Assembly (NCBI RefSeq): GCF_003952525.1
Contig: NZ_CP034451.1
Location: forward strand, 3,038,001 to 3,102,000
Length of the DNA stretch: 64,000 nt
Origin: Mesorhizobium sp. M3A.F.Ca.ET.080.04.2.1
GTDB taxonomy: Bacteria > Pseudomonadota > Alphaproteobacteria > Rhizobiales > Rhizobiaceae
Reading direction: 5' to 3'
Part shown: piece after piece, positions 1 to 64,000 of the stretch
Numbering within the stretch: the first letter of the stretch is position 1
How the letters are laid out: each line of letters begins with the position of its first letter
The notes under the pieces: model-generated
Told to the model about the DNA's origin: nothing
The model's input: the letters and a program-made list of their open reading frames with translations, nothing else
Databases searched by the model: none
Made by a program: the position numbers and the translations under genes

Positions 1-1
1 C

Positions 2-82
2 ACCAAACCCTACGCTGTCGGCGGGAAGCACGGTCCGGCCGAATGGCAGGCATTTTCGTCAGTCATGGTTGAAAAAGCGTGA
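2..82 (+). CDS. C-terminal end of an unknown protein, cut by the window start
   Basis: An open frame enters from the left edge and ends at TGA (80-82). It gives a 26-residue tail that finishes in SSVMVEKA. The codon choice is GC-rich, as in the neighbouring genes. Too little remains to name a family. The strand agrees with the genes that follow. It could also be a chance open frame, since the other forward frame is likewise open for about 70 bases, so confidence is modest. Confidence 0.35.
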   Translation, partial: TKPYAVGGKHGPAEWQAFSSVMVEKA

Positions 83-230
83 AAATCCTCGAACCGGACT
101 TAACCCTAACCGGCTACTAGGCCTTTGGCCTGAGTGCCCAAGCCGGCGCGACAGATTTTCTCCATAAGCCTCTTTACAATCGTGCCAAGCCCAGGATTTA
201 TCCTGTTCTTTGCGCTCAAGGAGTAGGGAA

Positions 231-854
231 ATGTCCTTCGAAAACTGGGCTGCCTTTGCCCTCGCCTCCAGCATTCTTCTCGTCATCCCGGGGCCGACGA
301 TCCTGCTTGTCGTCTCCTATGCGCTCGGCCAGGGTTGGCGCACCGCGCTGCCGATGGCGGTCGGAGTCGCGCTCGGCGACTTCACCGCGATGACGCTGTC
401 GATGCTCGGCATCGGCGCGCTGCTGGCCGCGTCAGCCACGGTGTTCACGGTGCTGAAGGTGATCGGCGCGGGCTATCTGATCTATCTCGGCATCAAGCTG
501 TTCCGCGCCGGCGGCGCGCTCAAAGCCGAGCCGCGCACCGACGCCGTGTCGGCGGCCAAGATGATGGCGCATGCCTGGCTGGTCACCGCGCTCAACCCGA
601 AGAGCATCACCTTTTTCGTCGCCTTCCTGCCGCAGTTCGTCGACCGGAATGCCGATTTCTGGGCGCAGATGCTGATCTTCGAGACGACCTTCCTGGCGCT
701 CGCCTTCAGCAATGCCTTCGGCTATGCGCTGATCGCATCGAGGGCGCGCGTCATCGTGCGCAATCCGAAGGCGATTCGCATCTTCAACCGAACCGGCGGG
801 ACGCTGCTGGTCGGCGCCGGCGTCGCCACGGTGGCGATGCGCTCGGGAAATTGA
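231..854 (+). CDS. LysE/RhtB-family amino-acid exporter
   Basis: The product is 207 residues, the normal length for LysE/RhtB translocators, which export amino acids or related metabolites through the inner membrane. The N-terminus carries the family signature VIPGPTILLVVSYALGQG, followed by a glycine-rich helix (GVALGDF), and hydrophobic segments cover most of the chain. Near residue 120 the HAWLVTALNPKSITFF block is also typical. I chose ATG 231 because AAGGAGTAGGG lies just upstream; an alternative start at 210 has no ribosome-binding site. The next gene, xylB, is 235 bases away and is probably a separate unit. The substrate cannot be read from the sequence. Confidence 0.85.
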   Translation: MSFENWAAFALASSILLVIPGPTILLVVSYALGQGWRTALPMAVGVALGDFTAMTLSMLGIGALLAASATVFTVLKVIGAGYLIYLGIKLFRAGGALKAEPRTDAVSAAKMMAHAWLVTALNPKSITFFVAFLPQFVDRNADFWAQMLIFETTFLALAFSNAFGYALIASRARVIVRNPKAIRIFNRTGGTLLVGAGVATVAMRSGN

Positions 855-1045
855 GGCCGGGCGGCGGCCGGATCCCGATCAGCGAATCGCAACCACAAGG
901 ATGAGGCGTGGCGATGGAGGCGTTCGGCCGGGCCTGGCCGGGGTGCCGAATCCCGCTTTTCGTTCTTATCGAGAGCCAGACACAACGGCCGATTTGTCGG
1001 AGAATTGACCCGAGACGGATCTTGGCATAAGAACTGGCTGGCCAG

Positions 1046-1068
1046 ATTTTTTCGAGATCCGAAAAAAT
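1046..1068. promoter_or_regulatory. Inverted repeat upstream of xylB, candidate operator
   Basis: ATTTTTTCG and CGAAAAAAT form a perfect 9-bp inverted repeat around AGATC. It lies 22 bases before the xylB start and just upstream of its AGGAGG site. Position and symmetry suit a repressor operator for the xylose genes. No regulator gene lies nearby, so the binding protein is unknown. An A/T-rich RNA hairpin is the alternative. Confidence 0.4.
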
Positions 1069-1089
1069 TAAAGGCAGTAGGAGGACAGC

Positions 1090-2544
1090 ATGTATCTCGG
1101 CCTCGACCTGGGCACATCGGGCGTCAAGGCGCTGCTGATCGATGCCGGGCAAAAGGTGATCGGTTCCGGCCATGGCTCGCTCGACGTCTCGCGGCCGCAT
1201 CCAGGCTGGTCCGAGCAGGACCCGGCGCACTGGCTCGAGGCTTGCGAGACCGCGATCGCCGAGCTGAAGGCCTCCCACCCAAAGGAACTCGCCACGATCA
1301 AAGGCATCGGCCTTTCCGGCCAGATGCATGGCGCCACCCTGCTCGATGCTGGCGACAAGGTGCTGCGCCCTTGCATCCTGTGGAACGACACGCGCAGCCA
1401 TGTCGAGGCGGCCGCGCTCGATGCCGATCCGCGTTTCCGCACGCTCACCGGCAACATCGTCTTCCCGGGCTTCACCGCGCCGAAGCTGGCCTGGGTGAAG
1501 AACAACGAGCCGGCGCTCTTCGCCCAGGTGGCCAAGGTGCTGTTGCCCAAGGATTATCTGCGGCTCTGGCTGACTGGCGAGCATATTTCGGAGATGTCGG
1601 ATTCGGCCGGCACGTCGTGGCTCGAAGTCGGCAAGCGGCGCTGGTCTTCCGACCTGCTTACAGCAACATCGCTCGACGAAAGGCAGATGCCGTCGCTGGT
1701 GGAAGGCACGGACCAGGCCGGCGGCCTGCGCGGTGAACTCGCGTCGAAATGGGGTATTGCGGCGGGCATCCCGGTTGCCGGGGGCGCCGGCGACAATGCA
1801 GCGTCGGCCTGCGGCATGGGCACAGTCGGCGCCGGCCACGCCTTCGTGTCGCTCGGCACCTCAGGCGTGCTCTTCGCCGCCAACGCATCCTACCTGCCGA
1901 ATCCGGAAAGCGCGGTGCACACCTTCTGTCATGCGCTGCCCGACACCTGGCATCAGATGGGTGTCATCCTGTCGGCCACCGATTCCCTCAACTGGCTGTC
2001 GGAGATCACCGGAAAGAGCGCCGGCGACCTGACCGGAGAACTCGGCGACACGCTGAGGGCGCCGACGGGCGTCACCTTCCTGCCCTATCTTTCGGGCGAG
2101 CGGACGCCGCACAATGATTCCGCCATTCGCGGATCCTTTGCCGGGCTGGCGCATCAATCGAGCCGGGCCGTGCTGACGCAGGCGGTGCTCGAAGGCGTCG
2201 CCTTCGCCTTCCGCGACAGTCTCGAAGCGCTGAGGACGGCCGGCACGACGCTGACCAGGGTGACCGCGATCGGCGGCGGCTCGCGCTCGCGCTACTGGCT
2301 GAAGGCGATCGCCACGGCGCTGCAGCTGCCGGTCGACATTCCGGCCGACGGCGATTTCGGCGCCGCCTTCGGCGCGGCGCGGCTCGGCCTGATCGCCGCG
2401 ACGGGCGCCGATCCGCTTGCCGTCTGCACCGCGCCGGCGACCGATGCCACCATCGAGCCGGAGGCCGGCCTTGGCGGCGCCTTTGCCGACGCCTATCAGC
2501 GCTACCGCGCGCTTTATCCAGCGATCCGGGCGGCAACGGCGTGA
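1090..2544 (+). CDS. xylB: Xylulokinase
   Basis: The 484-residue protein is the usual size for FGGY-family xylulokinases, which phosphorylate D-xylulose with ATP to D-xylulose 5-phosphate. Visible family blocks are the N-terminal ATPase loop (LGLDLGTSGVKALLID), the xylulokinase substrate motif SGQMHGATLLD near residue 80, GAGDNAASACGMG near 235, and the C-terminal adenosine-binding stretch IGGGSRSRYWLK near 395. The ATG is preceded by AGGAGGACAGC. xylA follows on the same strand after 161 bases, giving xylose to xylulose to xylulose 5-phosphate. No xylose transporter or XylR is present here. Confidence 0.95.
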   Translation: MYLGLDLGTSGVKALLIDAGQKVIGSGHGSLDVSRPHPGWSEQDPAHWLEACETAIAELKASHPKELATIKGIGLSGQMHGATLLDAGDKVLRPCILWNDTRSHVEAAALDADPRFRTLTGNIVFPGFTAPKLAWVKNNEPALFAQVAKVLLPKDYLRLWLTGEHISEMSDSAGTSWLEVGKRRWSSDLLTATSLDERQMPSLVEGTDQAGGLRGELASKWGIAAGIPVAGGAGDNAASACGMGTVGAGHAFVSLGTSGVLFAANASYLPNPESAVHTFCHALPDTWHQMGVILSATDSLNWLSEITGKSAGDLTGELGDTLRAPTGVTFLPYLSGERTPHNDSAIRGSFAGLAHQSSRAVLTQAVLEGVAFAFRDSLEALRTAGTTLTRVTAIGGGSRSRYWLKAIATALQLPVDIPADGDFGAAFGAARLGLIAATGADPLAVCTAPATDATIEPEAGLGGAFADAYQRYRALYPAIRAATA

Positions 2545-2584
2545 GCGGGCGCGAGGCCCTGTAGTCGAATGGGGAGGCGCGAGG

Positions 2585-2633
2585 CACCCCGCTTTGCCCT
2601 GCCGGGCATCTCCCTCTCAAGGGGGGAGATCAG
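2585..2633. repeat. Solo left half of the 155-bp palindromic repeat family
   Basis: This segment of the xylB-xylA gap matches the left arm of the elements at 13434, 30877 and 37597. It has a C-rich arm ending in CCTGCCGGGCATCTCCCTC, then the small hairpin partner GGGGGGAGAT. The right arm is missing. It is somewhat diverged (CTTTGCCCTG instead of CTCTGTCCTG), so it looks like an older remnant. Confidence 0.7.
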
Positions 2634-2705
2634 CTGAGGCGTCCCGCTTACTTGAACCAATTACGCCTGAGGTAATCGGGCGAACCATCTGGAGAGGAAG
2701 AAACC

Positions 2706-4031
2706 ATGAGCAGCGGCTTTTTCGGCGACATCGAGAAGATCAACTATGAGGGGCCGGATTCGACCAATCCGCTGGCCTACCGGTTCTACAATCCTGACGA
2801 GGTCGTGGCCGGCAAACGGCTGGAAGACCATCTGCGTTTCGCCGTCGCCTACTGGCACTCCTTCGCCGCGCAGGGCGGCGACCCCTTCGGCGGGCAGACT
2901 TTCGATCGGCCCTGGTTCGCCAAACCCGGCGGCGTCGACACGATGGAACTGGCCAAGCTCAAGGCCGACGTCGCCTTCGAGATGTTCTCACTGCTCGGCG
3001 TGCCCTATTTCTGCTTCCACGATGCCGATATTCGCCCCGAGGGGAAGGACTTCTCCGAGAGCGCGGCGCGCCTCGACGAGATCGCCGACTACTTTTCGGC
3101 CAAGATGAAGCAGACTGGAGTCAAGCTGCTCTGGGGCACGGCGAACCTGTTCTCGCATCGCCGCTTCATGGCGGGAGCGGCCACCAATCCCGATCCGGAC
3201 GTTTTCGCCTATGCGGCGGCGACGGTGAAGAAATGCATCGACGTCACCAAGAAGCTGAAAGGCGAGAACTATGTGCTGTGGGGCGGACGCGAGGGCTATG
3301 AGACGCTGCTCAACACCGATTTGGCGCGCGAGCAGGAACAGGCCGGCCGCTTCCTCAGCCTCGTCGTCGACTACAAGCACAAAATAGGATTCAAGGGCAC
3401 GATCCTGATCGAGCCGAAGCCGCAGGAGCCGACCAAACACCAGTACGACTATGACGTCGCCACTGTTTACGGCTTCCTCAAGCGGTTCGGGCTGGAGAAG
3501 GAGGTCAAGGTCAATATCGAGCAGGGCCACGCGATCCTGGCGGGCCATTCCTTCGAGCATGAGCTGGCGGTGGCCAATGCGCTCGGCATCTTCGGCTCGA
3601 TCGACATGAACCGCAACGACTACCAGTCGGGCTGGGACACCGACCAGTTCCCCAACAATGTGCCGGAAATGGCGCTGGCCTACTACCAGATCCTGCAAGG
3701 CGGCGGCTTCAAGACCGGCGGCACCAATTTCGACGCCAAGCTGCGCCGCCAGTCGCTCGATCCACAGGATCTGCTGATCGCCCATATCGGCGGCATGGAC
3801 GCCTGCGCGCGCGGCCTCAAGGCGGCAACAAGAATGATCGAGGACAAGGCGCTGTCCGGCCCGCTCGCCGAGCGCTACGCCGGCTGGAACACGGCCGAAG
3901 GCAAGGCCATGCTCTCGGGCAAGCGCACGCTGGAGGACATCGCCGAGCGCGTGGTCAAGAAGAAGATCGAACCGCAGCCGCGCTCCGGCCGCCAGGAGCT
4001 TCTGGAAAACATCGTCAACCGTTACGTCTGA
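2706..4031 (+). CDS. xylA: Xylose isomerase
   Basis: The 441-residue protein belongs to the longer (group II) xylose isomerases, metal-dependent TIM-barrel enzymes that interconvert D-xylose and D-xylulose in the cytoplasm. Recognisable parts are the N-terminal block with [12 protein letters not shown], the catalytic-histidine region [13 protein letters not shown] near residue 100, the metal-ligand stretch [18 protein letters not shown] near 235, the [17 protein letters not shown] block near 275, and [17 protein letters not shown] near 305. GAGAGGAAGAAACC precedes the ATG. It forms a two-gene unit with xylB upstream; a remnant repeat in the gap probably does not stop co-expression. Confidence 0.96.
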
Positions 4032-4229
4032 CGAATCAGCTCATGGCCTGTCCCCGCATCAATTCGCGGGGCGCGGCTGGCTGCAATTGCCTTTTTGCGC
4101 CGGGCAAGACTCCACGACAAGGTTTTGCCCCGCGCCGCCCTCCAATCGCCCCGCTCTTGCCTTCAAACAGCCGTCACGGAATTCGTATAGTGTGCACATG
4201 TGGCGGGAAGGATAGAAGGAGGCGAACAC

Positions 4230-4433
4230 ATGCAGCACGAACGCGAAATCGACGCCCTGCTCTCGCCAGGCGAGGCCGGTTCGATCATCGATCGGCTGAT
4301 GGCGCTGCCGCATTCGAAGGACGGCGCCCGCAAAACGAATGAATGGGATCGCGCGGTCGCCGTGCGGCTCGAAACAGCACTGGCCAAGAGCATGCGCTCG
4401 CGCATTGTGCGCGACAATCGCGACGCGGCCTGA
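4230..4433 (+). CDS. Small protein of unknown function
   Basis: This 67-residue frame starts at ATG 4230 after GAAGGAGGCGAACAC, a good ribosome-binding site. It is rich in charged residues (HEREIDALL near the start, KTNEWDRAVAVRLETALAKS in the middle), with no signal peptide or membrane segment. It is probably helical and soluble. It stands alone between xylA and a phosphatase gene, with an AT-richer patch just upstream that could hold a promoter. I do not recognise a family. The ribosome-binding site and the length without stops make it a likely real gene. Confidence 0.55.
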   Translation: MQHEREIDALLSPGEAGSIIDRLMALPHSKDGARKTNEWDRAVAVRLETALAKSMRSRIVRDNRDAA

Positions 4434-4512
4434 TGCCTTCCGTGACTGATTCTTCAGTAGTCTGATTCTTCCGTGGTTTGACGAACGGAGACTGTTTCTC
4501 CATCCTTCAGAC

Positions 4513-5286
4513 ATGATACGCGCGGTGCTTCTGGATCTTCTGGGTGTCGTCTACGATGGCGACGCTCCGATCCCGGGGGCCGTGGCCGCGATCGAGCGTC
4601 TGCGCAAGGCAGGCTTGCCTCTCCGCTTCGTCAGCAACACGACACGCTCTGCCCGCAACGCGATCATCGCGCAGCTCGCCGGCATGGGTATTGCGGTTGA
4701 GGACGCGGAATTGCTGACGCCGGCGCGTGCGGCCGTCGACTGGCTGCGCATGCATGACAGGCGGCCGCATCTGCTCGTCCATCCCGACCTGGAAGCCGAA
4801 TTTTCCGAAGTGGGAGACGGCAGCGGCCGCGCTGTCGTCGTCGGCGATGCCGGCGAGGTCTTCGACCATGCCAGCCTCAACCGCGCCTTCCGCGAACTCA
4901 TTGCCGGCGCCGATTTCGTGGCTTTGGCCACCAACCGCACCTTCAAGGATACCGACGGCCAGCTCAGCCTCGACGCAGGGGCCTTCGTGGCGGCGCTCGA
5001 ATTCGCCAGCGGCCGCAGCCCGGTCGTGCTGGGCAAGCCGTCGCCGGATTTCTTCCTCTCGGCGCTCGCCGGCTTGAACTGCCCGCCGGCCGATGCGGTC
5101 ATGGTCGGCGACGATGCCGAAAGCGATGTCGCAGGCGCCCGGCGCGCCGGACTTGGCGCCGCGCTGCTTGTGCGGACGGGTAAGTATCGCGTGAATGATG
5201 AGACGCGTTTCGAGCCGGCGCCTACGGCCGTGGTCGACGACCTTGCCGCCGCGGCCGACTGGATACTCAAAAGCGCGCCGCGCTGA
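4513..5286 (+). CDS. HAD-IIA phosphatase, LHPP-like (TIGR01458 type)
   Basis: The 257-residue protein has the subclass IIA layout of the HAD superfamily: a short core, a large cap and a C-terminal core. Motif I reads LLDLLGVVYDG, with Asp8 as the expected nucleophile, but the second Asp usual in DxDG is Leu. The related LHPP (phospholysine/phosphohistidine phosphatase) group also lacks that Asp, so this points to that subgroup rather than to a dead enzyme. Motif II is RFVSNTTRS, motif III LGKPSPDFF and motif IV MVGDDAESDVAGARRAG. The substrate is unknown. It converges on the regulator at 5524 across a hairpin array. Confidence 0.8.
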   Translation: MIRAVLLDLLGVVYDGDAPIPGAVAAIERLRKAGLPLRFVSNTTRSARNAIIAQLAGMGIAVEDAELLTPARAAVDWLRMHDRRPHLLVHPDLEAEFSEVGDGSGRAVVVGDAGEVFDHASLNRAFRELIAGADFVALATNRTFKDTDGQLSLDAGAFVAALEFASGRSPVVLGKPSPDFFLSALAGLNCPPADAVMVGDDAESDVAGARRAGLGAALLVRTGKYRVNDETRFEPAPTAVVDDLAAAADWILKSAPR

Positions 5287-5314
5287 GAGCGAAGCGCTTT
5301 GAAGTCTTTGTTCG

Positions 5315-5524
5315 ATGCATGTCGTTGCCCGCTGCGCACTTTTAGGCGACATGCATTAGGTTGATGCATGTCGTGTCCCCAAAACCGCTGCGCACTTTGG
5401 GCGACATCGCATTAGGTTGATGCATGTCGTGTCCCCAAAACCGCTGCGCACTTTTGGGCGACATGCATTAGGTTGATGCATGTCGTGTCCCCAAAACCGC
5501 TGCGCACTTTTGGGCGACATGCAT
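5315..5524. repeat. Tandem array of four hairpin units between convergent genes
   Basis: Four head-to-tail copies start at 5315, 5364, 5420 and 5476. The last three are spaced 56 bp and the first is shortened. Each unit begins ATGCATGTCG and ends CGACATGCAT, with an inner CCCCAAAA pairing with TTTTGGG around GCTGCGCAC, so each folds into a long stem-loop. The array fills the gap between the HAD gene and the convergent regulator. Its last base pairs supply the TAA stop codon (5524-5526) of the regulator. It could serve as a bidirectional terminator or mRNA-end stabiliser. Units abut without unique spacers, so this is not CRISPR. Confidence 0.85.
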
Positions 5525-6504
5525 TAGCCACGCCGCAACCTGACCGGCGCTTCGCCGAAGGTCCTGGAGAAAGCCCTGGAAAATGCCGCGGCGGACGAAA
5601 AGCCGGTACGGCCGGCAATGTCGGCCATCGCTATGCGCGTGTCGACCACCAGGCGGCGGGCGGCGCTGAGGCGCAGCCGCAGATAATAGGCGCCGGGTGT
5701 CTCGCCGATCGACTTGCGAAAAATGCTCTCCAGCGTGCGTGCCGTGACGCCGGCCCGCTTCGCCACCGCGTCGATGGTCAGCGGCTGGTCGACATGCGCT
5801 TCCATCAGGCGGATCGCCTGGGCGAGCCGCGGGTCGTAGCCGTCGAGCCGGCCGAGCGAGACCAGCGGCTGCGCGTCGGTCGCGGCCCGCGCCTGGTCGT
5901 AGATGAAGACGCTCGCCACATCGAGCGCGGCCGCCATGCCGAGCCTTGTGCGCACCAGATGCAGCATCAGGTCGAAGGTCGGCGAGGCGCCGCCGGAGGT
6001 GAAGACCGGCCCGTCGATGACATAGCGGTCCGGCCGCACGTCGACACCGGGGAACGCGGCGGAAAAATCCTCCATGTCCTCCCAATGCGTGGTGGCGCTG
6101 CGCCCTTCGAGCAGTCCGGCGCGCGCCACCAGCCATGTGCCGGCCTCGACGCCGCCGCAGGCGCGCGCCGCACGAGCGGCGCGGCGCAGTCCGGCTATCA
6201 GCGCCGACGTGGCATAGTTCTGCGTGCCGAAACCGGCGACGACGACCAGCATGTCGGTTGGCTCGGCGGCGTCGAAGCGGCCACTGACCGCCACCGGCAG
6301 ACCGCAGGTGGTGACCGGCGCCTCGCCGGTGACCGAGACCAGCTTGAAGTCGAATAGCGTATCGCCGGAGATGCGGTTTGCGGCGCGCAGCGGGTCGACG
6401 GCCGAGGCGACGCACATGATCGAAGCCCCAGAGAACACCAGGAACGTCACTTTCAACGTCTCGTGCTCGGGGCGAAAGATCGTCGGCTTTTCGCTTTTTA
6501 TCAT
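5524..6504 (-). CDS. GlxA-family AraC-type regulator, probably CdhR-like (carnitine-responsive)
   Basis: The 326-residue protein has an N-terminal DJ-1/PfpI (class I glutamine amidotransferase-like) sensor of about 200 residues. A C-terminal AraC DNA-binding domain follows, with two helix-turn-helix blocks (LTIDAVAKRAGVTARTLESI and IADIAGRTGFSS-like). This is the architecture of choline, glycine-betaine and carnitine regulators such as GbdR and CdhR. ATG 6504 was chosen because GAAGG lies upstream; longer frames run into the opposite promoter. It diverges from the BKACE gene across 79 bases, so it most likely activates the carnitine operon. CdhR identity is inferred from context. Confidence 0.82.
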   Translation of the reverse strand: MIKSEKPTIFRPEHETLKVTFLVFSGASIMCVASAVDPLRAANRISGDTLFDFKLVSVTGEAPVTTCGLPVAVSGRFDAAEPTDMLVVVAGFGTQNYATSALIAGLRRAARAARACGGVEAGTWLVARAGLLEGRSATTHWEDMEDFSAAFPGVDVRPDRYVIDGPVFTSGGASPTFDLMLHLVRTRLGMAAALDVASVFIYDQARAATDAQPLVSLGRLDGYDPRLAQAIRLMEAHVDQPLTIDAVAKRAGVTARTLESIFRKSIGETPGAYYLRLRLSAARRLVVDTRIAMADIAGRTGFSSAAAFSRAFSRTFGEAPVRLRRG

Positions 6505-6583
6505 GATGCCTTCGTAAAACGCAAAACAGTTTCCGGCAAGTCGGGCATTGTTGGTGTCTGATATGAATTTGGGAGGAAAGACC

Positions 6584-7501
6584 ATGCCGCTCGCGATGAA
6601 CCGTGAGGTCTTCATTACTTGTGCCGTGACCGGCTCCGGCGGCACGCAGGACCGCAGCCCGAATGTGCCGCGCTCGCCCAAGCAGATCGCCGATTCGGCG
6701 ATCGAGGCTGCCAAGGCTGGTGCAGCGATCGTCCACTGCCATGTGCGCGACCCGGAGACCGGCAAGCCCAGGCGCGACGTGCATCTCTACCGCGAGGTGA
6801 CCGAGCGCATACGCGAGGCCGACGTCGACGTGGTGCTCAACCTCACCGCCGGCATGGGCGGCGACATGGTGTTCGGCTCGCCGGAGAGTCCGCTGCCGCT
6901 CAACGAAAAAGGCACCGACATGGGGGGTGCCTCCAACCGTGTCGAGCATGTGCGCCAGTGCCTGCCGGAGATCTGCACGCTCGATTGCGGCACCATGAAC
7001 TTCGCCGAGGCCGACTATGTCATGACCAACCCGCCCGGCATGTTGCGCGCCATGGGCGGCATGATGACGGCGATGGGCGTGAAGCCCGAGATCGAGGCCT
7101 TCGACACCGGCCATCTGTGGCTCGCCAAGCAACTCGTCGAAGAACAGGTGCTGAAGCCGGATGCTCTGGTGCAGCTCTGTATGGGCGTGCCGTGGGGCGC
7201 GCCGGACGACCTCAACACCTTCATGGCGATGGTCAACAACGTGCCCTCGACCTGGAACTGGTCGGCTTTCTCGATCGGTCGCAACCAGATGGCCTATGTG
7301 GCGGCGGCGGTGCTCGCCGGCGGCAACGTCCGCGTCGGGCTCGAGGACAATCTCTGGCTCGACAAGGGCGTGCTTGCGACGAACGCGCAGCTCGTCGAAC
7401 GGGCGGTGAGCATCGTTTCGAATCTCGGCGCGCGGGTGCTTGGTCCGGACGAAGTGCGCAAGAAGCTCAACCTCACCAAGCGGGCGCCGATCGCGGCATG
7501 A
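6584..7501 (+). CDS. BKACE-family beta-keto acid cleavage enzyme, CdhC-like
   Basis: The 305-residue TIM-barrel protein (formerly DUF849) has the family zinc motif IVHCHVRDPETG near residue 50, plus LNLTAGMGGDMVFGSP and the C-terminal VGLEDNLWLDKG block. In carnitine degradation CdhC uses acetyl-CoA to split 3-dehydrocarnitine into betainyl-CoA and acetoacetate. Adjacency to carnitine dehydrogenase and to the regulator makes this substrate likely; BKACEs with other beta-keto acids are the alternative. ATG 6584 follows GGGAGGAAAG. It is the first gene of the rightward operon, and its stop codon is merged into a repeat element at 7500. Confidence 0.85.
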   Translation: MPLAMNREVFITCAVTGSGGTQDRSPNVPRSPKQIADSAIEAAKAGAAIVHCHVRDPETGKPRRDVHLYREVTERIREADVDVVLNLTAGMGGDMVFGSPESPLPLNEKGTDMGGASNRVEHVRQCLPEICTLDCGTMNFAEADYVMTNPPGMLRAMGGMMTAMGVKPEIEAFDTGHLWLAKQLVEEQVLKPDALVQLCMGVPWGAPDDLNTFMAMVNNVPSTWNWSAFSIGRNQMAYVAAAVLAGGNVRVGLEDNLWLDKGVLATNAQLVERAVSIVSNLGARVLGPDEVRKKLNLTKRAPIAA

Positions 7502-7569
7502 GCATTATCCCGAAAAGTGGGAGCGGGTTTTTGCTTCGCTGACCTTCGGTTCGGAAAAGATCATGCTCC
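7500..7569. repeat. Dispersed element with GAGCATGATC-type ends
   Basis: The segment starts GAGCATTATCCCGAAAAG and ends CGGAAAAGATCATGCTC, so its ends are imperfect inverted repeats of about 17 bp. A related element lies at 10491. The first two bases, GA, also complete the TGA stop codon of the preceding BKACE gene. It fills most of the gap before the HD-domain gene and would form a stem-loop in the operon mRNA. Confidence 0.7.
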
Positions 7570-7602
7570 AACAAGATTGAACAACGGGTGTCGGGTGTCG
7601 AT

Positions 7603-8226
7603 ATGGGTACCGTAAAGTTCACCGCGATGAAGGACGGCGACAGGGAAGACTACGAATTCCTGACCGCCCACGAGATCGACTATGCCGCCAGGACTGGCGA
7701 CCGGCTGCTCGATGCCCTTGTGCAGCTCGACGAGGGCCTGTCGGGCTACAAGATCACCCGGCTCGGCCATTCGCTGCAGGCGGCGACGCGCGCCTGGCGC
7801 GACGGCGCCGATACCGATTGGATCGTTTCGGCGCTGCTGCACGACATCGGCGATATCTACGCGCCCTATAATCATGACGAATATGCCGCCACGATCCTGA
7901 AGCCCTTCGTGCGCGAGCAATGCACCTGGGTGGTGGAAAAGCACGGCGATTTCCAACGCCTCTATTACGCGCATCATCTCGGCGGCAACCGGCATGCCCG
8001 CGACCGCTTTGCCGGCCATCTCTATTTCGACGATTGCGACCAGTTCTGCGAGCGCTGGGACCAGTCGAGCTTCGATCCCGACTACCAGACGCTGCCGATA
8101 GACTTCTTCCGGCCCTTCGTGCTCGAAGTCTTCGCGCGCAAGGCCTACGACCCTGCGGTGATCCGCGCGGGCGAGCGCGTGCCGCTCACCGATCCCGAAA
8201 CAGCCAAGACAAGAACCGGAGCCTGA
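7603..8226 (+). CDS. HD-domain protein of the carnitine operon, possible PhnZ/MIOX-like diiron oxygenase
   Basis: The 207-residue protein (from ATG 7603; a GTG at 7588 is possible) has an HD fold. Potential metal ligands are His56 (LGHSLQ), His80-Asp81 (LLHDIGD), His91 (YNHDEY), His114 (EKHGDF) and Asp153 (RWDQ). Spacings of 24 between the first two histidines and 23 between the later pair resemble the diiron oxygenase PhnZ more than a typical nucleotide phosphohydrolase; this comparison is from memory of the family. It sits between the BKACE gene and carnitine dehydrogenase, two bases before the latter, so it should act in quaternary-amine breakdown. Its reaction is unknown. Confidence 0.75.
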   Translation: MGTVKFTAMKDGDREDYEFLTAHEIDYAARTGDRLLDALVQLDEGLSGYKITRLGHSLQAATRAWRDGADTDWIVSALLHDIGDIYAPYNHDEYAATILKPFVREQCTWVVEKHGDFQRLYYAHHLGGNRHARDRFAGHLYFDDCDQFCERWDQSSFDPDYQTLPIDFFRPFVLEVFARKAYDPAVIRAGERVPLTDPETAKTRTGA

Positions 8227-8228
8227 GC

Positions 8229-9323
8229 ATGAGCATCATCAACAAGGCGGCCGCCATCGGCGGCGGCGTCATCGGCGCCGGGTGGGTGGCGCGGCTGCTC
8301 CTGAACGGTATCGACGTGTCGATCTTCGATCCTGATCCCGAGGCATCGCGCAAGGTCGGCGAGGTGATGAAGGGCGCGCGACGCGCCTACAAGCAGATGC
8401 TGCCCGGCGGCCTGCCGAAGGAAGGCAGGCTCACCTTTGCCAAGACGATCGCCGAGGCGGTCGCGGACGCCGATTTCATCCAGGAGAGCGTGCCGGAGCG
8501 GCTCGACCTCAAGCACAAGGTGCTGGCCGAGATCGACCTGCATGCGCCGGCGAACGCCATCGTCGGCTCGTCCACCTCCGGCATCAAGCCGACCGACATG
8601 CAGGTGGCGATGAAGAAGCATCCGGAGCGGCTGGTCGTCGGGCATCCGTTCAACCCGGTCTATCTGCTGCCATTGGTCGAGATCGTCGGCGGCCAGCAAA
8701 CCTTCCCGGAAGCAATCGAGGTCGCCAAGGAACTCTACGCCTCGATCGGCATGAAGCCGGTGGTGGTGCGCAAGGAGATCGAAGCGTTTGTCGGCGACCG
8801 CCTTCTGGAAGCCTGCTGGCGCGAGGCGCTATGGCTGGTCAAGGATGGCATCTGCACCGTCGAGGAACTCGACGATATCATGCGCTATTCCTTCGGCCTG
8901 CGGTGGGCGCAGATGGGCATGTTCCAGGTCTATCGCGTCGCCGGCGGCGAGGCCGGCATGCGCCACTTCATGGCGCAGTTCGGACCCTGCCTGAAATGGC
9001 CATGGACCAAGCTGATGGACGTGCCGGAGTTCAACGACGAGTTGGTCGACCTTATCGCAACGCAGTCGGACGAGCAGGCGAATGGCCTGTCGATCCGGGA
9101 GCTGGAAAAGATCCGCGACGACAATCTGGTCGCGATCATGGACGCGCTGTCGAAGCAGAACAAGGGCAAGGGCTGGGGCGCCGGCGCGCTGCACAAGGGC
9201 TATACCAGGCAGCTCGCCAGGCTGGCGGCGAAGAAGCCTGTTTCCAGGGCTGCCGAAAAGGCAAAAGCGGCCAAGCCGGTGAAGGCCGAAAAGTCGAAGA
9301 AAGTCGGCAAGAAGAAGGGCTGA
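8229..9323 (+). CDS. L-carnitine 3-dehydrogenase
   Basis: The 364-residue NAD-dependent dehydrogenase belongs to the 3-hydroxyacyl-CoA dehydrogenase superfamily and oxidises L-carnitine to 3-dehydrocarnitine. It has an N-terminal Rossmann motif (AAIGGGVIGAGWVARLL), the catalytic-His block VVGHPFNPVYLLPLVEIVGG, and a C-terminal helical domain with SFGLRWAQMGMF. From about residue 315 the core ends. The last 45 residues are a Lys/Ala-rich tail (AAEKAKAAKPVKAEKSKKV) that looks disordered and basic. Many rhizobial homologues instead carry a fused thioesterase, which is absent here. Start ATG 8229 lies two bases after the HD gene. Confidence 0.9.
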   Translation: MSIINKAAAIGGGVIGAGWVARLLLNGIDVSIFDPDPEASRKVGEVMKGARRAYKQMLPGGLPKEGRLTFAKTIAEAVADADFIQESVPERLDLKHKVLAEIDLHAPANAIVGSSTSGIKPTDMQVAMKKHPERLVVGHPFNPVYLLPLVEIVGGQQTFPEAIEVAKELYASIGMKPVVVRKEIEAFVGDRLLEACWREALWLVKDGICTVEELDDIMRYSFGLRWAQMGMFQVYRVAGGEAGMRHFMAQFGPCLKWPWTKLMDVPEFNDELVDLIATQSDEQANGLSIRELEKIRDDNLVAIMDALSKQNKGKGWGAGALHKGYTRQLARLAAKKPVSRAAEKAKAAKPVKAEKSKKVGKKKG

Positions 9324-9327
9324 GGCG

Positions 9328-10491
9328 ATGCATTTCGGGCTTTCGGAAGAGCAAAAACTCATCGTCGAGACGACGCGCGCGTTCGTCGAGAATGAGCTTT
9401 ACCCGCATGAGCGCGAGGTCGAGCGCACCGGCGTGCTGCGCCGCGAGCTGATTGACGAGCTGAAGGCCAAGGCGATCGAGGCCGGGCTCTATGCCGCCAA
9501 CATGCCGGCCGACGTCGGCGGCGCGGGGTTGGATACGGTCAGCTGGCTGCTCTACGAGAAGGAGCTCGGCCGCGCCAACTACGCGCTGCACTGGACTTGT
9601 GTCGCGCGTCCCTCCAACATCCTGCTCGCCGGCACGCCGGAGCAGCGCGAGAAATATCTCTTCCCCTGCATCCGCGGCGAGAAGTGGGACTGCCTGGCGA
9701 TGACGGAGCCCGGCGCCGGCTCCGACCTGCGCGGCATGAAGGCGACCGCCGTGCAGGACGGCGACGACTGGGTGCTCAACGGCACGAAACATTTCATCAG
9801 TCACGCCGACATTGCCGACTTCGCGATCGTGTTCATGGCTTCCGGCGAAGAGGATTCGCCGCGCGGCAAGCGCAAGAAGATCACCGCCTTCTTCGTCGAC
9901 AAGGGCACCAAGGGTTTTTCGGTGCGCGACGGCTACCGCAACGTCTCGCATCGAGGCTACACCAACGCCATCCTCGAATTCGACGACTGCCGGCTGCCGG
10001 CGAGTCAGGTTCTGGGCGAAGTGCATAAAGGCTTCGAGGTCGCGAACTCCTGGCTCGGCGCGACGCGCCTGCAGGTCGGCGCCACCTGCCTCGGCCGCGC
10101 CGAGCGCGCGCTTTCGCACGCCATCGAGTATGCCGCGCAACGCCAGCAGTTCGGCCAGCAGATCGGCAAGTTCCAGGGCGTTTCATTCAAGCTCGCCGAC
10201 ATGGCGACGGAATTGAAGGCGGCCGACCTGATGGTGTTCGAAGCCGGCTGGAAGTACGATCAGGGCACCGTCACCGATCAGGACATGGCGATGGCCAAGC
10301 TGAAGGCCACCGAGATGCTGGCCTTCGTTGCCGATGAGGCGATCCAGATCCATGGCGGCATGGGGCTGATGGACGACCTGCCGCTGGAGCGGATCTGGCG
10401 CGACGCGCGCGTCGAGCGCATCTGGGAGGGCACTTCGGAGATTCAGCGACATATTATTTCGCGGGCGCTGCTGCGTCCGTTCGGCGCTTAG
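9328..10491 (+). CDS. Acyl-CoA dehydrogenase, probable gamma-butyrobetainyl-CoA dehydrogenase
   Basis: The 387-residue flavoprotein has the N-terminal helical, middle beta and C-terminal helical domains of acyl-CoA dehydrogenases. Visible motifs are LAMTEPGAGSDLRGM (FAD and substrate), GTKHFISHADIADF, AAQRQQFGQQIG, IHGGMGLMDDLPLERIWRDAR, and the catalytic-Glu block RIWEGTSEIQRHIISRALL. The family passes electrons to ETF. Between carnitine dehydrogenase and a CoA ligase/CaiD-like pair, the best guess is oxidation of gamma-butyrobetainyl-CoA to crotonobetainyl-CoA; other acyl-CoAs cannot be excluded. It starts four bases after the dehydrogenase stop. Confidence 0.85.
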   Translation: MHFGLSEEQKLIVETTRAFVENELYPHEREVERTGVLRRELIDELKAKAIEAGLYAANMPADVGGAGLDTVSWLLYEKELGRANYALHWTCVARPSNILLAGTPEQREKYLFPCIRGEKWDCLAMTEPGAGSDLRGMKATAVQDGDDWVLNGTKHFISHADIADFAIVFMASGEEDSPRGKRKKITAFFVDKGTKGFSVRDGYRNVSHRGYTNAILEFDDCRLPASQVLGEVHKGFEVANSWLGATRLQVGATCLGRAERALSHAIEYAAQRQQFGQQIGKFQGVSFKLADMATELKAADLMVFEAGWKYDQGTVTDQDMAMAKLKATEMLAFVADEAIQIHGGMGLMDDLPLERIWRDARVERIWEGTSEIQRHIISRALLRPFGA

Positions 10492-10539
10492 AGCATGATC
10501 AGCAAAAGCCGGACCCGGTTTTTGGAAAAAATCACGCTC
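10491..10539. repeat. Second GAGCATGATC-type element
   Basis: It begins GAGCATGATC and ends ATCACGCTC, with inner AAAGCCGG and CCGGTTTTTGGA able to pair. It resembles the element at 7500. Its first G is the last base of the TAG stop codon of the acyl-CoA dehydrogenase gene, so here too the element abuts a stop codon inside the same operon. Confidence 0.65.
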
Positions 10540-10549
10540 AAACGAAAAG

Positions 10550-12634
10550 ATGGCCATGCATAAACTCGAACGTCTCCTGCGCCCGAAATCGATCGCCGTG
10601 TTCGGCGGAGCGCAGGCCGCCATCGTGGTGGCGCAATCGATCAAGATGGGCTTTGCCGGCGAGGTCTGGCCCGTGCATCCGACAAAGGACGAGGTCGCGG
10701 GCCGCAAGGCCTACCGCTCGGTCGCCGATCTGCCGGGCGCGCCCGATGCCGCCTTCGTCGGCGTCAACCGGCATCTCACCATCGAGGTCGTCAAGGCCCT
10801 GGCCGAGCGCGGCGCCGGCGGTGCCGTCTGCTTTGCCGCCGGCTTTCTCGAGACCGAGGCCTATGACGAGGACGGCGAGCGGCTGCAGGCCGAGCTCGTC
10901 GCCGCCGCCGGCCAGATGCCGATCATCGGCCCGAACTGCTACGGGCTCATCAACTATGCCGACGGCGCGCTTTTGTGGCCCGACCAGCATGGCGGCATCC
11001 GGCTGCCGGAAGGCGACACGGGCGTCGCTATCATCACCCAGTCCTCCAACATCGCCATCAACATGACGATGCAGAAGCGCGGGCTGCCGATCGCCTTCCT
11101 GATGACGGCCGGCAACCAGGCGCAGACCGGCCTCTCCGAAATGGCGCTCGGCCTGATCGAGGACGAGCGCGTCACCTCGCTCGGCATGCACATCGAGGCC
11201 TTCGACTCGGTCGCCGGCTTCGAGCGATTGGCAGCGAGAGCGCGCGAGTTGAAGAAGCCGATCATCGCCATGAAGGTCGGCCGCTCGGAGCAGGCGCGGC
11301 AGGCGACGGTGACGCACACCGCGTCGCTCGCCGGTTCGGACGCCGCGTCGGGCGCCTTTCTGAGGCGACTCGGCATCGCGCGCGTCGATTCCATTCCGGC
11401 CTTCATCGAAGCGCTGAAGCTGCTGCACATCACCGGGCCCCTGCCCGGCAACAGGCTGTCGTCGATGAGCTGCTCGGGCGGCGAAGCTTCGGTCATGGCC
11501 GACACCGCGGAAGGGCGCTGGGTGCATTTTCCAGGTCTGACCGGCCAGCATCGCGCCCATGTCAAATCGACGCTCGGGCCGCTTGTCGCCGTCGCCAATC
11601 CACTCGACTACCACACCTTCATCTGGAACAACGAGCCGGCGATGACGGCAACCTTCACCGCCATGGTGTCGGGCGGCTTCGACCTCAACATGCTGGTGCT
11701 CGACTTCCCGCGTCCGGACCGCTGCTCGGATACCGACTGGTGGGCGACGCTGCGCGCCTTCGAGGCGGCGCTGAAGACCAACAAGGCGCAGGGCGCGATC
11801 GTCTCCTCGCTGCCCGAGAACCTGCCGGAGGAATACACGGCCGGGCTGATGGCGCGCGGCATGGTTCCGCTCTTCGGCATTTCGGAAGCGATGGACGCCG
11901 CCCAGGCGGCAGCCTTCATCGGCTGGGCCTGGCGCGAGCCCGAGGCGCAGCCGGTCGACACCACGGCCGCCGGCGCGACCGACGGCGGGCATGTAACCCC
12001 CGACGAAGCGGAGGCCAAGGACCGGCTGATCAAGGCCGGCCTGCCGGTGCCGAAGGGCGAGCGCGCGAGCAACGCGGTCGAGGCGGTGATCTCGTCCATG
12101 GCGCTCGGCTTCCCGGTCGCGCTGAAGGCGCTGGGCGTCACCCACAAGTCGGAAGTCGGCGCGGTGCTGCTGAACCTCAAGGACGCCGAATCCGTCAGCA
12201 ACGCCGCGCATGACCTCCTGCCGCTCGGCACCGGGCTCTATGCCGAGCGCATGGTGCGCGACGGCGTCGCCGAACTGATCGTCGGCTTCACCCGCGACCC
12301 GATGTTCGGCGCGGTGATGACGCTCGGCACCGGCGGTGTGCTGGTCGAGCTTTTGCGCGACAGCGTCACCCTGATGCTGCCGGCGACGCGCGACGACATC
12401 GAGGCCGCCTTGCGCGGACTGAAGCTCTATCCATTGCTCGAAGGCTATCGCGGCCGGCCGAAGGCCGATGTCGCGGCCGCCATCGACGCGATCGCCGGCA
12501 TTGCCGACTTCGTGCAGAAGAACGCCGGCGAGATCGAGGAACTCGACATCAACCCGCTGATCGTCTGCGCCGAAGGCAAGGGCGCCTGGATCGCCGACGC
12601 GCTGCTGGTGCTTGGAGAAAAGAAGAATGGCTGA
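10550..12634 (+). CDS. NDP-forming acyl-CoA ligase, probable gamma-butyrobetaine/carnitine-CoA ligase
   Basis: The 694-residue protein is a fused ADP/NDP-forming acyl-CoA synthetase. A CoA-binding Rossmann domain (LRPKSIAVFGGAQAA) comes first, then the succinyl-CoA-ligase-like domain with VTHTASLAGSD around the expected phosphohistidine region near residue 260. An ATP-grasp domain starts near residue 475 (FPVALKALGVTHKSEVG, GTGGVLVELLRD, ELDINPLIV). The family makes acyl-CoA from acid, CoA and NTP. Context suggests activation of gamma-butyrobetaine or carnitine, in place of the AMP-forming CaiC or CoA-transferase CaiB of enteric bacteria. Its end overlaps the next start by 8 bases. Confidence 0.85.
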   Translation: MAMHKLERLLRPKSIAVFGGAQAAIVVAQSIKMGFAGEVWPVHPTKDEVAGRKAYRSVADLPGAPDAAFVGVNRHLTIEVVKALAERGAGGAVCFAAGFLETEAYDEDGERLQAELVAAAGQMPIIGPNCYGLINYADGALLWPDQHGGIRLPEGDTGVAIITQSSNIAINMTMQKRGLPIAFLMTAGNQAQTGLSEMALGLIEDERVTSLGMHIEAFDSVAGFERLAARARELKKPIIAMKVGRSEQARQATVTHTASLAGSDAASGAFLRRLGIARVDSIPAFIEALKLLHITGPLPGNRLSSMSCSGGEASVMADTAEGRWVHFPGLTGQHRAHVKSTLGPLVAVANPLDYHTFIWNNEPAMTATFTAMVSGGFDLNMLVLDFPRPDRCSDTDWWATLRAFEAALKTNKAQGAIVSSLPENLPEEYTAGLMARGMVPLFGISEAMDAAQAAAFIGWAWREPEAQPVDTTAAGATDGGHVTPDEAEAKDRLIKAGLPVPKGERASNAVEAVISSMALGFPVALKALGVTHKSEVGAVLLNLKDAESVSNAAHDLLPLGTGLYAERMVRDGVAELIVGFTRDPMFGAVMTLGTGGVLVELLRDSVTLMLPATRDDIEAALRGLKLYPLLEGYRGRPKADVAAAIDAIAGIADFVQKNAGEIEELDINPLIVCAEGKGAWIADALLVLGEKKNG

Positions 12635-13409
12635 CGTCATCACCGCCCGCCGCGAGGGCACGATTCTCGAAGTCACGCTCGATAGGCCGAAGGCCAACGC
12701 CATCGACCTCAAGACGTCGCGGCTGATGGGTGAGACCTTCAAGGCGTTCCGGGACGATCCCGGTTTGCGCGTTGCCATCGTCAAGACGGCCGGCGACAAG
12801 TTCTTCTGCGCCGGCTGGGACCTGAAAGCGGCGGCGGGCGGCGATGCGGTCGACGGCGACTATGGCGTCGGCGGCTTCGCCGGGCTGCAGGAACTGCGGG
12901 ACTTGAACAAGCCGGTCATCGCCTGCGTCAACGGCATGGCGGTGGGCGGCGGTTTCGAGTTGGCGCTGTCCTGCGACCTCATCTACGCCTCCGACCACTC
13001 CTCCTTCGCGCTGCCCGAGATTCGCGCCGGCACGCTGGCCGATGCGGCGACGATCAAGCTGCCGAAGCGCATTCCCTACCATGTCGCCATGGACCTGCTG
13101 TTCACCGGCCGCTGGATGGACGTCGCGGAGGCGCATCGCTGGGGTCTCGTCAACGAGGTGCTGCCCAAGGAAAAGCTCGAAGACCGCGTCTGGGAGGTCG
13201 CGCGGCTTTTGGCCAGCGGCCCGCCGCTGGTCTTCGCGGCGATCAAGGAGACGGCGCGCGTGGCGGAAGCGCTGACCTTCCAGGAAGCGATGAACAAGGT
13301 GACGCGCCGGCAGCTGCCGACGGTCGATATCCTCTACGGCTCGGAGGACAATCTGGAAGGTTTTCGCGCCTTTGCAGAGAAGCGCGACCCGGTGTGGAAG
13401 GGCAGATAG
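12627..13409 (+). CDS. Carnitinyl-CoA dehydratase / crotonobetainyl-CoA hydratase, CaiD-like
   Basis: The 260-residue crotonase-fold protein has the oxyanion-hole blocks KFFCAGWDLKAAAGG near residue 60 and VNGMAVGGGFELALSCD near 105. It ends in FAEKRDPVWKGR, an ending shared with E. coli CaiD. It would hydrate crotonobetainyl-CoA to L-carnitinyl-CoA. ATG 12627 was chosen for its AGAAAAGAAG site and normal crotonase length; it overlaps the ligase gene by 8 bases, so the two are translationally coupled. The downstream gap carries a full 157-bp repeat. Enoyl-CoA hydratases with other substrates are possible, but the local context strongly favours carnitine. Confidence 0.88.
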   Translation: MADVITARREGTILEVTLDRPKANAIDLKTSRLMGETFKAFRDDPGLRVAIVKTAGDKFFCAGWDLKAAAGGDAVDGDYGVGGFAGLQELRDLNKPVIACVNGMAVGGGFELALSCDLIYASDHSSFALPEIRAGTLADAATIKLPKRIPYHVAMDLLFTGRWMDVAEAHRWGLVNEVLPKEKLEDRVWEVARLLASGPPLVFAAIKETARVAEALTFQEAMNKVTRRQLPTVDILYGSEDNLEGFRAFAEKRDPVWKGR

Positions 13410-13433
13410 ACCGCAGACGATGGCGTTCCGTCA

Positions 13434-13590
13434 CACCCCCCTCTGTCCTGCCGGACATCTCCCCCGCATGGGGGGAGATTGGCAGTTTCATCGCCCGGGC
13501 TCTTCCTGCAACGTTGGCGATTGGCGAAAGCGAACGCGACATCCGATCTCCCCCCTTGCGGGGGAGATCTCCGGCAGGACAGAGGGGGGT
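13434..13590. repeat. Full 157-bp palindromic element, copy 1
   Basis: The left end reads CACCCCCCTCTGTCCTGCCG and the right end CGGCAGGACAGAGGGGGGT, giving inverted repeats of about 30 bp. Each arm is followed inward by a smaller hairpin of the CTCCCCC...GGGGGAGAT type. The centre contains TTGGCGATTGGCGAAA, which recurs in the copy at 37597. It lies between the CaiD-like gene and the hydrolase gene. Size, inverted ends and copy number suit a MITE-like non-coding element. I see no clear target-site duplication. Confidence 0.85.
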
Positions 13591-13625
13591 ACCTGGGCTC
13601 AACCTTGCCAGTCGGTCCGGCCAGC

Positions 13626-14567
13626 ATGACCGACTACAACTCCCTCATCGACGCCGAGACCTGGGCCTTCATCGAGAGGACCAACTCCTACTATCCGCCT
13701 GACACGATCGACTGCACGATCGCGGAGCAGCGCGAAATCTACGACCGGATGTGCCGGGAATTCTTTGCCGGCTATCCGCAGGGCGTCAGCGCCGAAACCA
13801 CCGCCATCGCCACGCCGGCCAACAGCATCCCGGTCCGCGTCTATCGCAATGCGACGCCGGACAGGGCCGCGATGGTGCTTTATGTCCATGGCGGCGGCTT
13901 CATCCTTGGCGGGCTCGACAGCCATGACGACGTCTGCGCCGAGCTTTGCGCGCGCACCGGCTACGAGGTCGTATCGGTCGACTACCGGCTGGCACCGGAG
14001 CATGTGCATCCGGCGGCCTTCGACGACGCCATGAGCGCCTTCGAGTGGGCTGCCAGCACCTACGATCGTCCCGTCCTGCTCTGCGGCGACAGCGCCGGCG
14101 GCAATCTCTGTGCGGCTGTCGCCCATGCGACGCGCGGCCACAAGAAGAAGCCCTTTGGCCAGGCGCTGATCTATCCCAGCCTTGGCGGCGACCATTCCCG
14201 CGGCTCCTATGTCACGCATGCCGAGGCGCCGATGCTGAGCATGCGCGATGTCGAGTTCTACAAGCATATCCGTACCGGTGGTGAGGACCGCACGGGCGAC
14301 ATCACGCTGTCGCCGCTGGCCGATGCCGATTTCGCCTACCTGCCGCCGACCGTGCTGATCACCGCCGAATGCGATCCGCTGTCCTCCGACGGCGAGGCCT
14401 ATCGCGACCGCGTCGTCGCCGCCGGCGGACATGCCTACTGGCTCGAGGAGCCGGGGCTGGTGCACGGCTATCTGAGGGCCCGGCACACGGTCGGCCGGGC
14501 GCGGTCGAGCTTCACGCGCATCGTCGAGGCGGTGACCGTGCTCGGCAAGGGCGGCTGGATCTGGTGA
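13626..14567 (+). CDS. Alpha/beta hydrolase of the hormone-sensitive-lipase type
   Basis: The 313-residue protein has the HSL/BD-FAE signature HGGGFILGGLDSHDD near residue 90 and the nucleophile elbow CGDSAGGNL (Ser near 155). YRLAPEHVHPAAFDDAM follows the oxyanion region, an Asp in ITAECDPLSSDGE lies near 245, and a His in GLVHGYLRARH completes the triad. No signal peptide is seen, so it is cytoplasmic. It is the last gene of the carnitine island, separated from the CaiD-like gene by a repeat. It might hydrolyse acylcarnitine, betaine or lactone esters, or stand in for the missing thioesterase; none of this is visible in the sequence. Confidence 0.8.
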   Translation: MTDYNSLIDAETWAFIERTNSYYPPDTIDCTIAEQREIYDRMCREFFAGYPQGVSAETTAIATPANSIPVRVYRNATPDRAAMVLYVHGGGFILGGLDSHDDVCAELCARTGYEVVSVDYRLAPEHVHPAAFDDAMSAFEWAASTYDRPVLLCGDSAGGNLCAAVAHATRGHKKKPFGQALIYPSLGGDHSRGSYVTHAEAPMLSMRDVEFYKHIRTGGEDRTGDITLSPLADADFAYLPPTVLITAECDPLSSDGEAYRDRVVAAGGHAYWLEEPGLVHGYLRARHTVGRARSSFTRIVEAVTVLGKGGWIW

Positions 14568-14921
14568 GCGCCGCAACCGGCGACGCCTGCTTTCCCGGCT
14601 CATCGATCTCCCTGCATTGAACCTTTTCGCGTCTGCCCGCGACTGACGGAATGCGCCGCATCGGTGCGACCGGGAAGGACCGCCATGACCCAAAACCTGG
14701 AGCCTCCGAGATCTCGGGGAAGAACAGAACACCGTCTGCGCGACGGGGTCGATGCGCTGGGCTTTCGGCTGATTCCGTTGACCCTGCCAGGGAGCCGTCG
14801 TATCGTGAACAGGCGGAAAACAGACAATTCTATCAGGGACGAACGAGCCGGAACGCCGCGCCTTGCCCTGATTTGCGCGGCAAAACCGGATGGTTCTTCC
14901 GACGACTTCGGGGGGAGTTCC

Positions 14922-16904
14922 ATGTCTTGCGACCATGGCTCGTTCAGGCATTCTCGTGGCGCCCGCTTGCGCCGAACAATCGCGACAGGCAGCGGAATTC
15001 TTGCGCTCGCGCTGTCCGCCGGCCTCTGGCTCGGTGGCGCGGCCGAAGCCCAGGAAACGCAAATCATCTATCCGGGCTCGATGGCGGTGACCGGCTTCCC
15101 CGGCACCATCATTCCCGGTTTCGACACTGCCGATTCCGAAAAGGGCGGCCTGCCGCCTGGCGTCGATCCGGTCGATGAAACCTTCATCGACACCTCGCGT
15201 CCCTCGTTGCGCATCTTCGATGTCTCGCATCTGGGCGGCCGGGCTTCCGGCCAGCTCGTCTACACCCCGCCGCCTTTCGAGGTGACCGCCGGCCAAATCG
15301 GCGAGGTGTTCGGGCTCACCTATGACGACGGCGTGCGCGACGGCGAGCCGTCCGGGATTCCGAACCTCTATGCGGCCGCGACCTCGCTGCACGGCATCCA
15401 GATCGTGAAGCCCGACGCCGATGATGACGGACGCCCCGAGCGGCAACGCCACGGCGCCGCGGGCGCCGTTTTCATGGAGGGCCAGTTCGGCGCCGAGAGC
15501 GGCGGCGGGCCGGGGACGATCTGGAAGATCGACGGCATCACCGGCGCCGTGTCGAAATTCGCCGACATCGAAACCAACAGCGGCCCCGGCATCGGCAACC
15601 TTTCCTTCGATCCGACGCACCGCGAGTTCTTCGCCTCGGATCTCGACACCGGGCTGATCCATCGCATCGACCTCGACGGCAACCTGATCGACAGCTTTGA
15701 CCATGGCGTTGCCGGGCGCCCCAAGCATGGGCTTGCCCCGGTCGCCGACGACGGCGCCGTGATGAACATCCAGTCCGCCGCCTTCGATGCTCAAGATCCT
15801 GCCAGTTGGGGCTACACCCAGGACGAGCGGCGTGTCTGGGCCGTCACCTATCATGGCGGCCGGCTCTACTATTCGGTCGGCGAGAAAGCCGAGATCTGGT
15901 CGGTCGGCATCGCCAGCGACGGAGGCTTCGCCGGCGACCCTCGCTGGGAACTGACGGTCAAGGCCGAGAAGGACTATGCCGTCACCGACATCGCCTTCGA
16001 CAACAAGGGCTTCATCTATCTCGCTCAGCGCGGGCCGGTCGAGAACCGCTACGACTACAGCCGCTTTGCCGATTCCGGCGAGGGCGAGGTCATGCGCTAC
16101 GGACGCGAGGATCCGGACGATCCGGCGACGGAATCGGTCTGGGTCGAAGAACCGCAGGAATATGCAATCGGCTTCCCGCAGGGCAACCGGCAGTCGGCGG
16201 GCGGCGTCGACCTGCAATATGGCTACGATGCCGACGGCAATCTCGACACGAGCGTCTGCACCGACACGCTGGTCAACACCGGCGACAGGCTGCGCGACAA
16301 TCCCGAGCTTGCCGAGCGGCTCGCCGCCGGCGGTCCCTTCGCCGTACATGGCGTGCAGGTGACGCCAAACGCGCAGGTCAAGCCGGCGAACATGCCGCCC
16401 TTCGGCTCGTGGTTCGTCGATTTCGACGGCTTTTTCGAAGATTCGGATGTCGAGGGCCATGTCGGCGACGTCAGGGTGTGGCGCCCCTGCGAGGGCCGCG
16501 CCGGCTATTATGAGGAAATCCCCGGCGGCTACCTGCCCCCCTTCTATCCGCCGGAGTTCCCGCCGCCCGGCAACCTGCCTCCCTGCCTGGACGTCGATGA
16601 TGTTCACTATTTCTGCACGCCGCGCGGACTTGCGGCCGATCTCTATCTTCGGGACACAGCCGGCTTCGGCGGCGACTCGATCAAGGCCCTGTCCAAGACG
16701 CCTGGCGTCGAGGTGGTCTCGCCACCCCTGTCGCATGCGCCGGGCAAGCCCTACAGGATCGGCATCATCGGCCACAATGCGGGCGACACCGTCAATGTCG
16801 GGCTGTGTTTCTACAAGAAGTCGGACCAGGACAAGGGCGGTTACTATCCTTGCTGCAAGATGACGCTGCCGCTCAGAACGCCGGCCGTCAGTTGCGAACG
16901 CTGA
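14922..16904 (+). CDS. Large secreted protein of unknown function
   Basis: From ATG 14922 (preceded by GGGGGGAGTTCC) the product is 660 residues. A twin-Arg-free signal peptide ends near AAEAQ at residue 44 (GILALALSAGLWLGGAAEAQ). The mature part has repeated short blocks such as GTIWKIDGITGAVSKFADI, GNLSFDPTHREFFASDLDTG and AFDNKGFIYLAQRG, which look like blades of a beta-propeller. A proline-rich linker (YLPPFYPPEFPPPGNLPP) near residue 545 leads to a C-terminal module with YYPCCKM and several Cys. It is followed after 10 bases by the 1246-residue protein at 16915, clearly a two-gene unit. I do not recognise a named family. The longer frame from 14664 lacks a signal-peptide start. Confidence 0.75.
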   Translation: MSCDHGSFRHSRGARLRRTIATGSGILALALSAGLWLGGAAEAQETQIIYPGSMAVTGFPGTIIPGFDTADSEKGGLPPGVDPVDETFIDTSRPSLRIFDVSHLGGRASGQLVYTPPPFEVTAGQIGEVFGLTYDDGVRDGEPSGIPNLYAAATSLHGIQIVKPDADDDGRPERQRHGAAGAVFMEGQFGAESGGGPGTIWKIDGITGAVSKFADIETNSGPGIGNLSFDPTHREFFASDLDTGLIHRIDLDGNLIDSFDHGVAGRPKHGLAPVADDGAVMNIQSAAFDAQDPASWGYTQDERRVWAVTYHGGRLYYSVGEKAEIWSVGIASDGGFAGDPRWELTVKAEKDYAVTDIAFDNKGFIYLAQRGPVENRYDYSRFADSGEGEVMRYGREDPDDPATESVWVEEPQEYAIGFPQGNRQSAGGVDLQYGYDADGNLDTSVCTDTLVNTGDRLRDNPELAERLAAGGPFAVHGVQVTPNAQVKPANMPPFGSWFVDFDGFFEDSDVEGHVGDVRVWRPCEGRAGYYEEIPGGYLPPFYPPEFPPPGNLPPCLDVDDVHYFCTPRGLAADLYLRDTAGFGGDSIKALSKTPGVEVVSPPLSHAPGKPYRIGIIGHNAGDTVNVGLCFYKKSDQDKGGYYPCCKMTLPLRTPAVSCER

Positions 16905-16914
16905 GGAGGGATCG

Positions 16915-19900
16915 ATGAAGACTCTCGCCCTTCCCCGCTTCGCCTCGAACAGCGCGAAAACCGTCATGGAGACGATCTCGAAACCCATGTCATATGCCAG
17001 GCGCGGCGCGCGCTGGCTGATGGCGGCTGGTCTCGCGTTCGCCATGATGCCGGCATTGTCGGCGCTCGCCCAGGACAAGGCTCCGGCCGCGACCAGTCAG
17101 GCGGCCAGTCCGGAATCCGTTGGCGGACGCGACAGACCGCGCGGCATCAATCCGGAGCTCGGCCGGATCGTGCCTTTCTTCACCAAATCGGGCGGCCAGA
17201 GAAGCTGCGACGAGGTCGAATATGTCCTGACCTTCGGCATCCGCGGCGACCCGAAGGACTTCGACAGACCCAGCGTGGCGGCGCTGCTGAAGGCGACAAG
17301 GCTCGACTTCAAGGACCAGCTGCCACATGGCCTCCAGATCGTCAGTGTGGATGTCGCGGGCGACGGCACAAGCGCTTCGGGAGGGCCGCTGCCTGCCGCT
17401 TCGATCGCCACGTCGGCCGATCCGAACGACACCGCGACCGTCTCCAATTTCAGGATCAGCGCTTCCAACCTCGACGGCGTCGGCGCTGCACATGAGCGCG
17501 TCATCACCTTCCGGATCAAGGCGAAGATAGACCATGCGGTGTTTCCTGCGCCGTCGGCAGTCGACAACCAGGGCCAGATCAAGGTGTCGCTCAGGGGCGG
17601 TCCGGCAACCGTCATCCCCTCGCAGGACCCGGACAAGCCCGACGACGATGACTTCCTCACCGGCGTGAAGACCTCGGTCAAGATCGCCCCAACCAAGTGC
17701 AATCCGCCGCCTCCCCCTCCTGCCAAGGAATGCTTCAAGGTCGAACGCGGCACGGTCGATTGCGTGCCCGGCGGCGGCGCCTTCCTCTATCACATGCCGG
17801 TCGGCCCCGAGATGAGCGGGAAATGGGTGCAGGTGTCGACGACGACGCCCGGCGTCAGCATCGTTCCCGACATACAGCCGGTGCCTGCCGGCGGTGGCGT
17901 GCTGAACTGGAAGATCATCGGCGCCTCGCCTGGCCAGACCATCCATCTCGTCGTCACCGGCATCGAGACCTATGCCGGCCCGAAGCAGGGCTGGGGGCTC
18001 TGCTGCACCCAGACGATCGACATCGTCATTCCGAGCGATCAGAGATGTCCGCCCAAGGACAAGGAACCCGACCTCAAGGTCGAGAAGCACGCCGACGTTC
18101 CGCGCTGCACGATGGCCGGCGGCTGCGATTTCACCATCACGGTGACCAATGTCGGCGACGGTCCCTATAACGGCAAGATCGTGCTCGACGAGGTGACGCT
18201 GCCGGCCGGCTCGGTGCTCTCCTCGGGCCCGAACGCGCCCTGGGTCTGCGCGCCAGGGACGACGCCGATGACCTGCACCCATCCGGTGACCACGCTCAGC
18301 CCCGGCGCCTCCGTCGACCTCAGCCTCGGCTTCAAGCCGGCGGGAGGCTGGCAGGGTAGCGCGCTGCGCAACTGCGCCACCTACGACTACCGCGCCAGCG
18401 GCAAGCCGCTGTTCGGCAGCCAGCAGAACGACCGCGGCTGCGCCTCGATCCCGATCTGCCGCCGCGGCGACCATGATCCGCAGTGCCAGCCTCCGGTCGA
18501 GAAGAAGGTCGACCTGATCCTGAAGAAGCGCGCCCGGGTCCCGGTCTGCACGCCGAACGGTGTCTGCTATTTCGTGATCGACATCATCAACAACGGCACC
18601 AACAGCTATAACGGGCCGCTGACGGTGATCGACAGCTATCCCGGCGGCGCGCCGACCTCCTCGACCTTCGGGCCGAGCCCGCCCTGGACGTGCGGACCGA
18701 ACGGCCCCGGCCAGTTCCGCTGCGACAATGCCGGCATCACGCTGCCCGCGGGCGCGTCGGCGTCGATCGTGGTCAAGGCGGTCATGCCGGCAAACTATCG
18801 GTTGGACGCGGTGCAGAACTGCGCCGAGGTGAAGGCCATTCCCGGTGAGGTCGACCTCACCAACAACCGGGCCTGCGCGAGCGAACGCATCCGCCGACCG
18901 AACGGCCAGCCGGGCCTGCACATCACCAAGATATGCGAGGGATCGCTCGCCGGCGCGGCCGCCGTTTCATGCCGCATCACCGTCAGCAACGCCGGCACCG
19001 CTGCCCCCACCGGCCCAGTGCGGGTCAACGATGCCGCCACGCTGGTGGCGGGCGGCGCGCCGGTCGCGATCCAGACCGTCAACCCCGACGGCGCGGAATG
19101 GATGTGCGGTCCGGTCCCTGCCAACACGCTGTCGTGCCAGATTCCAGGCGCCGCGATGACGCCCGGAGCGAGCCGGCATTTCGACGTGACCGTTTCCGCG
19201 AGGGGCGAATTCGAGAATTGCGCGCGCGGCTCCTACGGGCCGGCACCGGGAGACGACATCGTCTATCCGATCGGCCGCGCCTGCGACAAGGGCGGCGGCG
19301 GTTCAACGCTGCGCGTCGAAAAGACCGGCGATGCTGAGTGCCGGCCGGGCCAGCCTTGCGCGTTCGAGATCACCATCACGAATGAGGGGCCGAACGCCTT
19401 CTCCGGTCCGGTTCGCATCGGTGATGCGATCGGCATCGACGGCCTCGGCCGCCTGGAGGGCGTTGCGATCACCTCGATCGACCCGCCCTTCGGCTGCTCG
19501 CCGGAGCCGGCGACGCTGCCGGCATCCTGCATCGCCAGCCTGACGCTCGGTGCCGGCGAAAGCCATACGCACCAGGTCACGGTCACCCTCCCCGATGACG
19601 GACGCCTCGCCAGTCTGCAAGGCAGCCTCAACGGCCAGAACTGCGTTGGCGTGCTTTCTCCGAACACGCCGGTGCAGGGCGGCGGCGAGGTGCTGTCTGA
19701 GCCGAGCCAGATCCAGGGTGATCGCGGCAAGGCCTATGCGTGCCATCCCTTCAGCATCAGGCGCGAGGTGAAGGCCCAATGCTCGAACGGCATGGTGCTG
19801 AATGCGGCCGGGCGCTGCGTCTGTCCGGAAGGCACCAGCTTCCGCAACGGCCAGTGTTCCGGCGGCCCCAAGCTGCTGCCGCTTCCGGTGCCGGAGCGCT

Positions 19901-20655
19901 GTGTCCTGCTCAAGGGCCAGATCCGCACGGCAGATGGTCGCTGCGTCTGTCCGCGCGGCACCGAACTGGAGAACGGCAGGTGCGTGGCAAGCGAGCAGCC
20001 GCAGGAACCGCCGTGCACGCTGCGTCCCGGTCAGTATCGCGATCAGGACGGCAACTGTGTGTGCCGGCGTGGCGAACTGGTGAATGGCGTGTGCCAGGTC
20101 GTCCCGCCGAAATGCTCGATCCGCGGCGCGGTGCCGACACCGGACGGCTGCGCCTGCCCGGACAACACGCATCTCGACCGCGTCGCCAAGGCCTGCGTGC
20201 CCGACCGGCAGCCGCCGAGCCAGTGCCGCATCCGCGGCCAGGTGCGCAATGCCGACGGCGATTGCGTCTGCCCGAGGGGGACGGCGCTGAAGGGCAAAGC
20301 CTGCGTGCCGGTCAAGAAGCCGCAGACGTGTTCCATCCGCGGCCAGGTCCTCAACAAGCGCGGCGCCTGCGTGTGCCCGCGCGGGACCGAAGTGATCGAC
20401 GGCAGATGCGGCAGGTTTGAAGACGCTGAATGCGCCCCGGGCTCGCAGATGATCGACGGCATATGCCAGCCGATCATCAGGCGGCGCTGTCCGGCCGGCA
20501 CGACCGGACAGTATCCGGACTGCTTCCCGATCCGCAGACGGCCAAGCCTGGAGTTCGAGCGTGGCCTGCTGCTCAACCCGAACATCCTTCAGCAGGTGGT
20601 GCCGAGGCGGCCGCAGCGACTGCAGCAGGATCCGGCGACGAACGACATCCAGTAG
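16915..20655 (+). CDS. Very large secreted protein with DUF11-like and Cys-rich repeats
   Basis: The product is 1246 residues from ATG 16915 (GAGGAGGGATCG upstream), with a long-n-region signal peptide ending near SALAQ at about residue 53. A unique N-terminal domain follows. From about 385 there are four DUF11/surface-protein-like repeats ([41 protein letters not shown]) spaced about 130-145 residues. From about 955 come six or seven units of the type CxIRGQVxNxxGxCVCPRGT. The C-terminus is basic and has no LPXTG, beta-barrel or obvious anchor. DUF11 domains usually occur in envelope proteins, so an extracellular or cell-surface structural or binding role is likely. Function unknown. Confidence 0.78.
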
Positions 20656-20664
20656 CAGGCCCAC

Positions 20665-20690
20665 CCCCGCCGGACCAGAAGCCGGCGGGG
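20665..20690 (+). terminator. Strong hairpin after the secreted-protein pair
   Basis: CCCCGCCGG (20665-20673) and CCGGCGGGG (20682-20690) form a perfect 9-bp stem with loop ACCAGAAG, ten bases after the TAG stop. No T-run follows, so it may be a Rho-assisted terminator or a 3' end stabiliser rather than a classical intrinsic terminator. Confidence 0.55.
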
Positions 20691-20801
20691 CATCGGCTTG
20701 CCAAACATGCTTCCCCTTGGCGGGCCGATGGTCTAGGCAGACGCGCAGACAAGGCGCCCTGCGAGGAGGCGCATGGAAAAGATGCCTGGAGAAGCCACAG
20801 C

Positions 20802-21479
20802 ATGAGCAAGAAGACCCTGATCGCGCCATCGGTGCTGGCGTCGGATTTCTCCAAGCTCGGCGACGAGGTCGAAGCCGTCGTGGCGGCGGGCGCCGACTGG
20901 ATTCATCTCGACGTCATGGACGGCCATTTCGTGCCCAACATCACCTTCGGGCCGCCGGTGGTGAAGGCGATCCGCAACCGCACCAAGGCCTTCTTCGACT
21001 GCCATCTGATGATCGCGCCGGCCGACCCATACCTGGCGGCCTTCGCCGATGCCGGTTGCGACGGCATCACCGTGCACGCCGAGGCCGGGCCGCATCTCGA
21101 CCGCTCGCTGCAGACCATCAAAGGCCTCGGCAAGAGGGCCGGTGTCTCGCTCAACCCGGCAACGCCGGAATCGGCGATCGAATATGTGCTCGACCGGCTC
21201 GACCTCATCCTGATCATGAGCGTCAACCCAGGCTTCGGCGGTCAGGCCTTCATTCCGGCCATCGTCGACAAGGTGAAGCGGGTGAAGGCGATGATCGGCG
21301 ACAGGCCGATCCGCATCGAGATCGACGGGGGCATCTCGCCGGACACGGCGCCGCTGGTCACCGCAGCCGGCGCCGACGTGCTGGTGGCGGGCGCGGCGAT
21401 CTTCAAGGGCGGCAGCGTCGAGGCCTATCGGGCAAACATAGAGGCGATCCGCTCGGCAGCCGACAAGGCCGCCATCTAA
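20802..21479 (+). CDS. rpe: Ribulose-phosphate 3-epimerase
   Basis: The 225-residue TIM-barrel enzyme interconverts ribulose 5-phosphate and xylulose 5-phosphate in the pentose phosphate and Calvin pathways. All family blocks are visible: [16 protein letters not shown], the metal-ligand [49 protein letters not shown] and the phosphate-binding [13 protein letters not shown] 20802 is used because GCCTGGAGAAG lies upstream. A 10-codon open frame (20773-20805), with its own GAGGAGG, ends in an ATGA overlap with this start. Its neighbours are not pentose genes, though xylose genes lie 17 kb away. Confidence 0.95.
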
Positions 21480-21615
21480 GCGGCCGATTTGCTCGGCCGG
21501 CTCCGGCAGGGCGCGCCACAGTCGCAAATGGCTGTCGTTCAAGGGCAAATCTGATATTGCCCGTGAGGGACGACGAGCGCCGAATGCTTCGCCAGCCCAA
21601 CGGCCAGGATGGATC

Positions 21616-23142
21616 ATGATCAACCATTTGTTCGATGCCTTTCGCGCCCGCATGCCGGCGCCTGATCGTCTCCTGATGGAGGCCGACGACGGTCGTTCGA
21701 TGTCTTATGGCGACATGCTGACGAGATCGGCGCAACTGGCGCATGCGCTGGTTCAGGCCGGCGTGAAGCCTGGCGATCGCGTTGCCGTCCAGGTCGAGAA
21801 GAGTCCCGAAGCCGCGCTTCTCTATCTCGCCTGCGTGCGCGCCGGCGCTGTCTTCCTGCCGCTCAACACCGCCTATACGCTGCCTGAGCTCGACTATTTC
21901 TTCCGCGACGCGGAGCCACAGCTGGTTGTCTGCGACCCGGAAAGAGCGGCCGACATCGACCCGCTTGCCGCCTCGGCGGGGGCTGCGACGCTGACGCTCG
22001 GTCACGATGGACGGGGCACGCTTGCGGACCGCGCCGAGACGCAGCCGACGAACTTCGACAATGTCGCGCGCGGACCGGACGACCTTGCCGCCATCCTCTA
22101 CACATCCGGCACAACCGGCCGCTCCAAGGGAGCGATGCTCAGCCACGAGAACCTTGCCTCCAACGCCCGCGTGCTGGTCGAGCAGTGGCGTTTCGGCGCC
22201 GACGACGTGCTGATCCATGCGCTGCCGATCTTTCACACGCATGGGCTGTTCGTCGCCACCAACGTCCTCCTGATGGCCGGCGCCAAGATGCTGTTCGAGC
22301 AGAAGTTCGATCCGGGCCGGATCATCTCGCTTCTACCCCGCGCGACCGTGCTGATGGGCGTGCCGACCTTCTATGTGCGGCTGCTGCAGCAGCCCGGCCT
22401 GACGCAGGATGCGACCAAGGCCATGCGGCTGTTCATCTCCGGCTCGGCGCCGCTGCTTGCCGAGACGCACAAGGCTTGGCGCAAGCGCACCGGCCACGCC
22501 ATTCTCGAACGCTACGGCATGACCGAAACCAACATGAACACCTCCAACCCCTATGACGGCGAGCGGCGCGCAGGCACGGTCGGTTTTCCGCTGCCGGGCG
22601 TTTCGCTGCGCATCACCGAGCCCGAAACAGGCAGTCCGCTCGCGCAAGGCGCGATCGGCATGATCGAGGTCAAGGGTCCGAACGTCTTTGCCGGCTATTG
22701 GCGGATGCCGGGAAAGACCAAGGCCGAGTTTCGCGGCGACGGCTTCTTCATCACCGGCGATCTCGGACTGATCGATGCCGATGGCTATGTCCACATCGTC
22801 GGTCGCGGCAAGGACCTGATCATCTCGGGCGGCTACAACATCTACCCGAAGGAGGTCGAAAGCGAGATCGACGCGCTCGACGGGGTATCGGAGAGCGCGG
22901 TGATCGGCGTTGCCCACCCGGACTTCGGCGAAGGCGTCACAGCGGTCGTGGTGCGCAAGCCGGGATCGGCAGTCAGCGCCGCCGACATTTCCGGCGCCAT
23001 CGCCGGTCGGCTGGCGAAATACAAGCATCCGAAACGCGTGATCTTCGTCGATGAATTGCCGCGCAATACGATGGGCAAGGTGCAGAAAAACGTGTTGCGC
23101 GAGACGTACAAGGATATCTATGCGGCGGTCAAAGCCGGCTAA
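21616..23142 (+). CDS. Malonyl-CoA synthetase-like AMP-forming acyl-CoA ligase (MatB type)
   Basis: The 508-residue ANL-superfamily enzyme has the AMP-binding loop ILYTSGTTGRSKGAML near residue 160, LPIFHTHGLFVATN, the adenine motif ERYGMTETNMNTSNPYDG, FITGDLGLIDADGYVHIVGRGKDLIISGG at the hinge, and the catalytic Lys near the end (PRNTMGKVQKNVLRE). These blocks are very close to rhizobial malonyl-CoA synthetase MatB, which makes malonyl-CoA from malonate. The usual partners matA (decarboxylase) and matC (transporter) are not next to it, so malonate is likely but not proven. ATG 21616 lies 136 bases after rpe. Confidence 0.82.
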   Translation: MINHLFDAFRARMPAPDRLLMEADDGRSMSYGDMLTRSAQLAHALVQAGVKPGDRVAVQVEKSPEAALLYLACVRAGAVFLPLNTAYTLPELDYFFRDAEPQLVVCDPERAADIDPLAASAGAATLTLGHDGRGTLADRAETQPTNFDNVARGPDDLAAILYTSGTTGRSKGAMLSHENLASNARVLVEQWRFGADDVLIHALPIFHTHGLFVATNVLLMAGAKMLFEQKFDPGRIISLLPRATVLMGVPTFYVRLLQQPGLTQDATKAMRLFISGSAPLLAETHKAWRKRTGHAILERYGMTETNMNTSNPYDGERRAGTVGFPLPGVSLRITEPETGSPLAQGAIGMIEVKGPNVFAGYWRMPGKTKAEFRGDGFFITGDLGLIDADGYVHIVGRGKDLIISGGYNIYPKEVESEIDALDGVSESAVIGVAHPDFGEGVTAVVVRKPGSAVSAADISGAIAGRLAKYKHPKRVIFVDELPRNTMGKVQKNVLRETYKDIYAAVKAG

Positions 23143-23190
23143 CGGTTAGCGCGTCGAGACCTCGGATATTGGCCGAAACGCCTGTCGCTT

Positions 23191-23350
23191 CGTCATCCTA
23201 TGGCGAAGCAAGGAGCGCAGCGACGCGGCGCAGACCATAGGATCCATTCCGTGACTTCAAAGCACGGCGACGGTCCAGAATTCTGCACCGCTGCATTTTT
23301 CGGCTGGGGTCACGGCATGGATCCTCGGGTCAAGCCCGAGGATGAGAAGG
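23191..23350. repeat. Dispersed inverted-repeat element between convergent genes
   Basis: GGATCCATTCCGTGAC (23240-23255) is the near-perfect inverted partner of GTCACGGCATGGATCC (23309-23324). A second small hairpin, CTCGGG-TCAAG-CCCGAG, lies at 23324-23340. The block fills the gap between the MatB-like gene and nagA, which converge, and may act as a terminator for both. Its wording matches a repeat type I associate with Mesorhizobium genomes; copy number cannot be checked here. Confidence 0.6.
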
Positions 23351-23357
23351 AATAGGC

Positions 23358-24518
23358 TCAGGCTCCAAAAGCCTTCTCACCGCCGATCCAGACGTTCCTG
23401 ACCTCCAGCCCTTCCGACAGGCCGACAATGTCAGCGGCGGTGCCGTTGGCGAAGCGGCCGAGCCGGTGCGCCTGGCCGATCGCCTCGGCCGGATAGAGCG
23501 AGGCCATGCGCAGGGCTTCGTCGAGATCGACGCCGACGACGCGATGAACGAAGCGCACGGCGGAAATCATGTCGAGGTCGGCGCCGGCCAGCGTGCCGTC
23601 GGCGAGACGCAGGCTGCCGTCCTTGCGGTAGATGGTGCGGCCGTTCAGCGTGAACGACGTCATGTCGGTACCGATGGTCGCCATGGCATCGGTGACCAGC
23701 AGGATCTTGCCGGGTCCCTGCTTGGCGCGCAGAGCAAGCATCATCGTGGCGGGATGGACGTGAATACCGTCGGCGATGATGCCGGCATAGAGGCTATTTG
23801 TCTCGATTGCAGCGCCAGCCAGCCCCGGCTCGCGGTTGCCGACCTGGCTCATGGCGTTGAAGAGGTGGGTGACCACCTTGGCGCCGGCTTCGGCGAAGGC
23901 AATCGCCGTGGCGTAGCCGGTGTCGGAATGGCCGAGGCTGACGATGAGACCGGCTTCGGCGAGCGCCGTGACGCGGGAAAGCGCGACCGATTCCGGCGCG
24001 ATGGTGGTGAGCAGGACCGGAAGGCGCTCGCGGGCGGCGATCAGCGCCGCCTCGTCGGCATCGGTCATCGGCCGGATCAGCGCCGGATCATGCGCGCCCT
24101 TGCGGGCGACGGACAAATGCGGCCCTTCGAGATGCAGGCCGAGAAAGCCCGGCACCTTCTTCCGCGCGGCCTCGGCGCCGGCGGCGACCGCGGCGGCGGT
24201 TATGGCCGGCGTGTCGGTGATCAATGTCGGCAGCAGCGCGGTGGTGCCGAAAGGCGCATGCGCGCGGCAGATGGTTTCGATCGAGGCGACATCCGGATGG
24301 TCGTTGAGCATGACGCCGCCGCCGCCATTGACCTGGATGTCGACGAAGCCGGGAGCCAGCAGGCCGCCGCCGGTCTCGACCCGCAAGGCGCCGGCTGGGA
24401 TGGCGGTCTCGGGCAGAATGGCCTCGATCAGGCCGTCCCTGACGACAAGGGCGGCATCGTCGTGCCAATCGGCGCCGTCGAAGATGCGGGCGCCAGTGAG
24501 GGCGAAACGGTCGCTCAT
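23358..24518 (-). CDS. nagA: N-acetylglucosamine-6-phosphate deacetylase
   Basis: The 386-residue amidohydrolase removes acetate from GlcNAc-6-phosphate to give glucosamine 6-phosphate. Motifs include GGLLAPGFVDIQVNGGGGV near residue 55, the metal Glu in LGLHLEGPHL near 130, VSLGHSDTGYA near 195, THLFNAMSQVGNREPG near 215, GIHVHP and the catalytic Asp in LLVTDAMATIG near 275. It is the last gene of the leftward operon and shares a 4-base ATGA overlap with the SIS-domain gene before it. MurNAc-6-phosphate broken by MurQ yields its substrate, linking it to the divergent operon. Confidence 0.95.
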   Translation of the reverse strand: MSDRFALTGARIFDGADWHDDAALVVRDGLIEAILPETAIPAGALRVETGGGLLAPGFVDIQVNGGGGVMLNDHPDVASIETICRAHAPFGTTALLPTLITDTPAITAAAVAAGAEAARKKVPGFLGLHLEGPHLSVARKGAHDPALIRPMTDADEAALIAARERLPVLLTTIAPESVALSRVTALAEAGLIVSLGHSDTGYATAIAFAEAGAKVVTHLFNAMSQVGNREPGLAGAAIETNSLYAGIIADGIHVHPATMMLALRAKQGPGKILLVTDAMATIGTDMTSFTLNGRTIYRKDGSLRLADGTLAGADLDMISAVRFVHRVVGVDLDEALRMASLYPAEAIGQAHRLGRFANGTAADIVGLSEGLEVRNVWIGGEKAFGA

Positions 24519-25546
24519 ACGGTTTCCGTCACCTTGCGCAGGTTGCGCGGCGTGTCCGGGTCGAGGCCGCGATGGCGGGCGAAGCTCTCGACGAAGCCAT
24601 AAAAGGACACGATCAGCGTCAGCGGATCGGTCAGCGGATGGCCGGTCGCGACATGCGGCAACAGTTGCGCGCTTGTCGCCTTGTTCGAGGTAACGAACAC
24701 GGCAGCGCCCTTGCCGGCCAGACTGTCGGCGGCCTCGGCAACCGACGGCTCGGAGCCGTCGCGGGCGGCAAGCGCCAGTACCGGGAAGCCCGGCCCGACC
24801 AAGGCCAAAGGCCCATGCATCACCTCGGCGGCGCTGTAGGCCTCGGCATGCATGGCGCAGGTCTCCTTGAATTTCAGCGCCGCCTCGTTGGCGATCGCGG
24901 CCGACGGGCCGCGGCCGAGGATGAACAGCGAGCGCGGCGTCTCCAAAGCGCCAGCAAGCGCCATCCAGTCGCAGGCGATCGCCTTGCCGAAATGCTCGGG
25001 CAGGCGGGCGAGTGCCGAAAGCAGCGCCTGATCGCCGGTGGCGTGCGCCATCAGCGCCAGACCGGCCACGGCCGAATTGACGAAGGTCTTGGTGGCGGCG
25101 ACGCTGCGCTCCGGCCCGGCGAGAATGTCGATGGCATAATCGGAAGCGCGCGCCAGCGGCGAATCGGCAGTGTTGGTGATGGCGACGGTCAAGGCGCCGC
25201 CGGCCCTTGCCGTTTCGGCCATGGCGACGATGTCGGGGCTCTTGCCCGACTGCGAGATCGCCAGACAGGCCGAGCCGGCCAGCCTCAGCTTCGCGCCGTA
25301 AATCGAGGCGATCGACGGGCCGACCGAGGCGACGGCGAGGCCGGCGGTCAGCTCGACCGCGTATTTCATGAAGGTTGCGGCATGGTCCGACGAGCCGCGC
25401 GCGACGGTGACGACGAAATGCGGATCGCGCTCGCGAATGGCGCGGCCGGCCTCGGCAAGCACCTTGGCCGAACCGTCCAGCAGACGGGCGGTGGCTTCGG
25501 GGATCTCGTCGATCTCGCGCCGCATATGGGTGACGGTTGCGCTCAT
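24515..25546 (-). CDS. SIS-domain glucosamine-6-phosphate deaminase/isomerase (NagB-II / AgaS type)
   Basis: The 343-residue protein has two SIS sugar-phosphate isomerase domains. The first contains VTVARGSSDHAATFMKY and AISQSGKSPDIVAMAETAR near residue 100; the second contains FILGRGPSAAIANEAALKFKE near 205 and MHGPLALV near 245. This is the layout of NagB-II and AgaS deaminases, which turn glucosamine 6-phosphate into fructose 6-phosphate and ammonia without a GlmS glutaminase domain. It overlaps both neighbours by ATGA (25543-25546 and 24515-24518). Together with NagA it completes conversion to glycolysis. Confidence 0.88.
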   Translation of the reverse strand: MSATVTHMRREIDEIPEATARLLDGSAKVLAEAGRAIRERDPHFVVTVARGSSDHAATFMKYAVELTAGLAVASVGPSIASIYGAKLRLAGSACLAISQSGKSPDIVAMAETARAGGALTVAITNTADSPLARASDYAIDILAGPERSVAATKTFVNSAVAGLALMAHATGDQALLSALARLPEHFGKAIACDWMALAGALETPRSLFILGRGPSAAIANEAALKFKETCAMHAEAYSAAEVMHGPLALVGPGFPVLALAARDGSEPSVAEAADSLAGKGAAVFVTSNKATSAQLLPHVATGHPLTDPLTLIVSFYGFVESFARHRGLDPDTPRNLRKVTETV

Positions 25547-26322
25547 GGCCGGCCCTCCTCGCCCGGCCCGGTCAGCCGGAGTTCGGCGACGAAGTCATAG
25601 GCGTCGCCGCGGTAGATCGAGCGGGTGAATTCGATCACCTTGCCGCTCGCCAGATAGGAAATACGTTCGATGTGCAGGCCGGCAACCCCCGGCAGCACTT
25701 CCAGGAGCTGCGCGTCCTCGTCGCCGAGATTGGCGGCGGAGATGCGCTGCACCGCCCGCACCGGGCGGTTGCCGGTCAGTTCCAACGCCGCGTAGAGCGA
25801 GGAGCCGATCGCTTCAGGGTCGGGGAGCACGCTGGCCGAGATTGCCGCGCGCTCGATCGCCAGCGGCGTGTCGTTGGCGATGCGCAGGCGCGCGACGCGC
25901 GCCACCAGTTCGTTCGACGACAGGCCGAGCACCATCATCTCGTCCGGAGAGGGCGCGTAGAGGCCGCGGTCGAGCCAGGCCGAGCGTACCGCCATACCGC
26001 GGCGCGCCATGTCCTCGGTGAAGGAGGTGAGCCGCGACAGCGACTGCTCGACCCGCTCCATGCGCGGCGCGACGAAGGTGCCGGAGCCATGGCGCTGAAC
26101 GAGGATGCCGCCCTTGACGAGATCCTGCACCGCCTTGCGTACGGTGACGCGCGAGATGTCGGCCTTGCTGGCGATGTCGCGCTCGGACGGCAGCGCGTCA
26201 CCCGGACCGATCAGGCCGCGATTGACCGCTTCCTCGATGCTTCTTCGCAGTTGCAGGTAGAGCGGGGCGCCGCTTTGCGAGGACTCCTTCAGCATGGCGA
26301 AGATCTGGTCGGCGGCGCTCAT
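25543..26322 (-). CDS. GntR/HutC-family repressor of the amino-sugar genes
   Basis: The 259-residue regulator has an N-terminal GntR winged helix (LPSERDIASKADISRVTVRK near residue 50, then RHGSGTFVAP) and a C-terminal UTRA ligand domain, which in this family binds sugar phosphates such as GlcN-6-P. NagR and DasR are the best-known relatives. The first 11 residues (MSAADQIFAML) and its ribosome-binding site are duplicated twice upstream as separate 16-codon reading frames. It is coupled to kinase, deaminase and nagA genes in one operon, so it likely autoregulates and controls the divergent murQ-ABC unit through the repeats at 27317 and 27451. Confidence 0.9.
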   Translation of the reverse strand: MSAADQIFAMLKESSQSGAPLYLQLRRSIEEAVNRGLIGPGDALPSERDIASKADISRVTVRKAVQDLVKGGILVQRHGSGTFVAPRMERVEQSLSRLTSFTEDMARRGMAVRSAWLDRGLYAPSPDEMMVLGLSSNELVARVARLRIANDTPLAIERAAISASVLPDPEAIGSSLYAALELTGNRPVRAVQRISAANLGDEDAQLLEVLPGVAGLHIERISYLASGKVIEFTRSIYRGDAYDFVAELRLTGPGEEGRP

Positions 26323-26369
26323 CGCGGCGCCTCCGGCAGCATGGCGAAGATCTGGTCGGCGGCGCTCAT
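26319..26369 (-). CDS. Mini-cistron 2 upstream of gntR (16 codons)
   Basis: The frame reads MSAADQIFAMLPEAPR then TGA. Its TGA overlaps the gntR ATG as ATGA (26319-26322), and its own ATG overlaps the stop of mini-cistron 1. CCGGAGG inside its coding region serves as the ribosome-binding site of gntR. It is a partial copy of the gntR N-terminus made by the 47-bp duplication. Translation is plausible because every signal is intact, but a functional peptide is not implied. Confidence 0.5.
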   Translation of the reverse strand: MSAADQIFAMLPEAPR

Positions 26370-26416
26370 TGCGGCGCCTCCGGCAGCATGGCGAAGGTCT
26401 GGTCGGCGGCGCTCAT
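26366..26416 (-). CDS. Mini-cistron 1 upstream of gntR (16 codons)
   Basis: The frame reads MSAADQTFAMLPEAPQ then TGA, with one residue changed from its sister copy (Thr for Ile at position 7). Its ATG overlaps the TGA of the kinase gene, and its TGA overlaps the ATG of mini-cistron 2. A ribosome that terminates the kinase could reinitiate here, then again at the next copy, then at gntR. Confidence 0.5.
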   Translation of the reverse strand: MSAADQTFAMLPEAPQ

Positions 26417-27294
26417 TGGACGGCCTCCGAATCACGGGCGAAGATGCGCACGGCCATCTGCACCGCGCCGCCGAGCGCATCGTCGAGCGGGGCTTTCAGC
26501 AGCGCCTGGTAGCGCGCCGACAGGCGCGGCGCATAAAGCGGTGCCAGGCCGCCAAGCAGGCAGAGCGGCGCATCACCGGCAAGGTCGAGCGCCCCGAGCG
26601 ACGCCTCGACGTCGGCAACCGCCTTGTCGAGGATCCAGTTGGCGACGAGATCGCCCTTGGCCGCATGCTCGAAGACCTTGGGCGCGAAACCACCGAAGTC
26701 GCCGGGCTTGGCCTTGGTGGTGAACTCGACGACGTCCTCGGGATTGTTGCGGAAGACGCCAAGCATCGCCTCCGTCAATGGCGAAGCCGGGCGGATGCCG
26801 TCATAGGCAAGCAGCGTCTGCTCGAGCAGGTCGCGGCCAATGCGGGCGCCGCTGCCCTGGTCGCCGACCTGGAAGCCCCAGCCGCCGATGGCGCGCGACT
26901 TGCCGCCCTTGCGCGCCATATAGGCGGTGCCGGTGCCGAGGATGGCCATGGCGCCGTCGCCGGAGCCGACCGCGCCTTCCAGCGCGATCTCGGCATCGGT
27001 CTCGACCCGGCTCTTGCTGAACGGCAGGATCGCTTGCAGCTGCTGCCTGTAGGTGCCGACATTGGCGCCGGCAAGGCCGAGAATGGCTGGCGTGTGCGGG
27101 ATCAGTTCGGGATCCTGGCCCGCGGCAAGGAAAGCCTGCCTCGCCGCCTCGACGATGTTGGTGCGCGCGCCGGTAAGGTCGGTGCGGATGTTGGCCGCAC
27201 CGCTCTTGGCGCGGCCGACGACAACGCCGTCCACGGTCGCTAGGGCCGCCCTGCAGCTGGTGCCGCCGCCATCGATGCCAAGCACGAAAGTCAC
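26413..27294 (-). CDS. BadF/BadG-type ATPase, probable GlcNAc/MurNAc kinase
   Basis: The 293-residue protein belongs to the BadF/BadG/BcrA ATPase family of the actin-like fold. It has the N-terminal phosphate loop FVLGIDGGGTSCRAAL, the ILGLAGANVG block near residue 75, GAMAILGTGTAYMARK near 120, GWGFQVGDQGSGARIGRDLL near 140 and CLLGGLAPLYAP near 245. Bacterial members phosphorylate GlcNAc and/or MurNAc (for example MurK). In this locus it would make the 6-phosphates used by MurQ and NagA after ABC import of free sugar. GTG 27294 was chosen for its GGAGGAGAAATCGC site; upstream codons run into the operator. Confidence 0.87.
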   Translation of the reverse strand: MTFVLGIDGGGTSCRAALATVDGVVVGRAKSGAANIRTDLTGARTNIVEAARQAFLAAGQDPELIPHTPAILGLAGANVGTYRQQLQAILPFSKSRVETDAEIALEGAVGSGDGAMAILGTGTAYMARKGGKSRAIGGWGFQVGDQGSGARIGRDLLEQTLLAYDGIRPASPLTEAMLGVFRNNPEDVVEFTTKAKPGDFGGFAPKVFEHAAKGDLVANWILDKAVADVEASLGALDLAGDAPLCLLGGLAPLYAPRLSARYQALLKAPLDDALGGAVQMAVRIFARDSEAVQ

Positions 27295-27316
27295 GCGATT
27301 TCTCCTCCGAACGGAT

Positions 27317-27336
27317 AATACCAATAAAATACCAAT
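27317..27336 (-). promoter_or_regulatory. Direct-repeat operator candidate for the leftward kinase operon
   Basis: On the minus strand TTGGTA occurs at 27335-27330 and again at 27324-27319, exactly 11 bases apart, separated by an AT run. The second copy ends about 23 bases before the kinase GTG. The same arrangement, on the other strand, precedes murQ. TGGT half-sites are common in the operators of HutC/NagR/DasR-type GntR regulators, which fits the GntR encoded here. Binding is inferred. Confidence 0.55.
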
Positions 27337-27450
27337 AGCCAAGAGTTAATTTCGGTTTCAAAAAGATTAAGGCATATTTTATTGATAACGCGCGATAATT
27401 TGCCGAGCAGTCGATTTCCCGACAGGGAATTCGTTAATCGATATGGACAA

Positions 27451-27469
27451 GTGGTATTTTTTTGGTATT
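27451..27469 (+). promoter_or_regulatory. Direct-repeat operator candidate for the rightward murQ operon
   Basis: GTGGTA (27451-27456) and TTGGTA (27462-27467) are 11 bases apart with a T run between, mirroring the left site at 27317. The site ends 25 bases before the murQ ATG. The two sites are symmetric about the intergenic region and at nearly the same distance from each start codon, so one regulator could control both operons. Confidence 0.55.
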
Positions 27470-27493
27470 GTTCGCTCAGTCGGAGGACAACAA

Positions 27494-28402
27494 ATGGCCG
27501 AGACGCGCACCGAAGCGCTCCACCAGAATGCCGAGGGACTGGATATCCAGAGCCCTGATGCCATTCTGATGTCTCTGGCCAATGCGCAGATCGAGGCCGC
27601 CAAGGCCGTGCACGGCGCCATTCCGGCCCTTGCCGAAGCGGCCGAGATCATAGCAAGGCAATTGAAGCGCGGCGGCAGGCTCGCTTACGCCGCCGCCGGC
27701 AGCTCCGGCCTCATGGCCGTTGCCGACGCGCTGGAGCTTCCGGGCACGTTCGGCATCGCGCGTGACCGGATCGCCATCCTGATCGCCGGCGGCGACGAGG
27801 CGTTCCGCACGCTCGCCGGCGGGCCGGAAGACGACACCGAGGAAGCCGCCGCTGCGGTGGCAAACGCCAACATCGGCGAGGGTGACTGCCTGATTGCCAT
27901 CTCCGCCAGCGGATCGACGCCCTACGCCGTCCGGGCCATCGGCGACGCGCGGCGCCGGGGCGCGGCGACGATCGCGATCGCCAACAACAAGGACGCGCCG
28001 CTGTTCGGGCAGGCCGACGTCGCGATCCTGCTCGAAACGCCGCCGGAACTGATCGCCGGCTCGACGCGCATGGGCGCCGGCACCGCGCAGAAGATCGCGC
28101 TCAACATGCTGTCGACGCTGGCCGCGGTCCATCTCGGCCATGTCCATGACGGCTACATGGTCAATCTCACCGCCGACAACATTAAGCTGCGCGAGCGCGC
28201 GGTGCGCATGGTCGCCGCCATCAGCGGGCGCAGCCGCAACGATGCGGCGCGCCTGCTCGAAGAGAGCGGCGGCGTGGTCAAGACTGCCATTCTGCTCGCC
28301 GCGGGCGCTGCCAACGCCGATGCGGCCGAGAAGATACTGGAAGGAGCCGGCCAGAAGCTCAGGCCGGCGCTTTCCGCGATCGAGGGGAGCAAGGGGCGCT
28401 AG
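27494..28402 (+). CDS. murQ: N-acetylmuramic acid 6-phosphate etherase
   Basis: The 302-residue protein carries one SIS domain and cleaves the lactyl ether of MurNAc-6-P to GlcNAc-6-P and D-lactate. Family blocks are TEALHQNAEGLDIQSPDAIL at the start, AYAAAGSSGLMAVADALELP near residue 75, GGDEAF, GDCLIAISASGSTPYAVRAI near 140, LETPPELIAGSTRMGAGTAQK near 195 and NLTADNIKLRERAVRM near 230. The ATG follows CGGAGGACAACAA. It heads a rightward operon with an ABC transporter and is divergent from the kinase-nagA operon, so the locus is a peptidoglycan amino-sugar recycling unit. Confidence 0.95.
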   Translation: MAETRTEALHQNAEGLDIQSPDAILMSLANAQIEAAKAVHGAIPALAEAAEIIARQLKRGGRLAYAAAGSSGLMAVADALELPGTFGIARDRIAILIAGGDEAFRTLAGGPEDDTEEAAAAVANANIGEGDCLIAISASGSTPYAVRAIGDARRRGAATIAIANNKDAPLFGQADVAILLETPPELIAGSTRMGAGTAQKIALNMLSTLAAVHLGHVHDGYMVNLTADNIKLRERAVRMVAAISGRSRNDAARLLEESGGVVKTAILLAAGAANADAAEKILEGAGQKLRPALSAIEGSKGR

Positions 28403-28455
28403 GCCTCCGTTCTCATCAAAACCGAACCTGCAAAAGGTCAACAGGGAGACTGAAG

Positions 28456-29715
28456 ATGACGACCAAACTACTGACGGCCCTTCTGCTCGGCACGAGCATC
28501 CTCGGCACGACCGGGATGGCTCTGGCCGAGGACGTGACGCTCAACATCGAAAGCTGGCGCGGCGACGACCTCACCATCTGGAAGGACAAGCTGATCCCGG
28601 CCTTCGAAGCCAAGAACCCCGGCATCAAGGTGGTGTTCGCGCCGTCGGCGCCGACCGAATACGATGCAGCGCTGGGCGCCAAGCTCACCGCCGGCTCGGC
28701 TGGCGACCTGATCACCTGCCGGCCGTTCGACAAGTCGCTGGTGCTGTTCCAGAAGGGCAACCTCGCCGACCTCTCGTCGCTGCCCGGCATGGACAATTTC
28801 TCGCCCGTCGCCAAGGCGGCCTGGCAGACCGACGACGGCAAGGCGACGTTCTGCGTGCCGATGGCTTCGGTCATCCACGGATTCATCTACAACAAGGATG
28901 CCTTCGACAAGCTCGGCCTCAAGGTGCCGACCACGAATGAAGAGTTCTACGCCGTGCTCGACAAGATCAAGGCGGACGGCACCTATATACCGATGGCTAT
29001 GGGCACCAAGGATCTCTGGGAAGCTGCTACCATGGGCTACCAGAACATCGGCCCGAACTACTGGAAGGGCGAAGAAGGGCGCCTGGCGCTGATCAAGGGC
29101 GAGCAGAAGCTGACCGATGCCGACTGGGTCGAGCCCTATAAGGAACTGGCCAAGTGGAAGCCCTATCTCGGCGACGGCTTCGAGGCACAGACCTATCCGG
29201 ACAGCCAGAACCTGTTCACGCTCGGCCGCGCCGCCATCTACCCGGCCGGCTCGTGGGAAATCGCGCTGTTCAACACCCAGGCGCAATTCAAGATGGGCGC
29301 CTTCCCGCCGCCGGTACAGAAGGCAGGCGACACGTGCTACATTTCCGACCATACCGACATCGGAATGGGCCTGAATGCGGCCTCGAAGCATCCGGAAGAG
29401 GCCAAGAAGTTCCTGTCCTGGGTCGCCTCGTCGGACTTCGCCACCATCTATGCCAACGCGCTGCCGGGCTTCTTCAGCCTGAACAAGACGCCGGTGAAGA
29501 TGGAAGATCCGTTGGCGCAGGAATTCGTCTCCTGGCGCGACAAGTGCAAGTCGACGATCCGCTCGACCTACCAGATCCTGGGGCGCGGCACGCCGAACCT
29601 CGAGAACGAGACCTGGGTTGAATCGGCCAACGTGATTAATGGCACAGACACGCCGGAGGCCGCGGCCAAGAAGCTGCAAGACGGTCTCGATAGCTGGTAC
29701 AAGCCGGCGAAGTAA
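28456..29715 (+). CDS. Sugar ABC transporter, periplasmic binding protein (family 1)
   Basis: The 419-residue protein has a Sec signal peptide ending near MALAE at residue 25, then the family-1 solute-binding fold (LNIESWRGDDLTIWKDKLIP, ITCRPFDKSLVLFQKG, MASVIHGFIYNKDAFDKLG, GRAAIYPAGSWEIALF). It would capture sugar in the periplasm for the permeases that follow. Location right after murQ argues for an amino sugar or muropeptide sugar, perhaps MurNAc or GlcNAc, but this class also takes oligosaccharides and glycerol phosphodiesters. A very stable hairpin follows the stop, as is common for highly expressed binding-protein genes. Confidence 0.9.
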   Translation: MTTKLLTALLLGTSILGTTGMALAEDVTLNIESWRGDDLTIWKDKLIPAFEAKNPGIKVVFAPSAPTEYDAALGAKLTAGSAGDLITCRPFDKSLVLFQKGNLADLSSLPGMDNFSPVAKAAWQTDDGKATFCVPMASVIHGFIYNKDAFDKLGLKVPTTNEEFYAVLDKIKADGTYIPMAMGTKDLWEAATMGYQNIGPNYWKGEEGRLALIKGEQKLTDADWVEPYKELAKWKPYLGDGFEAQTYPDSQNLFTLGRAAIYPAGSWEIALFNTQAQFKMGAFPPPVQKAGDTCYISDHTDIGMGLNAASKHPEEAKKFLSWVASSDFATIYANALPGFFSLNKTPVKMEDPLAQEFVSWRDKCKSTIRSTYQILGRGTPNLENETWVESANVINGTDTPEAAAKKLQDGLDSWYKPAK

Positions 29716-29726
29716 CTCGCATCGGA

Positions 29727-29750
29727 CCGGCCGGGCGCCTGCCCGGCCGG
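29727..29750 (+). terminator. Intra-operon hairpin after the binding-protein gene
   Basis: CCGGCCGGGC, loop GCCT, GCCCGGCCGG makes a perfect 10-bp stem twelve bases after the stop codon. There is no T-run. Such hairpins between a binding-protein gene and its permease genes usually protect the upstream mRNA and lower downstream expression. A 175-base gap follows before the permease. Confidence 0.65.
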
Positions 29751-29925
29751 CCTCCCATAATAGCGATTGTCGGCGCCGCCTCTCGGTCTTACCCTCATCG
29801 TTGCGGGGAAGACGAAGCCGCAATTAGCGGGCCTTGTCCTCCCCGAGGGACCATCGGGCCGTGCATCGGGGCATCAGCTAGAGCATCATTCGACCTGGAA
29901 CCGAGAGCCGGCGGAGACCGAACTC

Positions 29926-30852
29926 ATGGCCGAAATACGACCCAAAAGACCGATCCGCTGGCATATCGGCGTCTTTCTGGCGCCGGCGGTGCTTGTCTAC
30001 ACGGCGATCCTGATCCTGCCGCTGTTCGGCACGCTGCAGCTCTCGCTGTTCCGCAACATCAGCCAGTCCCAGGTATTCGTCGGATTGGAAAACTTCCGCA
30101 CGCTGTTCGGCGATCCCAACTGGTCCGCGGGCTTTTGGAATGCTCTGAGGAACAACGTCTGGTTCTTCATCATCCACATGCTGGTGCAGAACCCGATCGG
30201 TATCCTTTTGGCCGCACTGCTCTCCAGTCCGAGACTGCGCTACGCCACCTTCTATCGCACGGCGATCTTCGTGCCGACGATCCTGTCCTTCGTCATCGTC
30301 GGCTTCGCTTGGAAGCTGATCCTGTCGCCGCTGTGGGGCGTGGCGCCCTACATGCTCAACCTCGTCGGCCTGAAGAGCCTGTTCACGCCGTGGCTGGGCA
30401 AGGAAGAATACGCGCTGACCGCGCTCAGCCTGGTCTCGGTCTGGCAGTTCGTCGGCATCCCGATGATGCTGATCTATGCCGCGCTGCTGTCGATCCCCGA
30501 CGAGGTGATCGAGGCCGCCGAATGCGACGGCGTCACCGGCATGGCGCAGTTCTGGAAAATCAAGCTGCCGCTTATCCTGCCTTCGATCGGTATCATCTCG
30601 ATCCTGACCTTCGTCGGCAATTTCAATGCCTTCGACCTGATCTATACGGCGCAAGGGGCGCTTGCCGGGCCGAACTATTCGACCGACATCCTGGGCACTT
30701 TCCTCTACCGCGCCTTCTTCGGCTTCCAGCTGCAAGTCGGCGATCCGAACATGGGCGCGACGATCGCCACGATGATGTTTCTGATCATCCTTGCCGGCGT
30801 CTGCGTCTATCTGTTCCTCATCCAGACGCGCCTGCGTCGCTATCAGTTCTGA
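29926..30852 (+). CDS. Sugar ABC transporter permease 1 (CUT1, MalF-like)
   Basis: The 308-residue inner-membrane protein has six predicted hydrophobic segments and the CUT1 permease fold. Its cytoplasmic EAA loop is EAAECDGVTGMAQFWKIKLPL near residue 205, which contacts the ATPase. ATG 29926 was taken where the protein begins MAEIRPKRPIRWH, just before the first membrane span; the longer frame upstream has no family similarity. It pairs with permease 2 at 31080, from which it is separated by an inserted 156-bp repeat. Confidence 0.9.
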   Translation: MAEIRPKRPIRWHIGVFLAPAVLVYTAILILPLFGTLQLSLFRNISQSQVFVGLENFRTLFGDPNWSAGFWNALRNNVWFFIIHMLVQNPIGILLAALLSSPRLRYATFYRTAIFVPTILSFVIVGFAWKLILSPLWGVAPYMLNLVGLKSLFTPWLGKEEYALTALSLVSVWQFVGIPMMLIYAALLSIPDEVIEAAECDGVTGMAQFWKIKLPLILPSIGIISILTFVGNFNAFDLIYTAQGALAGPNYSTDILGTFLYRAFFGFQLQVGDPNMGATIATMMFLIILAGVCVYLFLIQTRLRRYQF

Positions 30853-30876
30853 GGGTTGGAGATGTTGTGCCTAGCT

Positions 30877-31032
30877 ACCCCCCTCTGGCCTGCCGGCCAT
30901 CTCCCCCTCAAGGGGGGAGATCAGATGTCGTCGTCGCTTTCGCAACCCTTCAGCGCTGCAGAACAGGTGCCAAGTTCAACGCTGCCGATCTCCCCCCTTG
31001 AGGGGGAGATGGCCGGCAGGCCAGAGGGGGGT
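30877..31032. repeat. Full 156-bp palindromic element, copy 2
   Basis: The ends read ACCCCCCTCTGGCCTGCCGG and CCGGCAGGCCAGAGGGGGGT. Both arms carry the same change, GCC for TCC, relative to copies 1 and 3, so the two arms have stayed matched to each other. Inner hairpins are CTCCCCCTCAAGGGGGGAG and CTCCCCCCTTGAGGGGGAG. The element sits inside an operon, between two permease genes of one transporter. Confidence 0.85.
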
Positions 31033-31079
31033 GCCTTGGCGTCATCCTCTGGGAAAGCAGCTCATCAGGAGGATTTCCA

Positions 31080-31919
31080 ATGAGCACCGCGACCCATTCG
31101 CTTCCCCGCACCATCGGCGCCCATGCGGTCCTTTTGACCTATACGGCGATCGCGCTGTTCCCGGTGGTCCTGGTCATCATGAATTCCTTCAAATCCCGCG
31201 CGGGCATCTTCGGCGCGCCGCTGACGCCGCCGACGCCGAAGACTTTCGACCTGATCGGCTACACCACCGTGATCGGCCAGGGCGACTTCCTGCATTATTT
31301 CCAGAACAGCCTCGTCGTCACCGTCGCGTCGCTGTTCTTCGTGCTGCTGTTCGGCGCCATGGCCGCCTTCGCGCTGTCGGAATACCGCTTCCGCGGCAAC
31401 ACGATGATGGGACTCTACCTGGCGCTTGGCATCATGATCCCGATCCGGCTCGGGACCGTCGCCATTTTACAGCTGATGGTGGCGAGCGGGCTGGTCAACA
31501 CGCTGACGTCGCTGATCCTGGTCTACACGGCGCAGGGGCTGCCGCTCGCCATCTTCATCCTGTCGGAATTCATGAAGCAGGTGTCCGACGATCTGAAGAA
31601 TGCGGGCCGGATCGACGGGCTGTCGGAATACACGATCTTCTTCCGGCTGGTGCTGCCGCTGGTGCGCCCGTCGATGGCAACCGTCGCCGTGTTCACCATG
31701 ATCCCGATCTGGAACGATCTGTGGTTCCCGCTGATCCTGGCGCCTTCGGAAGAGACCAAGACGGTGACCCTGGGTGCGCAGCTCTTTCTTGGCCAGTTCG
31801 TCACCAACTGGAACGCGATCCTGGCGGCGCTGTCGCTGGCGATCCTGCCGGTGCTGATCCTCTACGTCATCTTCTCGCGGCAGCTGATCCGCGGCATCAC
31901 CTCGGGAGCCGTCAAGTGA
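31080..31919 (+). CDS. Sugar ABC transporter permease 2 (CUT1, MalG-like)
   Basis: The 279-residue inner-membrane protein has about six hydrophobic spans and the EAA-type loop KNAGRIDGLSEYTIFFRLVL near residue 175. It begins MSTATHSLPRTIG after CAGGAGGATTTCCA. The C-terminus ends RQLIRGITSGAVK, the usual MalG-type ending. Its TGA overlaps the GTG start of the oxidoreductase gene by 4 bases, so transport and that enzyme are tightly coupled. Confidence 0.92.
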   Translation: MSTATHSLPRTIGAHAVLLTYTAIALFPVVLVIMNSFKSRAGIFGAPLTPPTPKTFDLIGYTTVIGQGDFLHYFQNSLVVTVASLFFVLLFGAMAAFALSEYRFRGNTMMGLYLALGIMIPIRLGTVAILQLMVASGLVNTLTSLILVYTAQGLPLAIFILSEFMKQVSDDLKNAGRIDGLSEYTIFFRLVLPLVRPSMATVAVFTMIPIWNDLWFPLILAPSEETKTVTLGAQLFLGQFVTNWNAILAALSLAILPVLILYVIFSRQLIRGITSGAVK

Positions 31920-32977
31920 GTTCAGAAAAGCCCCTTCGCGTCGTCGTCGCAGGCCTCGGCAATATGGGCCGCAGCCATGCGCTCGCCTATCACACCAATC
32001 CGGGCTTCGAGATCGCGGCTTTGGTCAACCGCTCCGACGTGCCTCTGCCGGACGGGCTGTCGGGCTACGGCATCCGGCGCTCCTTCGAGGACGCGCTGCG
32101 CGACGAGAAGCCGGACGTGGCCGCGATCGCCACCTATTCGGACAGCCATGCCGACTACGCGGTGCGAGCCTTCGAAGCCGGCTGCCACGTCTTCGTCGAG
32201 AAGCCGTTGGCAACGACGGTGGCGGACGCAAGGCGCGTCGTCGACGCGGCCAAAGCCAACGGCAGGAAGCTGGTGATCGGCTACATCCTGCGCCACCATC
32301 CGTCCTGGATGCGGCTGATCGCCGAGGCGCGCAAGCTCGGTGGGCCTTACGTGTTCCGCATGAACCTCAACCAGCAGTCTTCCGGCCACAGCTGGGAGAC
32401 GCACAAGCAACTGATGCAGACGACGTCGCCGATCGTCGACTGCGGCGTCCACTATGTCGACGTGATGCTGCAGATCACCGACGCCAGACCGGTCGAGGTA
32501 CGCGGCATGGGCCTGCGGCTGACCGACGAGGTCGCGCCTTCGATGTACAATTACGGCCATCTGCAGGTGCTGTTCGACGACGGTTCGGTCGGCTGGTACG
32601 AAGCCGGCTGGGGACCGATGATCTCGGAGACCGCCTTCTTCGTGAAGGACGTGATTTCGCCCAAGGGCTGCGTGTCGATCGTGATGAAGGAGGGTATCAA
32701 ATCCGACGACATCGATACCCACACCAAGACTTCGAGCATCCGCCTGCACAGCGCCGCAACCGGGCCGGACGGCAGGTTCGCCAAAGAGGACGAGCTGCTG
32801 TCGATGGAAGGCGAGCCGGGCCACCAGGAGCTATGCGACCGCGAACAGGCCTTCCTGCTCAGGGCCATCCGCGAGGATCTCGACCTCACCCGGCACATGG
32901 ACGACGCGGTGAAGTCGCTCGCGGTCTGCCTTGCCGCCGACGAAAGCGTGCGCAGCGCCGCCGCCGTAAAACTCTAG
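31916..32977 (+). CDS. Gfo/Idh/MocA-family oxidoreductase
   Basis: The 353-residue protein starts at GTG 31916 inside a GTGA overlap with the permease gene. It has the N-terminal Rossmann motif VVVAGLGNMGRSHALAY and the family Lys-Pro block HVFVEKPLATTVADARRVV near residue 95. A long alpha/beta substrate domain contains VDCGVHYVDVMLQITDARPV near 180. Such enzymes oxidise or reduce sugars and inositols with NAD(P). Being wedged between permease and ATPase genes suggests it acts on the imported sugar, perhaps oxidising or epimerising it; a step not needed for plain GlcNAc hints at a modified substrate. Confidence 0.87.
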   Translation: MSSEKPLRVVVAGLGNMGRSHALAYHTNPGFEIAALVNRSDVPLPDGLSGYGIRRSFEDALRDEKPDVAAIATYSDSHADYAVRAFEAGCHVFVEKPLATTVADARRVVDAAKANGRKLVIGYILRHHPSWMRLIAEARKLGGPYVFRMNLNQQSSGHSWETHKQLMQTTSPIVDCGVHYVDVMLQITDARPVEVRGMGLRLTDEVAPSMYNYGHLQVLFDDGSVGWYEAGWGPMISETAFFVKDVISPKGCVSIVMKEGIKSDDIDTHTKTSSIRLHSAATGPDGRFAKEDELLSMEGEPGHQELCDREQAFLLRAIREDLDLTRHMDDAVKSLAVCLAADESVRSAAAVKL

Positions 32978-32992
32978 AACAGGAACGACGCC

Positions 32993-33991
<999 letters not shown>

Positions 33992-34000
33992 CGCCGACTT

Positions 34001-34188
34001 CTCCTTCTCCCCTTGCGGGAGAAGGTGGCCGCGAAGCGGCCGGATGAGGGGTGTTGGAAGGATCTCGCCGTAGCAGAATTAAGCGCCCGGGATCCTTCAA
34101 TCTTCGAGGGCGCACTCCGCTGGAGCACCCCTCATCCGTCTCGGCGCTGCGCGCCGATCCACCTTCTCCCACAAGGGGAGAAGGGGAA
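34001..34188. repeat. Second inverted-repeat family, about 188 bp
   Basis: The left arm (CTTCTCCCCTTGCGGGAGAA, then GGTGGCCGCGAAGCGGCCGG and ATGAGGGGTG) is mirrored by a right arm (CACCCCTCATCC, CGGCGCTGCGCGCCG and GGTGG-complement, then TTCTCCCACAAGGGGAGAA). Each arm contains two nested hairpins. This is a different family from the 155-bp one. It lies between the convergent ABC ATPase and FAH-family genes and may serve as a bidirectional terminator. Confidence 0.75.
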
Positions 34189-34197
34189 GTCTGCGCC

Positions 34198-35043
34198 CTA
34201 CTCGTCCGCCTTGAACGTCTGCTTCTGCTGGCCCATGCCTTCGATGCCGAGTTCCACAACATCGCCGGCCTTGAGGAACACCGGCGGCTTCATGCCGAGG
34301 CCGACGCCGGGCGGGGTGCCGGTGGAGATGATGTCGCCGGGATGCAGCGACATGAACTGGCTGAGATAGGAAACCAGATATCTGACACCGTAGACCATGG
34401 TCTTGGTCGAGCCGTTCTGCATCGTCTTGCCGTTGACGGTCAGCCACATATCGAGGTTCTGCGGGTCCGCGACCTCGTCCTTGGTCACCAGCCACGGGCC
34501 GATCGGGCCGAAGGTGTCGCAGGACTTGCCCTTGGTCCACTGGCCCTTGCGCTCGGCTTGGAAAGCCCGCTCGGAAACGTCGTGCGCGACACAATAGCCG
34601 GCAACATAGTCCAGCGCGTTCTCCTCGCTGACATATTTGGCGGTCTTGCCGATGACCACGCCGAGCTCCACTTCCCAATCGGTCTTGACCGAACCGCGCG
34701 GAATAAGCACGTCGTCGTCCGGCCCGACGATCGCCGAGCTTGCCTTCATGAAGATGATCGGCTCCGACGGCACTTGGGCGCCGGTCTCGGCGGCATGGTC
34801 GGAATAATTGAGGCCGATGCAGATGAACTTGCCGGTGCCGGCAACGCAGGCGCCGATGCGTGGCTTGCCGGAGACCGCCGGCAGCGATTTCGGGTCAAGC
34901 TTGGACAGCATGTCGAGCGAGGCCGGATGAAGCGCCGTGCCGGCGATATCGGCGACATGGGCCGAGAGGTCGCGGATCTTCCCGTCCTGATCGAGCAGGC
35001 CGGGACGTTCGCTCCCCACCTCGCCATAGCGCAGCAGTTTCAT
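34198..35043 (-). CDS. Fumarylacetoacetate-hydrolase (FAH) family protein
   Basis: The 281-residue protein has the FAH fold. Metal ligands are visible in DWEVELGVVIGKTA near residue 125 (two Glu) and GYCVAHDVSERAFQ near 155 (Asp), with KFICIGLNYSDHAAETG near 75 and the C-terminal GDIISTGTPPGVGLGMKP. Members hydrolyse or decarboxylate 2-keto/acylpyruvate compounds or cleave ureidoglycolate; many close relatives are named 2-hydroxyhepta-2,4-diene-1,7-dioate isomerase or 2,4-diketo-3-deoxy-sugar-acid hydrolase. The substrate cannot be set here. GAGGAG precedes the ATG. The upstream gene on the strand is the ALDH at 35174. Confidence 0.82.
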   Translation of the reverse strand: MKLLRYGEVGSERPGLLDQDGKIRDLSAHVADIAGTALHPASLDMLSKLDPKSLPAVSGKPRIGACVAGTGKFICIGLNYSDHAAETGAQVPSEPIIFMKASSAIVGPDDDVLIPRGSVKTDWEVELGVVIGKTAKYVSEENALDYVAGYCVAHDVSERAFQAERKGQWTKGKSCDTFGPIGPWLVTKDEVADPQNLDMWLTVNGKTMQNGSTKTMVYGVRYLVSYLSQFMSLHPGDIISTGTPPGVGLGMKPPVFLKAGDVVELGIEGMGQQKQTFKADE

Positions 35044-35173
35044 CTTCTTCTACTCCTCAGTGAGATTGCCTGGACCGCCCCGCCGCCGTCGATACTGCAA
35101 GCCGCAGCGGACGTACAGGTGGCGCGGCGAGATACACGGGAAGATCGAAGCTGTTCCAACGTGCCGAACGCAG

Positions 35174-37546
35174 TCAGTCGCCGTATGGCACCCAGACGTT
35201 CTTGACCTCGATGGCGCGGCGCAGGAAGACCTCGCCGGCGGCATCGTTGGAAGCCCAGTCGAGGCTGCGGCCGTTGCCGGTCCAGACGCGCTTGAGGTTG
35301 CCGATGGAATCGGCCTCCGCCTTGGCGCAGGTGTCGGCGTCGGCGAAGACCCAGAGCCCGTCGAGGTCGTCATGCTTGGCCAGCACCCCACAGAGCTCGG
35401 CGCTGCGGCCGGTGACGATGTTGATGGCCCCTGCAGGCAGATCGGAATATTCGATCACCTGGTAGAGATCGGTGGCAAGCAGCGGATGGCGTTCCGACGG
35501 CACGGCCACCACGGTGTTGCCCATAGCGAGCGCCGGCGCTATCAGCGAGATCAGCCCAAGCAGCGGCGCATTGTCCGGCGCGACGATGCCGATGACGCCG
35601 ACCGGCTCATGCAGCGCCAGCGTGACGGCGCGGGCCGGCGGCTGGTGCACGCGGCCCTCGAACTTGTCGCTCAGCCCGGCATAGAGGAACAGCCGCTCGA
35701 TCGACTGCTCGACTTCTTCCCGCGCGGCCTTTGCGGTGGCGCCGGTGAGTTGCACGAGCCGCGCAGCGAACTCCTCGGCGCGGCCGGACAGGTTTTCGGC
35801 GAGATAGTACAGAACCTGGCTGCGGTTGAAGGCCGTCGCCTCCGGCCAGGCCTTGCAGGCGCGCGCGGCGGCGACAGCGTCGCGGATGTCCTTGCGGTTG
35901 CCGAGGCCGACCTCGCCGGCGAGCTTGCCCTTGGCGGTGGCGACGGCAAGCGAGTAATTGCCGTCCGGCCGCACCTGCTTGCCGGCAATGAACAGCTTTG
36001 CCGTGCGATCGATGAGGGAGCCGTCGGCCTGCTCGACGGGTGAGGCGGACGGCGCCGCCGGCTTGATCACCGGACCGACGGGCAATTTCGCCGCAAGATA
36101 TTCGAACATACCTTCGCGCCCGCCTTCGCGGCCAAAACCGCTCTCGCGGTAGCCGCCGAAGCCGCAGGCGGCGTCGAACATGTTGGTGCCGTTGACCCAG
36201 ACAACGCCGGCCTTCAGTTGCGGCGCGACATGCAGCGCCAGGTTGACGTTCTCGCTCCACACGGACGCGGCAAGACCGTAGCGCGTGTTGTTGGCAAGCT
36301 CTATCGCTTCCTCGGTGTTGCGGAAGCTCATCGTCGCCAGCACCGGTCCGAAGACCTCTTCCTGCGCCAGGATATTAGCCGGCGAAACGCCAGTCGCGAG
36401 CGTCGGCAGGTGATAATAGCCGGAGGACGGCAGGGCGGCGTCCGGCTGCCAGCAGATGGCGCCCTGCTTCGCGCCTTCGGCGATCAGGCCCTTGACGCGA
36501 TCGAGCTGGGTGCGGTCGACCAGCGGACCGATATCGGTGTTCTTGTCGAGCGGGCTGCCCACGCGCAGCCGGCTCATCCTGACCTTGACCTTGGCGATGA
36601 AGGCCTCGGCGATGCCTTCCTGCACCAGGAGACGCGAACCGGCGCAGCAGACCTGGCCCTGGTTGAACCAGATGCCGTCGACAAGACCCTCGACGGCGCT
36701 GTCTAGGTCGGCATCCTCGAAGACGATGAAGGCCGACTTGCCGCCGAGTTCCAGCGACAGCTTCTTGCCCGATCCAGCCGTTGCCTTGCGAATGATCTTG
36801 CCGACCTCGGAAGAGCCGGTGAAGGCGATCTTCTGAACGCCGGGATGATTGACGATGGCGGCACCCGCCTCCGGTCCGCCCTGGACGATGTTGACGACGC
36901 CCTTCGGCACCCCTGCCCGCTCGCAGATCTCGGCGAACAGGATGGCGGTGAGCGGCGTGAACTCGGCCGGCTTCAGCACCACGGTGCAGCCGGCCGCAAG
37001 CGCGGGCGCGATCTTCCAGGCCAGCATCAGCAGCGGGAAATTCCATGGAATGACCTGGCCGACGACGCCGACCGGCTTGTGGTCGGGAAAATCCTTCTCC
37101 AGCGTCTGCGCCCAGCCGGCATGATGGATGAAATGGCGGATCGCCAACGGCACGTCGATGTCGCGGCTCTCGCGGATCGGCTTGCCGTTGTCGATCGATT
37201 CCAGCACCGCGAACAGCCGCTGGTGGCGCTGCATGGCACGGCCGATGGCGTAGAGAACCTTGCCGCGTTGATAGCCCGAACTGGCGCTCCACTTCGGCAG
37301 CGCCTTGGCGGCGGCGGCAACCGCGGCATCGATGTCGGCAGCGCCGGCGTCGGAGACCTTGGCGAGCAGCTTGCCGGAGGACGGCTCGCTGGTGTCGAAG
37401 GTCTTGCCGCTCGCGGCCGCCTTCCAGGCCCCGTCGATGAACAGCGCTTTTGCGAAATCGCGTCCGGCAAGCCAGGCATCCGCCTCGTTGCGGGCCTCCG
37501 GCGCCGGGCCATATTCCATGGCGTGATAGCGTTCGAGGATGTTCAT
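35174..37546 (-). CDS. Two-domain aldehyde dehydrogenase of the ALDH16 type
   Basis: The 790-residue protein is nearly twice the usual ALDH length. Residues 1-490 form a complete ALDH with PWNFPLLMLAWKIAPALAAG, AFTGSSEVGK, the catalytic-Glu block LSLELGGKSAFIVF and Cys300/Cys301 in NQGQVCCAGSRLL. Residues about 510-790 form a second ALDH-like domain (LHEPVGVIGIVAPDNAPLLG) without a catalytic Cys or Glu block and without most of the C-terminal part. This is the ALDH16 plan, where the second domain is structural. It lies downstream of deoC, so acetaldehyde from deoxyribose-phosphate cleavage is a plausible substrate. Confidence 0.87.
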   Translation of the reverse strand: MNILERYHAMEYGPAPEARNEADAWLAGRDFAKALFIDGAWKAAASGKTFDTSEPSSGKLLAKVSDAGAADIDAAVAAAAKALPKWSASSGYQRGKVLYAIGRAMQRHQRLFAVLESIDNGKPIRESRDIDVPLAIRHFIHHAGWAQTLEKDFPDHKPVGVVGQVIPWNFPLLMLAWKIAPALAAGCTVVLKPAEFTPLTAILFAEICERAGVPKGVVNIVQGGPEAGAAIVNHPGVQKIAFTGSSEVGKIIRKATAGSGKKLSLELGGKSAFIVFEDADLDSAVEGLVDGIWFNQGQVCCAGSRLLVQEGIAEAFIAKVKVRMSRLRVGSPLDKNTDIGPLVDRTQLDRVKGLIAEGAKQGAICWQPDAALPSSGYYHLPTLATGVSPANILAQEEVFGPVLATMSFRNTEEAIELANNTRYGLAASVWSENVNLALHVAPQLKAGVVWVNGTNMFDAACGFGGYRESGFGREGGREGMFEYLAAKLPVGPVIKPAAPSASPVEQADGSLIDRTAKLFIAGKQVRPDGNYSLAVATAKGKLAGEVGLGNRKDIRDAVAAARACKAWPEATAFNRSQVLYYLAENLSGRAEEFAARLVQLTGATAKAAREEVEQSIERLFLYAGLSDKFEGRVHQPPARAVTLALHEPVGVIGIVAPDNAPLLGLISLIAPALAMGNTVVAVPSERHPLLATDLYQVIEYSDLPAGAINIVTGRSAELCGVLAKHDDLDGLWVFADADTCAKAEADSIGNLKRVWTGNGRSLDWASNDAAGEVFLRRAIEVKNVWVPYGD

Positions 37547-37596
37547 GCGGCGGCTCCGTAAGGGGAGATTTTCTTGAAGGCTGGCGTTCCTTCGCG

Positions 37597-37751
37597 CCCC
37601 CCTCTGTCCTGCCGGACATCTCCCCCACGAGGGGGGAGATCAGCCTTCGCGCCTGTCTGCTGCTGTCCTGCAATGTCGGCGATTGGCGAAATCATCGATG
37701 ACAGCCAATCTCCCCACAAGTGGGGGAGATGTCCGGCAGGACAGAGGGGGG
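37597..37751. repeat. Full 155-bp palindromic element, copy 3
   Basis: The ends read CCCCCCTCTGTCCTGCCGG and CCGGCAGGACAGAGGGGGG with inner CTCCCCCACGAGGGGGGAG and CTCCCCACAAGTGGGGGAG hairpins. The centre carries GTCGGCGATTGGCGAAAT, as in copy 1. It separates deoC from the ALDH gene on the same strand, again inside an apparent operon. Confidence 0.85.
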
Positions 37752-37788
37752 CGCGAAGGAACTCGACGTTCAAGGTTGCTAGCCCGGT

Positions 37789-38853
37789 TCAAGCCATCGC
37801 GTGGCGATGGTTGGCCGAATAATGGCCGGTCAGGTGATGCTCGAGCTGGCGCTCGATGTCGGTGAGGAGACTGGAGGCGCCGAAGCGGAACAGATCCGGC
37901 TCGAGCCACGGCCGGCCGAGTTCCTCCTTCATCAGCACCAGCCAGTCGAGCGACACCTTGGCGGTCGAGATGCCGCCGGCCGGCTTGAAGCCGATGAGAT
38001 AGCCGGTCTCCTCGAAATAGGCACGGATGGCGCGTACCATGGCCAGGCCGACGGGAAGCGTGGCGTTGACGCTTTCCTTGCCGGTGGAAGTCTTGATGAA
38101 ATCGGCGCCTGCCATCATTGCCACCATCGAGGCCAGCATGACGTTGCGCAGCGTGGCGAGGTCGCCGGTGCCGAGGATGACCTTGAGGTGGGCATCGCCG
38201 CAGGCGGCGCGCATGGCAACAATCTCGTTGAACAACTCGCGCCATTTGGCGCCGTAGACCAGGCCGCGCGGAATGACGACGTCGATCTCGTCGGCGCCGT
38301 CGCGCACCGAGGCCTCGATCTCCTGCAGTCGGGTCGAGAGCGGCGCGAGCCCGTGCGGGAAGGCGGTGGAGACGGCCGCGACGTGGATGCCGGTGCCGCG
38401 TACCGCATCGACCGCGGTGGCGACGAAGGTATGATAGACGCAGACCGCCGCCGGACGGATGCTTTCGCCGGCAATGCCGAGACCCTCGACGATATCCCTG
38501 CGCAGCGGGCTGATCGCCTTGGCGCAAAGCCGGCGCACGCGCTCATCGGTGTCGTTGGAGTTCAGCGTGGTAAGGTCCATGCAGGCAATGGCGCGCAGCA
38601 GCCAGGCCGCCTGGTTGTCGGCCTTGATCGAGCGCCGCTTGGTCAGCGTGGCGACACGACGTTCCAGCGCCGAGCGGTTGACGCTGCGCACCGACTCCAG
38701 GAAGCCGAGATCGAGCTTCATGCCGGGATTGCGGGCAAAACCGTGTTCCAGCGGCAGCGGCGTGTTGGCGGCAGTCCGCGCCGGCAGCGGCATGACCTTG
38801 GACGCGCCGGCGCCGGCCTCGCGGATGGTGCTGCTCATCTCCTGCCCTTTCAT
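37789..38853 (-). CDS. deoC: Deoxyribose-phosphate aldolase
   Basis: The 354-residue TIM-barrel enzyme cleaves deoxyribose 5-phosphate to glyceraldehyde 3-phosphate and acetaldehyde. Family blocks are MDLTTLNSNDTDERV, VCVYHTFVATAVDAV, DEIDVVIPRGLVYGAKW near residue 195, the Schiff-base region HLKVILGTGDL and ADFIKTSTGKESVNAT near 265, then GFKPAGGISTAKVSLDWLVL. It is longer than E. coli DeoC because of an N-terminal extension, as in the eukaryote-like class. A second start at 38838 (MSSTIREAG) would remove five residues. Operon with the ALDH gene downstream is likely. Confidence 0.92.
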   Translation of the reverse strand: MKGQEMSSTIREAGAGASKVMPLPARTAANTPLPLEHGFARNPGMKLDLGFLESVRSVNRSALERRVATLTKRRSIKADNQAAWLLRAIACMDLTTLNSNDTDERVRRLCAKAISPLRRDIVEGLGIAGESIRPAAVCVYHTFVATAVDAVRGTGIHVAAVSTAFPHGLAPLSTRLQEIEASVRDGADEIDVVIPRGLVYGAKWRELFNEIVAMRAACGDAHLKVILGTGDLATLRNVMLASMVAMMAGADFIKTSTGKESVNATLPVGLAMVRAIRAYFEETGYLIGFKPAGGISTAKVSLDWLVLMKEELGRPWLEPDLFRFGASSLLTDIERQLEHHLTGHYSANHRHAMA

Positions 38854-38857
38854 TTCA

Positions 38858-38871
38858 GCGCGCTAGCGCGC
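38858..38871. promoter_or_regulatory. Perfect 14-bp palindrome before deoC
   Basis: GCGCGCTAGCGCGC lies four bases upstream of the deoC start at 38853. It overlaps the expected ribosome-binding region, so it could be an operator or, as RNA, a hairpin that affects initiation. No regulator is encoded nearby. Chance is possible in GC-rich DNA. Confidence 0.3.
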
Positions 38872-38908
38872 CTTATGCCTTCGTGCCTGTCGGCACGCAG
38901 GAAGATAG

Positions 38909-38931
38909 CTCGTGAAGCGACGCTTCACGAG
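38909..38931. terminator. Hairpin between fpr and deoC
   Basis: CTCGTGAAGC, loop GAC, GCTTCACGAG is a perfect 10-bp stem about 95 bases beyond the fpr stop codon. It lies between two leftward genes and could end the fpr transcript. The only pyrimidine-rich run (TCTTTC) is on the plus-strand side, so orientation is uncertain. Confidence 0.4.
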
Positions 38932-39024
38932 TCTTTCAAGGGGTCATATCGGAAAAAGGCCGCCGAAGCAGCAGATTTTTGACCGTATGGTCAAAGCACC
39001 GATGTTGACAGGCTGCGACGCGCC

Positions 39025-39852
39025 TCAGCCGACGAAGGCGCGCTCGACGACGAAGCTTGCGGGATGGCTGAGCGAGCCTTCCTGGAAGCCGAGGCTTTCG
39101 GCGAGTTCCTTGACGTCCTTCAGCATGTGCATCGAGCCGCAGATCATGATGCGGTCGGTCTCGGGATTGAGCTTGTCGATGCCGAGATCGGAATAGAACT
39201 TGCCGGAGCCGATCAGCGCGGTGATGCGGCCCATGCGCGCGGATTCCTCACGCGTGGTGGAATTGTACAGCGTGACGCGACCGCCGGTCAGCTCGCCGAT
39301 CAGCGGGTCGGTCTCGAGCGCGGCGACGAGTTCCTGGCCGTAGACGAGCTCGGCATTGTCGCGGCAGGTGTGGGTGAGGATGACCTCGTCGAACTTCTCA
39401 TAGGTGTCGGGATCGCGCAGCAGGCTGGCGAAAGGCGCGATGCCGGTGCCGGTCGAAATCATGAACACGCGTTTTGCCGGCGTCAGCGCGTCGAGCACCA
39501 GCGTGCCCGTCGACTTCTGGCGCATGATGACGGTGTCGCCGACCTGGATCTTCTGCAGTTCGGAGGTGAGCGGGCCGTCCGGCACCTTGATCGAGAAGAA
39601 TTCGAGCTCGTCGTCCCAGGCGGGGCTCGCGACCGAATAGGCGCGGAAGATCGGCTTCTCGGCGTTGGGCAGGCCGATCATGACGAACTCGCCGGAACGG
39701 AAGCGCAGCGACTGCGGGCGGGTGATGCGGAACGAGAACAGCCGGTCGGTGTAGTGCTTCACCGAAACGACGGTCTCGGCATAGACATTGGCCGGAATCG
39801 GGAACTTCAGCGGGCGGGCGCCGGCGATGTTGACCGCGGATGTCGTGTTCAT
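39025..39852 (-). CDS. fpr: Ferredoxin/flavodoxin-NADP+ reductase
   Basis: The 275-residue flavoenzyme moves electrons between NADPH and ferredoxin or flavodoxin. It has the FAD-binding RAYSVASPAWDDELEFFSI near residue 70, the NADP-binding MISTGTGIAPFASLLRDP near 125, LTHTCRDNAELVYG, and a C-terminal MICGSMHMLKDVKE then SFVVERAFVG tail of bacterial subclass I enzymes. MNTTSAV at 39852 is used; the longer frame from 39894 adds 14 unlikely residues. It could supply electrons to the redox enzymes of the cluster to the right, but this gene is usually housekeeping or stress-related. Confidence 0.93.
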   Translation of the reverse strand: MNTTSAVNIAGARPLKFPIPANVYAETVVSVKHYTDRLFSFRITRPQSLRFRSGEFVMIGLPNAEKPIFRAYSVASPAWDDELEFFSIKVPDGPLTSELQKIQVGDTVIMRQKSTGTLVLDALTPAKRVFMISTGTGIAPFASLLRDPDTYEKFDEVILTHTCRDNAELVYGQELVAALETDPLIGELTGGRVTLYNSTTREESARMGRITALIGSGKFYSDLGIDKLNPETDRIMICGSMHMLKDVKELAESLGFQEGSLSHPASFVVERAFVG

Positions 39853-39981
39853 AAAACCCAACCTTCCGGCGCAGACGCTGGGCCCCGGCGCCAAACTTTT
39901 CCCTGCGCGTCCGAACGGTCAGGTTCCGACGTGCTCCTCACACACTGCCAAGCGGTAAGCTCTTGTGTCGTGAATTTATTA

Positions 39982-39994
39982 GTATACAAATGAT
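39982..39994. promoter_or_regulatory. GTATACAAAT-type motif upstream of hyuA, candidate operator
   Basis: GTATACAAATGAT sits in an AT-rich patch 78 bases before hyuA. Close copies occur at 52255 (GTATGCAAATGAT) and 59543 (GTGTACAAACTAA), each in the promoter region of another unit of the same catabolic region. A shared regulator is inferred. Confidence 0.5.
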
Positions 39995-40072
39995 CTTCAG
40001 GTCAAGATGGCAGCGTAAAACGCCTTTCCAAACCGAGGCATATCCGTAGTCCTGGCATTTCGGGTTTCGGCG

Positions 40073-42145
40073 ATGAATGAGAAATTTTCGGCGTCGGCGG
40101 GAAGTGTCGTTGCCGGCGTCGACGTCGGCGGCACCTTTACCGATCTGCTTTTGATCGACGGCAAGGCGGGCGGGAAGGTGCATATCGCCAAGACGCCGAC
40201 CACGGTGGAAAATCAGGCCTTTGGCGTGGTCTCGGCGCTGGCCGCCACCGGTTTCCCGGTCGATGGCATCGACCTCATCGTGCACGGCACGACGACCACC
40301 ACCAATGCCGTGCTGGAGCGCCGGCTGGCGCGGACCGGCATGATCACCACGCGCGGCTTTCGCGACGTGATCGAGCTTGGCCGGCGCACGAGGCCGCAAG
40401 CCTATGGCATGACCGGCATCTTCGTGCCGGTCATCCCACGCGATCTGCGGCTCGAAGTGTCGGAGCGGGTCGAAGCCTCGGGCGCCGTGCGTGTGCCGCT
40501 CGACGAAACGCAGATGCGCGAGGCGGTGAAGCGGCTTCTAGACGCCGGCTGCGAATCGCTCGTCATCCATTTCCTGCATTCCTACGCCAATCCCGCGCAT
40601 GAGCGGCGGGCAGCCGAGATCGCGGCAGAGCTTTGGCCGAATAGTCACATCACCAGCGGCCATGAACTGCTGTCGGAAGCACGCGAGTTCGAGCGCGGCG
40701 TGACCGCCGCGGTCAACGCCTCGGTGCAGCCGATCCTGGAACGCTATGTCGAGCGGCTGCGCGCGGAATTGGCCTCCAAGGGCTATGCCCGCGACTTCCT
40801 GATCATGAACGGCAATGGCGGCATGATTTCGGCCCGTTTCGTCACCCGGGAATCGGCGAAGACGGTGATGTCCGGTCCGGCTTCCGGCGTGATTGCCGCT
40901 GCCTACACCGGCAAGCGCGCCGGTTTCGGCAATCTCGTCACCTACGACATGGGCGGCACGTCGACCGACGTGGCACTGATCCGCAACGCCGAACCGGCCG
41001 TGTCGAACGAGATCGAGATCGAGTATGCGATGCCGATCCACGTGCCGATGGTGGCGGTGCACACAGTCGGCGCCGGCGGCGGTTCGATTGCGCGCGTCGA
41101 TGCGGCCGGGCTGATCCAGATCGGCCCGGAAAGCGCGGGCGCCAATCCCGGGCCGAACTGCTACGGACGCGGCGGCATGGAACCGACGATCACCGACGCC
41201 AACCTGGTGCTCGGCCGGCTGGCGCCGAACAAGCTGTTGGCCGTCGACAATCCGGTGACCGTCGAAAGCGTGACTGCAATCTTCGCGGACAGGATCGGCA
41301 AGCCCACCGGCCTCTCCGGCGTCGAGGCGGCGGGCGCCGTGCTGAGGCTCGGCAACATGAAGATGGCTGGCGCCATCCGCATGGTTTCGGTGTCGCGCGG
41401 CCACGACCCGCGCGATTTCGCGCTGTTCGCCTTCGGCGGCGCCGGCCCTCTGCATGCGACGGCGCTCGCACGCGAGCTTGGTCTGCCACGAGTGCTGGTG
41501 CCGGCCCGGCCCGGCATCACCAACGCGCTCGGCTGCGTCGTCGCCGACCTGCGCCACGACTTCGTCAACACGGTCAACCAGCCGGTGGGCAGTCTCGACG
41601 AAGCAAAGCTTCGCGAATTGTTGGAACGGCACCGGTACGAAGGCGAGGCGCTGATCGCCAAGGAAGCGGTGAAGCCGGATGCGATCCGCGTGACGCACTC
41701 CGCCGACATGCAGTTCGTCGGCCAGACCCACATCATCAACGTGCCGCTGCCGTCGTCGTCGGTGACGCGGACGACACTGCAGCAGCTGTTCGAGAAGGCC
41801 TATTTCGCGCGCTTCAAGGTCGAACTGCCGGAAATCCGCGCCAACCTCGTCAATCTCAACACCTCGGTCACCGGCGTGCGGCCGCAGGTCGACCTGTCGC
41901 GGCTGATCGACCCGGCGGGGCGCGCGGCAACGCTTGACGAGGCAAGGCGAGAGATCAGGCCGGTCTGGTATCACGGCGCCTGGCGCGAAACACCGGTCTA
42001 TGCCCGCGAACAGCTGCCGCTCGACGCCGTCATCGAGGGGCCGGCGATCCTCGAGCAGATGGATGCCACCACGGTGCTCGAACCCGGCGACCGGGCGCGC
42101 TCGGACGCCGACGGCAACATCGTCATCGACATCGGCGAGGCCTGA
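40073..42145 (+). CDS. hyuA: Hydantoinase/oxoprolinase family, A subunit
   Basis: The 690-residue protein has the Hydantoinase_A N-terminal part (VVAGVDVGGTFTDLLLIDG near residue 12, HGTTTTTNAVLERR near 65) and the ATPase core (TYDMGGTSTDVALIR near 295, HTVGAGGGSIARVDAAG near 330, FAFGGAGPLHATALARELG near 450). The C-terminal domain has the typical EGPAILEQMDATTVLEPGD ending. With its B partner it uses ATP to open cyclic amides such as N-methylhydantoin or 5-oxoproline, or acts in ketone carboxylation. Near a 6-hydroxynicotinate-reductase-like gene, opening of a six-membered lactam is an appealing role. hyuB follows after three bases. Confidence 0.9.
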   Translation: MNEKFSASAGSVVAGVDVGGTFTDLLLIDGKAGGKVHIAKTPTTVENQAFGVVSALAATGFPVDGIDLIVHGTTTTTNAVLERRLARTGMITTRGFRDVIELGRRTRPQAYGMTGIFVPVIPRDLRLEVSERVEASGAVRVPLDETQMREAVKRLLDAGCESLVIHFLHSYANPAHERRAAEIAAELWPNSHITSGHELLSEAREFERGVTAAVNASVQPILERYVERLRAELASKGYARDFLIMNGNGGMISARFVTRESAKTVMSGPASGVIAAAYTGKRAGFGNLVTYDMGGTSTDVALIRNAEPAVSNEIEIEYAMPIHVPMVAVHTVGAGGGSIARVDAAGLIQIGPESAGANPGPNCYGRGGMEPTITDANLVLGRLAPNKLLAVDNPVTVESVTAIFADRIGKPTGLSGVEAAGAVLRLGNMKMAGAIRMVSVSRGHDPRDFALFAFGGAGPLHATALARELGLPRVLVPARPGITNALGCVVADLRHDFVNTVNQPVGSLDEAKLRELLERHRYEGEALIAKEAVKPDAIRVTHSADMQFVGQTHIINVPLPSSSVTRTTLQQLFEKAYFARFKVELPEIRANLVNLNTSVTGVRPQVDLSRLIDPAGRAATLDEARREIRPVWYHGAWRETPVYAREQLPLDAVIEGPAILEQMDATTVLEPGDRARSDADGNIVIDIGEA

Positions 42146-42148
42146 ACA

Positions 42149-43855
42149 ATGGCCGTCGAAGCAGCAAAGCTCGACACGATCACGCTTTCGGTGCTGCAGG
42201 CGGCCCTGCAGCAGGTCTGCGACGAGATGGATTTGACGTTTTCCCGCGCCGCCTTCTCGCCGGTCATCGCCGAGGCCAATGACCGCTCCGACGGCATCTA
42301 TTCGGCCGCCGACGGCTCGCTCGTCGCGCAAGGCAGCCAGGGCTTGCCGGTGTTCGTCGGGGTCATGCAATATTCGACCAAGACGGTGATCGAGATGATC
42401 GCCGACGGTCGCTGCCTGGCGCCGGAGCCCGGCGACATCTACATCGTCAACGACCCCTATCTCGGCGGCACGCATCTGATGGACGTGCGCTTCGTCATGC
42501 CGGTCTATCGCGACGGAAAAATCTTCTGCTGGCTATCCAACACCGGTCACTGGCCGGACATCGGCGGCTCGGTGCCGGGCGGCTTCTCGGCTTCGGCCAC
42601 GGCGGTCGAGCAGGAGGGCCTGCGGCTGCCGCCGGTGAAACTGTTCAAGAAGGGCGCGCTCGATCCAGAGATCTACGCCATCATCTGCTCGAACATCCGG
42701 GTCGCGGACCAGCGCATCGGCGACATCCGCGCGCAGGCGGCGGCGCTGCTGATCGGCCAGGACAGACTCAATGAAATCCTGGATCGTTACGGCGACGAAA
42801 CCGTTATCGAGGCGATCGCGGAACTGCGCCGCCGCGCCGCCGAGCAGATGCGCGCCTCGATCGCGGTCATACCGGACGGCGTCTACCGCTCGCAGGCCTT
42901 CGTCGATTCCGACGGAGTGGTGAACGAGCCGCTGAACATCAATCTGACCGTCGAGAAGACGGGCGACACGCTGACCTTCGATTTTGCCGGTTCGTCGAGA
43001 CCCTGCGCCGGGCCGATGAACAGCGTGCTGGCGACGACCTTGTCATCCGTTTACCTCGCCATGCGCCATATCTTCCCGGAAGTGCCGATCAGCGCCGGCG
43101 CCTTCGAGCCGCTGGTCGTCAAGCGTCCGGAGGGCACTTTCCTCGACGCCAAGTATCCGCGGCCGGTGTCGGGCTGCGCGGCCGAGGTTTCGCAGCGTAT
43201 CGCGGAAGCCGTGTTCGCGGCCATGGTGCAGGCGTTGCCGGAGAAGGTGACGGCCGCGCCCGCCGGCTCCAGCGGCAACTTCGCGCTCGGCGGCAACGAC
43301 CCGGCGCGCGGGCGCGACTACGTCATGTATCAGATCTCCGGCGGCGGCTATGGCGGCAATGCCGGCCATGACGGCTTGAGCAACGGCTGCTCGACCATCG
43401 GCATTTCGAAGTCGCCGCCGGTAGAGATCATGGAGCAGGCCTTTCCGGTGCTCTACCGGCATTATGCGCTGCGCGAAGGTTCCGGCGGAGCGGGCAAGCA
43501 TCGCGGCGGTTTCGGGCTTGCCTATGAGGTGGAGATCCTGCGCGGAGAGGCGCGGGCCTCCTTCGTCATGGACCACGGCCGCTTTGGGCCGCAGGGCGCG
43601 CTCGGCGGCAGGGATGGCGCGCCGAACAGCGTGACGGTGTTCCGGGGCGGCGAAGCGCATGTGCCGCCGCATCTGTCCAAAGAACAAGACATCGCGCTCA
43701 AGGCCGGCGACCGCGTGCGCGTCGGCACGCCAGGCGGCGGCGGCTATGGCGACCCGCGGGAGCGTGATCCGAAGCTGATCGCGGAAGATGTCAGGCTTGG
43801 CTACTATACCGCCGAGCAGGTCAGGGACGAATGGGGCCTTGATCTCGAAAAGTGA
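42149..43855 (+). CDS. hyuB: Hydantoinase/oxoprolinase family, B subunit
   Basis: The 568-residue protein has the Hydantoinase_B signature: an N-terminal LQAALQQVCDEMDLTFSRAA block, IVNDPYLGGTHLMDVRFVMP near residue 110, ISGGGYGGNAGHDGLSNG near 400, REGSGGAGKHRGGFGLAYEV near 440 and the C-terminal GTPGGGGYGDPRERDP. It is the partner of HyuA and both are needed for activity in known systems. The A and B genes are three bases apart. Length and motif order are normal. Substrate is as uncertain as for HyuA. Confidence 0.9.
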   Translation: MAVEAAKLDTITLSVLQAALQQVCDEMDLTFSRAAFSPVIAEANDRSDGIYSAADGSLVAQGSQGLPVFVGVMQYSTKTVIEMIADGRCLAPEPGDIYIVNDPYLGGTHLMDVRFVMPVYRDGKIFCWLSNTGHWPDIGGSVPGGFSASATAVEQEGLRLPPVKLFKKGALDPEIYAIICSNIRVADQRIGDIRAQAAALLIGQDRLNEILDRYGDETVIEAIAELRRRAAEQMRASIAVIPDGVYRSQAFVDSDGVVNEPLNINLTVEKTGDTLTFDFAGSSRPCAGPMNSVLATTLSSVYLAMRHIFPEVPISAGAFEPLVVKRPEGTFLDAKYPRPVSGCAAEVSQRIAEAVFAAMVQALPEKVTAAPAGSSGNFALGGNDPARGRDYVMYQISGGGYGGNAGHDGLSNGCSTIGISKSPPVEIMEQAFPVLYRHYALREGSGGAGKHRGGFGLAYEVEILRGEARASFVMDHGRFGPQGALGGRDGAPNSVTVFRGGEAHVPPHLSKEQDIALKAGDRVRVGTPGGGGYGDPRERDPKLIAEDVRLGYYTAEQVRDEWGLDLEK

Positions 43856-43979
43856 ATTCGCGGTTATCTCACGCGAGACCAAGCAGTTGCCCAAAGGCGC
43901 CTCAAAACCAAGCTACCCGGATAAGGAGATATTAATTCTGCACCCATAGATGAAAAGGTGAACAGCGCTGGGGGCGTTC

Positions 43980-45071
43980 ATGGACTTATCCAGTGGGGTA
44001 GCGGGGCATGCCATCGTGCCGGCTCAGACTGGCCGGCCGGTGGACGCCACAAAAGTCGACACCGTCTCACGCAGACTGCTCGCTCTGTGCCTGCTTTATG
44101 TCCTTGGAGCGGCTCTGGCCTGGCCTTCGGCATACGCCGACGTGGCGCAGATGTATTTGTCGGAACTGGCTGTCCGGGGATCATTCTCATTCCTCGTCAT
44201 GATCATCCTGGCGGCCGTGATCCTGTCACCGGACGCGCCGGTCGGGTTCATGGTGAGATTGTTTCGCTCGAACGGGCTGCGGGCGGCACTTGTCGTTGTG
44301 ATCTTCATTCTGTCGCTTGCGGCGTTCACGACGTGGAAGGTGAACATACCGGACATCGTGCCATTTTATTGCGACAGGGCTCTGGCCGATATCGGGGAGT
44401 TCCTGCACGGCCAAGCGCCATGGCGGATCGCTCACGCATTCGATTCCGACACCTTGGCGATGCTGGTGGCGGTCGCCTATGCCAAGATCTGGTTCGTCGA
44501 ATGGTTCGGTTTGCTGTTCTTTGCGGCGCTAGGCGCCAATCAGTTGGTGCACCTGCGCTATCTCACCGCTCTTGCGCTTGTCACCATGGTGGTCGGAACC
44601 CTTCTGGCGACGCTGTTTTCCTCCGTCGGACCGATCTTTTACGATGAGTTTCTTGGCGGCACCCGCTTTGCGGAACTCGTGGAGGTGTTGAAGCAGCGAC
44701 CGGGCAACCAGCATGTGCTGCTCTATTCCGACTACCTGCTCGACAGCTACAGGGCGGACCTGCCGGCTCTTGGCACCGGCATATCCGCCATGCCCAGCAT
44801 GCATGTGGCGATCGCCACTTTGAACGCGTTCTATCTTGCGCGGCTCAACCGCTGGCTCGGCGTGGCCGGATGGGCATTCGCGATCTTCATCCTGTTCGGT
44901 TCGGTCTATACCGGCTGGCACTATGAAGTCGACGGCTACATCGCGATGCTGGTCGTCGCCGTGATCTGGCATCGCACCGCGGGCATAGAAGCCAAACTCG
45001 GCGCCGCCGGTTCGATGCCGGCATTGCACCCCTCGCCGGAAGCTCTAGCGGGCGCGAGTCCTGCGGGCTGA
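43980..45071 (+). CDS. PAP2/Aur1-like membrane phosphatase or inositolphosphotransferase
   Basis: The 363-residue polytopic membrane protein has about eight hydrophobic segments. Its PAP2-type catalytic motifs lie near the C-terminal half: GISAMPSMHVAIATLNAF near residue 265 and YTGWHYEVDGYIAM near 305, providing two His and an Asp as in Aur1/Ipt1 (PAP2_3) proteins. Known relatives transfer phospho-head groups to ceramide or dephosphorylate lipids. It follows hyuB by 124 bases but has no metabolic link to it, and its codons look less GC-rich than neighbouring genes, so it may be an insertion into the catabolic region. The first 40 residues are hydrophilic. Confidence 0.75.
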   Translation: MDLSSGVAGHAIVPAQTGRPVDATKVDTVSRRLLALCLLYVLGAALAWPSAYADVAQMYLSELAVRGSFSFLVMIILAAVILSPDAPVGFMVRLFRSNGLRAALVVVIFILSLAAFTTWKVNIPDIVPFYCDRALADIGEFLHGQAPWRIAHAFDSDTLAMLVAVAYAKIWFVEWFGLLFFAALGANQLVHLRYLTALALVTMVVGTLLATLFSSVGPIFYDEFLGGTRFAELVEVLKQRPGNQHVLLYSDYLLDSYRADLPALGTGISAMPSMHVAIATLNAFYLARLNRWLGVAGWAFAIFILFGSVYTGWHYEVDGYIAMLVVAVIWHRTAGIEAKLGAAGSMPALHPSPEALAGASPAG

Positions 45072-45106
45072 CATCCTGGATGCGGCATTCCGCGCACGGC
45101 ATCCGT

Positions 45107-45583
45107 TCACGCCAGCTTCGCCAGCAGCCTCAGGAACGTCGCGACTTCCTTGGCCGAGAGCGGCGCCAGCGTTTCCTCGGTGATGGTGCGGGCAAGCGGG
45201 ATCAGCCGCTCGATCGCCTCGCGACCCTCGGCCGTGAGATTGACCAGCAGCCGCCTCTTGTCGACCTCGTGCTTGGAGAGCTCGACCAGGCCGCGTGCCT
45301 TCAAACGGTCGATGACGCCCTTCACCGTGGCGGCATCCATGGCGATCAGCGTGCCGAGCTGGTTCTGCGAGGTCTCGCCGATGTCGTGGAGCTTGGCCAA
45401 AGCTGCGAATTGCGGTGGCGTCAGATCGGCGATGTGGGCCGCGAAGATGGCGACATGGCGCTGATGGGCCTTGCGCAGGATGAAGCCGACCTGATCCTGC
45501 AGATGATAGCCGTTCTCGTCCGGCTCTTCGGCCTCGACCAGCCGCAGCAGATTGTCCTCGCCGCTCACCGCAGTCCGTCCCAT
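45107..45583 (-). CDS. MarR-family regulator
   Basis: The 158-residue winged-helix protein has a MarR fold with DNA-recognition helix DAATVKGVIDRLKARGLVEL near residue 80 and wing HEVDKRRLLVNLTAEG. It is the last gene of the leftward FAD-Mo-FeS operon; its start overlaps the DUF1185 gene by 19 bases. NicR, which represses nicotinate genes in Pseudomonas and responds to 6-hydroxynicotinate, is also a MarR protein. That parallel supports a local repressor role for this cluster, but the ligand is not visible. Confidence 0.87.
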   Translation of the reverse strand: MGRTAVSGEDNLLRLVEAEEPDENGYHLQDQVGFILRKAHQRHVAIFAAHIADLTPPQFAALAKLHDIGETSQNQLGTLIAMDAATVKGVIDRLKARGLVELSKHEVDKRRLLVNLTAEGREAIERLIPLARTITEETLAPLSAKEVATFLRLLAKLA

Positions 45584-46149
45584 GCCTTGATGTCGCTCGC
45601 AGCCAGCCCACCCATGCGGTCATGGATACGCGGGCCGCAGGTCATGGCGAGGCAGAACAGGATCTCGTCGGCACGCGGGCCGTCGCTGATGCCGACCTCG
45701 ATCGCGTCGAAATGGCTGCGCACATAGGCGGCGTTGATGTGCCCGAGCGGCACGTCGAGCCGCGATCCGAAACCGCCGACCTTCTTCGCCGAGGGCACGA
45801 TCGCCTTGGCGTCGCCGAGCCGCTCGCGCATGGCATAGCCGCCCGGCACGTGCCACAGCGCGCCGTGCTCGAGCTCGCCGGCGGAACCGACGATGGCGCC
45901 CTTGCCGTAGCCGTCGATCTTCTTCACGTCGCCGCCCAACGCGGCGATCAGTCTGTCGGTCAAAAGCAGCCCGAGCGGCTTCAGGTCCTCCATCGCGCTC
46001 TGCAAATCCTCGACATAACGCCCGGCGAATGGATTCCTGACCACGGCAAGGGCGGCGGCGCGGCGGCGTGGCTCCTTGGCCACCGGCCCGCCGTCGTGAA
46101 AAATCTCCTCGGTCAGAACCGCGACCTTGCGGATCGGAAAGTCAGGCAT
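45565..46149 (-). CDS. DUF1185 ('amino acid synthesis') family protein
   Basis: The 194-residue protein matches the DUF1185 family by its start (PIRKVAVLTEEIFHDGG), the KEPRRRAAALAVVRNPFAG block near residue 25 and the C-terminal GPRADEILFCLAMTCGPRIHDRMGG. No biochemical function is established for the family to my knowledge. No signal peptide or membrane span. It overlaps the UPF0280 gene by 8 bases and the MarR gene by 19, so it belongs to the same operon and probably acts in the same degradation pathway, perhaps on a ring-opened intermediate. Confidence 0.8.
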   Translation of the reverse strand: MPDFPIRKVAVLTEEIFHDGGPVAKEPRRRAAALAVVRNPFAGRYVEDLQSAMEDLKPLGLLLTDRLIAALGGDVKKIDGYGKGAIVGSAGELEHGALWHVPGGYAMRERLGDAKAIVPSAKKVGGFGSRLDVPLGHINAAYVRSHFDAIEVGISDGPRADEILFCLAMTCGPRIHDRMGGLAASDIKAWDGLR

Positions 46150-47023
46150 GAGCAGTTTCCTTCACCTTATGCTTGTTGGGCGCGGCCAGCGCCACTGAGC
46201 CACTGATGCGGGATTGGCCCGCGAGAAACAGCGCCGATGCGGCAATCAAGCCGCGCCGGCGAAAATCTTCGGCGACGGCAAGGCCGTTGTCCAGCGCGCG
46301 AGTCACCTCGCGAGGCGAAAGCGCGCCGACGCCTTGCGTCACCAGTCGCTCGCCGAGATCGCTGTCGGGCACTAGATCGCATGCGCGCACGCGACGGATC
46401 GCCGGATGGCCGGGGAGGTCGACGGCGTTGGCGATTAGCGTTGCCGCCGCATCCGCCTCGGCGCCGGTCCGCGCAAGCACAGTGACGGCGTCGGCAATGC
46501 CCAGCGAGAAGGAACGGCCGCGCCAGCCACTGGTGGCAACGCCGCGCACATGATCCTCAGCGCGAACAGCGATGCGATCGGCAAGGCCGTGCCCGGTGCC
46601 GGCAATTGCCAATATCATCGACTGTGTCCGGCCGAGATGGATGGCGCTGTCGCCGCCATTGTTGACGTAAGCGCGATCGAGGCGGCGGCCGGCAAGCAGC
46701 GCGGCCAGAATTTCGTCGGCTACCGAACCGGCAACGGCTGCCATCGGCGTGATGAAGGTTTCTGCCAAGGGCACCACGGAAGCCTCCATGCGCAGCGCCG
46801 TCGGTCCGGCGAAAGCGCGCGGCCGCAAAGATGCAGGTCGGCGCAGTTCGGGGAGCTCCTCGACCAACTCGGTCAGGATCGTCTGGAAGCGGGTGACGGC
46901 CTGGCCATAGGCGGCCCTGCGCTCGTCCTCCTCGCCGAAGGCCTCGATGACTAGATCGATCGGTCCATGGTTGAGATGGAGCCGCCGGCCATCGGCGAGC
47001 CAATGCGCCTGCGGGCCGTTCAT
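46142..47023 (-). CDS. UPF0280 family protein (ApbE-like fold)
   Basis: The 293-residue protein starts at ATG 47023 in an ATGA overlap with the FeS-protein gene. Recognisable blocks are HWLADGRRLHLNHGPIDLVIEAFG at the N-terminus (the longest clean part starts RRLHLNHGP), PMAAVAGSVADEILAALL near residue 95, AYVNNGGDSAIHLGRTQS near 120 and ATSGWRGRSFSLGIADAVTV near 160. ApbE proteins transfer FMN to threonines; UPF0280 shares the NNGGD motif. It could flavinylate or assist the FeS reductase next to it. Function unknown. The longer frame upstream of 47023 lies inside the neighbouring gene and was rejected. Confidence 0.82.
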   Translation of the reverse strand: MNGPQAHWLADGRRLHLNHGPIDLVIEAFGEEDERRAAYGQAVTRFQTILTELVEELPELRRPASLRPRAFAGPTALRMEASVVPLAETFITPMAAVAGSVADEILAALLAGRRLDRAYVNNGGDSAIHLGRTQSMILAIAGTGHGLADRIAVRAEDHVRGVATSGWRGRSFSLGIADAVTVLARTGAEADAAATLIANAVDLPGHPAIRRVRACDLVPDSDLGERLVTQGVGALSPREVTRALDNGLAVAEDFRRRGLIAASALFLAGQSRISGSVALAAPNKHKVKETAHA

Positions 47024-48564
47024 TGCCCGGCCTCGCTGGCCCGGGCGCGGCGCAGTTGCGCCAGCGGCGGCCAGGGATTGCCGGCCGGCGCGCCGGCACC
47101 ACGGCGCGGGTTGAGGTATTCGCCGCCTCTGGCAAGAATGTCCTCGACGCTGCGGATCTCGCTCTCGTAGCCGCCAAGCCTGACATAATCGTCGCGGCGC
47201 ATGGTGAACTCGATCGGCGCCACCAGCGCCGGCGTCGGCACGTAACCGAAGGCGCCTTCCGGCACGCGAGTGACGTCGACCATCAGCGTGATGCCGCCGC
47301 CCGGCCAGACATAGACCGGCGCGCCGCCGACCGTGACATAGGTCTTCAGGCCCTGCACCGAGCGGGTCAGGTTGACGGGGTTCTCGGTGACACCGGCGCG
47401 CAGCGAGCCGCCGGCGCCGCCGATGAAGAGAACCGTGCACAGCGCCGGCTCGCAATTGTCCTCGATGAGGCCGACGGATTTCTGCAGCCGTTCGGGGAAG
47501 GGCCTTTCCACCGGTTTGAGCTGGTCGTCGAGCTCGTAATACGCGAACTGCTCGCCGGTGGTCGAAACCATGAGCAGCGACAGGCCGGGACGGGCGCCTT
47601 TCTTGGCATTCCAGTCGCCCAGGATCGACAGCGGATCGGAAATCGTGGTGCCGCCCCAGCCGAGGCCTGGCTCGGAGACCTTGAAGTAGCGGCCGGGCGT
47701 CGAGCGGCGGCCGATGATTTTTATCCCCGTATCCTGCCAGCCCAACACCTTGCCGGCCTGGTGCTCGGAGACGACCCCGGTGATGTGGTCATCGACCACC
47801 ACCACCTCGTCGACCAGCCCGCGCCATTGCGTGGCGAACATGCCGATGGTGGCCGAGCCGCAGCCGACGCGCATGCGGTGCTCGACCTTGCCGTCGATGA
47901 CCGGCGCCTTGCCCGCCTCGACAACGACCGTCGCGCCGCCGTCGATGGTGAGCTCGACCGGCTTCCTGTTGCACAGATTGAGCATTGCATCGCAGGTGGC
48001 GCGGCCCTCGGCTTTCGAGCCGCCGGTCAGGTGATGGACGCCGCCCAGCGACAGCATTTGCGAACCGTATTCGCCGGTGGTGACATGGCCGATCGCCTCG
48101 CCCTCGGAACGCACGGTTGCCGTCTCGTCGCCAATGTGGCGGTCGGTATCGATCTTCACCTTGACGCCGCAGTAGGAGAAGATGCCTTCGGTCACGACCG
48201 TGACGAGATCGACGCCTTCGACCTCCTGGCTGACGATGAAGGGCGCCGGCTTATAGTCCGGATAGGTGGTGCCGGCGCCTATTGCGGTGACGAAGCGGCG
48301 GCCGGTGTTGACCAATTCGCCATTCCAGGCTTCGCCCTCGGCAACGAAAGGCACGACCGCGCCGCCGGTCTCGGCCGCATGATCGAGAATGGTCAGCGGA
48401 TCCATGCGCACGATGCGGCCGCCGACATTGCCGTAACGGTCGCAGGCGCCGGTGCGGCCGTCGGCGATGTAGCACATGACCGGGCAGGCGTCGCAGCGGA
48501 TCTTTTCCGCCACCTGCTTCTCGCCGGGATCGTGGGTTTCGAAACGTTCGGCAAGCTCGCTCAT
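47020..48564 (-). CDS. 6-hydroxynicotinate reductase-like iron-sulfur protein
   Basis: The 514-residue protein has an N-terminal Cys cluster, Cys24, Cys27, Cys31 and Cys41 (RCDACPVMCYI then TGACDRYGN), suited to a [4Fe-4S] centre. Glycine-rich domains follow (MRVGCGSATIGMFATQW near 240, GLGWGGTTISDPLSILGDW near 310, LFIGGAGGSLRAGVTENPV near 400). This is the family annotated as 6-hydroxynicotinate reductase, which in Eubacterium barkeri makes 1,4,5,6-tetrahydro-6-oxonicotinate with reduced ferredoxin. Here it is coupled by ATGA overlaps to a molybdenum hydroxylase and to UPF0280. The exact substrate in this aerobe-type genome is not proven. Confidence 0.83.
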   Translation of the reverse strand: MSELAERFETHDPGEKQVAEKIRCDACPVMCYIADGRTGACDRYGNVGGRIVRMDPLTILDHAAETGGAVVPFVAEGEAWNGELVNTGRRFVTAIGAGTTYPDYKPAPFIVSQEVEGVDLVTVVTEGIFSYCGVKVKIDTDRHIGDETATVRSEGEAIGHVTTGEYGSQMLSLGGVHHLTGGSKAEGRATCDAMLNLCNRKPVELTIDGGATVVVEAGKAPVIDGKVEHRMRVGCGSATIGMFATQWRGLVDEVVVVDDHITGVVSEHQAGKVLGWQDTGIKIIGRRSTPGRYFKVSEPGLGWGGTTISDPLSILGDWNAKKGARPGLSLLMVSTTGEQFAYYELDDQLKPVERPFPERLQKSVGLIEDNCEPALCTVLFIGGAGGSLRAGVTENPVNLTRSVQGLKTYVTVGGAPVYVWPGGGITLMVDVTRVPEGAFGYVPTPALVAPIEFTMRRDDYVRLGGYESEIRSVEDILARGGEYLNPRRGAGAPAGNPWPPLAQLRRARASEAGQ

Positions 48565-51329
48565 CTGCGTGCCTCCTTTTCGCGGATCGCCGCCAGGATG
48601 CGGCTCGGCGTCGCCGGCACCTTGGTGACCAGAACGCCGGCAGCATGGCGGATGGCGTTGAGGATCGCCGGCGCCGTCGGGATCAGCACATGCTCGCCCA
48701 GGCCCTTGGCGCCGAAGGGTCCTTCCGGATCCGGAACCTCGACCAGTATGTGCTCGATCGGCGGCACGTCGCCGATGGTCGGGATGAGGTAGTCGTGCAG
48801 GTTCTCGGTGCGGCCGGGGATATATTCCTCCATCAGCGCCATGCCGATGCCTTGCGCGATGCCGCCCTCGATCTGGCCCTCGACCAGCAGCGGATTGATC
48901 GCCTTGCCGACATCGTGGGCGGCGGTGATCTTGATCAGCTTGACGATGCCCAGCTTGAGATCGACCTCGAGCTCGGCGATCTGCGCGCCATAGCCATAGA
49001 CGGCGTAGGGCTTGCCCTGGCCCTTGGCGTCGAGCGGCAATGTCGGCGGGTCGTAGGTCTCCTCAGAGACGAACACCAACCCGTCGGCATCCATCTTCAA
49101 GCTCGACAGATCGACACGCCGGGTCGCCTCGCCCTCGCGGATATTGAGGCTGGCCCCCTCGAGCGCGATCGTCGCCTGTCCGGACACATTGGCGAAGCGC
49201 AGGATCTTTTCGCGCAGCGTGCGGCCAGCCTTTTCCGCCGCCTTGCCGGTCACGAAAGTCTGGCGCGAGGCGGATGTCTTGCCGGCGTCGGGCGTGATGG
49301 CGGTGTCGGCGCTCTTCAGCCGGAATTTGTCCAGCGGCAGCCCGAGCGCGTCGGCGCAGATCTGCGCGATCACCGTGTTCGAACCCTGGCCGATATCGAC
49401 GGCGCCCTGGTGCAAAACGACGTCACCGGAAGCCGAAATGCCGACCTTGATGGTCGAGGGATTGGGCAGCGAGGTGTTGCCGCAGCCATACCAGCAGGAG
49501 GCGACGCCGACACCACGCTTGCTTGCCGTGCTGGCAGCGTTGAAGGCTTCCGATTCCGCCAGCGCGCGCTGCCAGCATGGGCGCAGCGCTTCCAGGCAAT
49601 CGCCGATGCCAACCCCGGACGCAAGGTGCTGACCGGTGACTGTTTCGGAACCGTTACGAAGGCAATTTTTCAAGCGAAAATCGAGCCGGTCCATGCCGAG
49701 CTTGTCAGCGAGTTCGTCATAGAGGGTCTCCTGCATGATCGTCGCCTGCGGCACGCCGAAACCACGGAAGGCGCCGGCGATCGGGCCGTTGGTGTGGATG
49801 GCGCGGCCTTCCGCCCGGTAGTTCGGCGTTAGATAGGGACCGGAGGCATGCACCGGCACGCGGTTGGCGACTGTCGGTCCCCAACTCGCATAGGCGCCGG
49901 TGTTGAAGTCTCCCTCGAAAATCATGCCGATGACGCGACCCTCGGCATCCGCGCCGATGGTCGCCTTCATCTCGGCAGGATGGCGCTTGGTGGTCGACAT
50001 CATCGATTCGTTGCGTGTATAGGCGAGCGCCGCCGGGCGTCCCGTCTTCATCGCCACCAGGCCGATCAGCGGCTGCAGCGATACATCGAGTTTCGAGCCG
50101 AAACCGCCGCCAGTGGCGGTCGGCACGATGCGCACGTTGTCGACAGGAAGGCCGAGCACCTTGGCGGTGTCGTCACGATCCATATAGGGTGCCTGCGTGC
50201 AGGCGACGACGACCAGCGTGTCGTCATCCATGTAAGCATAGCCGGCTTCCGGCTCGATGTAGGCGTGCTCGACAAACGAGGTCTCGATGGCGCCGGACAC
50301 GGTGACGGCGGCGGCGGCAAGCGCTGCGTCGGGGTCGCCGCGCTCGACGAAGCCCGATGTGAGCAGGTTCGCCGGCCTGTGCTGGTGGATCAGCGCCGCG
50401 CGCTCGGCTTTCGCCTCGTGGGGCTGCAGGACATGCGGCAACTCCGTCCAAGCGATCGGGAAATCGGTCAGGTCGAGATCGAGGATCGCCTCACGCTCCC
50501 CGGCGACAAGCGCCACCGCCTCGCCGCGGAAACGGGCGAAACCTTCGGCGAGGGCCGGCTGGTCGGCAAAGGGACCGATGACGCCGAAGCAGTTCTTGCC
50601 GGCAATGTCGGCGGCGGTGAAAACGCCGGCAACGCCGGTATGGGCTTTGGCCCAGGCCTTGATATCGCCGAAACTGAAGCGGGCATGGTAGTGCGGGGAG
50701 CGGACCACGAGAACGGCCAGTGCGTCGGCCGGGAAGGTGTCGCCGCCAAATTTCTCGGCGCCGGTAACCTTGGGCAGGCCGTCGAGCCGGATGAGCGAGG
50801 CGCCGACAGCGCGCCCGGCCTCGGGCAAGCGATGGTCGACGCCGTTCATATGCTGCCAGGCATCCATCACCGCCGCGACGATTTTCCTGTAGCCGGTGCA
50901 GCGGCAGAGCACGCCGCCGAGCGCGTCCTGGGTTTCGGCCTCGCTCGGCGTGGGATTGCGTTGCAGCAGCGCTGTTGCGGATACCAGCAGGCCAGGCGTG
51001 CAGATGCCGCATTGCGCGGCGCCGTGTTCGAGGAACGACGCCTGCAGCGCGGAGAGCCCGCCATTGGCGAGGCCCTCGACCGTGGTGACTGATGCACCGG
51101 ACACCGAGGCCGCCGGCACAAGGCAGGCGCAGACCGGATTGCCGTCGACCAGCACGGTGCAGGCGCCGCAATCGCCGGCGTCGCAGCCGACCTTGGTACC
51201 GGTCAGCCGCAACTCGTCGCGCAAGACCTGCGACAGCCGCCGCACAGGCGGCACAGACACGCTGACCGCAGCGCCGTTGACCTCGAAGGCAATGTCGGCA
51301 CGTTCCATGCTGGAATCGGTGAGGCTCAT
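48561..51329 (-). CDS. Fused FeS-molybdopterin hydroxylase (xanthine dehydrogenase family), possible nicotinate dehydrogenase
   Basis: The 922-residue protein joins the small [2Fe-2S] subunit to the large Mo subunit. Residues about 8-170 hold two FeS clusters (VGCDAGDCGACTVLVDG, then QCGICTPGLLVSATALL and GVLCRCTGYRKI). From about 185 comes the Mo domain with GGGFGSKLDVS, GAFRGFGVPQA, HQGAVDIGQGSNTVIAQI and the active-site Glu block GPFGAKGLGEHVLIP. The FAD subunit is separate (51326). Such enzymes hydroxylate N-heterocycles next to nitrogen. With a 6-hydroxynicotinate-reductase-like gene downstream, nicotinate to 6-hydroxynicotinate is plausible; xanthine or other purines are alternatives. 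The FeS-Mo fusion order is unusual among known nicotinate dehydrogenases. Confidence 0.87.
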   Translation of the reverse strand: MSLTDSSMERADIAFEVNGAAVSVSVPPVRRLSQVLRDELRLTGTKVGCDAGDCGACTVLVDGNPVCACLVPAASVSGASVTTVEGLANGGLSALQASFLEHGAAQCGICTPGLLVSATALLQRNPTPSEAETQDALGGVLCRCTGYRKIVAAVMDAWQHMNGVDHRLPEAGRAVGASLIRLDGLPKVTGAEKFGGDTFPADALAVLVVRSPHYHARFSFGDIKAWAKAHTGVAGVFTAADIAGKNCFGVIGPFADQPALAEGFARFRGEAVALVAGEREAILDLDLTDFPIAWTELPHVLQPHEAKAERAALIHQHRPANLLTSGFVERGDPDAALAAAAVTVSGAIETSFVEHAYIEPEAGYAYMDDDTLVVVACTQAPYMDRDDTAKVLGLPVDNVRIVPTATGGGFGSKLDVSLQPLIGLVAMKTGRPAALAYTRNESMMSTTKRHPAEMKATIGADAEGRVIGMIFEGDFNTGAYASWGPTVANRVPVHASGPYLTPNYRAEGRAIHTNGPIAGAFRGFGVPQATIMQETLYDELADKLGMDRLDFRLKNCLRNGSETVTGQHLASGVGIGDCLEALRPCWQRALAESEAFNAASTASKRGVGVASCWYGCGNTSLPNPSTIKVGISASGDVVLHQGAVDIGQGSNTVIAQICADALGLPLDKFRLKSADTAITPDAGKTSASRQTFVTGKAAEKAGRTLREKILRFANVSGQATIALEGASLNIREGEATRRVDLSSLKMDADGLVFVSEETYDPPTLPLDAKGQGKPYAVYGYGAQIAELEVDLKLGIVKLIKITAAHDVGKAINPLLVEGQIEGGIAQGIGMALMEEYIPGRTENLHDYLIPTIGDVPPIEHILVEVPDPEGPFGAKGLGEHVLIPTAPAILNAIRHAAGVLVTKVPATPSRILAAIREKEARR

Positions 51330-52186
51330 GCCGCCGCCTTGGCGCCGCCACCGACGCCGGCGGCGGCACACACAGCACGGGCCACGATCTCGCGCGCCGC
51401 GTGCTCTCGATACTCGGCGCTGCCGCGCACATCCGCAATGGGAGAGAGCTCATCGACCGGTGCGGAAAACGCCGCATCGGCGAGCGCTGGCGTGACGGCT
51501 TGGCCGCGCAGGGCCGCCTCGACGCCCTCCAGACGGCGGGCGACGGCCGAACAGGCACCCACGGCGATTGCCGCATCCGCGACCACGCCGCCCTCTGTCA
51601 CGAGCCGAGCCGCAGCCATGGCGATGGAGATGACGAGATAGCGCCGGGCGCCGAGCTTGACGAAGGAAGATGCGCCGGCGGCGGAGCGCTTCGGAATACA
51701 AATGGCGGTGACCATCTCGCCGGAGTGCAGCGCGGTGCGGCGGTTGCCGAGGATGAAGCCGTCGAGCGGCAGATGCCGTGTCTGCTGCGCCGATCGCAAC
51801 TCGACCTCGGCATCCAGCACCATCAACGCCGGCACACCATCCGCCGCGGGCGAGGCGTTGCAGAGGTTGCCGGCAACGGAGGCGACGTTCTGGATCTGGA
51901 CGGACCCCACTTCGCGGGCGGCTGCCTTCAGCGCGTCGAACGCCGGCGGCAGCGGCTGGCGCACGATATCGGTCCAAGTGGTGCGGGCGCCGATCCGCCA
52001 ATGCTCTTCGGTCTCGACGATGCCGCGCAGCGCGGCCAGTCCGTTGATGTCGAGGATGTTGTCGCGAAAAGGTTTTGCGCCCTGCGCGGGATAGAAATCC
52101 GTGCCGCCGGCGAGGATGCGCCAGCTGTCCTCGCCAAGCAAAGCGAGCGCCTCGTCGACCGTGGTGGGTTTCGCGTAACGGATCAC
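51326..52186 (-). CDS. FAD-binding subunit of the molybdenum hydroxylase
   Basis: From GTG 52186 (GGGAAGG upstream) the product is 286 residues, normal for the CoxM-type FAD subunit. FAD contacts are visible in RILAGGTDFYPAQ near residue 33 and VASVAGNLCNASPAADGVPAL near 105, followed by the CO_deh_flav_C part (SSFVKLGARRYLVISIAMAAA). It passes electrons from the FeS clusters of the 922-residue partner, with which it shares an ATGA overlap. The longer frame from 52330 runs through the promoter motif and was rejected. It is the first gene of the leftward operon. Confidence 0.9.
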   Translation of the reverse strand: MIRYAKPTTVDEALALLGEDSWRILAGGTDFYPAQGAKPFRDNILDINGLAALRGIVETEEHWRIGARTTWTDIVRQPLPPAFDALKAAAREVGSVQIQNVASVAGNLCNASPAADGVPALMVLDAEVELRSAQQTRHLPLDGFILGNRRTALHSGEMVTAICIPKRSAAGASSFVKLGARRYLVISIAMAAARLVTEGGVVADAAIAVGACSAVARRLEGVEAALRGQAVTPALADAAFSAPVDELSPIADVRGSAEYREHAAREIVARAVCAAAGVGGGAKAAA

Positions 52187-52254
52187 GCTTTGCCTTCCCA
52201 AAAAGGGGCCTTTCCGAGGGAACCTGCCGGCCTCCAGCTCGAGCAAATTCATTC

Positions 52255-52267
52255 GTATGCAAATGAT
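52255..52267. promoter_or_regulatory. GTATGCAAAT-type motif upstream of the hydroxylase operon
   Basis: GTATGCAAATGAT lies 69 bases before the FAD-subunit start. It differs at one base from the motif before hyuA (39982). The flanking ATTCATTC and ATCAAC are AT-rich compared with the surroundings, which suits a promoter or operator region. The divergent pncA gene starts 173 bases to the right. Confidence 0.5.
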
Positions 52268-52439
52268 ATCAACTTCGCCGCGATTGTCAAAGCGATGTGG
52301 GCGCAAGAACCTGTCCCGATCCAGAGCCACGGCTTTGTTATGCCTTAGAGGTTGACGCCGCCGGCCATCTGATCAAGGTTCTGCCTCCGGTCGCGTCAGC
52401 GGCATTTTGCTGGAGCCCAGCCCAACGAGAGGGAGCCCC

Positions 52440-53054
52440 ATGGCCGAGGAAGCGCTCATCGTCATCGACCTGCAGAACGACTTCTGTCCCGGCGGCGCGC
52501 TGGCGGTCGCCGGCGGCGACGAGATCGTGCCCTTAGTCAACGACCTGATCCGGCGGTCCGAGCATGTCGTGCTGACGCAGGACTGGCACCCGGCCGGCCA
52601 TTCGAGCTTCGCCTCCAGCCATCCGGGCAAGCAGCCCTTCGAGGCCGTCGAAATGCCTTACGGGCCGCAGACGCTTTGGCCGGACCATTGCATCCAGGGC
52701 AGCCTCGGTTCCGATTTCCATTCAGGCCTCGCCTGGACCAAGGCCGAGCTGGTGATCCGCAAAGGTTTTCGCACGGCAATCGACAGCTACTCGGCTTTCT
52801 TCGAGAACGATCATACGACGCCGACGGGCCTCGCCGGCTATCTTAAGGAACGGGGGATCGAGGCGGTCACTTTGGCAGGCCTTGCCACCGACTTCTGCGT
52901 TGCCTTCTCGGCGCTCGATGCGGTGAAGCAGGGCTTCAGGACGACCGTGCGGCTCGACGCCTGCCGCGGCATCGATCTCAACGGGTCGGTCAATACGATG
53001 CTCTCACGCATGCGCGATGCCGGCGTGATGCTCGAAGACCATTTGGCGGACTGA
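52440..53054 (+). CDS. pncA: Nicotinamidase
   Basis: The 204-residue isochorismatase-fold hydrolase converts nicotinamide to nicotinate and ammonia. The catalytic triad is visible: Asp10 in IVIDLQNDFCPGGAL, Lys in ELVIRKGFRTAIDSYS near residue 110 and Cys in GLATDFCVAFSALD near 155. The metal site is TQDWHPAGHSSFASSHPG near 50. ATG 52440 is used since GAGAGGGAGCCCC lies upstream. It diverges from the hydroxylase operon and could feed nicotinate either to PncB (61115) for NAD or to the degradation genes. The antiporter gene starts seven bases after the stop. Confidence 0.93.
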   Translation: MAEEALIVIDLQNDFCPGGALAVAGGDEIVPLVNDLIRRSEHVVLTQDWHPAGHSSFASSHPGKQPFEAVEMPYGPQTLWPDHCIQGSLGSDFHSGLAWTKAELVIRKGFRTAIDSYSAFFENDHTTPTGLAGYLKERGIEAVTLAGLATDFCVAFSALDAVKQGFRTTVRLDACRGIDLNGSVNTMLSRMRDAGVMLEDHLAD

Positions 53055-53061
53055 CCCGACT

Positions 53062-54513
53062 GTGAGGCATCGAGGGAGCTTCACAGACATGGCGGGAGCT
53101 TTGGCTGCGGGCGCGATTGCCGCGGCCATGACGGTTTTTCCGCAACCAGCCTTCGCCGCCGAGGCGCACGACCTCCCCGGCGCCGCGATGTCGCTCTGGT
53201 GGGCGCTGCCCTTTGCGGGACTGCTGCTGTCGATCGCGACAGGACCGTTATTGTTTGCGCATCTCTGGGAGCACCACTACGGCAAGATCGCCGCCACCTG
53301 GGCCGCACTTGCCGTCGTTCCGCTTGCTCTTGCCTTCGGCCTCCCGTCGGCAAGCGCGGCGGTGCTGCACACGGTGCTTACCGAGTATCTTTCCTTCATC
53401 ATCCTTTTGTTCGCGCTGTTCACCATTTCCGGCGGCATCCTCGTTGCCGGCAACATTCACGGCACGCCGCTGGTCAATGCCGGCCTGCTGCTTGTCGGCG
53501 CGATCCTGGCCTCGGTGATCGGCACGACCGGCGCCTCGATGATCCTGATCCGGCCGATCCTGCGCGCCAACGACAACCGGCCGTTCAACGCGCATGTGGT
53601 GATCTTCTTCATCTTCCTGGTGTCCAACATCGGCGGCTCGCTGACGCCGCTCGGCGACCCGCCGCTGTTCGTCGGCTTCCTGCGCGGCGTCGACTTCTTC
53701 TGGACCACGGTGCACATTCTGCCCGACACGCTGTTCGTCGGCGGCCTGGTGCTCGCGGTGTTCCTGGCGATCGACATTCTCTTGCACCGACGCGAGGCCG
53801 GCGCGCCCAAGATCAAGGACCCGACCCCGGACACCAAGGTGCGCATCCGTGGCCTGCCCAATGTGCCGCTGCTTGCCGGCGTCATCGGCGCGATCCTGCT
53901 ATCCGCGAGCTGGAAGCCGGGCGTTAGTATCCCGGTCCTCGGCGTTCACCTCGAGCTGCAGAACGTCGTGCGCGATGCAATCATCCTGATCACCGCCTTC
54001 GTCTCGCTCGCCGTCTCGCGCAAGGAGTATCGCGCCGCGAACGGGTTCAACTGGGGGCCTATAGCCGAGGTGGCTAAGCTCTTTGCCGGCATCTTCATCT
54101 GCATCGTGCCGGTCATCGCCATCCTGCGGGCCGGGATGGACGGCGCGCTGGCGCCGCTGGTTTCGCTGGTCACGTCGGCCGATGGCCAGCCCAATGACCT
54201 CGCCTATTTCTGGCTGACCGGAGGGCTGTCATCCTTCCTCGACAACGCGCCGACCTATCTGGTGTTCTTCGAGCTGGCCGGCGGCGATGCGCAGCACCTG
54301 ATGACCGAGGCCGCATCGACGCTCGCCGCAATTTCGGCCGGCGCCGTGTTCATGGGCGCCAACACCTATATCGGCAATGCGCCGAACTTCATGGTCTACG
54401 CCATTGCCCGACACAGCGGCGTGAAGATGCCCGGCTTCTTCGCCTACATGGCTTGGTCGGGCCTGGTGCTGATTCCGGCCTTTTTGATCGCGGGATTTTT
54501 GTTTTTCGGGTGA
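53062..54513 (+). CDS. NhaD-like sodium:proton antiporter / ion transporter superfamily
   Basis: The 483-residue membrane protein has about 12 hydrophobic segments, preceded by a cleavable-looking signal (AMTVFPQPAFAAEA near residue 30). Characteristic blocks are GPLLFAHLWEHHYGKIAATW near 75, GTTGASMILIRPILRANDNRP near 155, FLVSNIGGSLTPLGDPPLFVGFLRG near 190 (split motif around SLTPLGDPPL) and GLSSFLDNAPTYLVFFELAGG near 390. Family members are Na+/H+ antiporters of the NhaD/citrate-transporter group. The start may be GTG 53062 or ATG 53089. Tight linkage to pncA may be fortuitous, or it may carry an organic anion such as nicotinate; the sequence alone favours the ion antiporter. Confidence 0.8.
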   Translation: MRHRGSFTDMAGALAAGAIAAAMTVFPQPAFAAEAHDLPGAAMSLWWALPFAGLLLSIATGPLLFAHLWEHHYGKIAATWAALAVVPLALAFGLPSASAAVLHTVLTEYLSFIILLFALFTISGGILVAGNIHGTPLVNAGLLLVGAILASVIGTTGASMILIRPILRANDNRPFNAHVVIFFIFLVSNIGGSLTPLGDPPLFVGFLRGVDFFWTTVHILPDTLFVGGLVLAVFLAIDILLHRREAGAPKIKDPTPDTKVRIRGLPNVPLLAGVIGAILLSASWKPGVSIPVLGVHLELQNVVRDAIILITAFVSLAVSRKEYRAANGFNWGPIAEVAKLFAGIFICIVPVIAILRAGMDGALAPLVSLVTSADGQPNDLAYFWLTGGLSSFLDNAPTYLVFFELAGGDAQHLMTEAASTLAAISAGAVFMGANTYIGNAPNFMVYAIARHSGVKMPGFFAYMAWSGLVLIPAFLIAGFLFFG

Positions 54514-54570
54514 GCTGAGCTATTCAACTTCCACCGCCTGCGCCGCCGCTCATCTGGCTGCCGCCATCTT

Positions 54571-54678
54571 CTCCCCGTGAACGGACAGAAGGGCACTGTC
54601 ATCGCCGACGCTGTAGAATGGGCGCCGAGGCCGCAGCCAGCCTCTTTCTCCCCGTTCACAGACCGTTCACAGGGAGAA
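54571..54678. repeat. Degenerate inverted repeat after the antiporter gene
   Basis: CTCCCCGTGAACGG and CCGTTCACAGGGAG pair in 13 of 14 positions across about 80 bases, with a second CCCCGTTCACAG partial copy inside and GCCCGGCAGGGG after it. It resembles the second repeat family rather than the 155-bp one. It lies between the antiporter gene and the convergent ABC ATPase gene, where it may act as a terminator. Nothing else is seen in this 235-base gap. Confidence 0.5.
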
Positions 54679-54748
54679 ATGCCCGGCAGGGGCCATGAGG
54701 GCAGCCCGACGCTCGAAGAATCTTGGCACGGACAGCGAACTCGACGCC

Positions 54749-55484
54749 TTATCCAACCCCCACATATCGCCGGACTGCCGACGGATCGGCACGCAGCTCC
54801 TCGACGTCGACCGTCTCGCGGTTGCGGCCGTTCTCGATGAAGCAGACGCGGTCGGCGACCGACAGCACGGCGTCGACGCGCTGCTCGACCAGGACCGTCG
54901 AGACGCCGAGCCCGCGCAGCTTGGCCACCGTCTCGCGGATCTTGGCGATCATCGACGGCATCAGCCCTTCGGTCGGCTCGTCGAGCAGCAGCACCTGCGG
55001 CTCGAGGCAGAGCGCGCGCGCCATGGCAAGCATCTGCTGTTCGCCGCCGGACAGCGTGCCGGAACGCTGTTTCAGCCGCTCCCTGAGCAAGGGGAAGAGA
55101 TCGAGCACTTTGTCGCGCGTCGCCTTGCCCTTGCCGCGCGCCATCAACCCGATCTCGATGTTTTCCGCCACGCTCATCTCGGCGAACAGCCGCCTGCCCT
55201 GCGGCACATAGGCGACGCCGGCCTTCGGCACGTCATGCGCGGCAAGCCCGGTCAGCTCCTTGCCGTCCAGCCTGATCGAGCCGGCCGCCGCCGGCACCAG
55301 TCCCATGATCGCCTTCAGCGTCGTCGTCTTGCCGGCGCCGTTGCGGCCGAACAGGCAAAGCACCTCGCCCTTGTTGAGGACCAGGTCGAGGCCGTAAAGC
55401 ACCTGGACCTCGCCGTAGAAGCATTCGAGCCCGGATATGGAGAGCAGACCTTGGTCGACCATGAGGGGATCGACCATGAGCGGA

Positions 55485-55492
<8 letters not shown>
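54749..55492 (-). CDS. Branched-chain-amino-acid-type ABC transporter, ATPase 2 (LivF-like)
   Basis: The 247-residue ATPase has Walker A LFGRNGAGKTTTLKAI near residue 40, signature LSGGEQQMLAMARAL near 140, Walker B VLLLDEPTEGL and the LivF-type VPQGRRLFAEMSVAENIEIG block. The first ATG (55492) overlaps the LivG-like stop by 8 bases; the next two in-frame ATGs, in a repeated MVDPLMVDQ stretch, are also possible. It is the last gene of the transporter operon. The substrate follows from the binding protein and is probably not an ordinary amino acid. Confidence 0.92.
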
Positions 55493-56209
<717 letters not shown>

Positions 56210-56213
<4 letters not shown>

Positions 56214-57172
56214 GGCAACCACCCGAGCCAGCGTTGGCGAATGCTGCCCAGAATGCCCTTCGGAAAGAACAGCACAAGCAGAATGAGCGCGATGCCGACG
56301 ATCAAAAGATAGGCTGAGGTGAAGCTGCTGGCGATGTCGGTGACGTAATACATGAACAGCGTGCCGACGAGCGGCCCCAGCGCCGTCGCGGCGCCGCCGA
56401 GCAGCACCCACAGCAGCGGCAGGATCGAATATTGCACCGAGGCGAAACTCGAGCCGATATAGCCGAACAGCAGCGCATAGGCCGCGCCGGAGGCAGCGCA
56501 GATCGTGCCGGACAAGACCACGGCGGCGATCTTGTTGGCGACCGTATCGTAGCCGAGCATCTTGGTGCGCTCCTCATTCTCGCGAATGGCGACCAGCACG
56601 CGGCCGAAGCGGGAGCGGACGACGGCAAGGGAAGCGATCAGCACGAGCGAGAACAGCGCCAGCGCGCTCATGTAGCGCACGTTGGGGTTGGTGAGGTCGA
56701 GCGAGGCGCCGCCGAAGCTCAGCGTGCGCGCCGCCTGCTGGATGACCAGGCCCTGGTCGCCGCCGGTCCAGGCGGCAAAATACAGGATCAGCAGATAAAA
56801 GATCTGCGCGAACATCATGGTGACGATCATGAACGCCACTCCCGATGTGCGCAGCGCAAGCAGGCCGATGAGCAAGGCGAGCAGCGCGCCGCAGGCGATC
56901 CCGGCAATGAAGGCTTCCGGTACGCCCCAGCCGAGATGATAAACGGTCAACCCCGCTCCGTAGAGGCCGGCGGAAAAAAACATGGCGTGGCCGAGGCTGA
57001 GCAGGCCGACATAGCCGAAGAGCAGATTATAGCCCGTGGCGAAGACTGCGAGCGTCATGATGCGGGCAAAGAGACCCTGATGGTAGTCCGGCAGAATGAA
57101 ATTCAGCACGAACAGAAGCGCGATGACGCCGATATGCAGCGCATAGATTTTTGCCGGCGAAGTCTCCGTCAT
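56210..57172 (-). CDS. Branched-chain-amino-acid-type ABC transporter permease (LivM-like)
   Basis: The 320-residue inner-membrane protein has about nine hydrophobic segments and the LivM block GYVGLLSLGHAMFFSAGLYG near residue 55. The cytoplasmic loop is SRFGRVLVAIRENEERTKML near 190, followed by FGYIGSSFASVQYSILPLLWVLLGG split over two spans. ATGA overlaps join it to the LivH-like gene before and the LivG-like gene after, so the five transporter genes (with one gap before livH) are one unit. Confidence 0.92.
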
Positions 57173-58050
57173 CGCGGCGTCGTCCCGAACAACCCTTGCG
57201 GCCTGAACACCAGCACCATGGCAACCACCAGCGTGGCGATGATCTTGGCCAAAGTCGGCGAGAAGAACACCGAGATGATGCCGTCGGAGATGCCGATCAG
57301 GATGGCGGCGATCACGGTGCCGCGCAACGAGCCCAAGCCGCCGATGATGACGACGATGAAGGACAGCAGCAGCGGGTCCTGCCCCATCAGGTAATGCGCC
57401 TGGCTGATCGGCACGATCAGCACCGCGGCGGTCGCGGCAAGCATGGCGCCGATGGCGAAGACGCCGGCATAGACGCGCTCGACCGGGATGCCGAAGGCCT
57501 GCGCCGTCTCGCGATCATACTGGGTGGCGCGCATGACCAAGCCGATTTTGGTGCGGGTCAGCACCAGCCAGGTCAGGACGAGCAGCAGCGCGGAGGCGGC
57601 AACCACCGACAGCTTGTAGCCGGAATAGCCGAACCACGGCAGCAGGATGCGATAGCTGAAGGGCGGCTCGACCGGGCGCGCCTCCGGCCCGTAGAAGGTC
57701 AGCGCCAGCTGCTGGATGATGTAGAGCATGCCGATGGTGGCGACGATGGTGCCTTCAGGATTATAATTCAGCCGGCGCAGCACCAGCCGTTCGGCGATCA
57801 GCGCGACCAGCCCGACCACCAGGGGCGCGATCACGAGCGCGGCCACGAAGCCGATCGCCGGATGGCCCGCGATCATCGTCGAGATCGCCCAGGCAAGCAC
57901 CGCGCCCAGCATGAAGAACTCGCCATGTGCGACGTTGACGACGCGCATGACACCGAACACCAGCGACAGCCCAAGCGCCGTCAGCGCCAGCACGGCGGAC
58001 GTGACGAGGCCTTCGAGCGCGGCAAGGAGGAGATGGGGTCCGAAATGCAT
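57169..58050 (-). CDS. Branched-chain-amino-acid-type ABC transporter permease (LivH-like)
   Basis: The 293-residue inner-membrane protein has about eight hydrophobic segments. LivH-type blocks are SLVFGVMRVVNVAHGEFFML near residue 30, TRTKIGLVMRATQYDRETAQ near 165 and FIVVIIGGLGSLRGTVIAAI near 230. It starts ATGCATTTCGGACCC after CTCCTTGCC-complement GGCAAGGAG. A collapsed palindromic repeat lies between this gene and the binding-protein gene upstream. Confidence 0.92.
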   Translation of the reverse strand: MHFGPHLLLAALEGLVTSAVLALTALGLSLVFGVMRVVNVAHGEFFMLGAVLAWAISTMIAGHPAIGFVAALVIAPLVVGLVALIAERLVLRRLNYNPEGTIVATIGMLYIIQQLALTFYGPEARPVEPPFSYRILLPWFGYSGYKLSVVAASALLLVLTWLVLTRTKIGLVMRATQYDRETAQAFGIPVERVYAGVFAIGAMLAATAAVLIVPISQAHYLMGQDPLLLSFIVVIIGGLGSLRGTVIAAILIGISDGIISVFFSPTLAKIIATLVVAMVLVFRPQGLFGTTPR

Positions 58051-58077
58051 GGATTACACACAGGCTGGCGCCGAGTG

Positions 58078-58124
58078 CACCCCCCTCTGCCCTGCCGGGA
58101 TGTCCGGCAGGACAGAGGGGGGTG
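58078..58124. repeat. Collapsed 47-bp palindrome of the 155-bp family
   Basis: The left arm CACCCCCCTCTGCCCTGCCG is joined almost directly to the right arm TCCGGCAGGACAGAGGGGGG, with the whole centre missing. The arms match imperfectly (CTGCCC against the complement of GGACAG). It sits between the binding-protein and LivH-like genes and would form one long hairpin in their mRNA. Confidence 0.8.
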
Positions 58125-58157
58125 GCTTGGCGCTCACGCTCGGTGAAACGTCAACGC

Positions 58158-59462
58158 TCACAGCGGCTGCGTCGTGTAATCCCCTTCCGGCTCGTAGAGG
58201 CCGTCCTCGATCTTGGTCTTGTGCACCACCTTGAGCTTGCCGCCCTCGACCTTGGAGATGTTCTGGATGCCGAAGCATTGGTGGATCTTGCCGTTGAAGG
58301 TTTTCGGACCCTGCGGATGCTCCGGTCCCTCGGCGAATTCGGTCAGCGCTTCGGTGGCCTCGACCAGCTTGGCGCGGTCTTCCGGCCCTTTGTAGCCGGC
58401 GTCCTCCATCGCCTTCTTGACGACGTAGAGCGTCTCCCAGCAGCCGAACATGTGCGAAGCGGTGGAGACGTCCTTGGGATCACCGACGGCGGCGCCGTTG
58501 TCGTCGATGCCGACGGCGGCGCGGTAGGTCTTCTGTGCGGCGGAGTCACCGGGCTGCGCATAGCGCGGCGAGCCCTCCCAGAAATGGCTGCCGTCGAGGA
58601 ACTCGAGACCGGGGCTGTTGATGTCGGTCGCCTCGAGCGAGTCCATGAAGCCGAACAGCTGCGGACGGTTCGATCCGTAGAACTCGCCGAGCTCCTTGAC
58701 GAAGGTGAGCACGGCCGGGCCGACCATGACGTGGTAGATCACCTCGGTCTCGGCCGGAATCTGCGGGAAGTATTTGGTGAAGGACGACTCCGTCGGCGGG
58801 ATGGCGATCTGCGCGATGACGTCGCCGCCTTGCGCCTTCAACGCCGGCGGCAGGTAGTCGCGATGGTCGTAGCCGAAGGCGAAGTCGGGGAATATCTGCG
58901 TTACCTTCTTGCCGGCATTGGCGGCGATCCAAGGCGCCATCGACTGGATCTGGCTCTTCACATCGGTGATGCCGGGCTGGAAGACGTAGCGATTGAGCTT
59001 GGTCGAGGCGACATGATGGCCTTCGCTGACCACGAAATAGGGGATCTTGTTCTCGCCGGCGGCGGGGGCCGAGCCGATCACGACATGCGAGAACAGCGTG
59101 CCGAAGACGATGTCGGTCTTGTGCTGGGTGGCGAACTTGGCAACCACCTCGGCGCCGCGGGCGGGATCGGTGCCGTCATCCTCGATCACCAGCTCGACCT
59201 GGCGGCCGCCTATGCCGCCGGCGTCGTTGATCGCCTTGACCGCGGCGGCGCTCGTCTTCTCGTACCAACGGCCGTAGGCGGCGCCGATGCCGGTGCGGTG
59301 CGACTGGAAGCCGATCTTGATCGGCGCCGAGCTCTGCGCCTGGCTATAGCGGACGAAGCCGGGCGCAAGCGCAAGGCCGGCGCCGGCGGCGATGCCCTTC
59401 AGCGCGGTGCGGCGGGAAAGCCTTGTCTTGGAGAGGTCGAAGAATCCGTTCTTGTCAGCCAT
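58158..59462 (-). CDS. ABC transporter substrate-binding protein (LivK-like family), Tat signal
   Basis: The 434-residue protein begins with a twin-arginine signal (KTRLSRRTALKGIAAG) and has the Peripla_BP_6 fold (IKIGFQSHRTGIGAAYGRW, AINDAGGIGGRQVELVIEDD, FGTLFSHVVIGSAPAAGENK, FVVSEGHHVASTKLNRYVF). Tat export suggests folding before export. The family binds branched-chain amino acids, amides, urea or aromatic acids. Linkage to hyuAB and the hydroxylase operon, and a shared upstream motif at 59543, suggest a cyclic amide or N-heterocyclic acid. The protein heads the leftward transporter operon. Confidence 0.88.
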   Translation of the reverse strand: MADKNGFFDLSKTRLSRRTALKGIAAGAGLALAPGFVRYSQAQSSAPIKIGFQSHRTGIGAAYGRWYEKTSAAAVKAINDAGGIGGRQVELVIEDDGTDPARGAEVVAKFATQHKTDIVFGTLFSHVVIGSAPAAGENKIPYFVVSEGHHVASTKLNRYVFQPGITDVKSQIQSMAPWIAANAGKKVTQIFPDFAFGYDHRDYLPPALKAQGGDVIAQIAIPPTESSFTKYFPQIPAETEVIYHVMVGPAVLTFVKELGEFYGSNRPQLFGFMDSLEATDINSPGLEFLDGSHFWEGSPRYAQPGDSAAQKTYRAAVGIDDNGAAVGDPKDVSTASHMFGCWETLYVVKKAMEDAGYKGPEDRAKLVEATEALTEFAEGPEHPQGPKTFNGKIHQCFGIQNISKVEGGKLKVVHKTKIEDGLYEPEGDYTTQPL

Positions 59463-59542
59463 GTCCGTTCCCCTGTTTTTTCAGTTCTGACCAGCGATAA
59501 GGCGGCGCGATCCTCCTCTGTCGGAGGACACGAAAATTGCAT

Positions 59543-59555
59543 GTGTACAAACTAA
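59543..59555. promoter_or_regulatory. GTGTACAAAC-type motif upstream of the transporter operon
   Basis: GTGTACAAACTAA lies 81 bases before the binding-protein start. It matches the motif before hyuA (39982) in GT-TACAAA and is the weakest of the three copies. The distance from the start codon is close to that of the other two (78 and 69 bases). Confidence 0.45.
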
Positions 59556-59601
59556 ATCACCAAAGCTCCGACGTGGCAAGCGAGCTTCCCGAAGGACACT
59601 C

Positions 59602-61101
59602 TCAGCCCGCTGTCGGCGTGGCGAGCAGCCATAGGCCGAAGATGGTGTAGGCGATCATCAACAGGGTCAGCGGAAGCTGGCTGAGCGCGGCGCGCGAGGG
59701 CTGCGGATGCAGCCGCCAGGCGAGGCCATGCGCGACAAGCACGGCCAGCACATGGCCGGCAATGATGACGCCAGCCTGAACATTCCACAGCCACCAGGCC
59801 GACGCGGCGCCGGCGGCGACGCCGGCCTCGACCAGCCTGTCGGCGGTGCCGAACAGGTTCCAGCCGAGCGCGAACGGATCCGACAAGGCGACCAGCGCAT
59901 ATTGGCCGTCGACCAGCAGCGCGGTCAGGTAATGCGCGATGTGATAGGCAAGCGCGATCGGAACGATCGACCACACCAACAGACCGGCAGATTCCTTGAA
60001 CGAGCGTCCACCGACAAGACGCTGGCCGAGAAGAACGGCGAGCGCGAACACGGCCGCGAGCAGGACGAAGGTGAGCACCAGGCCGAGGCTGCCGATGCCG
60101 ATCAGCGCGGTGCGACCGGGAAACTCCAGCGGATTGACGCCGAACAGGCCAAGCCAGAAGAACGTCTTCGACAGGCCGTCGAAGGATACCGAGGACAGCG
60201 CCAGCAACAAGAAGGCCATGCCGCTCAGCGGCAAGGGCTCGGCGGCGAGCAGCTTCGCGCCCGGCCAGCAGAGACTGAGCCGGCCTTCTTCGCGCTGAAC
60301 AGGCGCGAAGCGGGCGACCATGGAAAAGAAGATGGTCAGGAATTCGCCGCGCCGGCTCCAGTCGCCATAGCCAAAGGCAAGCATGGCGACGAAGCTGAGC
60401 AACCAGTAGGCGCCGGCGGCCGAGGCCAGGCGGGAGGGATCGTCGGGCGCCGGATCGATCAGCTCGAACCAGGCGAAGGCGAAGAACAGCACGAAAGCCG
60501 GCCAGACCCCGAACCATCTCGGCAGGCGTAACTGTTGTGTTCCGTCGCCCGAAAGCCGGAAGAGGCGAGCAGCGACACGCCACGGTCCGTACCAGGGATT
60601 GAGCCATGACCAGAGGTCGCCGAACACGCCTTGCAGCAGCGTGAAGCCGGCCCAGAGCAGGGTCCAGATCACCAGCGGCAAAGGGTTGGAGAGCGGGTCA
60701 CGACTGCCGAACAGGCCGGCAGCGATCAAAAGTGCAAAGCCGGCAAAAGAAAGCAGGCTGACGATCGTGCGCGGGCTGTCTGCGAAGACGAACAAGGCGA
60801 GGCGTCTGCGCCAGAAGCGGTCGAGGGCGGCAGGCGGCAGCAGCGCGAGAGCGAGGAAGCTGACGGCCACGGCCAGCGCACCGCCGGCGATGTAATAGCC
60901 GGTCGGCAGAAGCAGGACATGGCCGCGGTCGGAGGCGTGGGCGAAGGCGGGGGTGGGGAGGACGAGGGCAGCGACTACTGCGAATGTCCAAGGGCAGTTA
61001 TCTGCCGAGTCGAGATCCTTCGCACCCCCCTCTGTCCTGCCGGACATGTCCGGCAGGACAGAGGGGGGTGGGCGGGAACTCAAGCTATGCGAGATTTCCA
61101 T
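59602..61101 (-). CDS. Polytopic membrane protein of unknown function, with a repeat-derived N-terminus
   Basis: The 499-residue frame has a signal-like segment (CPWTFAVVAALVLPTPAFAH near residue 36), then about 11-12 hydrophobic spans and motifs I cannot place (LNPWYGPWRVAARLF, FGYGDWSRRGEFLT, PIALAYHIAHYLTALLVDGQ). It starts 13 bases after the pncB stop, so it is probably co-transcribed with pncB. Residues 10-26 (about RPPPSVLPDMSGRTEGG) are encoded by the 48-bp palindrome at 61023, so an intergenic repeat has become part of the reading frame. The only in-frame ATGs before the signal are 61101 and 61047, the latter inside the palindrome. Histidines near membrane ends could bind metal. Confidence 0.7.
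   Translation of the reverse strand: MEISHSLSSRPPPSVLPDMSGRTEGGAKDLDSADNCPWTFAVVAALVLPTPAFAHASDRGHVLLLPTGYYIAGGALAVAVSFLALALLPPAALDRFWRRRLALFVFADSPRTIVSLLSFAGFALLIAAGLFGSRDPLSNPLPLVIWTLLWAGFTLLQGVFGDLWSWLNPWYGPWRVAARLFRLSGDGTQQLRLPRWFGVWPAFVLFFAFAWFELIDPAPDDPSRLASAAGAYWLLSFVAMLAFGYGDWSRRGEFLTIFFSMVARFAPVQREEGRLSLCWPGAKLLAAEPLPLSGMAFLLLALSSVSFDGLSKTFFWLGLFGVNPLEFPGRTALIGIGSLGLVLTFVLLAAVFALAVLLGQRLVGGRSFKESAGLLVWSIVPIALAYHIAHYLTALLVDGQYALVALSDPFALGWNLFGTADRLVEAGVAAGAASAWWLWNVQAGVIIAGHVLAVLVAHGLAWRLHPQPSRAALSQLPLTLLMIAYTIFGLWLLATPTAG
61023..61070. repeat. Perfect 48-bp palindrome, collapsed 155-bp-family element
   Basis: The sequence from CACCCCCCTCTGTCCTGCCG to its exact reverse complement is a perfect palindrome centred on GGACATGTCC (between 61046 and 61047). 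Its arms equal the ends of the full elements at 13434 and 37597, with the entire centre gone. It lies inside the first 80 bases of the membrane-protein frame at 59602-61101. Confidence 0.9.
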
Positions 61102-61114
61102 TTGGCTGGCGGTC

Positions 61115-62419
61115 TCACACCTTGACCAGCTGCCTCACCCGATCCTTCTCGCCAAAGATCTGGAGATACCGTTTGATCTCCTTCTCGTCGCCCGTCGCCT
61201 TGGCCGGATTGTCCGAGAGCTTGACCGCCGGCCGGCCGTTGGCTTCGCTGACCTTGCAGACCAGCGAGATGGCGTCGAGGCTGTTGGTCTCGGTCGGCGC
61301 GCAGCCTTCGAAATCGTTGGTGAGGTTGGTGCCCCAGCCGAAGGACATGCGCACCTTGCCCTTGAAGTGGCGATAGGTCTCCTCGATGGTCTCGACCTCG
61401 AGACCGTCGGAGAAGATCAGCAGCTTCTGTTTCGGGTCCCTGCCCTTCTCGCGCCACCAGGAGAGGATCTTCTCGCCGCCTTCGATCGGCGGCGCGCTGT
61501 CGGGGCGGAAGCCGGTCCAGTCGGCGATCCAATCCGGGGCATCGCGCAGGAACGCAGATGTGCCGAACGTGTCGGGCAGCACGATCAATAGATTGCCGCC
61601 ATAGTAGCGCTGCCAATCCTGCAGCACCTTGTAGGGCGATTCTTTCAGTTCCTTCTCGGAATTGGCGAGAGCGGCAAACACCATCGGCAATTCATGCGCA
61701 TTGGTGCCGAGCGCCTCCAGGTCGTTGTCCATGGCCAAAAGCACGTTGGAGGTGCCGGTGAATGCTTCGCCGATGCCTTCCTTCAGCGCCTCGACACACC
61801 AGCGCTGCCACAGGAAGGAGTGGCGGCGGCGCGTGCCGAAGTCGGAGATGCGGATGCCCGGCAAGGCTTTCAGTCGCTCGGTCTTGTCCCACATCTTGGC
61901 CTTGGCGCGCGCATAGAGAACGTCGAGCGCGAACTGGCCGAAGGAGCGCATGGCGGCGCGCGAGCGCAACTCGTTGATGATGGCGAGCGCCGGGATTTCC
62001 CAGAGCGTCGTGTACATCCAGGGGCCGGCGAAGGAGAGCTCGAACTGGCCGTCGCGCTTCGAAAGCTCGTATTCCGGCAGCCGGAAGTTCTCCAGCCAGG
62101 CCAGGAATTCCGGCTCGAATATCTGCTTGCGGCCGTAAAAGGTGTTGCCGCCCAGCCAGATCATCTCCTTCTTGGAAAAGCGCAGGGTGCGGGCATGGTC
62201 GAGCTGCTCGCGCAATTCGCCCTCGTCGATCTCGTCGGCAAGCCGCACCGAGGTGGTGCGGTTGATCAGCGAAAAGGTGGCTTCGACCTTGGGGTACATG
62301 CCCCAGATCATCTGCAGCATCAGAAGCTTGTAGAAGTCGGTGTCCAGCAGGCTGCGGACGATCGGATCGAGCTTCCAAGTGTGGTTGTAGACGCGCCGCG
62401 CTATATCGGTCTTTGCCAT
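61115..62419 (-). CDS. pncB: Nicotinate phosphoribosyltransferase
   Basis: The 434-residue enzyme joins nicotinate to PRPP to give nicotinate mononucleotide for NAD synthesis. Family blocks are [19 protein letters not shown] near residue 25, [20 protein letters not shown] near 130, the autophosphorylated-His region [15 protein letters not shown] near 190, [22 protein letters not shown] near 225, and [20 protein letters not shown] with [12 protein letters not shown] near 345. With pncA it forms the NAD salvage pair (Preiss-Handler), competing with degradation for nicotinate. It precedes the unknown membrane-protein gene in the same unit. Confidence 0.95.
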
Positions 62420-62460
62420 GTCCTGCCGCCGCCTTCGCTGTTCGCTCTAGCTTCTTGTTT

Positions 62461-62509
62461 GAGCAATTCCCCGGAGGGAACCTGCCAAACACATTTCCTG
62501 GAACTGCTC
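62461..62509. other. Inverted repeat between lysR and pncB
   Basis: GAGCAATTCC (62461-62470) pairs with GGAACTGCTC (62500-62509) in nine of ten positions around a 29-base loop. It lies 42 bases upstream of the pncB start, beyond the lysR stop. It may be another dispersed repeat, a terminator for lysR, or a regulatory hairpin for pncB. No T-run is present. Confidence 0.4.
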
Positions 62510-62594
62510 CGAAAGCCTCTTAGCATCCAATTTTCGAAAGTTCTGCCCGGTTTGCGGGCTGGCCCGACAAAAAGCAACCGGGCAAGTCCAGCGA

Positions 62595-63569
62595 TCAGGA
62601 CGATGTGCGGGCGCCGATGACCTTGAGCGCTGGGCGTTTCCTGCGGCTGGGCAGGCGGCCGGCGACCGGCGCATCGGCGCGGCCTTCGTCCTGTTCCTTC
62701 TCGGCAAACAGCCAGTCGATGAAAAGCTGGACGATCGGCGTCAAGCGCATCTCGTTGCGGCAGACGACGTAGAAGTCGTCGACCGCCGGCACCGATAGCG
62801 TGAAGGGTGCGACGAGCATGCCTCGGGCGAGCAGGGCACGCGCCGTTACCGAGTCCCCCAGCGCTACGCCGTGCCCGTGGACGGCGGCTTCCGCCGCCGT
62901 GCGTGCGTCGCCCAGATGATGGCGGCGGCCGCGTTCCAGATCGAGCGCATCGGCGGCGGCCAGCCAGGTGTGCCATTCGCGGCCATCGTCGCCATGCAGG
63001 AAGACATGGTCGGCGAGGTCGCGAACGCTGCGGATCGGACGGTTGTTGATCAGCGTCGGGCTGACCACGGGAAACAGTTCGAGGCCCGACCATTTGCGCA
63101 TCCAGCAATCCGTCCAGCTGCCATCGCCATAGTGCACGCAGACGTCGATGTGCGGGGCGCGGATGTCCCTGGCATCGTTGGACGGCATCAGCGTCAGCCG
63201 GATGTCCGGGTAGCGGGCGGTGAAGGAGCCCAGCCGCGGCGCCATCCACAACAGAAGCAGCGCCGGAACGCAGGAGACCGAGAGCGTGCCGGCGCTGGCG
63301 GGCCTCGTCATGCGCTGCGTGGCGGCAGCAATGCCGTCGAAGGCCGCCGACACGGCCGGCAGGAGCTCGGCGCCGTGCGGCGTCAGCTTGACCCTCTGGC
63401 CGGCCCGCTCGAACAGGCTGACGCCGAGCGACTGCTCGAGCGCCTTGATCTGGTGGCTGATGGCGCCGTGGGTGACATTCAATTCACCCGCGGCCTTGCT
63501 CAGCGAGGCATGGCGCGCCGTCGCCTCGAAGGCGCGCAGCGGGTTCAGCGGCGGCAGGCGTTTGGGCAT
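62595..63569 (-). CDS. LysR-family regulator, GcvA-like
   Basis: The 324-residue protein has an N-terminal LysR helix-turn-helix (LPPLNPLRAFEATARHASLS, KAAGELNVTHGAISHQIKAL near residue 30) and a periplasmic-binding-like effector domain (RLTLMPSNDARDIRAPHIDV near 120). The start LPPLNPLRAFEA resembles the GcvA subgroup. ATG 63569 follows GGTGATTGCC. A basic C-terminal tail (RLPSRRKRPALKVIG) is unusual. It diverges from an agmatinase-family gene, which it probably controls, through the palindrome at 63587. Confidence 0.9.
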   Translation of the reverse strand: MPKRLPPLNPLRAFEATARHASLSKAAGELNVTHGAISHQIKALEQSLGVSLFERAGQRVKLTPHGAELLPAVSAAFDGIAAATQRMTRPASAGTLSVSCVPALLLLWMAPRLGSFTARYPDIRLTLMPSNDARDIRAPHIDVCVHYGDGSWTDCWMRKWSGLELFPVVSPTLINNRPIRSVRDLADHVFLHGDDGREWHTWLAAADALDLERGRRHHLGDARTAAEAAVHGHGVALGDSVTARALLARGMLVAPFTLSVPAVDDFYVVCRNEMRLTPIVQLFIDWLFAEKEQDEGRADAPVAGRLPSRRKRPALKVIGARTSS

Positions 63570-63586
63570 CGGCAATCACCAGAAGG

Positions 63587-63605
63587 TTGTGAGATTTTCT
63601 CACAA
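63587..63605. promoter_or_regulatory. Perfect 19-bp inverted repeat between lysR and the agmatinase-family gene
   Basis: TTGTGAGA, spacer TTT, TCTCACAA. It lies 18 bases before the lysR start. The T-N11-A pattern common to LysR sites is contained in it. Autoregulation by the LysR protein, with effect on the divergent gene 174 bases away, is the likely role. Confidence 0.6.
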
Positions 63606-63778
63606 TGATCACCCTAACAATATCAATTGATTTTTGAAAGCAGCTGCCCGACACTTCGCCCATAACAGCTTCATGACGTGAAAACTGCAGGCAGCCTGCG
63701 CGCAGCGGTCCGACCCGTATGGTGGTCGGCACCGCGAGGTCCGCACAGGCATCCATCAGTCGTAGAGGAGGACAGAGC

Positions 63779-64000
63779 ATGGGTTACGATCGCGGCAAGC
63801 TCGAAGCGTTGCGCCGCAAATATGGCGAGAGCCATGGCGGCGAAATGTTCGATCCGAAGTTCCGCAAGGTCGCCGACAAGATCTTCAACAAGAGCGGGAC
63901 GCGGCTGGCGCCCTATTCGGGCATCCCGACCTTCCTTGCCGCGCCCTACCGTCAGGTGGCTGCCGACAATCCGGATTTCGGCGACCTGCAGGTGGCGATG
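63779..64000 (+). CDS. Agmatinase/ureohydrolase family protein, N-terminal part only
   Basis: The frame starts at ATG 63779 after AGAGGAGGACAGAGC and runs off the window after 74 residues. The start MGYDRGKLEALRRKYGESHG and the later RLAPYSGIPTFLAAPYRQVA match N-termini of bacterial agmatinase, guanidinobutyrase and guanidinopropionase proteins, which hydrolyse guanidino groups to urea. The metal motifs lie beyond the window. The divergent LysR gene fits a regulated guanidino-compound catabolic gene; the substrate cannot be set. Confidence 0.78.
   Translation, partial: MGYDRGKLEALRRKYGESHGGEMFDPKFRKVADKIFNKSGTRLAPYSGIPTFLAAPYRQVAADNPDFGDLQVAM

Follow-up and report, generated by a model that had tools for sequence, protein, structure and literature searches.

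In reductive nicotinate catabolism the known ring-opening enzyme is enamidase, which works without ATP. Eubacterium barkeri is said to employ it in anaerobic nicotinate fermentation, and its gene cluster, reportedly described by Alhapel in 2006, is said to encode the hydroxylase and then 6-hydroxynicotinate reductase (Hnr). A covalent flavin has reportedly been found in the E. barkeri reductase. The Hnr of strain SG-6C was reported to share 42% identity with its E. barkeri counterpart. According to the excerpted text of PMC3511419, SG-6C consumes nicotinate and 6-hydroxynicotinate (6-HNA), and nicotinate shares an intermediate with a chlorinated relative that stems from neonicotinoid insecticides. 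The cluster of Azorhizobium caulinodans, Bradyrhizobium and SG-6C in the same excerpt combines a hydroxylase, Hnr, a transporter and two conserved genes of unknown function, left unnamed in the excerpt, as does the locus studied here, whose core matches this published, predicted nicotinate cluster (PMC3511419). UPF0280 and DUF1185, which an initial annotation of our locus had presented as new pathway components, are therefore not wholly new as pathway neighbors. The unit would work like the reductive nicotinate pathway, but judged by its genes it is a variant and not the type.

We analyzed a window of 64,000 nucleotides from a Mesorhizobium genome, to which all coordinates refer. The genes named in the initial annotation were all found in place. 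Six of them form a minus-strand unit (45107-52186) in which successive neighbors overlap by 4, 4, 4, 8 and 19 bases. It comprises the hydroxylase FAD subunit (51326..52186; FAD_binding_5, CO_deh_flav_C), a fused [2Fe-2S]/molybdopterin hydroxylase subunit, the predicted nicotinate 6-hydroxylase (48561..51329; Fer2, Fer2_2, MoCoBD_1, MoCoBD_2), Hnr (47020..48564), UPF0280 (46142..47023), DUF1185/AA_synth (45565..46149) and a MarR-type regulator (45107..45583). The open frame of the FAD subunit reaches 52330, and we infer a GTG start at 52186 on the basis of where the FAD domain has its boundary, a GGAAGG lying upstream and the position of the operator-like site. The unit is flanked by a nicotinamidase, a Liv-type transporter and hyuAB. 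PncA (52407..53054, plus strand; NF008623, 215 bits versus a cut-off of 174) probably starts at ATG 52440. The transporter genes, all on the minus strand, encode a LivF-type ATPase (54749..55600; PF00005), a LivG-type ATPase (55485..56411; PF00005, BCA_ABC_TP_C) whose true start probably lies further inside this frame, two permeases (56210..57172 and 57169..58050; both PF02653) and a binding protein predicted for nicotinate-type uptake (58158..59462; PF13458). A protein at least 60% identical to this binding protein is present in 8 of the 80 Hnr loci, the window counted. HyuA (40073..42145) and HyuB (42149..43855) are encoded on the plus strand. They flank the unit, as annotated; with the opposite strand and a PAP2 gene in between, hyuAB stands outside the Hnr operon here. 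At several other loci hyuAB comes next and shares the strand. The unit extends further than the range originally assigned to the system (40073..59462), to an Fpr-like ferredoxin-NADP(+) reductase gene divergent from hyuA (39025..39894, minus strand; NF008178, 136 bits, under its cut-off of 390) and to the nicotinate phosphoribosyltransferase gene pncB (61115..62419, minus strand; TIGR01514 and NF003704, both over cut-off). PncB is an NAD salvage neighbor that contributes no catabolic step; a 72% relative adjoins the hydroxylase in L037, L039 and L040. The Fpr-like reductase is a candidate electron source for Hnr, and 55 of the 80 loci from Burkholderiales contain a relative at some position.

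The hydroxylase has the right domains for a molybdenum-dependent nicotinate hydroxylase and adjoins Hnr; its substrate is unreadable from sequence, and in the profile search it passed no equivalog cut-off and scored within the xanthine dehydrogenase/aldehyde oxidoreductase range. Hnr gave no Pfam or NCBIfam match in the same search. The protein nearest to it in the database, at 97% identity, carries the name '6-hydroxynicotinate reductase [Mesorhizobium loti]', and Hnr proteins at loci from other families are about 60-73% identical to it. Seven cysteines (24, 27, 31, 41, 132, 235 and 371) show no variation in a 160-row alignment, 159 rows of which have a residue at these positions. Homology and this cysteine set qualify the window protein as a putative 6-hydroxynicotinate reductase. 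Some Hnr loci carry an Fe-S plus MoCo-cytochrome c hydroxylase, which we take to resemble NicAB of P. putida. The regulator (Pfam MarR; best PDB matches 2nnn, 6pcp and 6pco) keeps three of the four 6-HNA ligands of BpsR, with Y26, R37 and H43 as counterparts of Tyr15, Arg26 and His32 and Phe34 replacing the fourth, His23; across 49 MarRs, Tyr and Arg are found in 49/49 each and His in 37/49. Together with the adjacent nicotinamidase, the nearby phosphoribosyltransferase and the NicAB-like hydroxylases, this pocket speaks for nicotinate, the substrate originally proposed. That the unit acts on a different N-heterocycle, such as a purine or some other pyridine carboxylate, and borrows its nicotinate names would fit the score range of the hydroxylase, but seems scarcely credible to us given the nicotinamidase next door, the 6-HNA-type pocket, the Fe-S plus MoCo-cytochrome c hydroxylases at Hnr loci and, in the excerpted source, a related strain that has the cluster and grows on nicotinate and 6-HNA (PMC3511419).

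In this genome the unrelated, ATP-driven HyuAB appears to stand in for the usual ring opener. Searching the window genome for enamidase gave no match at E 1e-60. HyuA (Hydant_A_N, Hydantoinase_A; PDB 7hk5, 6yra_A) conserves the ATP motif DVGGTFTD, and HyuB (Hydantoinase_B) conserves the CapB metal ligands Asp41, His99, Asp102 and His124 in our own reading of its alignment to 6yra_B. Domains, ATP site and metal site thus place the pair, predicted to be an ATP-dependent lactamase, in the ATP-dependent hydantoinase/oxoprolinase/caprolactamase family. An assignment to the caprolactamase CapAB itself was rejected, the scores being 506 (CapA model) and 317 bits versus equivalog cut-offs of 1000.

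Ring openers were then counted in 80 Hnr-positive genomes, taken from 104 found after 24 congeners had been dropped ahead of counting. A HyuA orthologue (at least 828 bits, 55-100% identity) occurred in 47 and enamidase (at least about 611 bits) in 35, with bit-score cuts that were chosen post hoc and fall in wide gaps (828 versus 760 bits, 612 versus 355). Each of the 80 genomes had one or the other, and only two had both (Fisher 1.9e-20); in these two the enamidase lies in a separate cluster, with Hnr absent from the fetched 20 kb. Among 80 Hnr-minus controls, one (G498) had a HyuA orthologue, without the palindrome described below, and none had enamidase. On the Hnr tree the ring-opener labels switch 11-13 times, 6-8 of these switches being forced by starred branches, and independent pairs point in opposite directions in 6 of 6 cases (p 0.031). 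The exchange is also visible in gene order: read along MarR, the window has MarR forward, a PAP2 gene, HyuB and HyuA in reverse and Fpr forward, whereas L042-L044 have MarR forward, enamidase in reverse and the Fpr relative, adjoining it, forward. Hnr has HyuA within 20 kb in 30/47 genomes and enamidase in 23/35. The proposed lactam opening by HyuAB is thus supported by near-perfect complementarity with enamidase and by a common palindrome. The conserved HyuB metal site also speaks for it, as does the hydrolysis of six-membered delta-valerolactam by a related oxoprolinase pair (PMC11033972); the position of hyuAB outside the Hnr operon here and its lack of linkage in 17/47 genomes speak against it.

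Since enamidase has no need of ATP, an ATP-consuming substitute is energetically odd. One explanation would be that the pathway is the same but Hnr of HyuAB genomes makes another lactam, perhaps the fully reduced 6-oxopiperidine-3-carboxylate, that is closed to enamidase and so calls for ATP-dependent HyuAB. This would account for the ATP use, and delta-valerolactams are substrates of the related oxoprolinase pair in the excerpted account of PMC11033972. A second DUF1185 paralogue, DUF1185-B, moreover travels with enamidase, being present in the fetched Hnr stretch of 27/35 enamidase genomes versus 2/45 others. Nevertheless, the two kinds of Hnr are mixed across a single tree and do not separate cleanly according to ring opener, so that an altered Hnr reaction would need many separate origins, and we regard this explanation as unlikely. 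We find it quite improbable that HyuAB, though a member of the regulon, has a different target, such as a side product or further lactam, and that an unrecognised hydrolase opens 1,4,5,6-tetrahydro-6-oxonicotinate (THON). The frequent lack of linkage of hyuAB (17/47) would suit such a role; it fails, however, to predict the trade with enamidase.

A palindrome ahead of both the Hnr operon and hyuA predicts that the two form one regulon. The motif YRTTNGYAYRCNAAYR was matched on both strands at three places in the 6.17-Mb genome, including a 16-bp operator-like site in the fpr/hyuA gap (39977..39992); a 16-bp palindromic operator-like site also lies before the hydroxylase-Hnr operon (52250..52265). 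When one mismatch was allowed, the window had 2 matches versus a shuffle mean of 2.67, i.e. none in excess. With a consensus fixed after the data were seen, the palindrome stands upstream of the FAD gene in 49 of 65 loci, versus a fraction of 0.0008 in shuffles. It precedes hyuA in 20 of 45 usable genomes, among them 12 of the 15 in which hyuA and Hnr are more than 20 kb apart or sit on different contigs, and is missing from 25 hyuA upstreams (22/30 linked, 3/15 unlinked). It is missing from 14/18 enamidase upstreams and present in the ena/fpr gap of L042-L044. Some hyuA and enamidase genes without an upstream palindrome sit within operons. For the Liv-type binding protein it was found in 2 of 7 instances with usable upstream DNA (L038, L148) and is absent before the window's own gene.

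UPF0280 accompanies Hnr far beyond chance. Of 160 Hnr loci, 158 have it close by (79/80 in each of two sets), the exceptions being a 3-kb contig and a contig ending inside Hnr (L073, L157), and its 26 occurrences in 299 genomes are exactly the 26 genomes with genuine Hnr. The window protein scores 390 bits with NF003322 (cut-off 290), has no Pfam match in the profile search and has the ApbE flavin-transferase fold. Ser165 and Asp191, kept in 79/79, align with the ApbE triad, named as in the excerpted PMC12052999 and placed by us on the TSG and ADAxxT motifs. The HxxDPxTG stretch, on which we likewise place the catalytic His257 of that excerpt, is replaced by an invariant GRS, and UPF0280 was therefore rejected as ApbE proper. 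We found no paper under the name UPF0280 in the literature searched. UPF0280 may be a His-less ApbE-fold transferase that covalently flavinylates cytoplasmic Hnr, possibly at Ser/Thr266 (Ser 60/160, Thr 100/160) in the segment D-[HQ]-I-T-[GA]-V-x-[ST], with HyuAB having supplanted enamidase, together with its partner DUF1185-B, on repeated occasions; we put this combined proposal forward tentatively, at clearly less than even chances. Nearly an even chance is given to UPF0280 being no transferase at all, but an FAD-binding chaperone, an FAD pyrophosphatase or a structural partner of Hnr. The missing catalytic-His stretch agrees with this, as does the conserved DDHITGV site of Hnr, which departs from the canonical D-x-x-[ST]-G-A-[ST] motif. 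The retained Ser and Asp argue for a transferase instead, and so does the absence of PF02424 ApbE from the window genome and from 14/28 tested Hnr-positive genomes, despite the covalent flavin said to occur in the E. barkeri enzyme.

From the computed gene content, co-occurrence, complementarity, shared palindrome and folds, we infer substrates, reactions and binding to the operators, and read the locus as a regulated unit for reductive nicotinate catabolism, in which HyuAB opens the lactam, UPF0280 attaches or handles the Hnr flavin and MarR senses 6-HNA; we consider this overall reading likely. Nicotinate would enter through the Liv-type transporter or arise from nicotinamide deamidated by PncA, and the Mo/Fe-S/FAD hydroxylase would convert it to 6-HNA. 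The Fe-S flavoprotein Hnr, with electrons probably coming via the nearby ferredoxin reductase and with UPF0280 as its dedicated ApbE-like protein, would reduce 6-HNA to THON. HyuAB with ATP would then open the lactam to 2-(aminomethylidene)glutarate/2-formylglutarate plus ammonium, the job of the unrelated hydrolase enamidase in relatives. DUF1185-A (PF06684, 237 bits versus a gathering score of 27; PDB 3byq, 2qtp; paralogue assigned by tree) may act after ring opening, which is the least certain step. MarR would bind two palindromes, before the operon and between hyuA and fpr. The model predicts a second, unrelated, ATP-dependent ring opening in reductive nicotinate catabolism and an operator and effector for a nicotinate regulon. 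It also provides hyuAB genes, commonly labelled hydantoinase or oxoprolinase, with a role, UPF0280 with a function open to testing and DUF1185 with a pathway setting.

Compared with the E. barkeri cluster as reportedly described, the window likewise has a hydroxylase followed by Hnr, with HyuAB instead of enamidase. Bradyrhizobium-like loci combine enamidase with the Fe-S plus MoCo-cytochrome c hydroxylase, whereas the window combines HyuAB with an FAD-type fused hydroxylase. CapAB/OplAB, described in the excerpted sources as two-subunit, ATP- and metal-dependent lactam hydrolases (PMC8453981, PMC11033972), share the metal ligands and DVGGTFTD with HyuAB, which differs in scoring far under the caprolactamase equivalog cut-offs and in its linkage to Hnr. 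The flavin transferases ApbE/Ftp/FmnB (excerpted in PMC12052999) share the fold and the triad Ser and Asp counterparts with UPF0280, which unlike them has no catalytic His motif and no Pfam match and occurs only with Hnr in the 299 genomes. BpsR, the 6-HNA-responsive MarR of Bordetella, has Tyr, Arg and His ligands in common with the window regulator but His23 in place of Phe34, and represses nic genes from a different 6-HNA route in the excerpted account (PMC6837509). Against these systems, the HyuA/enamidase complementarity, the shared palindrome, the BpsR-like MarR and the co-occurrence of ApbE-fold UPF0280 with Hnr are new here.

The window, positions 3038001-3102000 of a single-contig genome of 6.17 Mb, carries six minus-strand genes that all overlap end to start, bearing out the proposed operon: the FAD subunit, a fused Fe-S/MoCo hydroxylase, the 6-hydroxynicotinate reductase-like protein Hnr (47020-48564), UPF0280, DUF1185 and MarR. 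The initial annotation had also placed hyuAB and a Liv-type transporter next to it. Both are present; hyuA-hyuB lie on the opposite (plus) strand together with a nicotinamidase gene, and the transporter follows on the minus strand, as does a nicotinate phosphoribosyltransferase. Third codon positions are G+C-rich, as expected, in five of the six operon genes; UPF0280, which passes its NCBIfam cut-off, is absent from that listing, probably because the listed frame starts far upstream of the true start. A Mesorhizobium loti protein is 97% identical to Hnr. Where the structural model of Hnr is confident, it resembles no solved structure clearly, so the fold may be undescribed, although this test is weak.

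Hnr matches were found in 83 of 389 Alphaproteobacteria and in 27 of 299 Pseudomonadota genomes, the latter count including G022, whose match spans 33 residues only and is regarded as spurious. Without G022, the pooled surveys gave 104 different Hnr-positive genomes. Further loci, the best 80 of 591 relatives, come from Burkholderiales or relatives, a bias that traces to the leading sequence of the query alignment, itself of that type, and at most two of these genomes may recur in the surveys. For the gene maps, proteins of the window and of the loci served as tblastn queries. UPF0280 accompanies Hnr at 79 of 80 loci in each set, the sole exception among the surveyed genomes being a contig that ends inside Hnr (L157). 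It lies downstream of Hnr in the same direction, with MarR intervening in one locus (L047). In the Burkholderiales-type set (best 80 of 591), where some loci lacking a gene are short contigs, we further found DUF1185 at 77, enamidase at 68, Fpr at 55 and nicotinamidase at 31 loci, and window-type HyuA at none of the 80. The surveyed genomes gave DUF1185 at 58/80 and nicotinamidase at 15/80 Hnr loci; their hydroxylase was fused at 65, of the Fe-S plus MoCo-cytochrome c type at 9 and neither at 6. In G016 (L031/L033) Hnr seems to occupy two separate frames that part at residues 250/251, owing to a sequencing error or a broken gene.

After 24 congeners were dropped, 80 of the 104 genomes were searched for both candidate ring openers. 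With cuts placed post hoc at score gaps (HyuA, 828.7 versus 760.3 bits; enamidase, 611.8 versus 354.6), 47 carried a HyuA orthologue and 35 enamidase; two had both and none had neither, against about 21 and 19 expected under independence. On the Hnr tree, a quick one with SH-aLRT support only, the ring-opener labels switch 11-13 times, of which the starred branches force 6-8. Gain of one coincided with loss of the other in all six independent pairs on starred branches (p 0.031, the minimum attainable with six pairs). A random sample of 80 from 264 Alphaproteobacteria lacking Hnr, a control weakened because many of its genomes are small, gave one HyuA orthologue and no enamidase at the same cuts. 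In that single genome (G498, locus L212) the open frame of hyuA adjoins that of a MoCo hydroxylase subunit, with a slight overlap. In the two genomes with both enzymes (G122, G170), enamidase sits in a second cluster with no Hnr within the fetched 20 kb. This cluster (L213:8256-12024 and L214), whose enamidase-like hydrolase is divergent, also encodes both DUF1185 paralogues (A and B), a MarR, an ABC transporter, two NAD-dependent SDR/epimerase-type proteins and a hydrolase of the isochorismatase family. It perhaps serves breakdown of another cyclic imide or lactam.

The DUF1185 tree separates two paralogues deeply. Within the fetched Hnr stretches, A, the window type, occurs in 47/80 genomes alongside either ring opener, whereas B occurs in 27/35 enamidase genomes versus 2/45 others and therefore looks bound to the enamidase route. 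The two B copies outside the enamidase genomes, both in HyuA-type genomes (L143:12215, L186:12278), sit on very long branches, which might reflect decay or a shift of function after the ring-opener switch. As a guess, DUF1185 would act after ring opening, for example in 2-formylglutarate decarboxylation; a decarboxylation step in Azorhizobium was reportedly described by Kitts in 1992.

A 16-bp palindrome, YRTWNGYRYRCNWAYR, whose consensus was drawn up after inspection of the same upstream sequences, precedes the hydroxylase FAD gene at 49/65 loci; the corresponding fraction for mononucleotide-shuffled sequences was 0.0008. The window matches lie before this gene (52250-52265) and between fpr and hyuA (39977-39992); at up to one mismatch the window held no others, with 2.67 expected by chance. 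The tighter form YRTTNGYAYRCNAAYR has five matches genome-wide, against three for its reversed control; three of the five match on both strands, namely the two window sites and genome position 5700387. This third perfect operator-type palindrome (L236) lies about 30 bases past a RACo-type gene, on its 3' side. The palindrome was also found upstream of hyuA in 20 of the 45 HyuA genomes with at least 250 bases of upstream DNA (the other two of the 47 being G323 and G350, the latter with 164 bases). It is rarer before Hnr-linked hyuA (8/30) than unlinked hyuA (12/15), as would be expected if linked hyuAB needs no site of its own, since several such loci have it within the Hnr operon. All ten fpr genes at ≥75% identity carry it, at the same sites as hyuA because fpr sits opposite, as do 9/13 nicotinamidase genes, which sit opposite the FAD gene, and 4/18 enamidase genes. 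None was found upstream of 79 UPF0280, 39 HyuB, 61 DUF1185, 28 LivHM or 27 SBPb genes. These sites suggest that the operon and hyuA belong to one predicted regulon. In enamidase loci L042-L044 the palindrome lies between enamidase and fpr, and the order MarR, ring opener on the opposite strand, fpr is shared with the window, where hyuAB fills the slot.

The closest solved relatives of the window MarR are 2nnn and BpsR (6pcp, 6pco). Of the BpsR ligands of 6-hydroxynicotinate, Tyr15, His23, Arg26 and His32 (PMC6837509), the alignment as we read it places three at Tyr26, Arg37 and His43, whereas His23 is replaced by Phe34. Across 49 aligned neighbours including the window protein, Tyr and Arg are invariant and His43 is kept in 37. 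The window HyuA keeps the DVGGTFTD motif, and by our reading of the alignment HyuB keeps the four metal ligands Asp41, His99, Asp102 and His124 of CapB from the caprolactamase CapAB (PMC8453981). The related pair OplAB hydrolyzes the six-membered delta-valerolactam (PMC11033972), and we infer that 1,4,5,6-tetrahydro-6-oxonicotinate is the substrate of the window HyuAB. While the outline of the core reductive nicotinate pathway is established, the window carries a variant in which the ring-opening step appears to be replaced, with a sharply defined family of predicted helpers.
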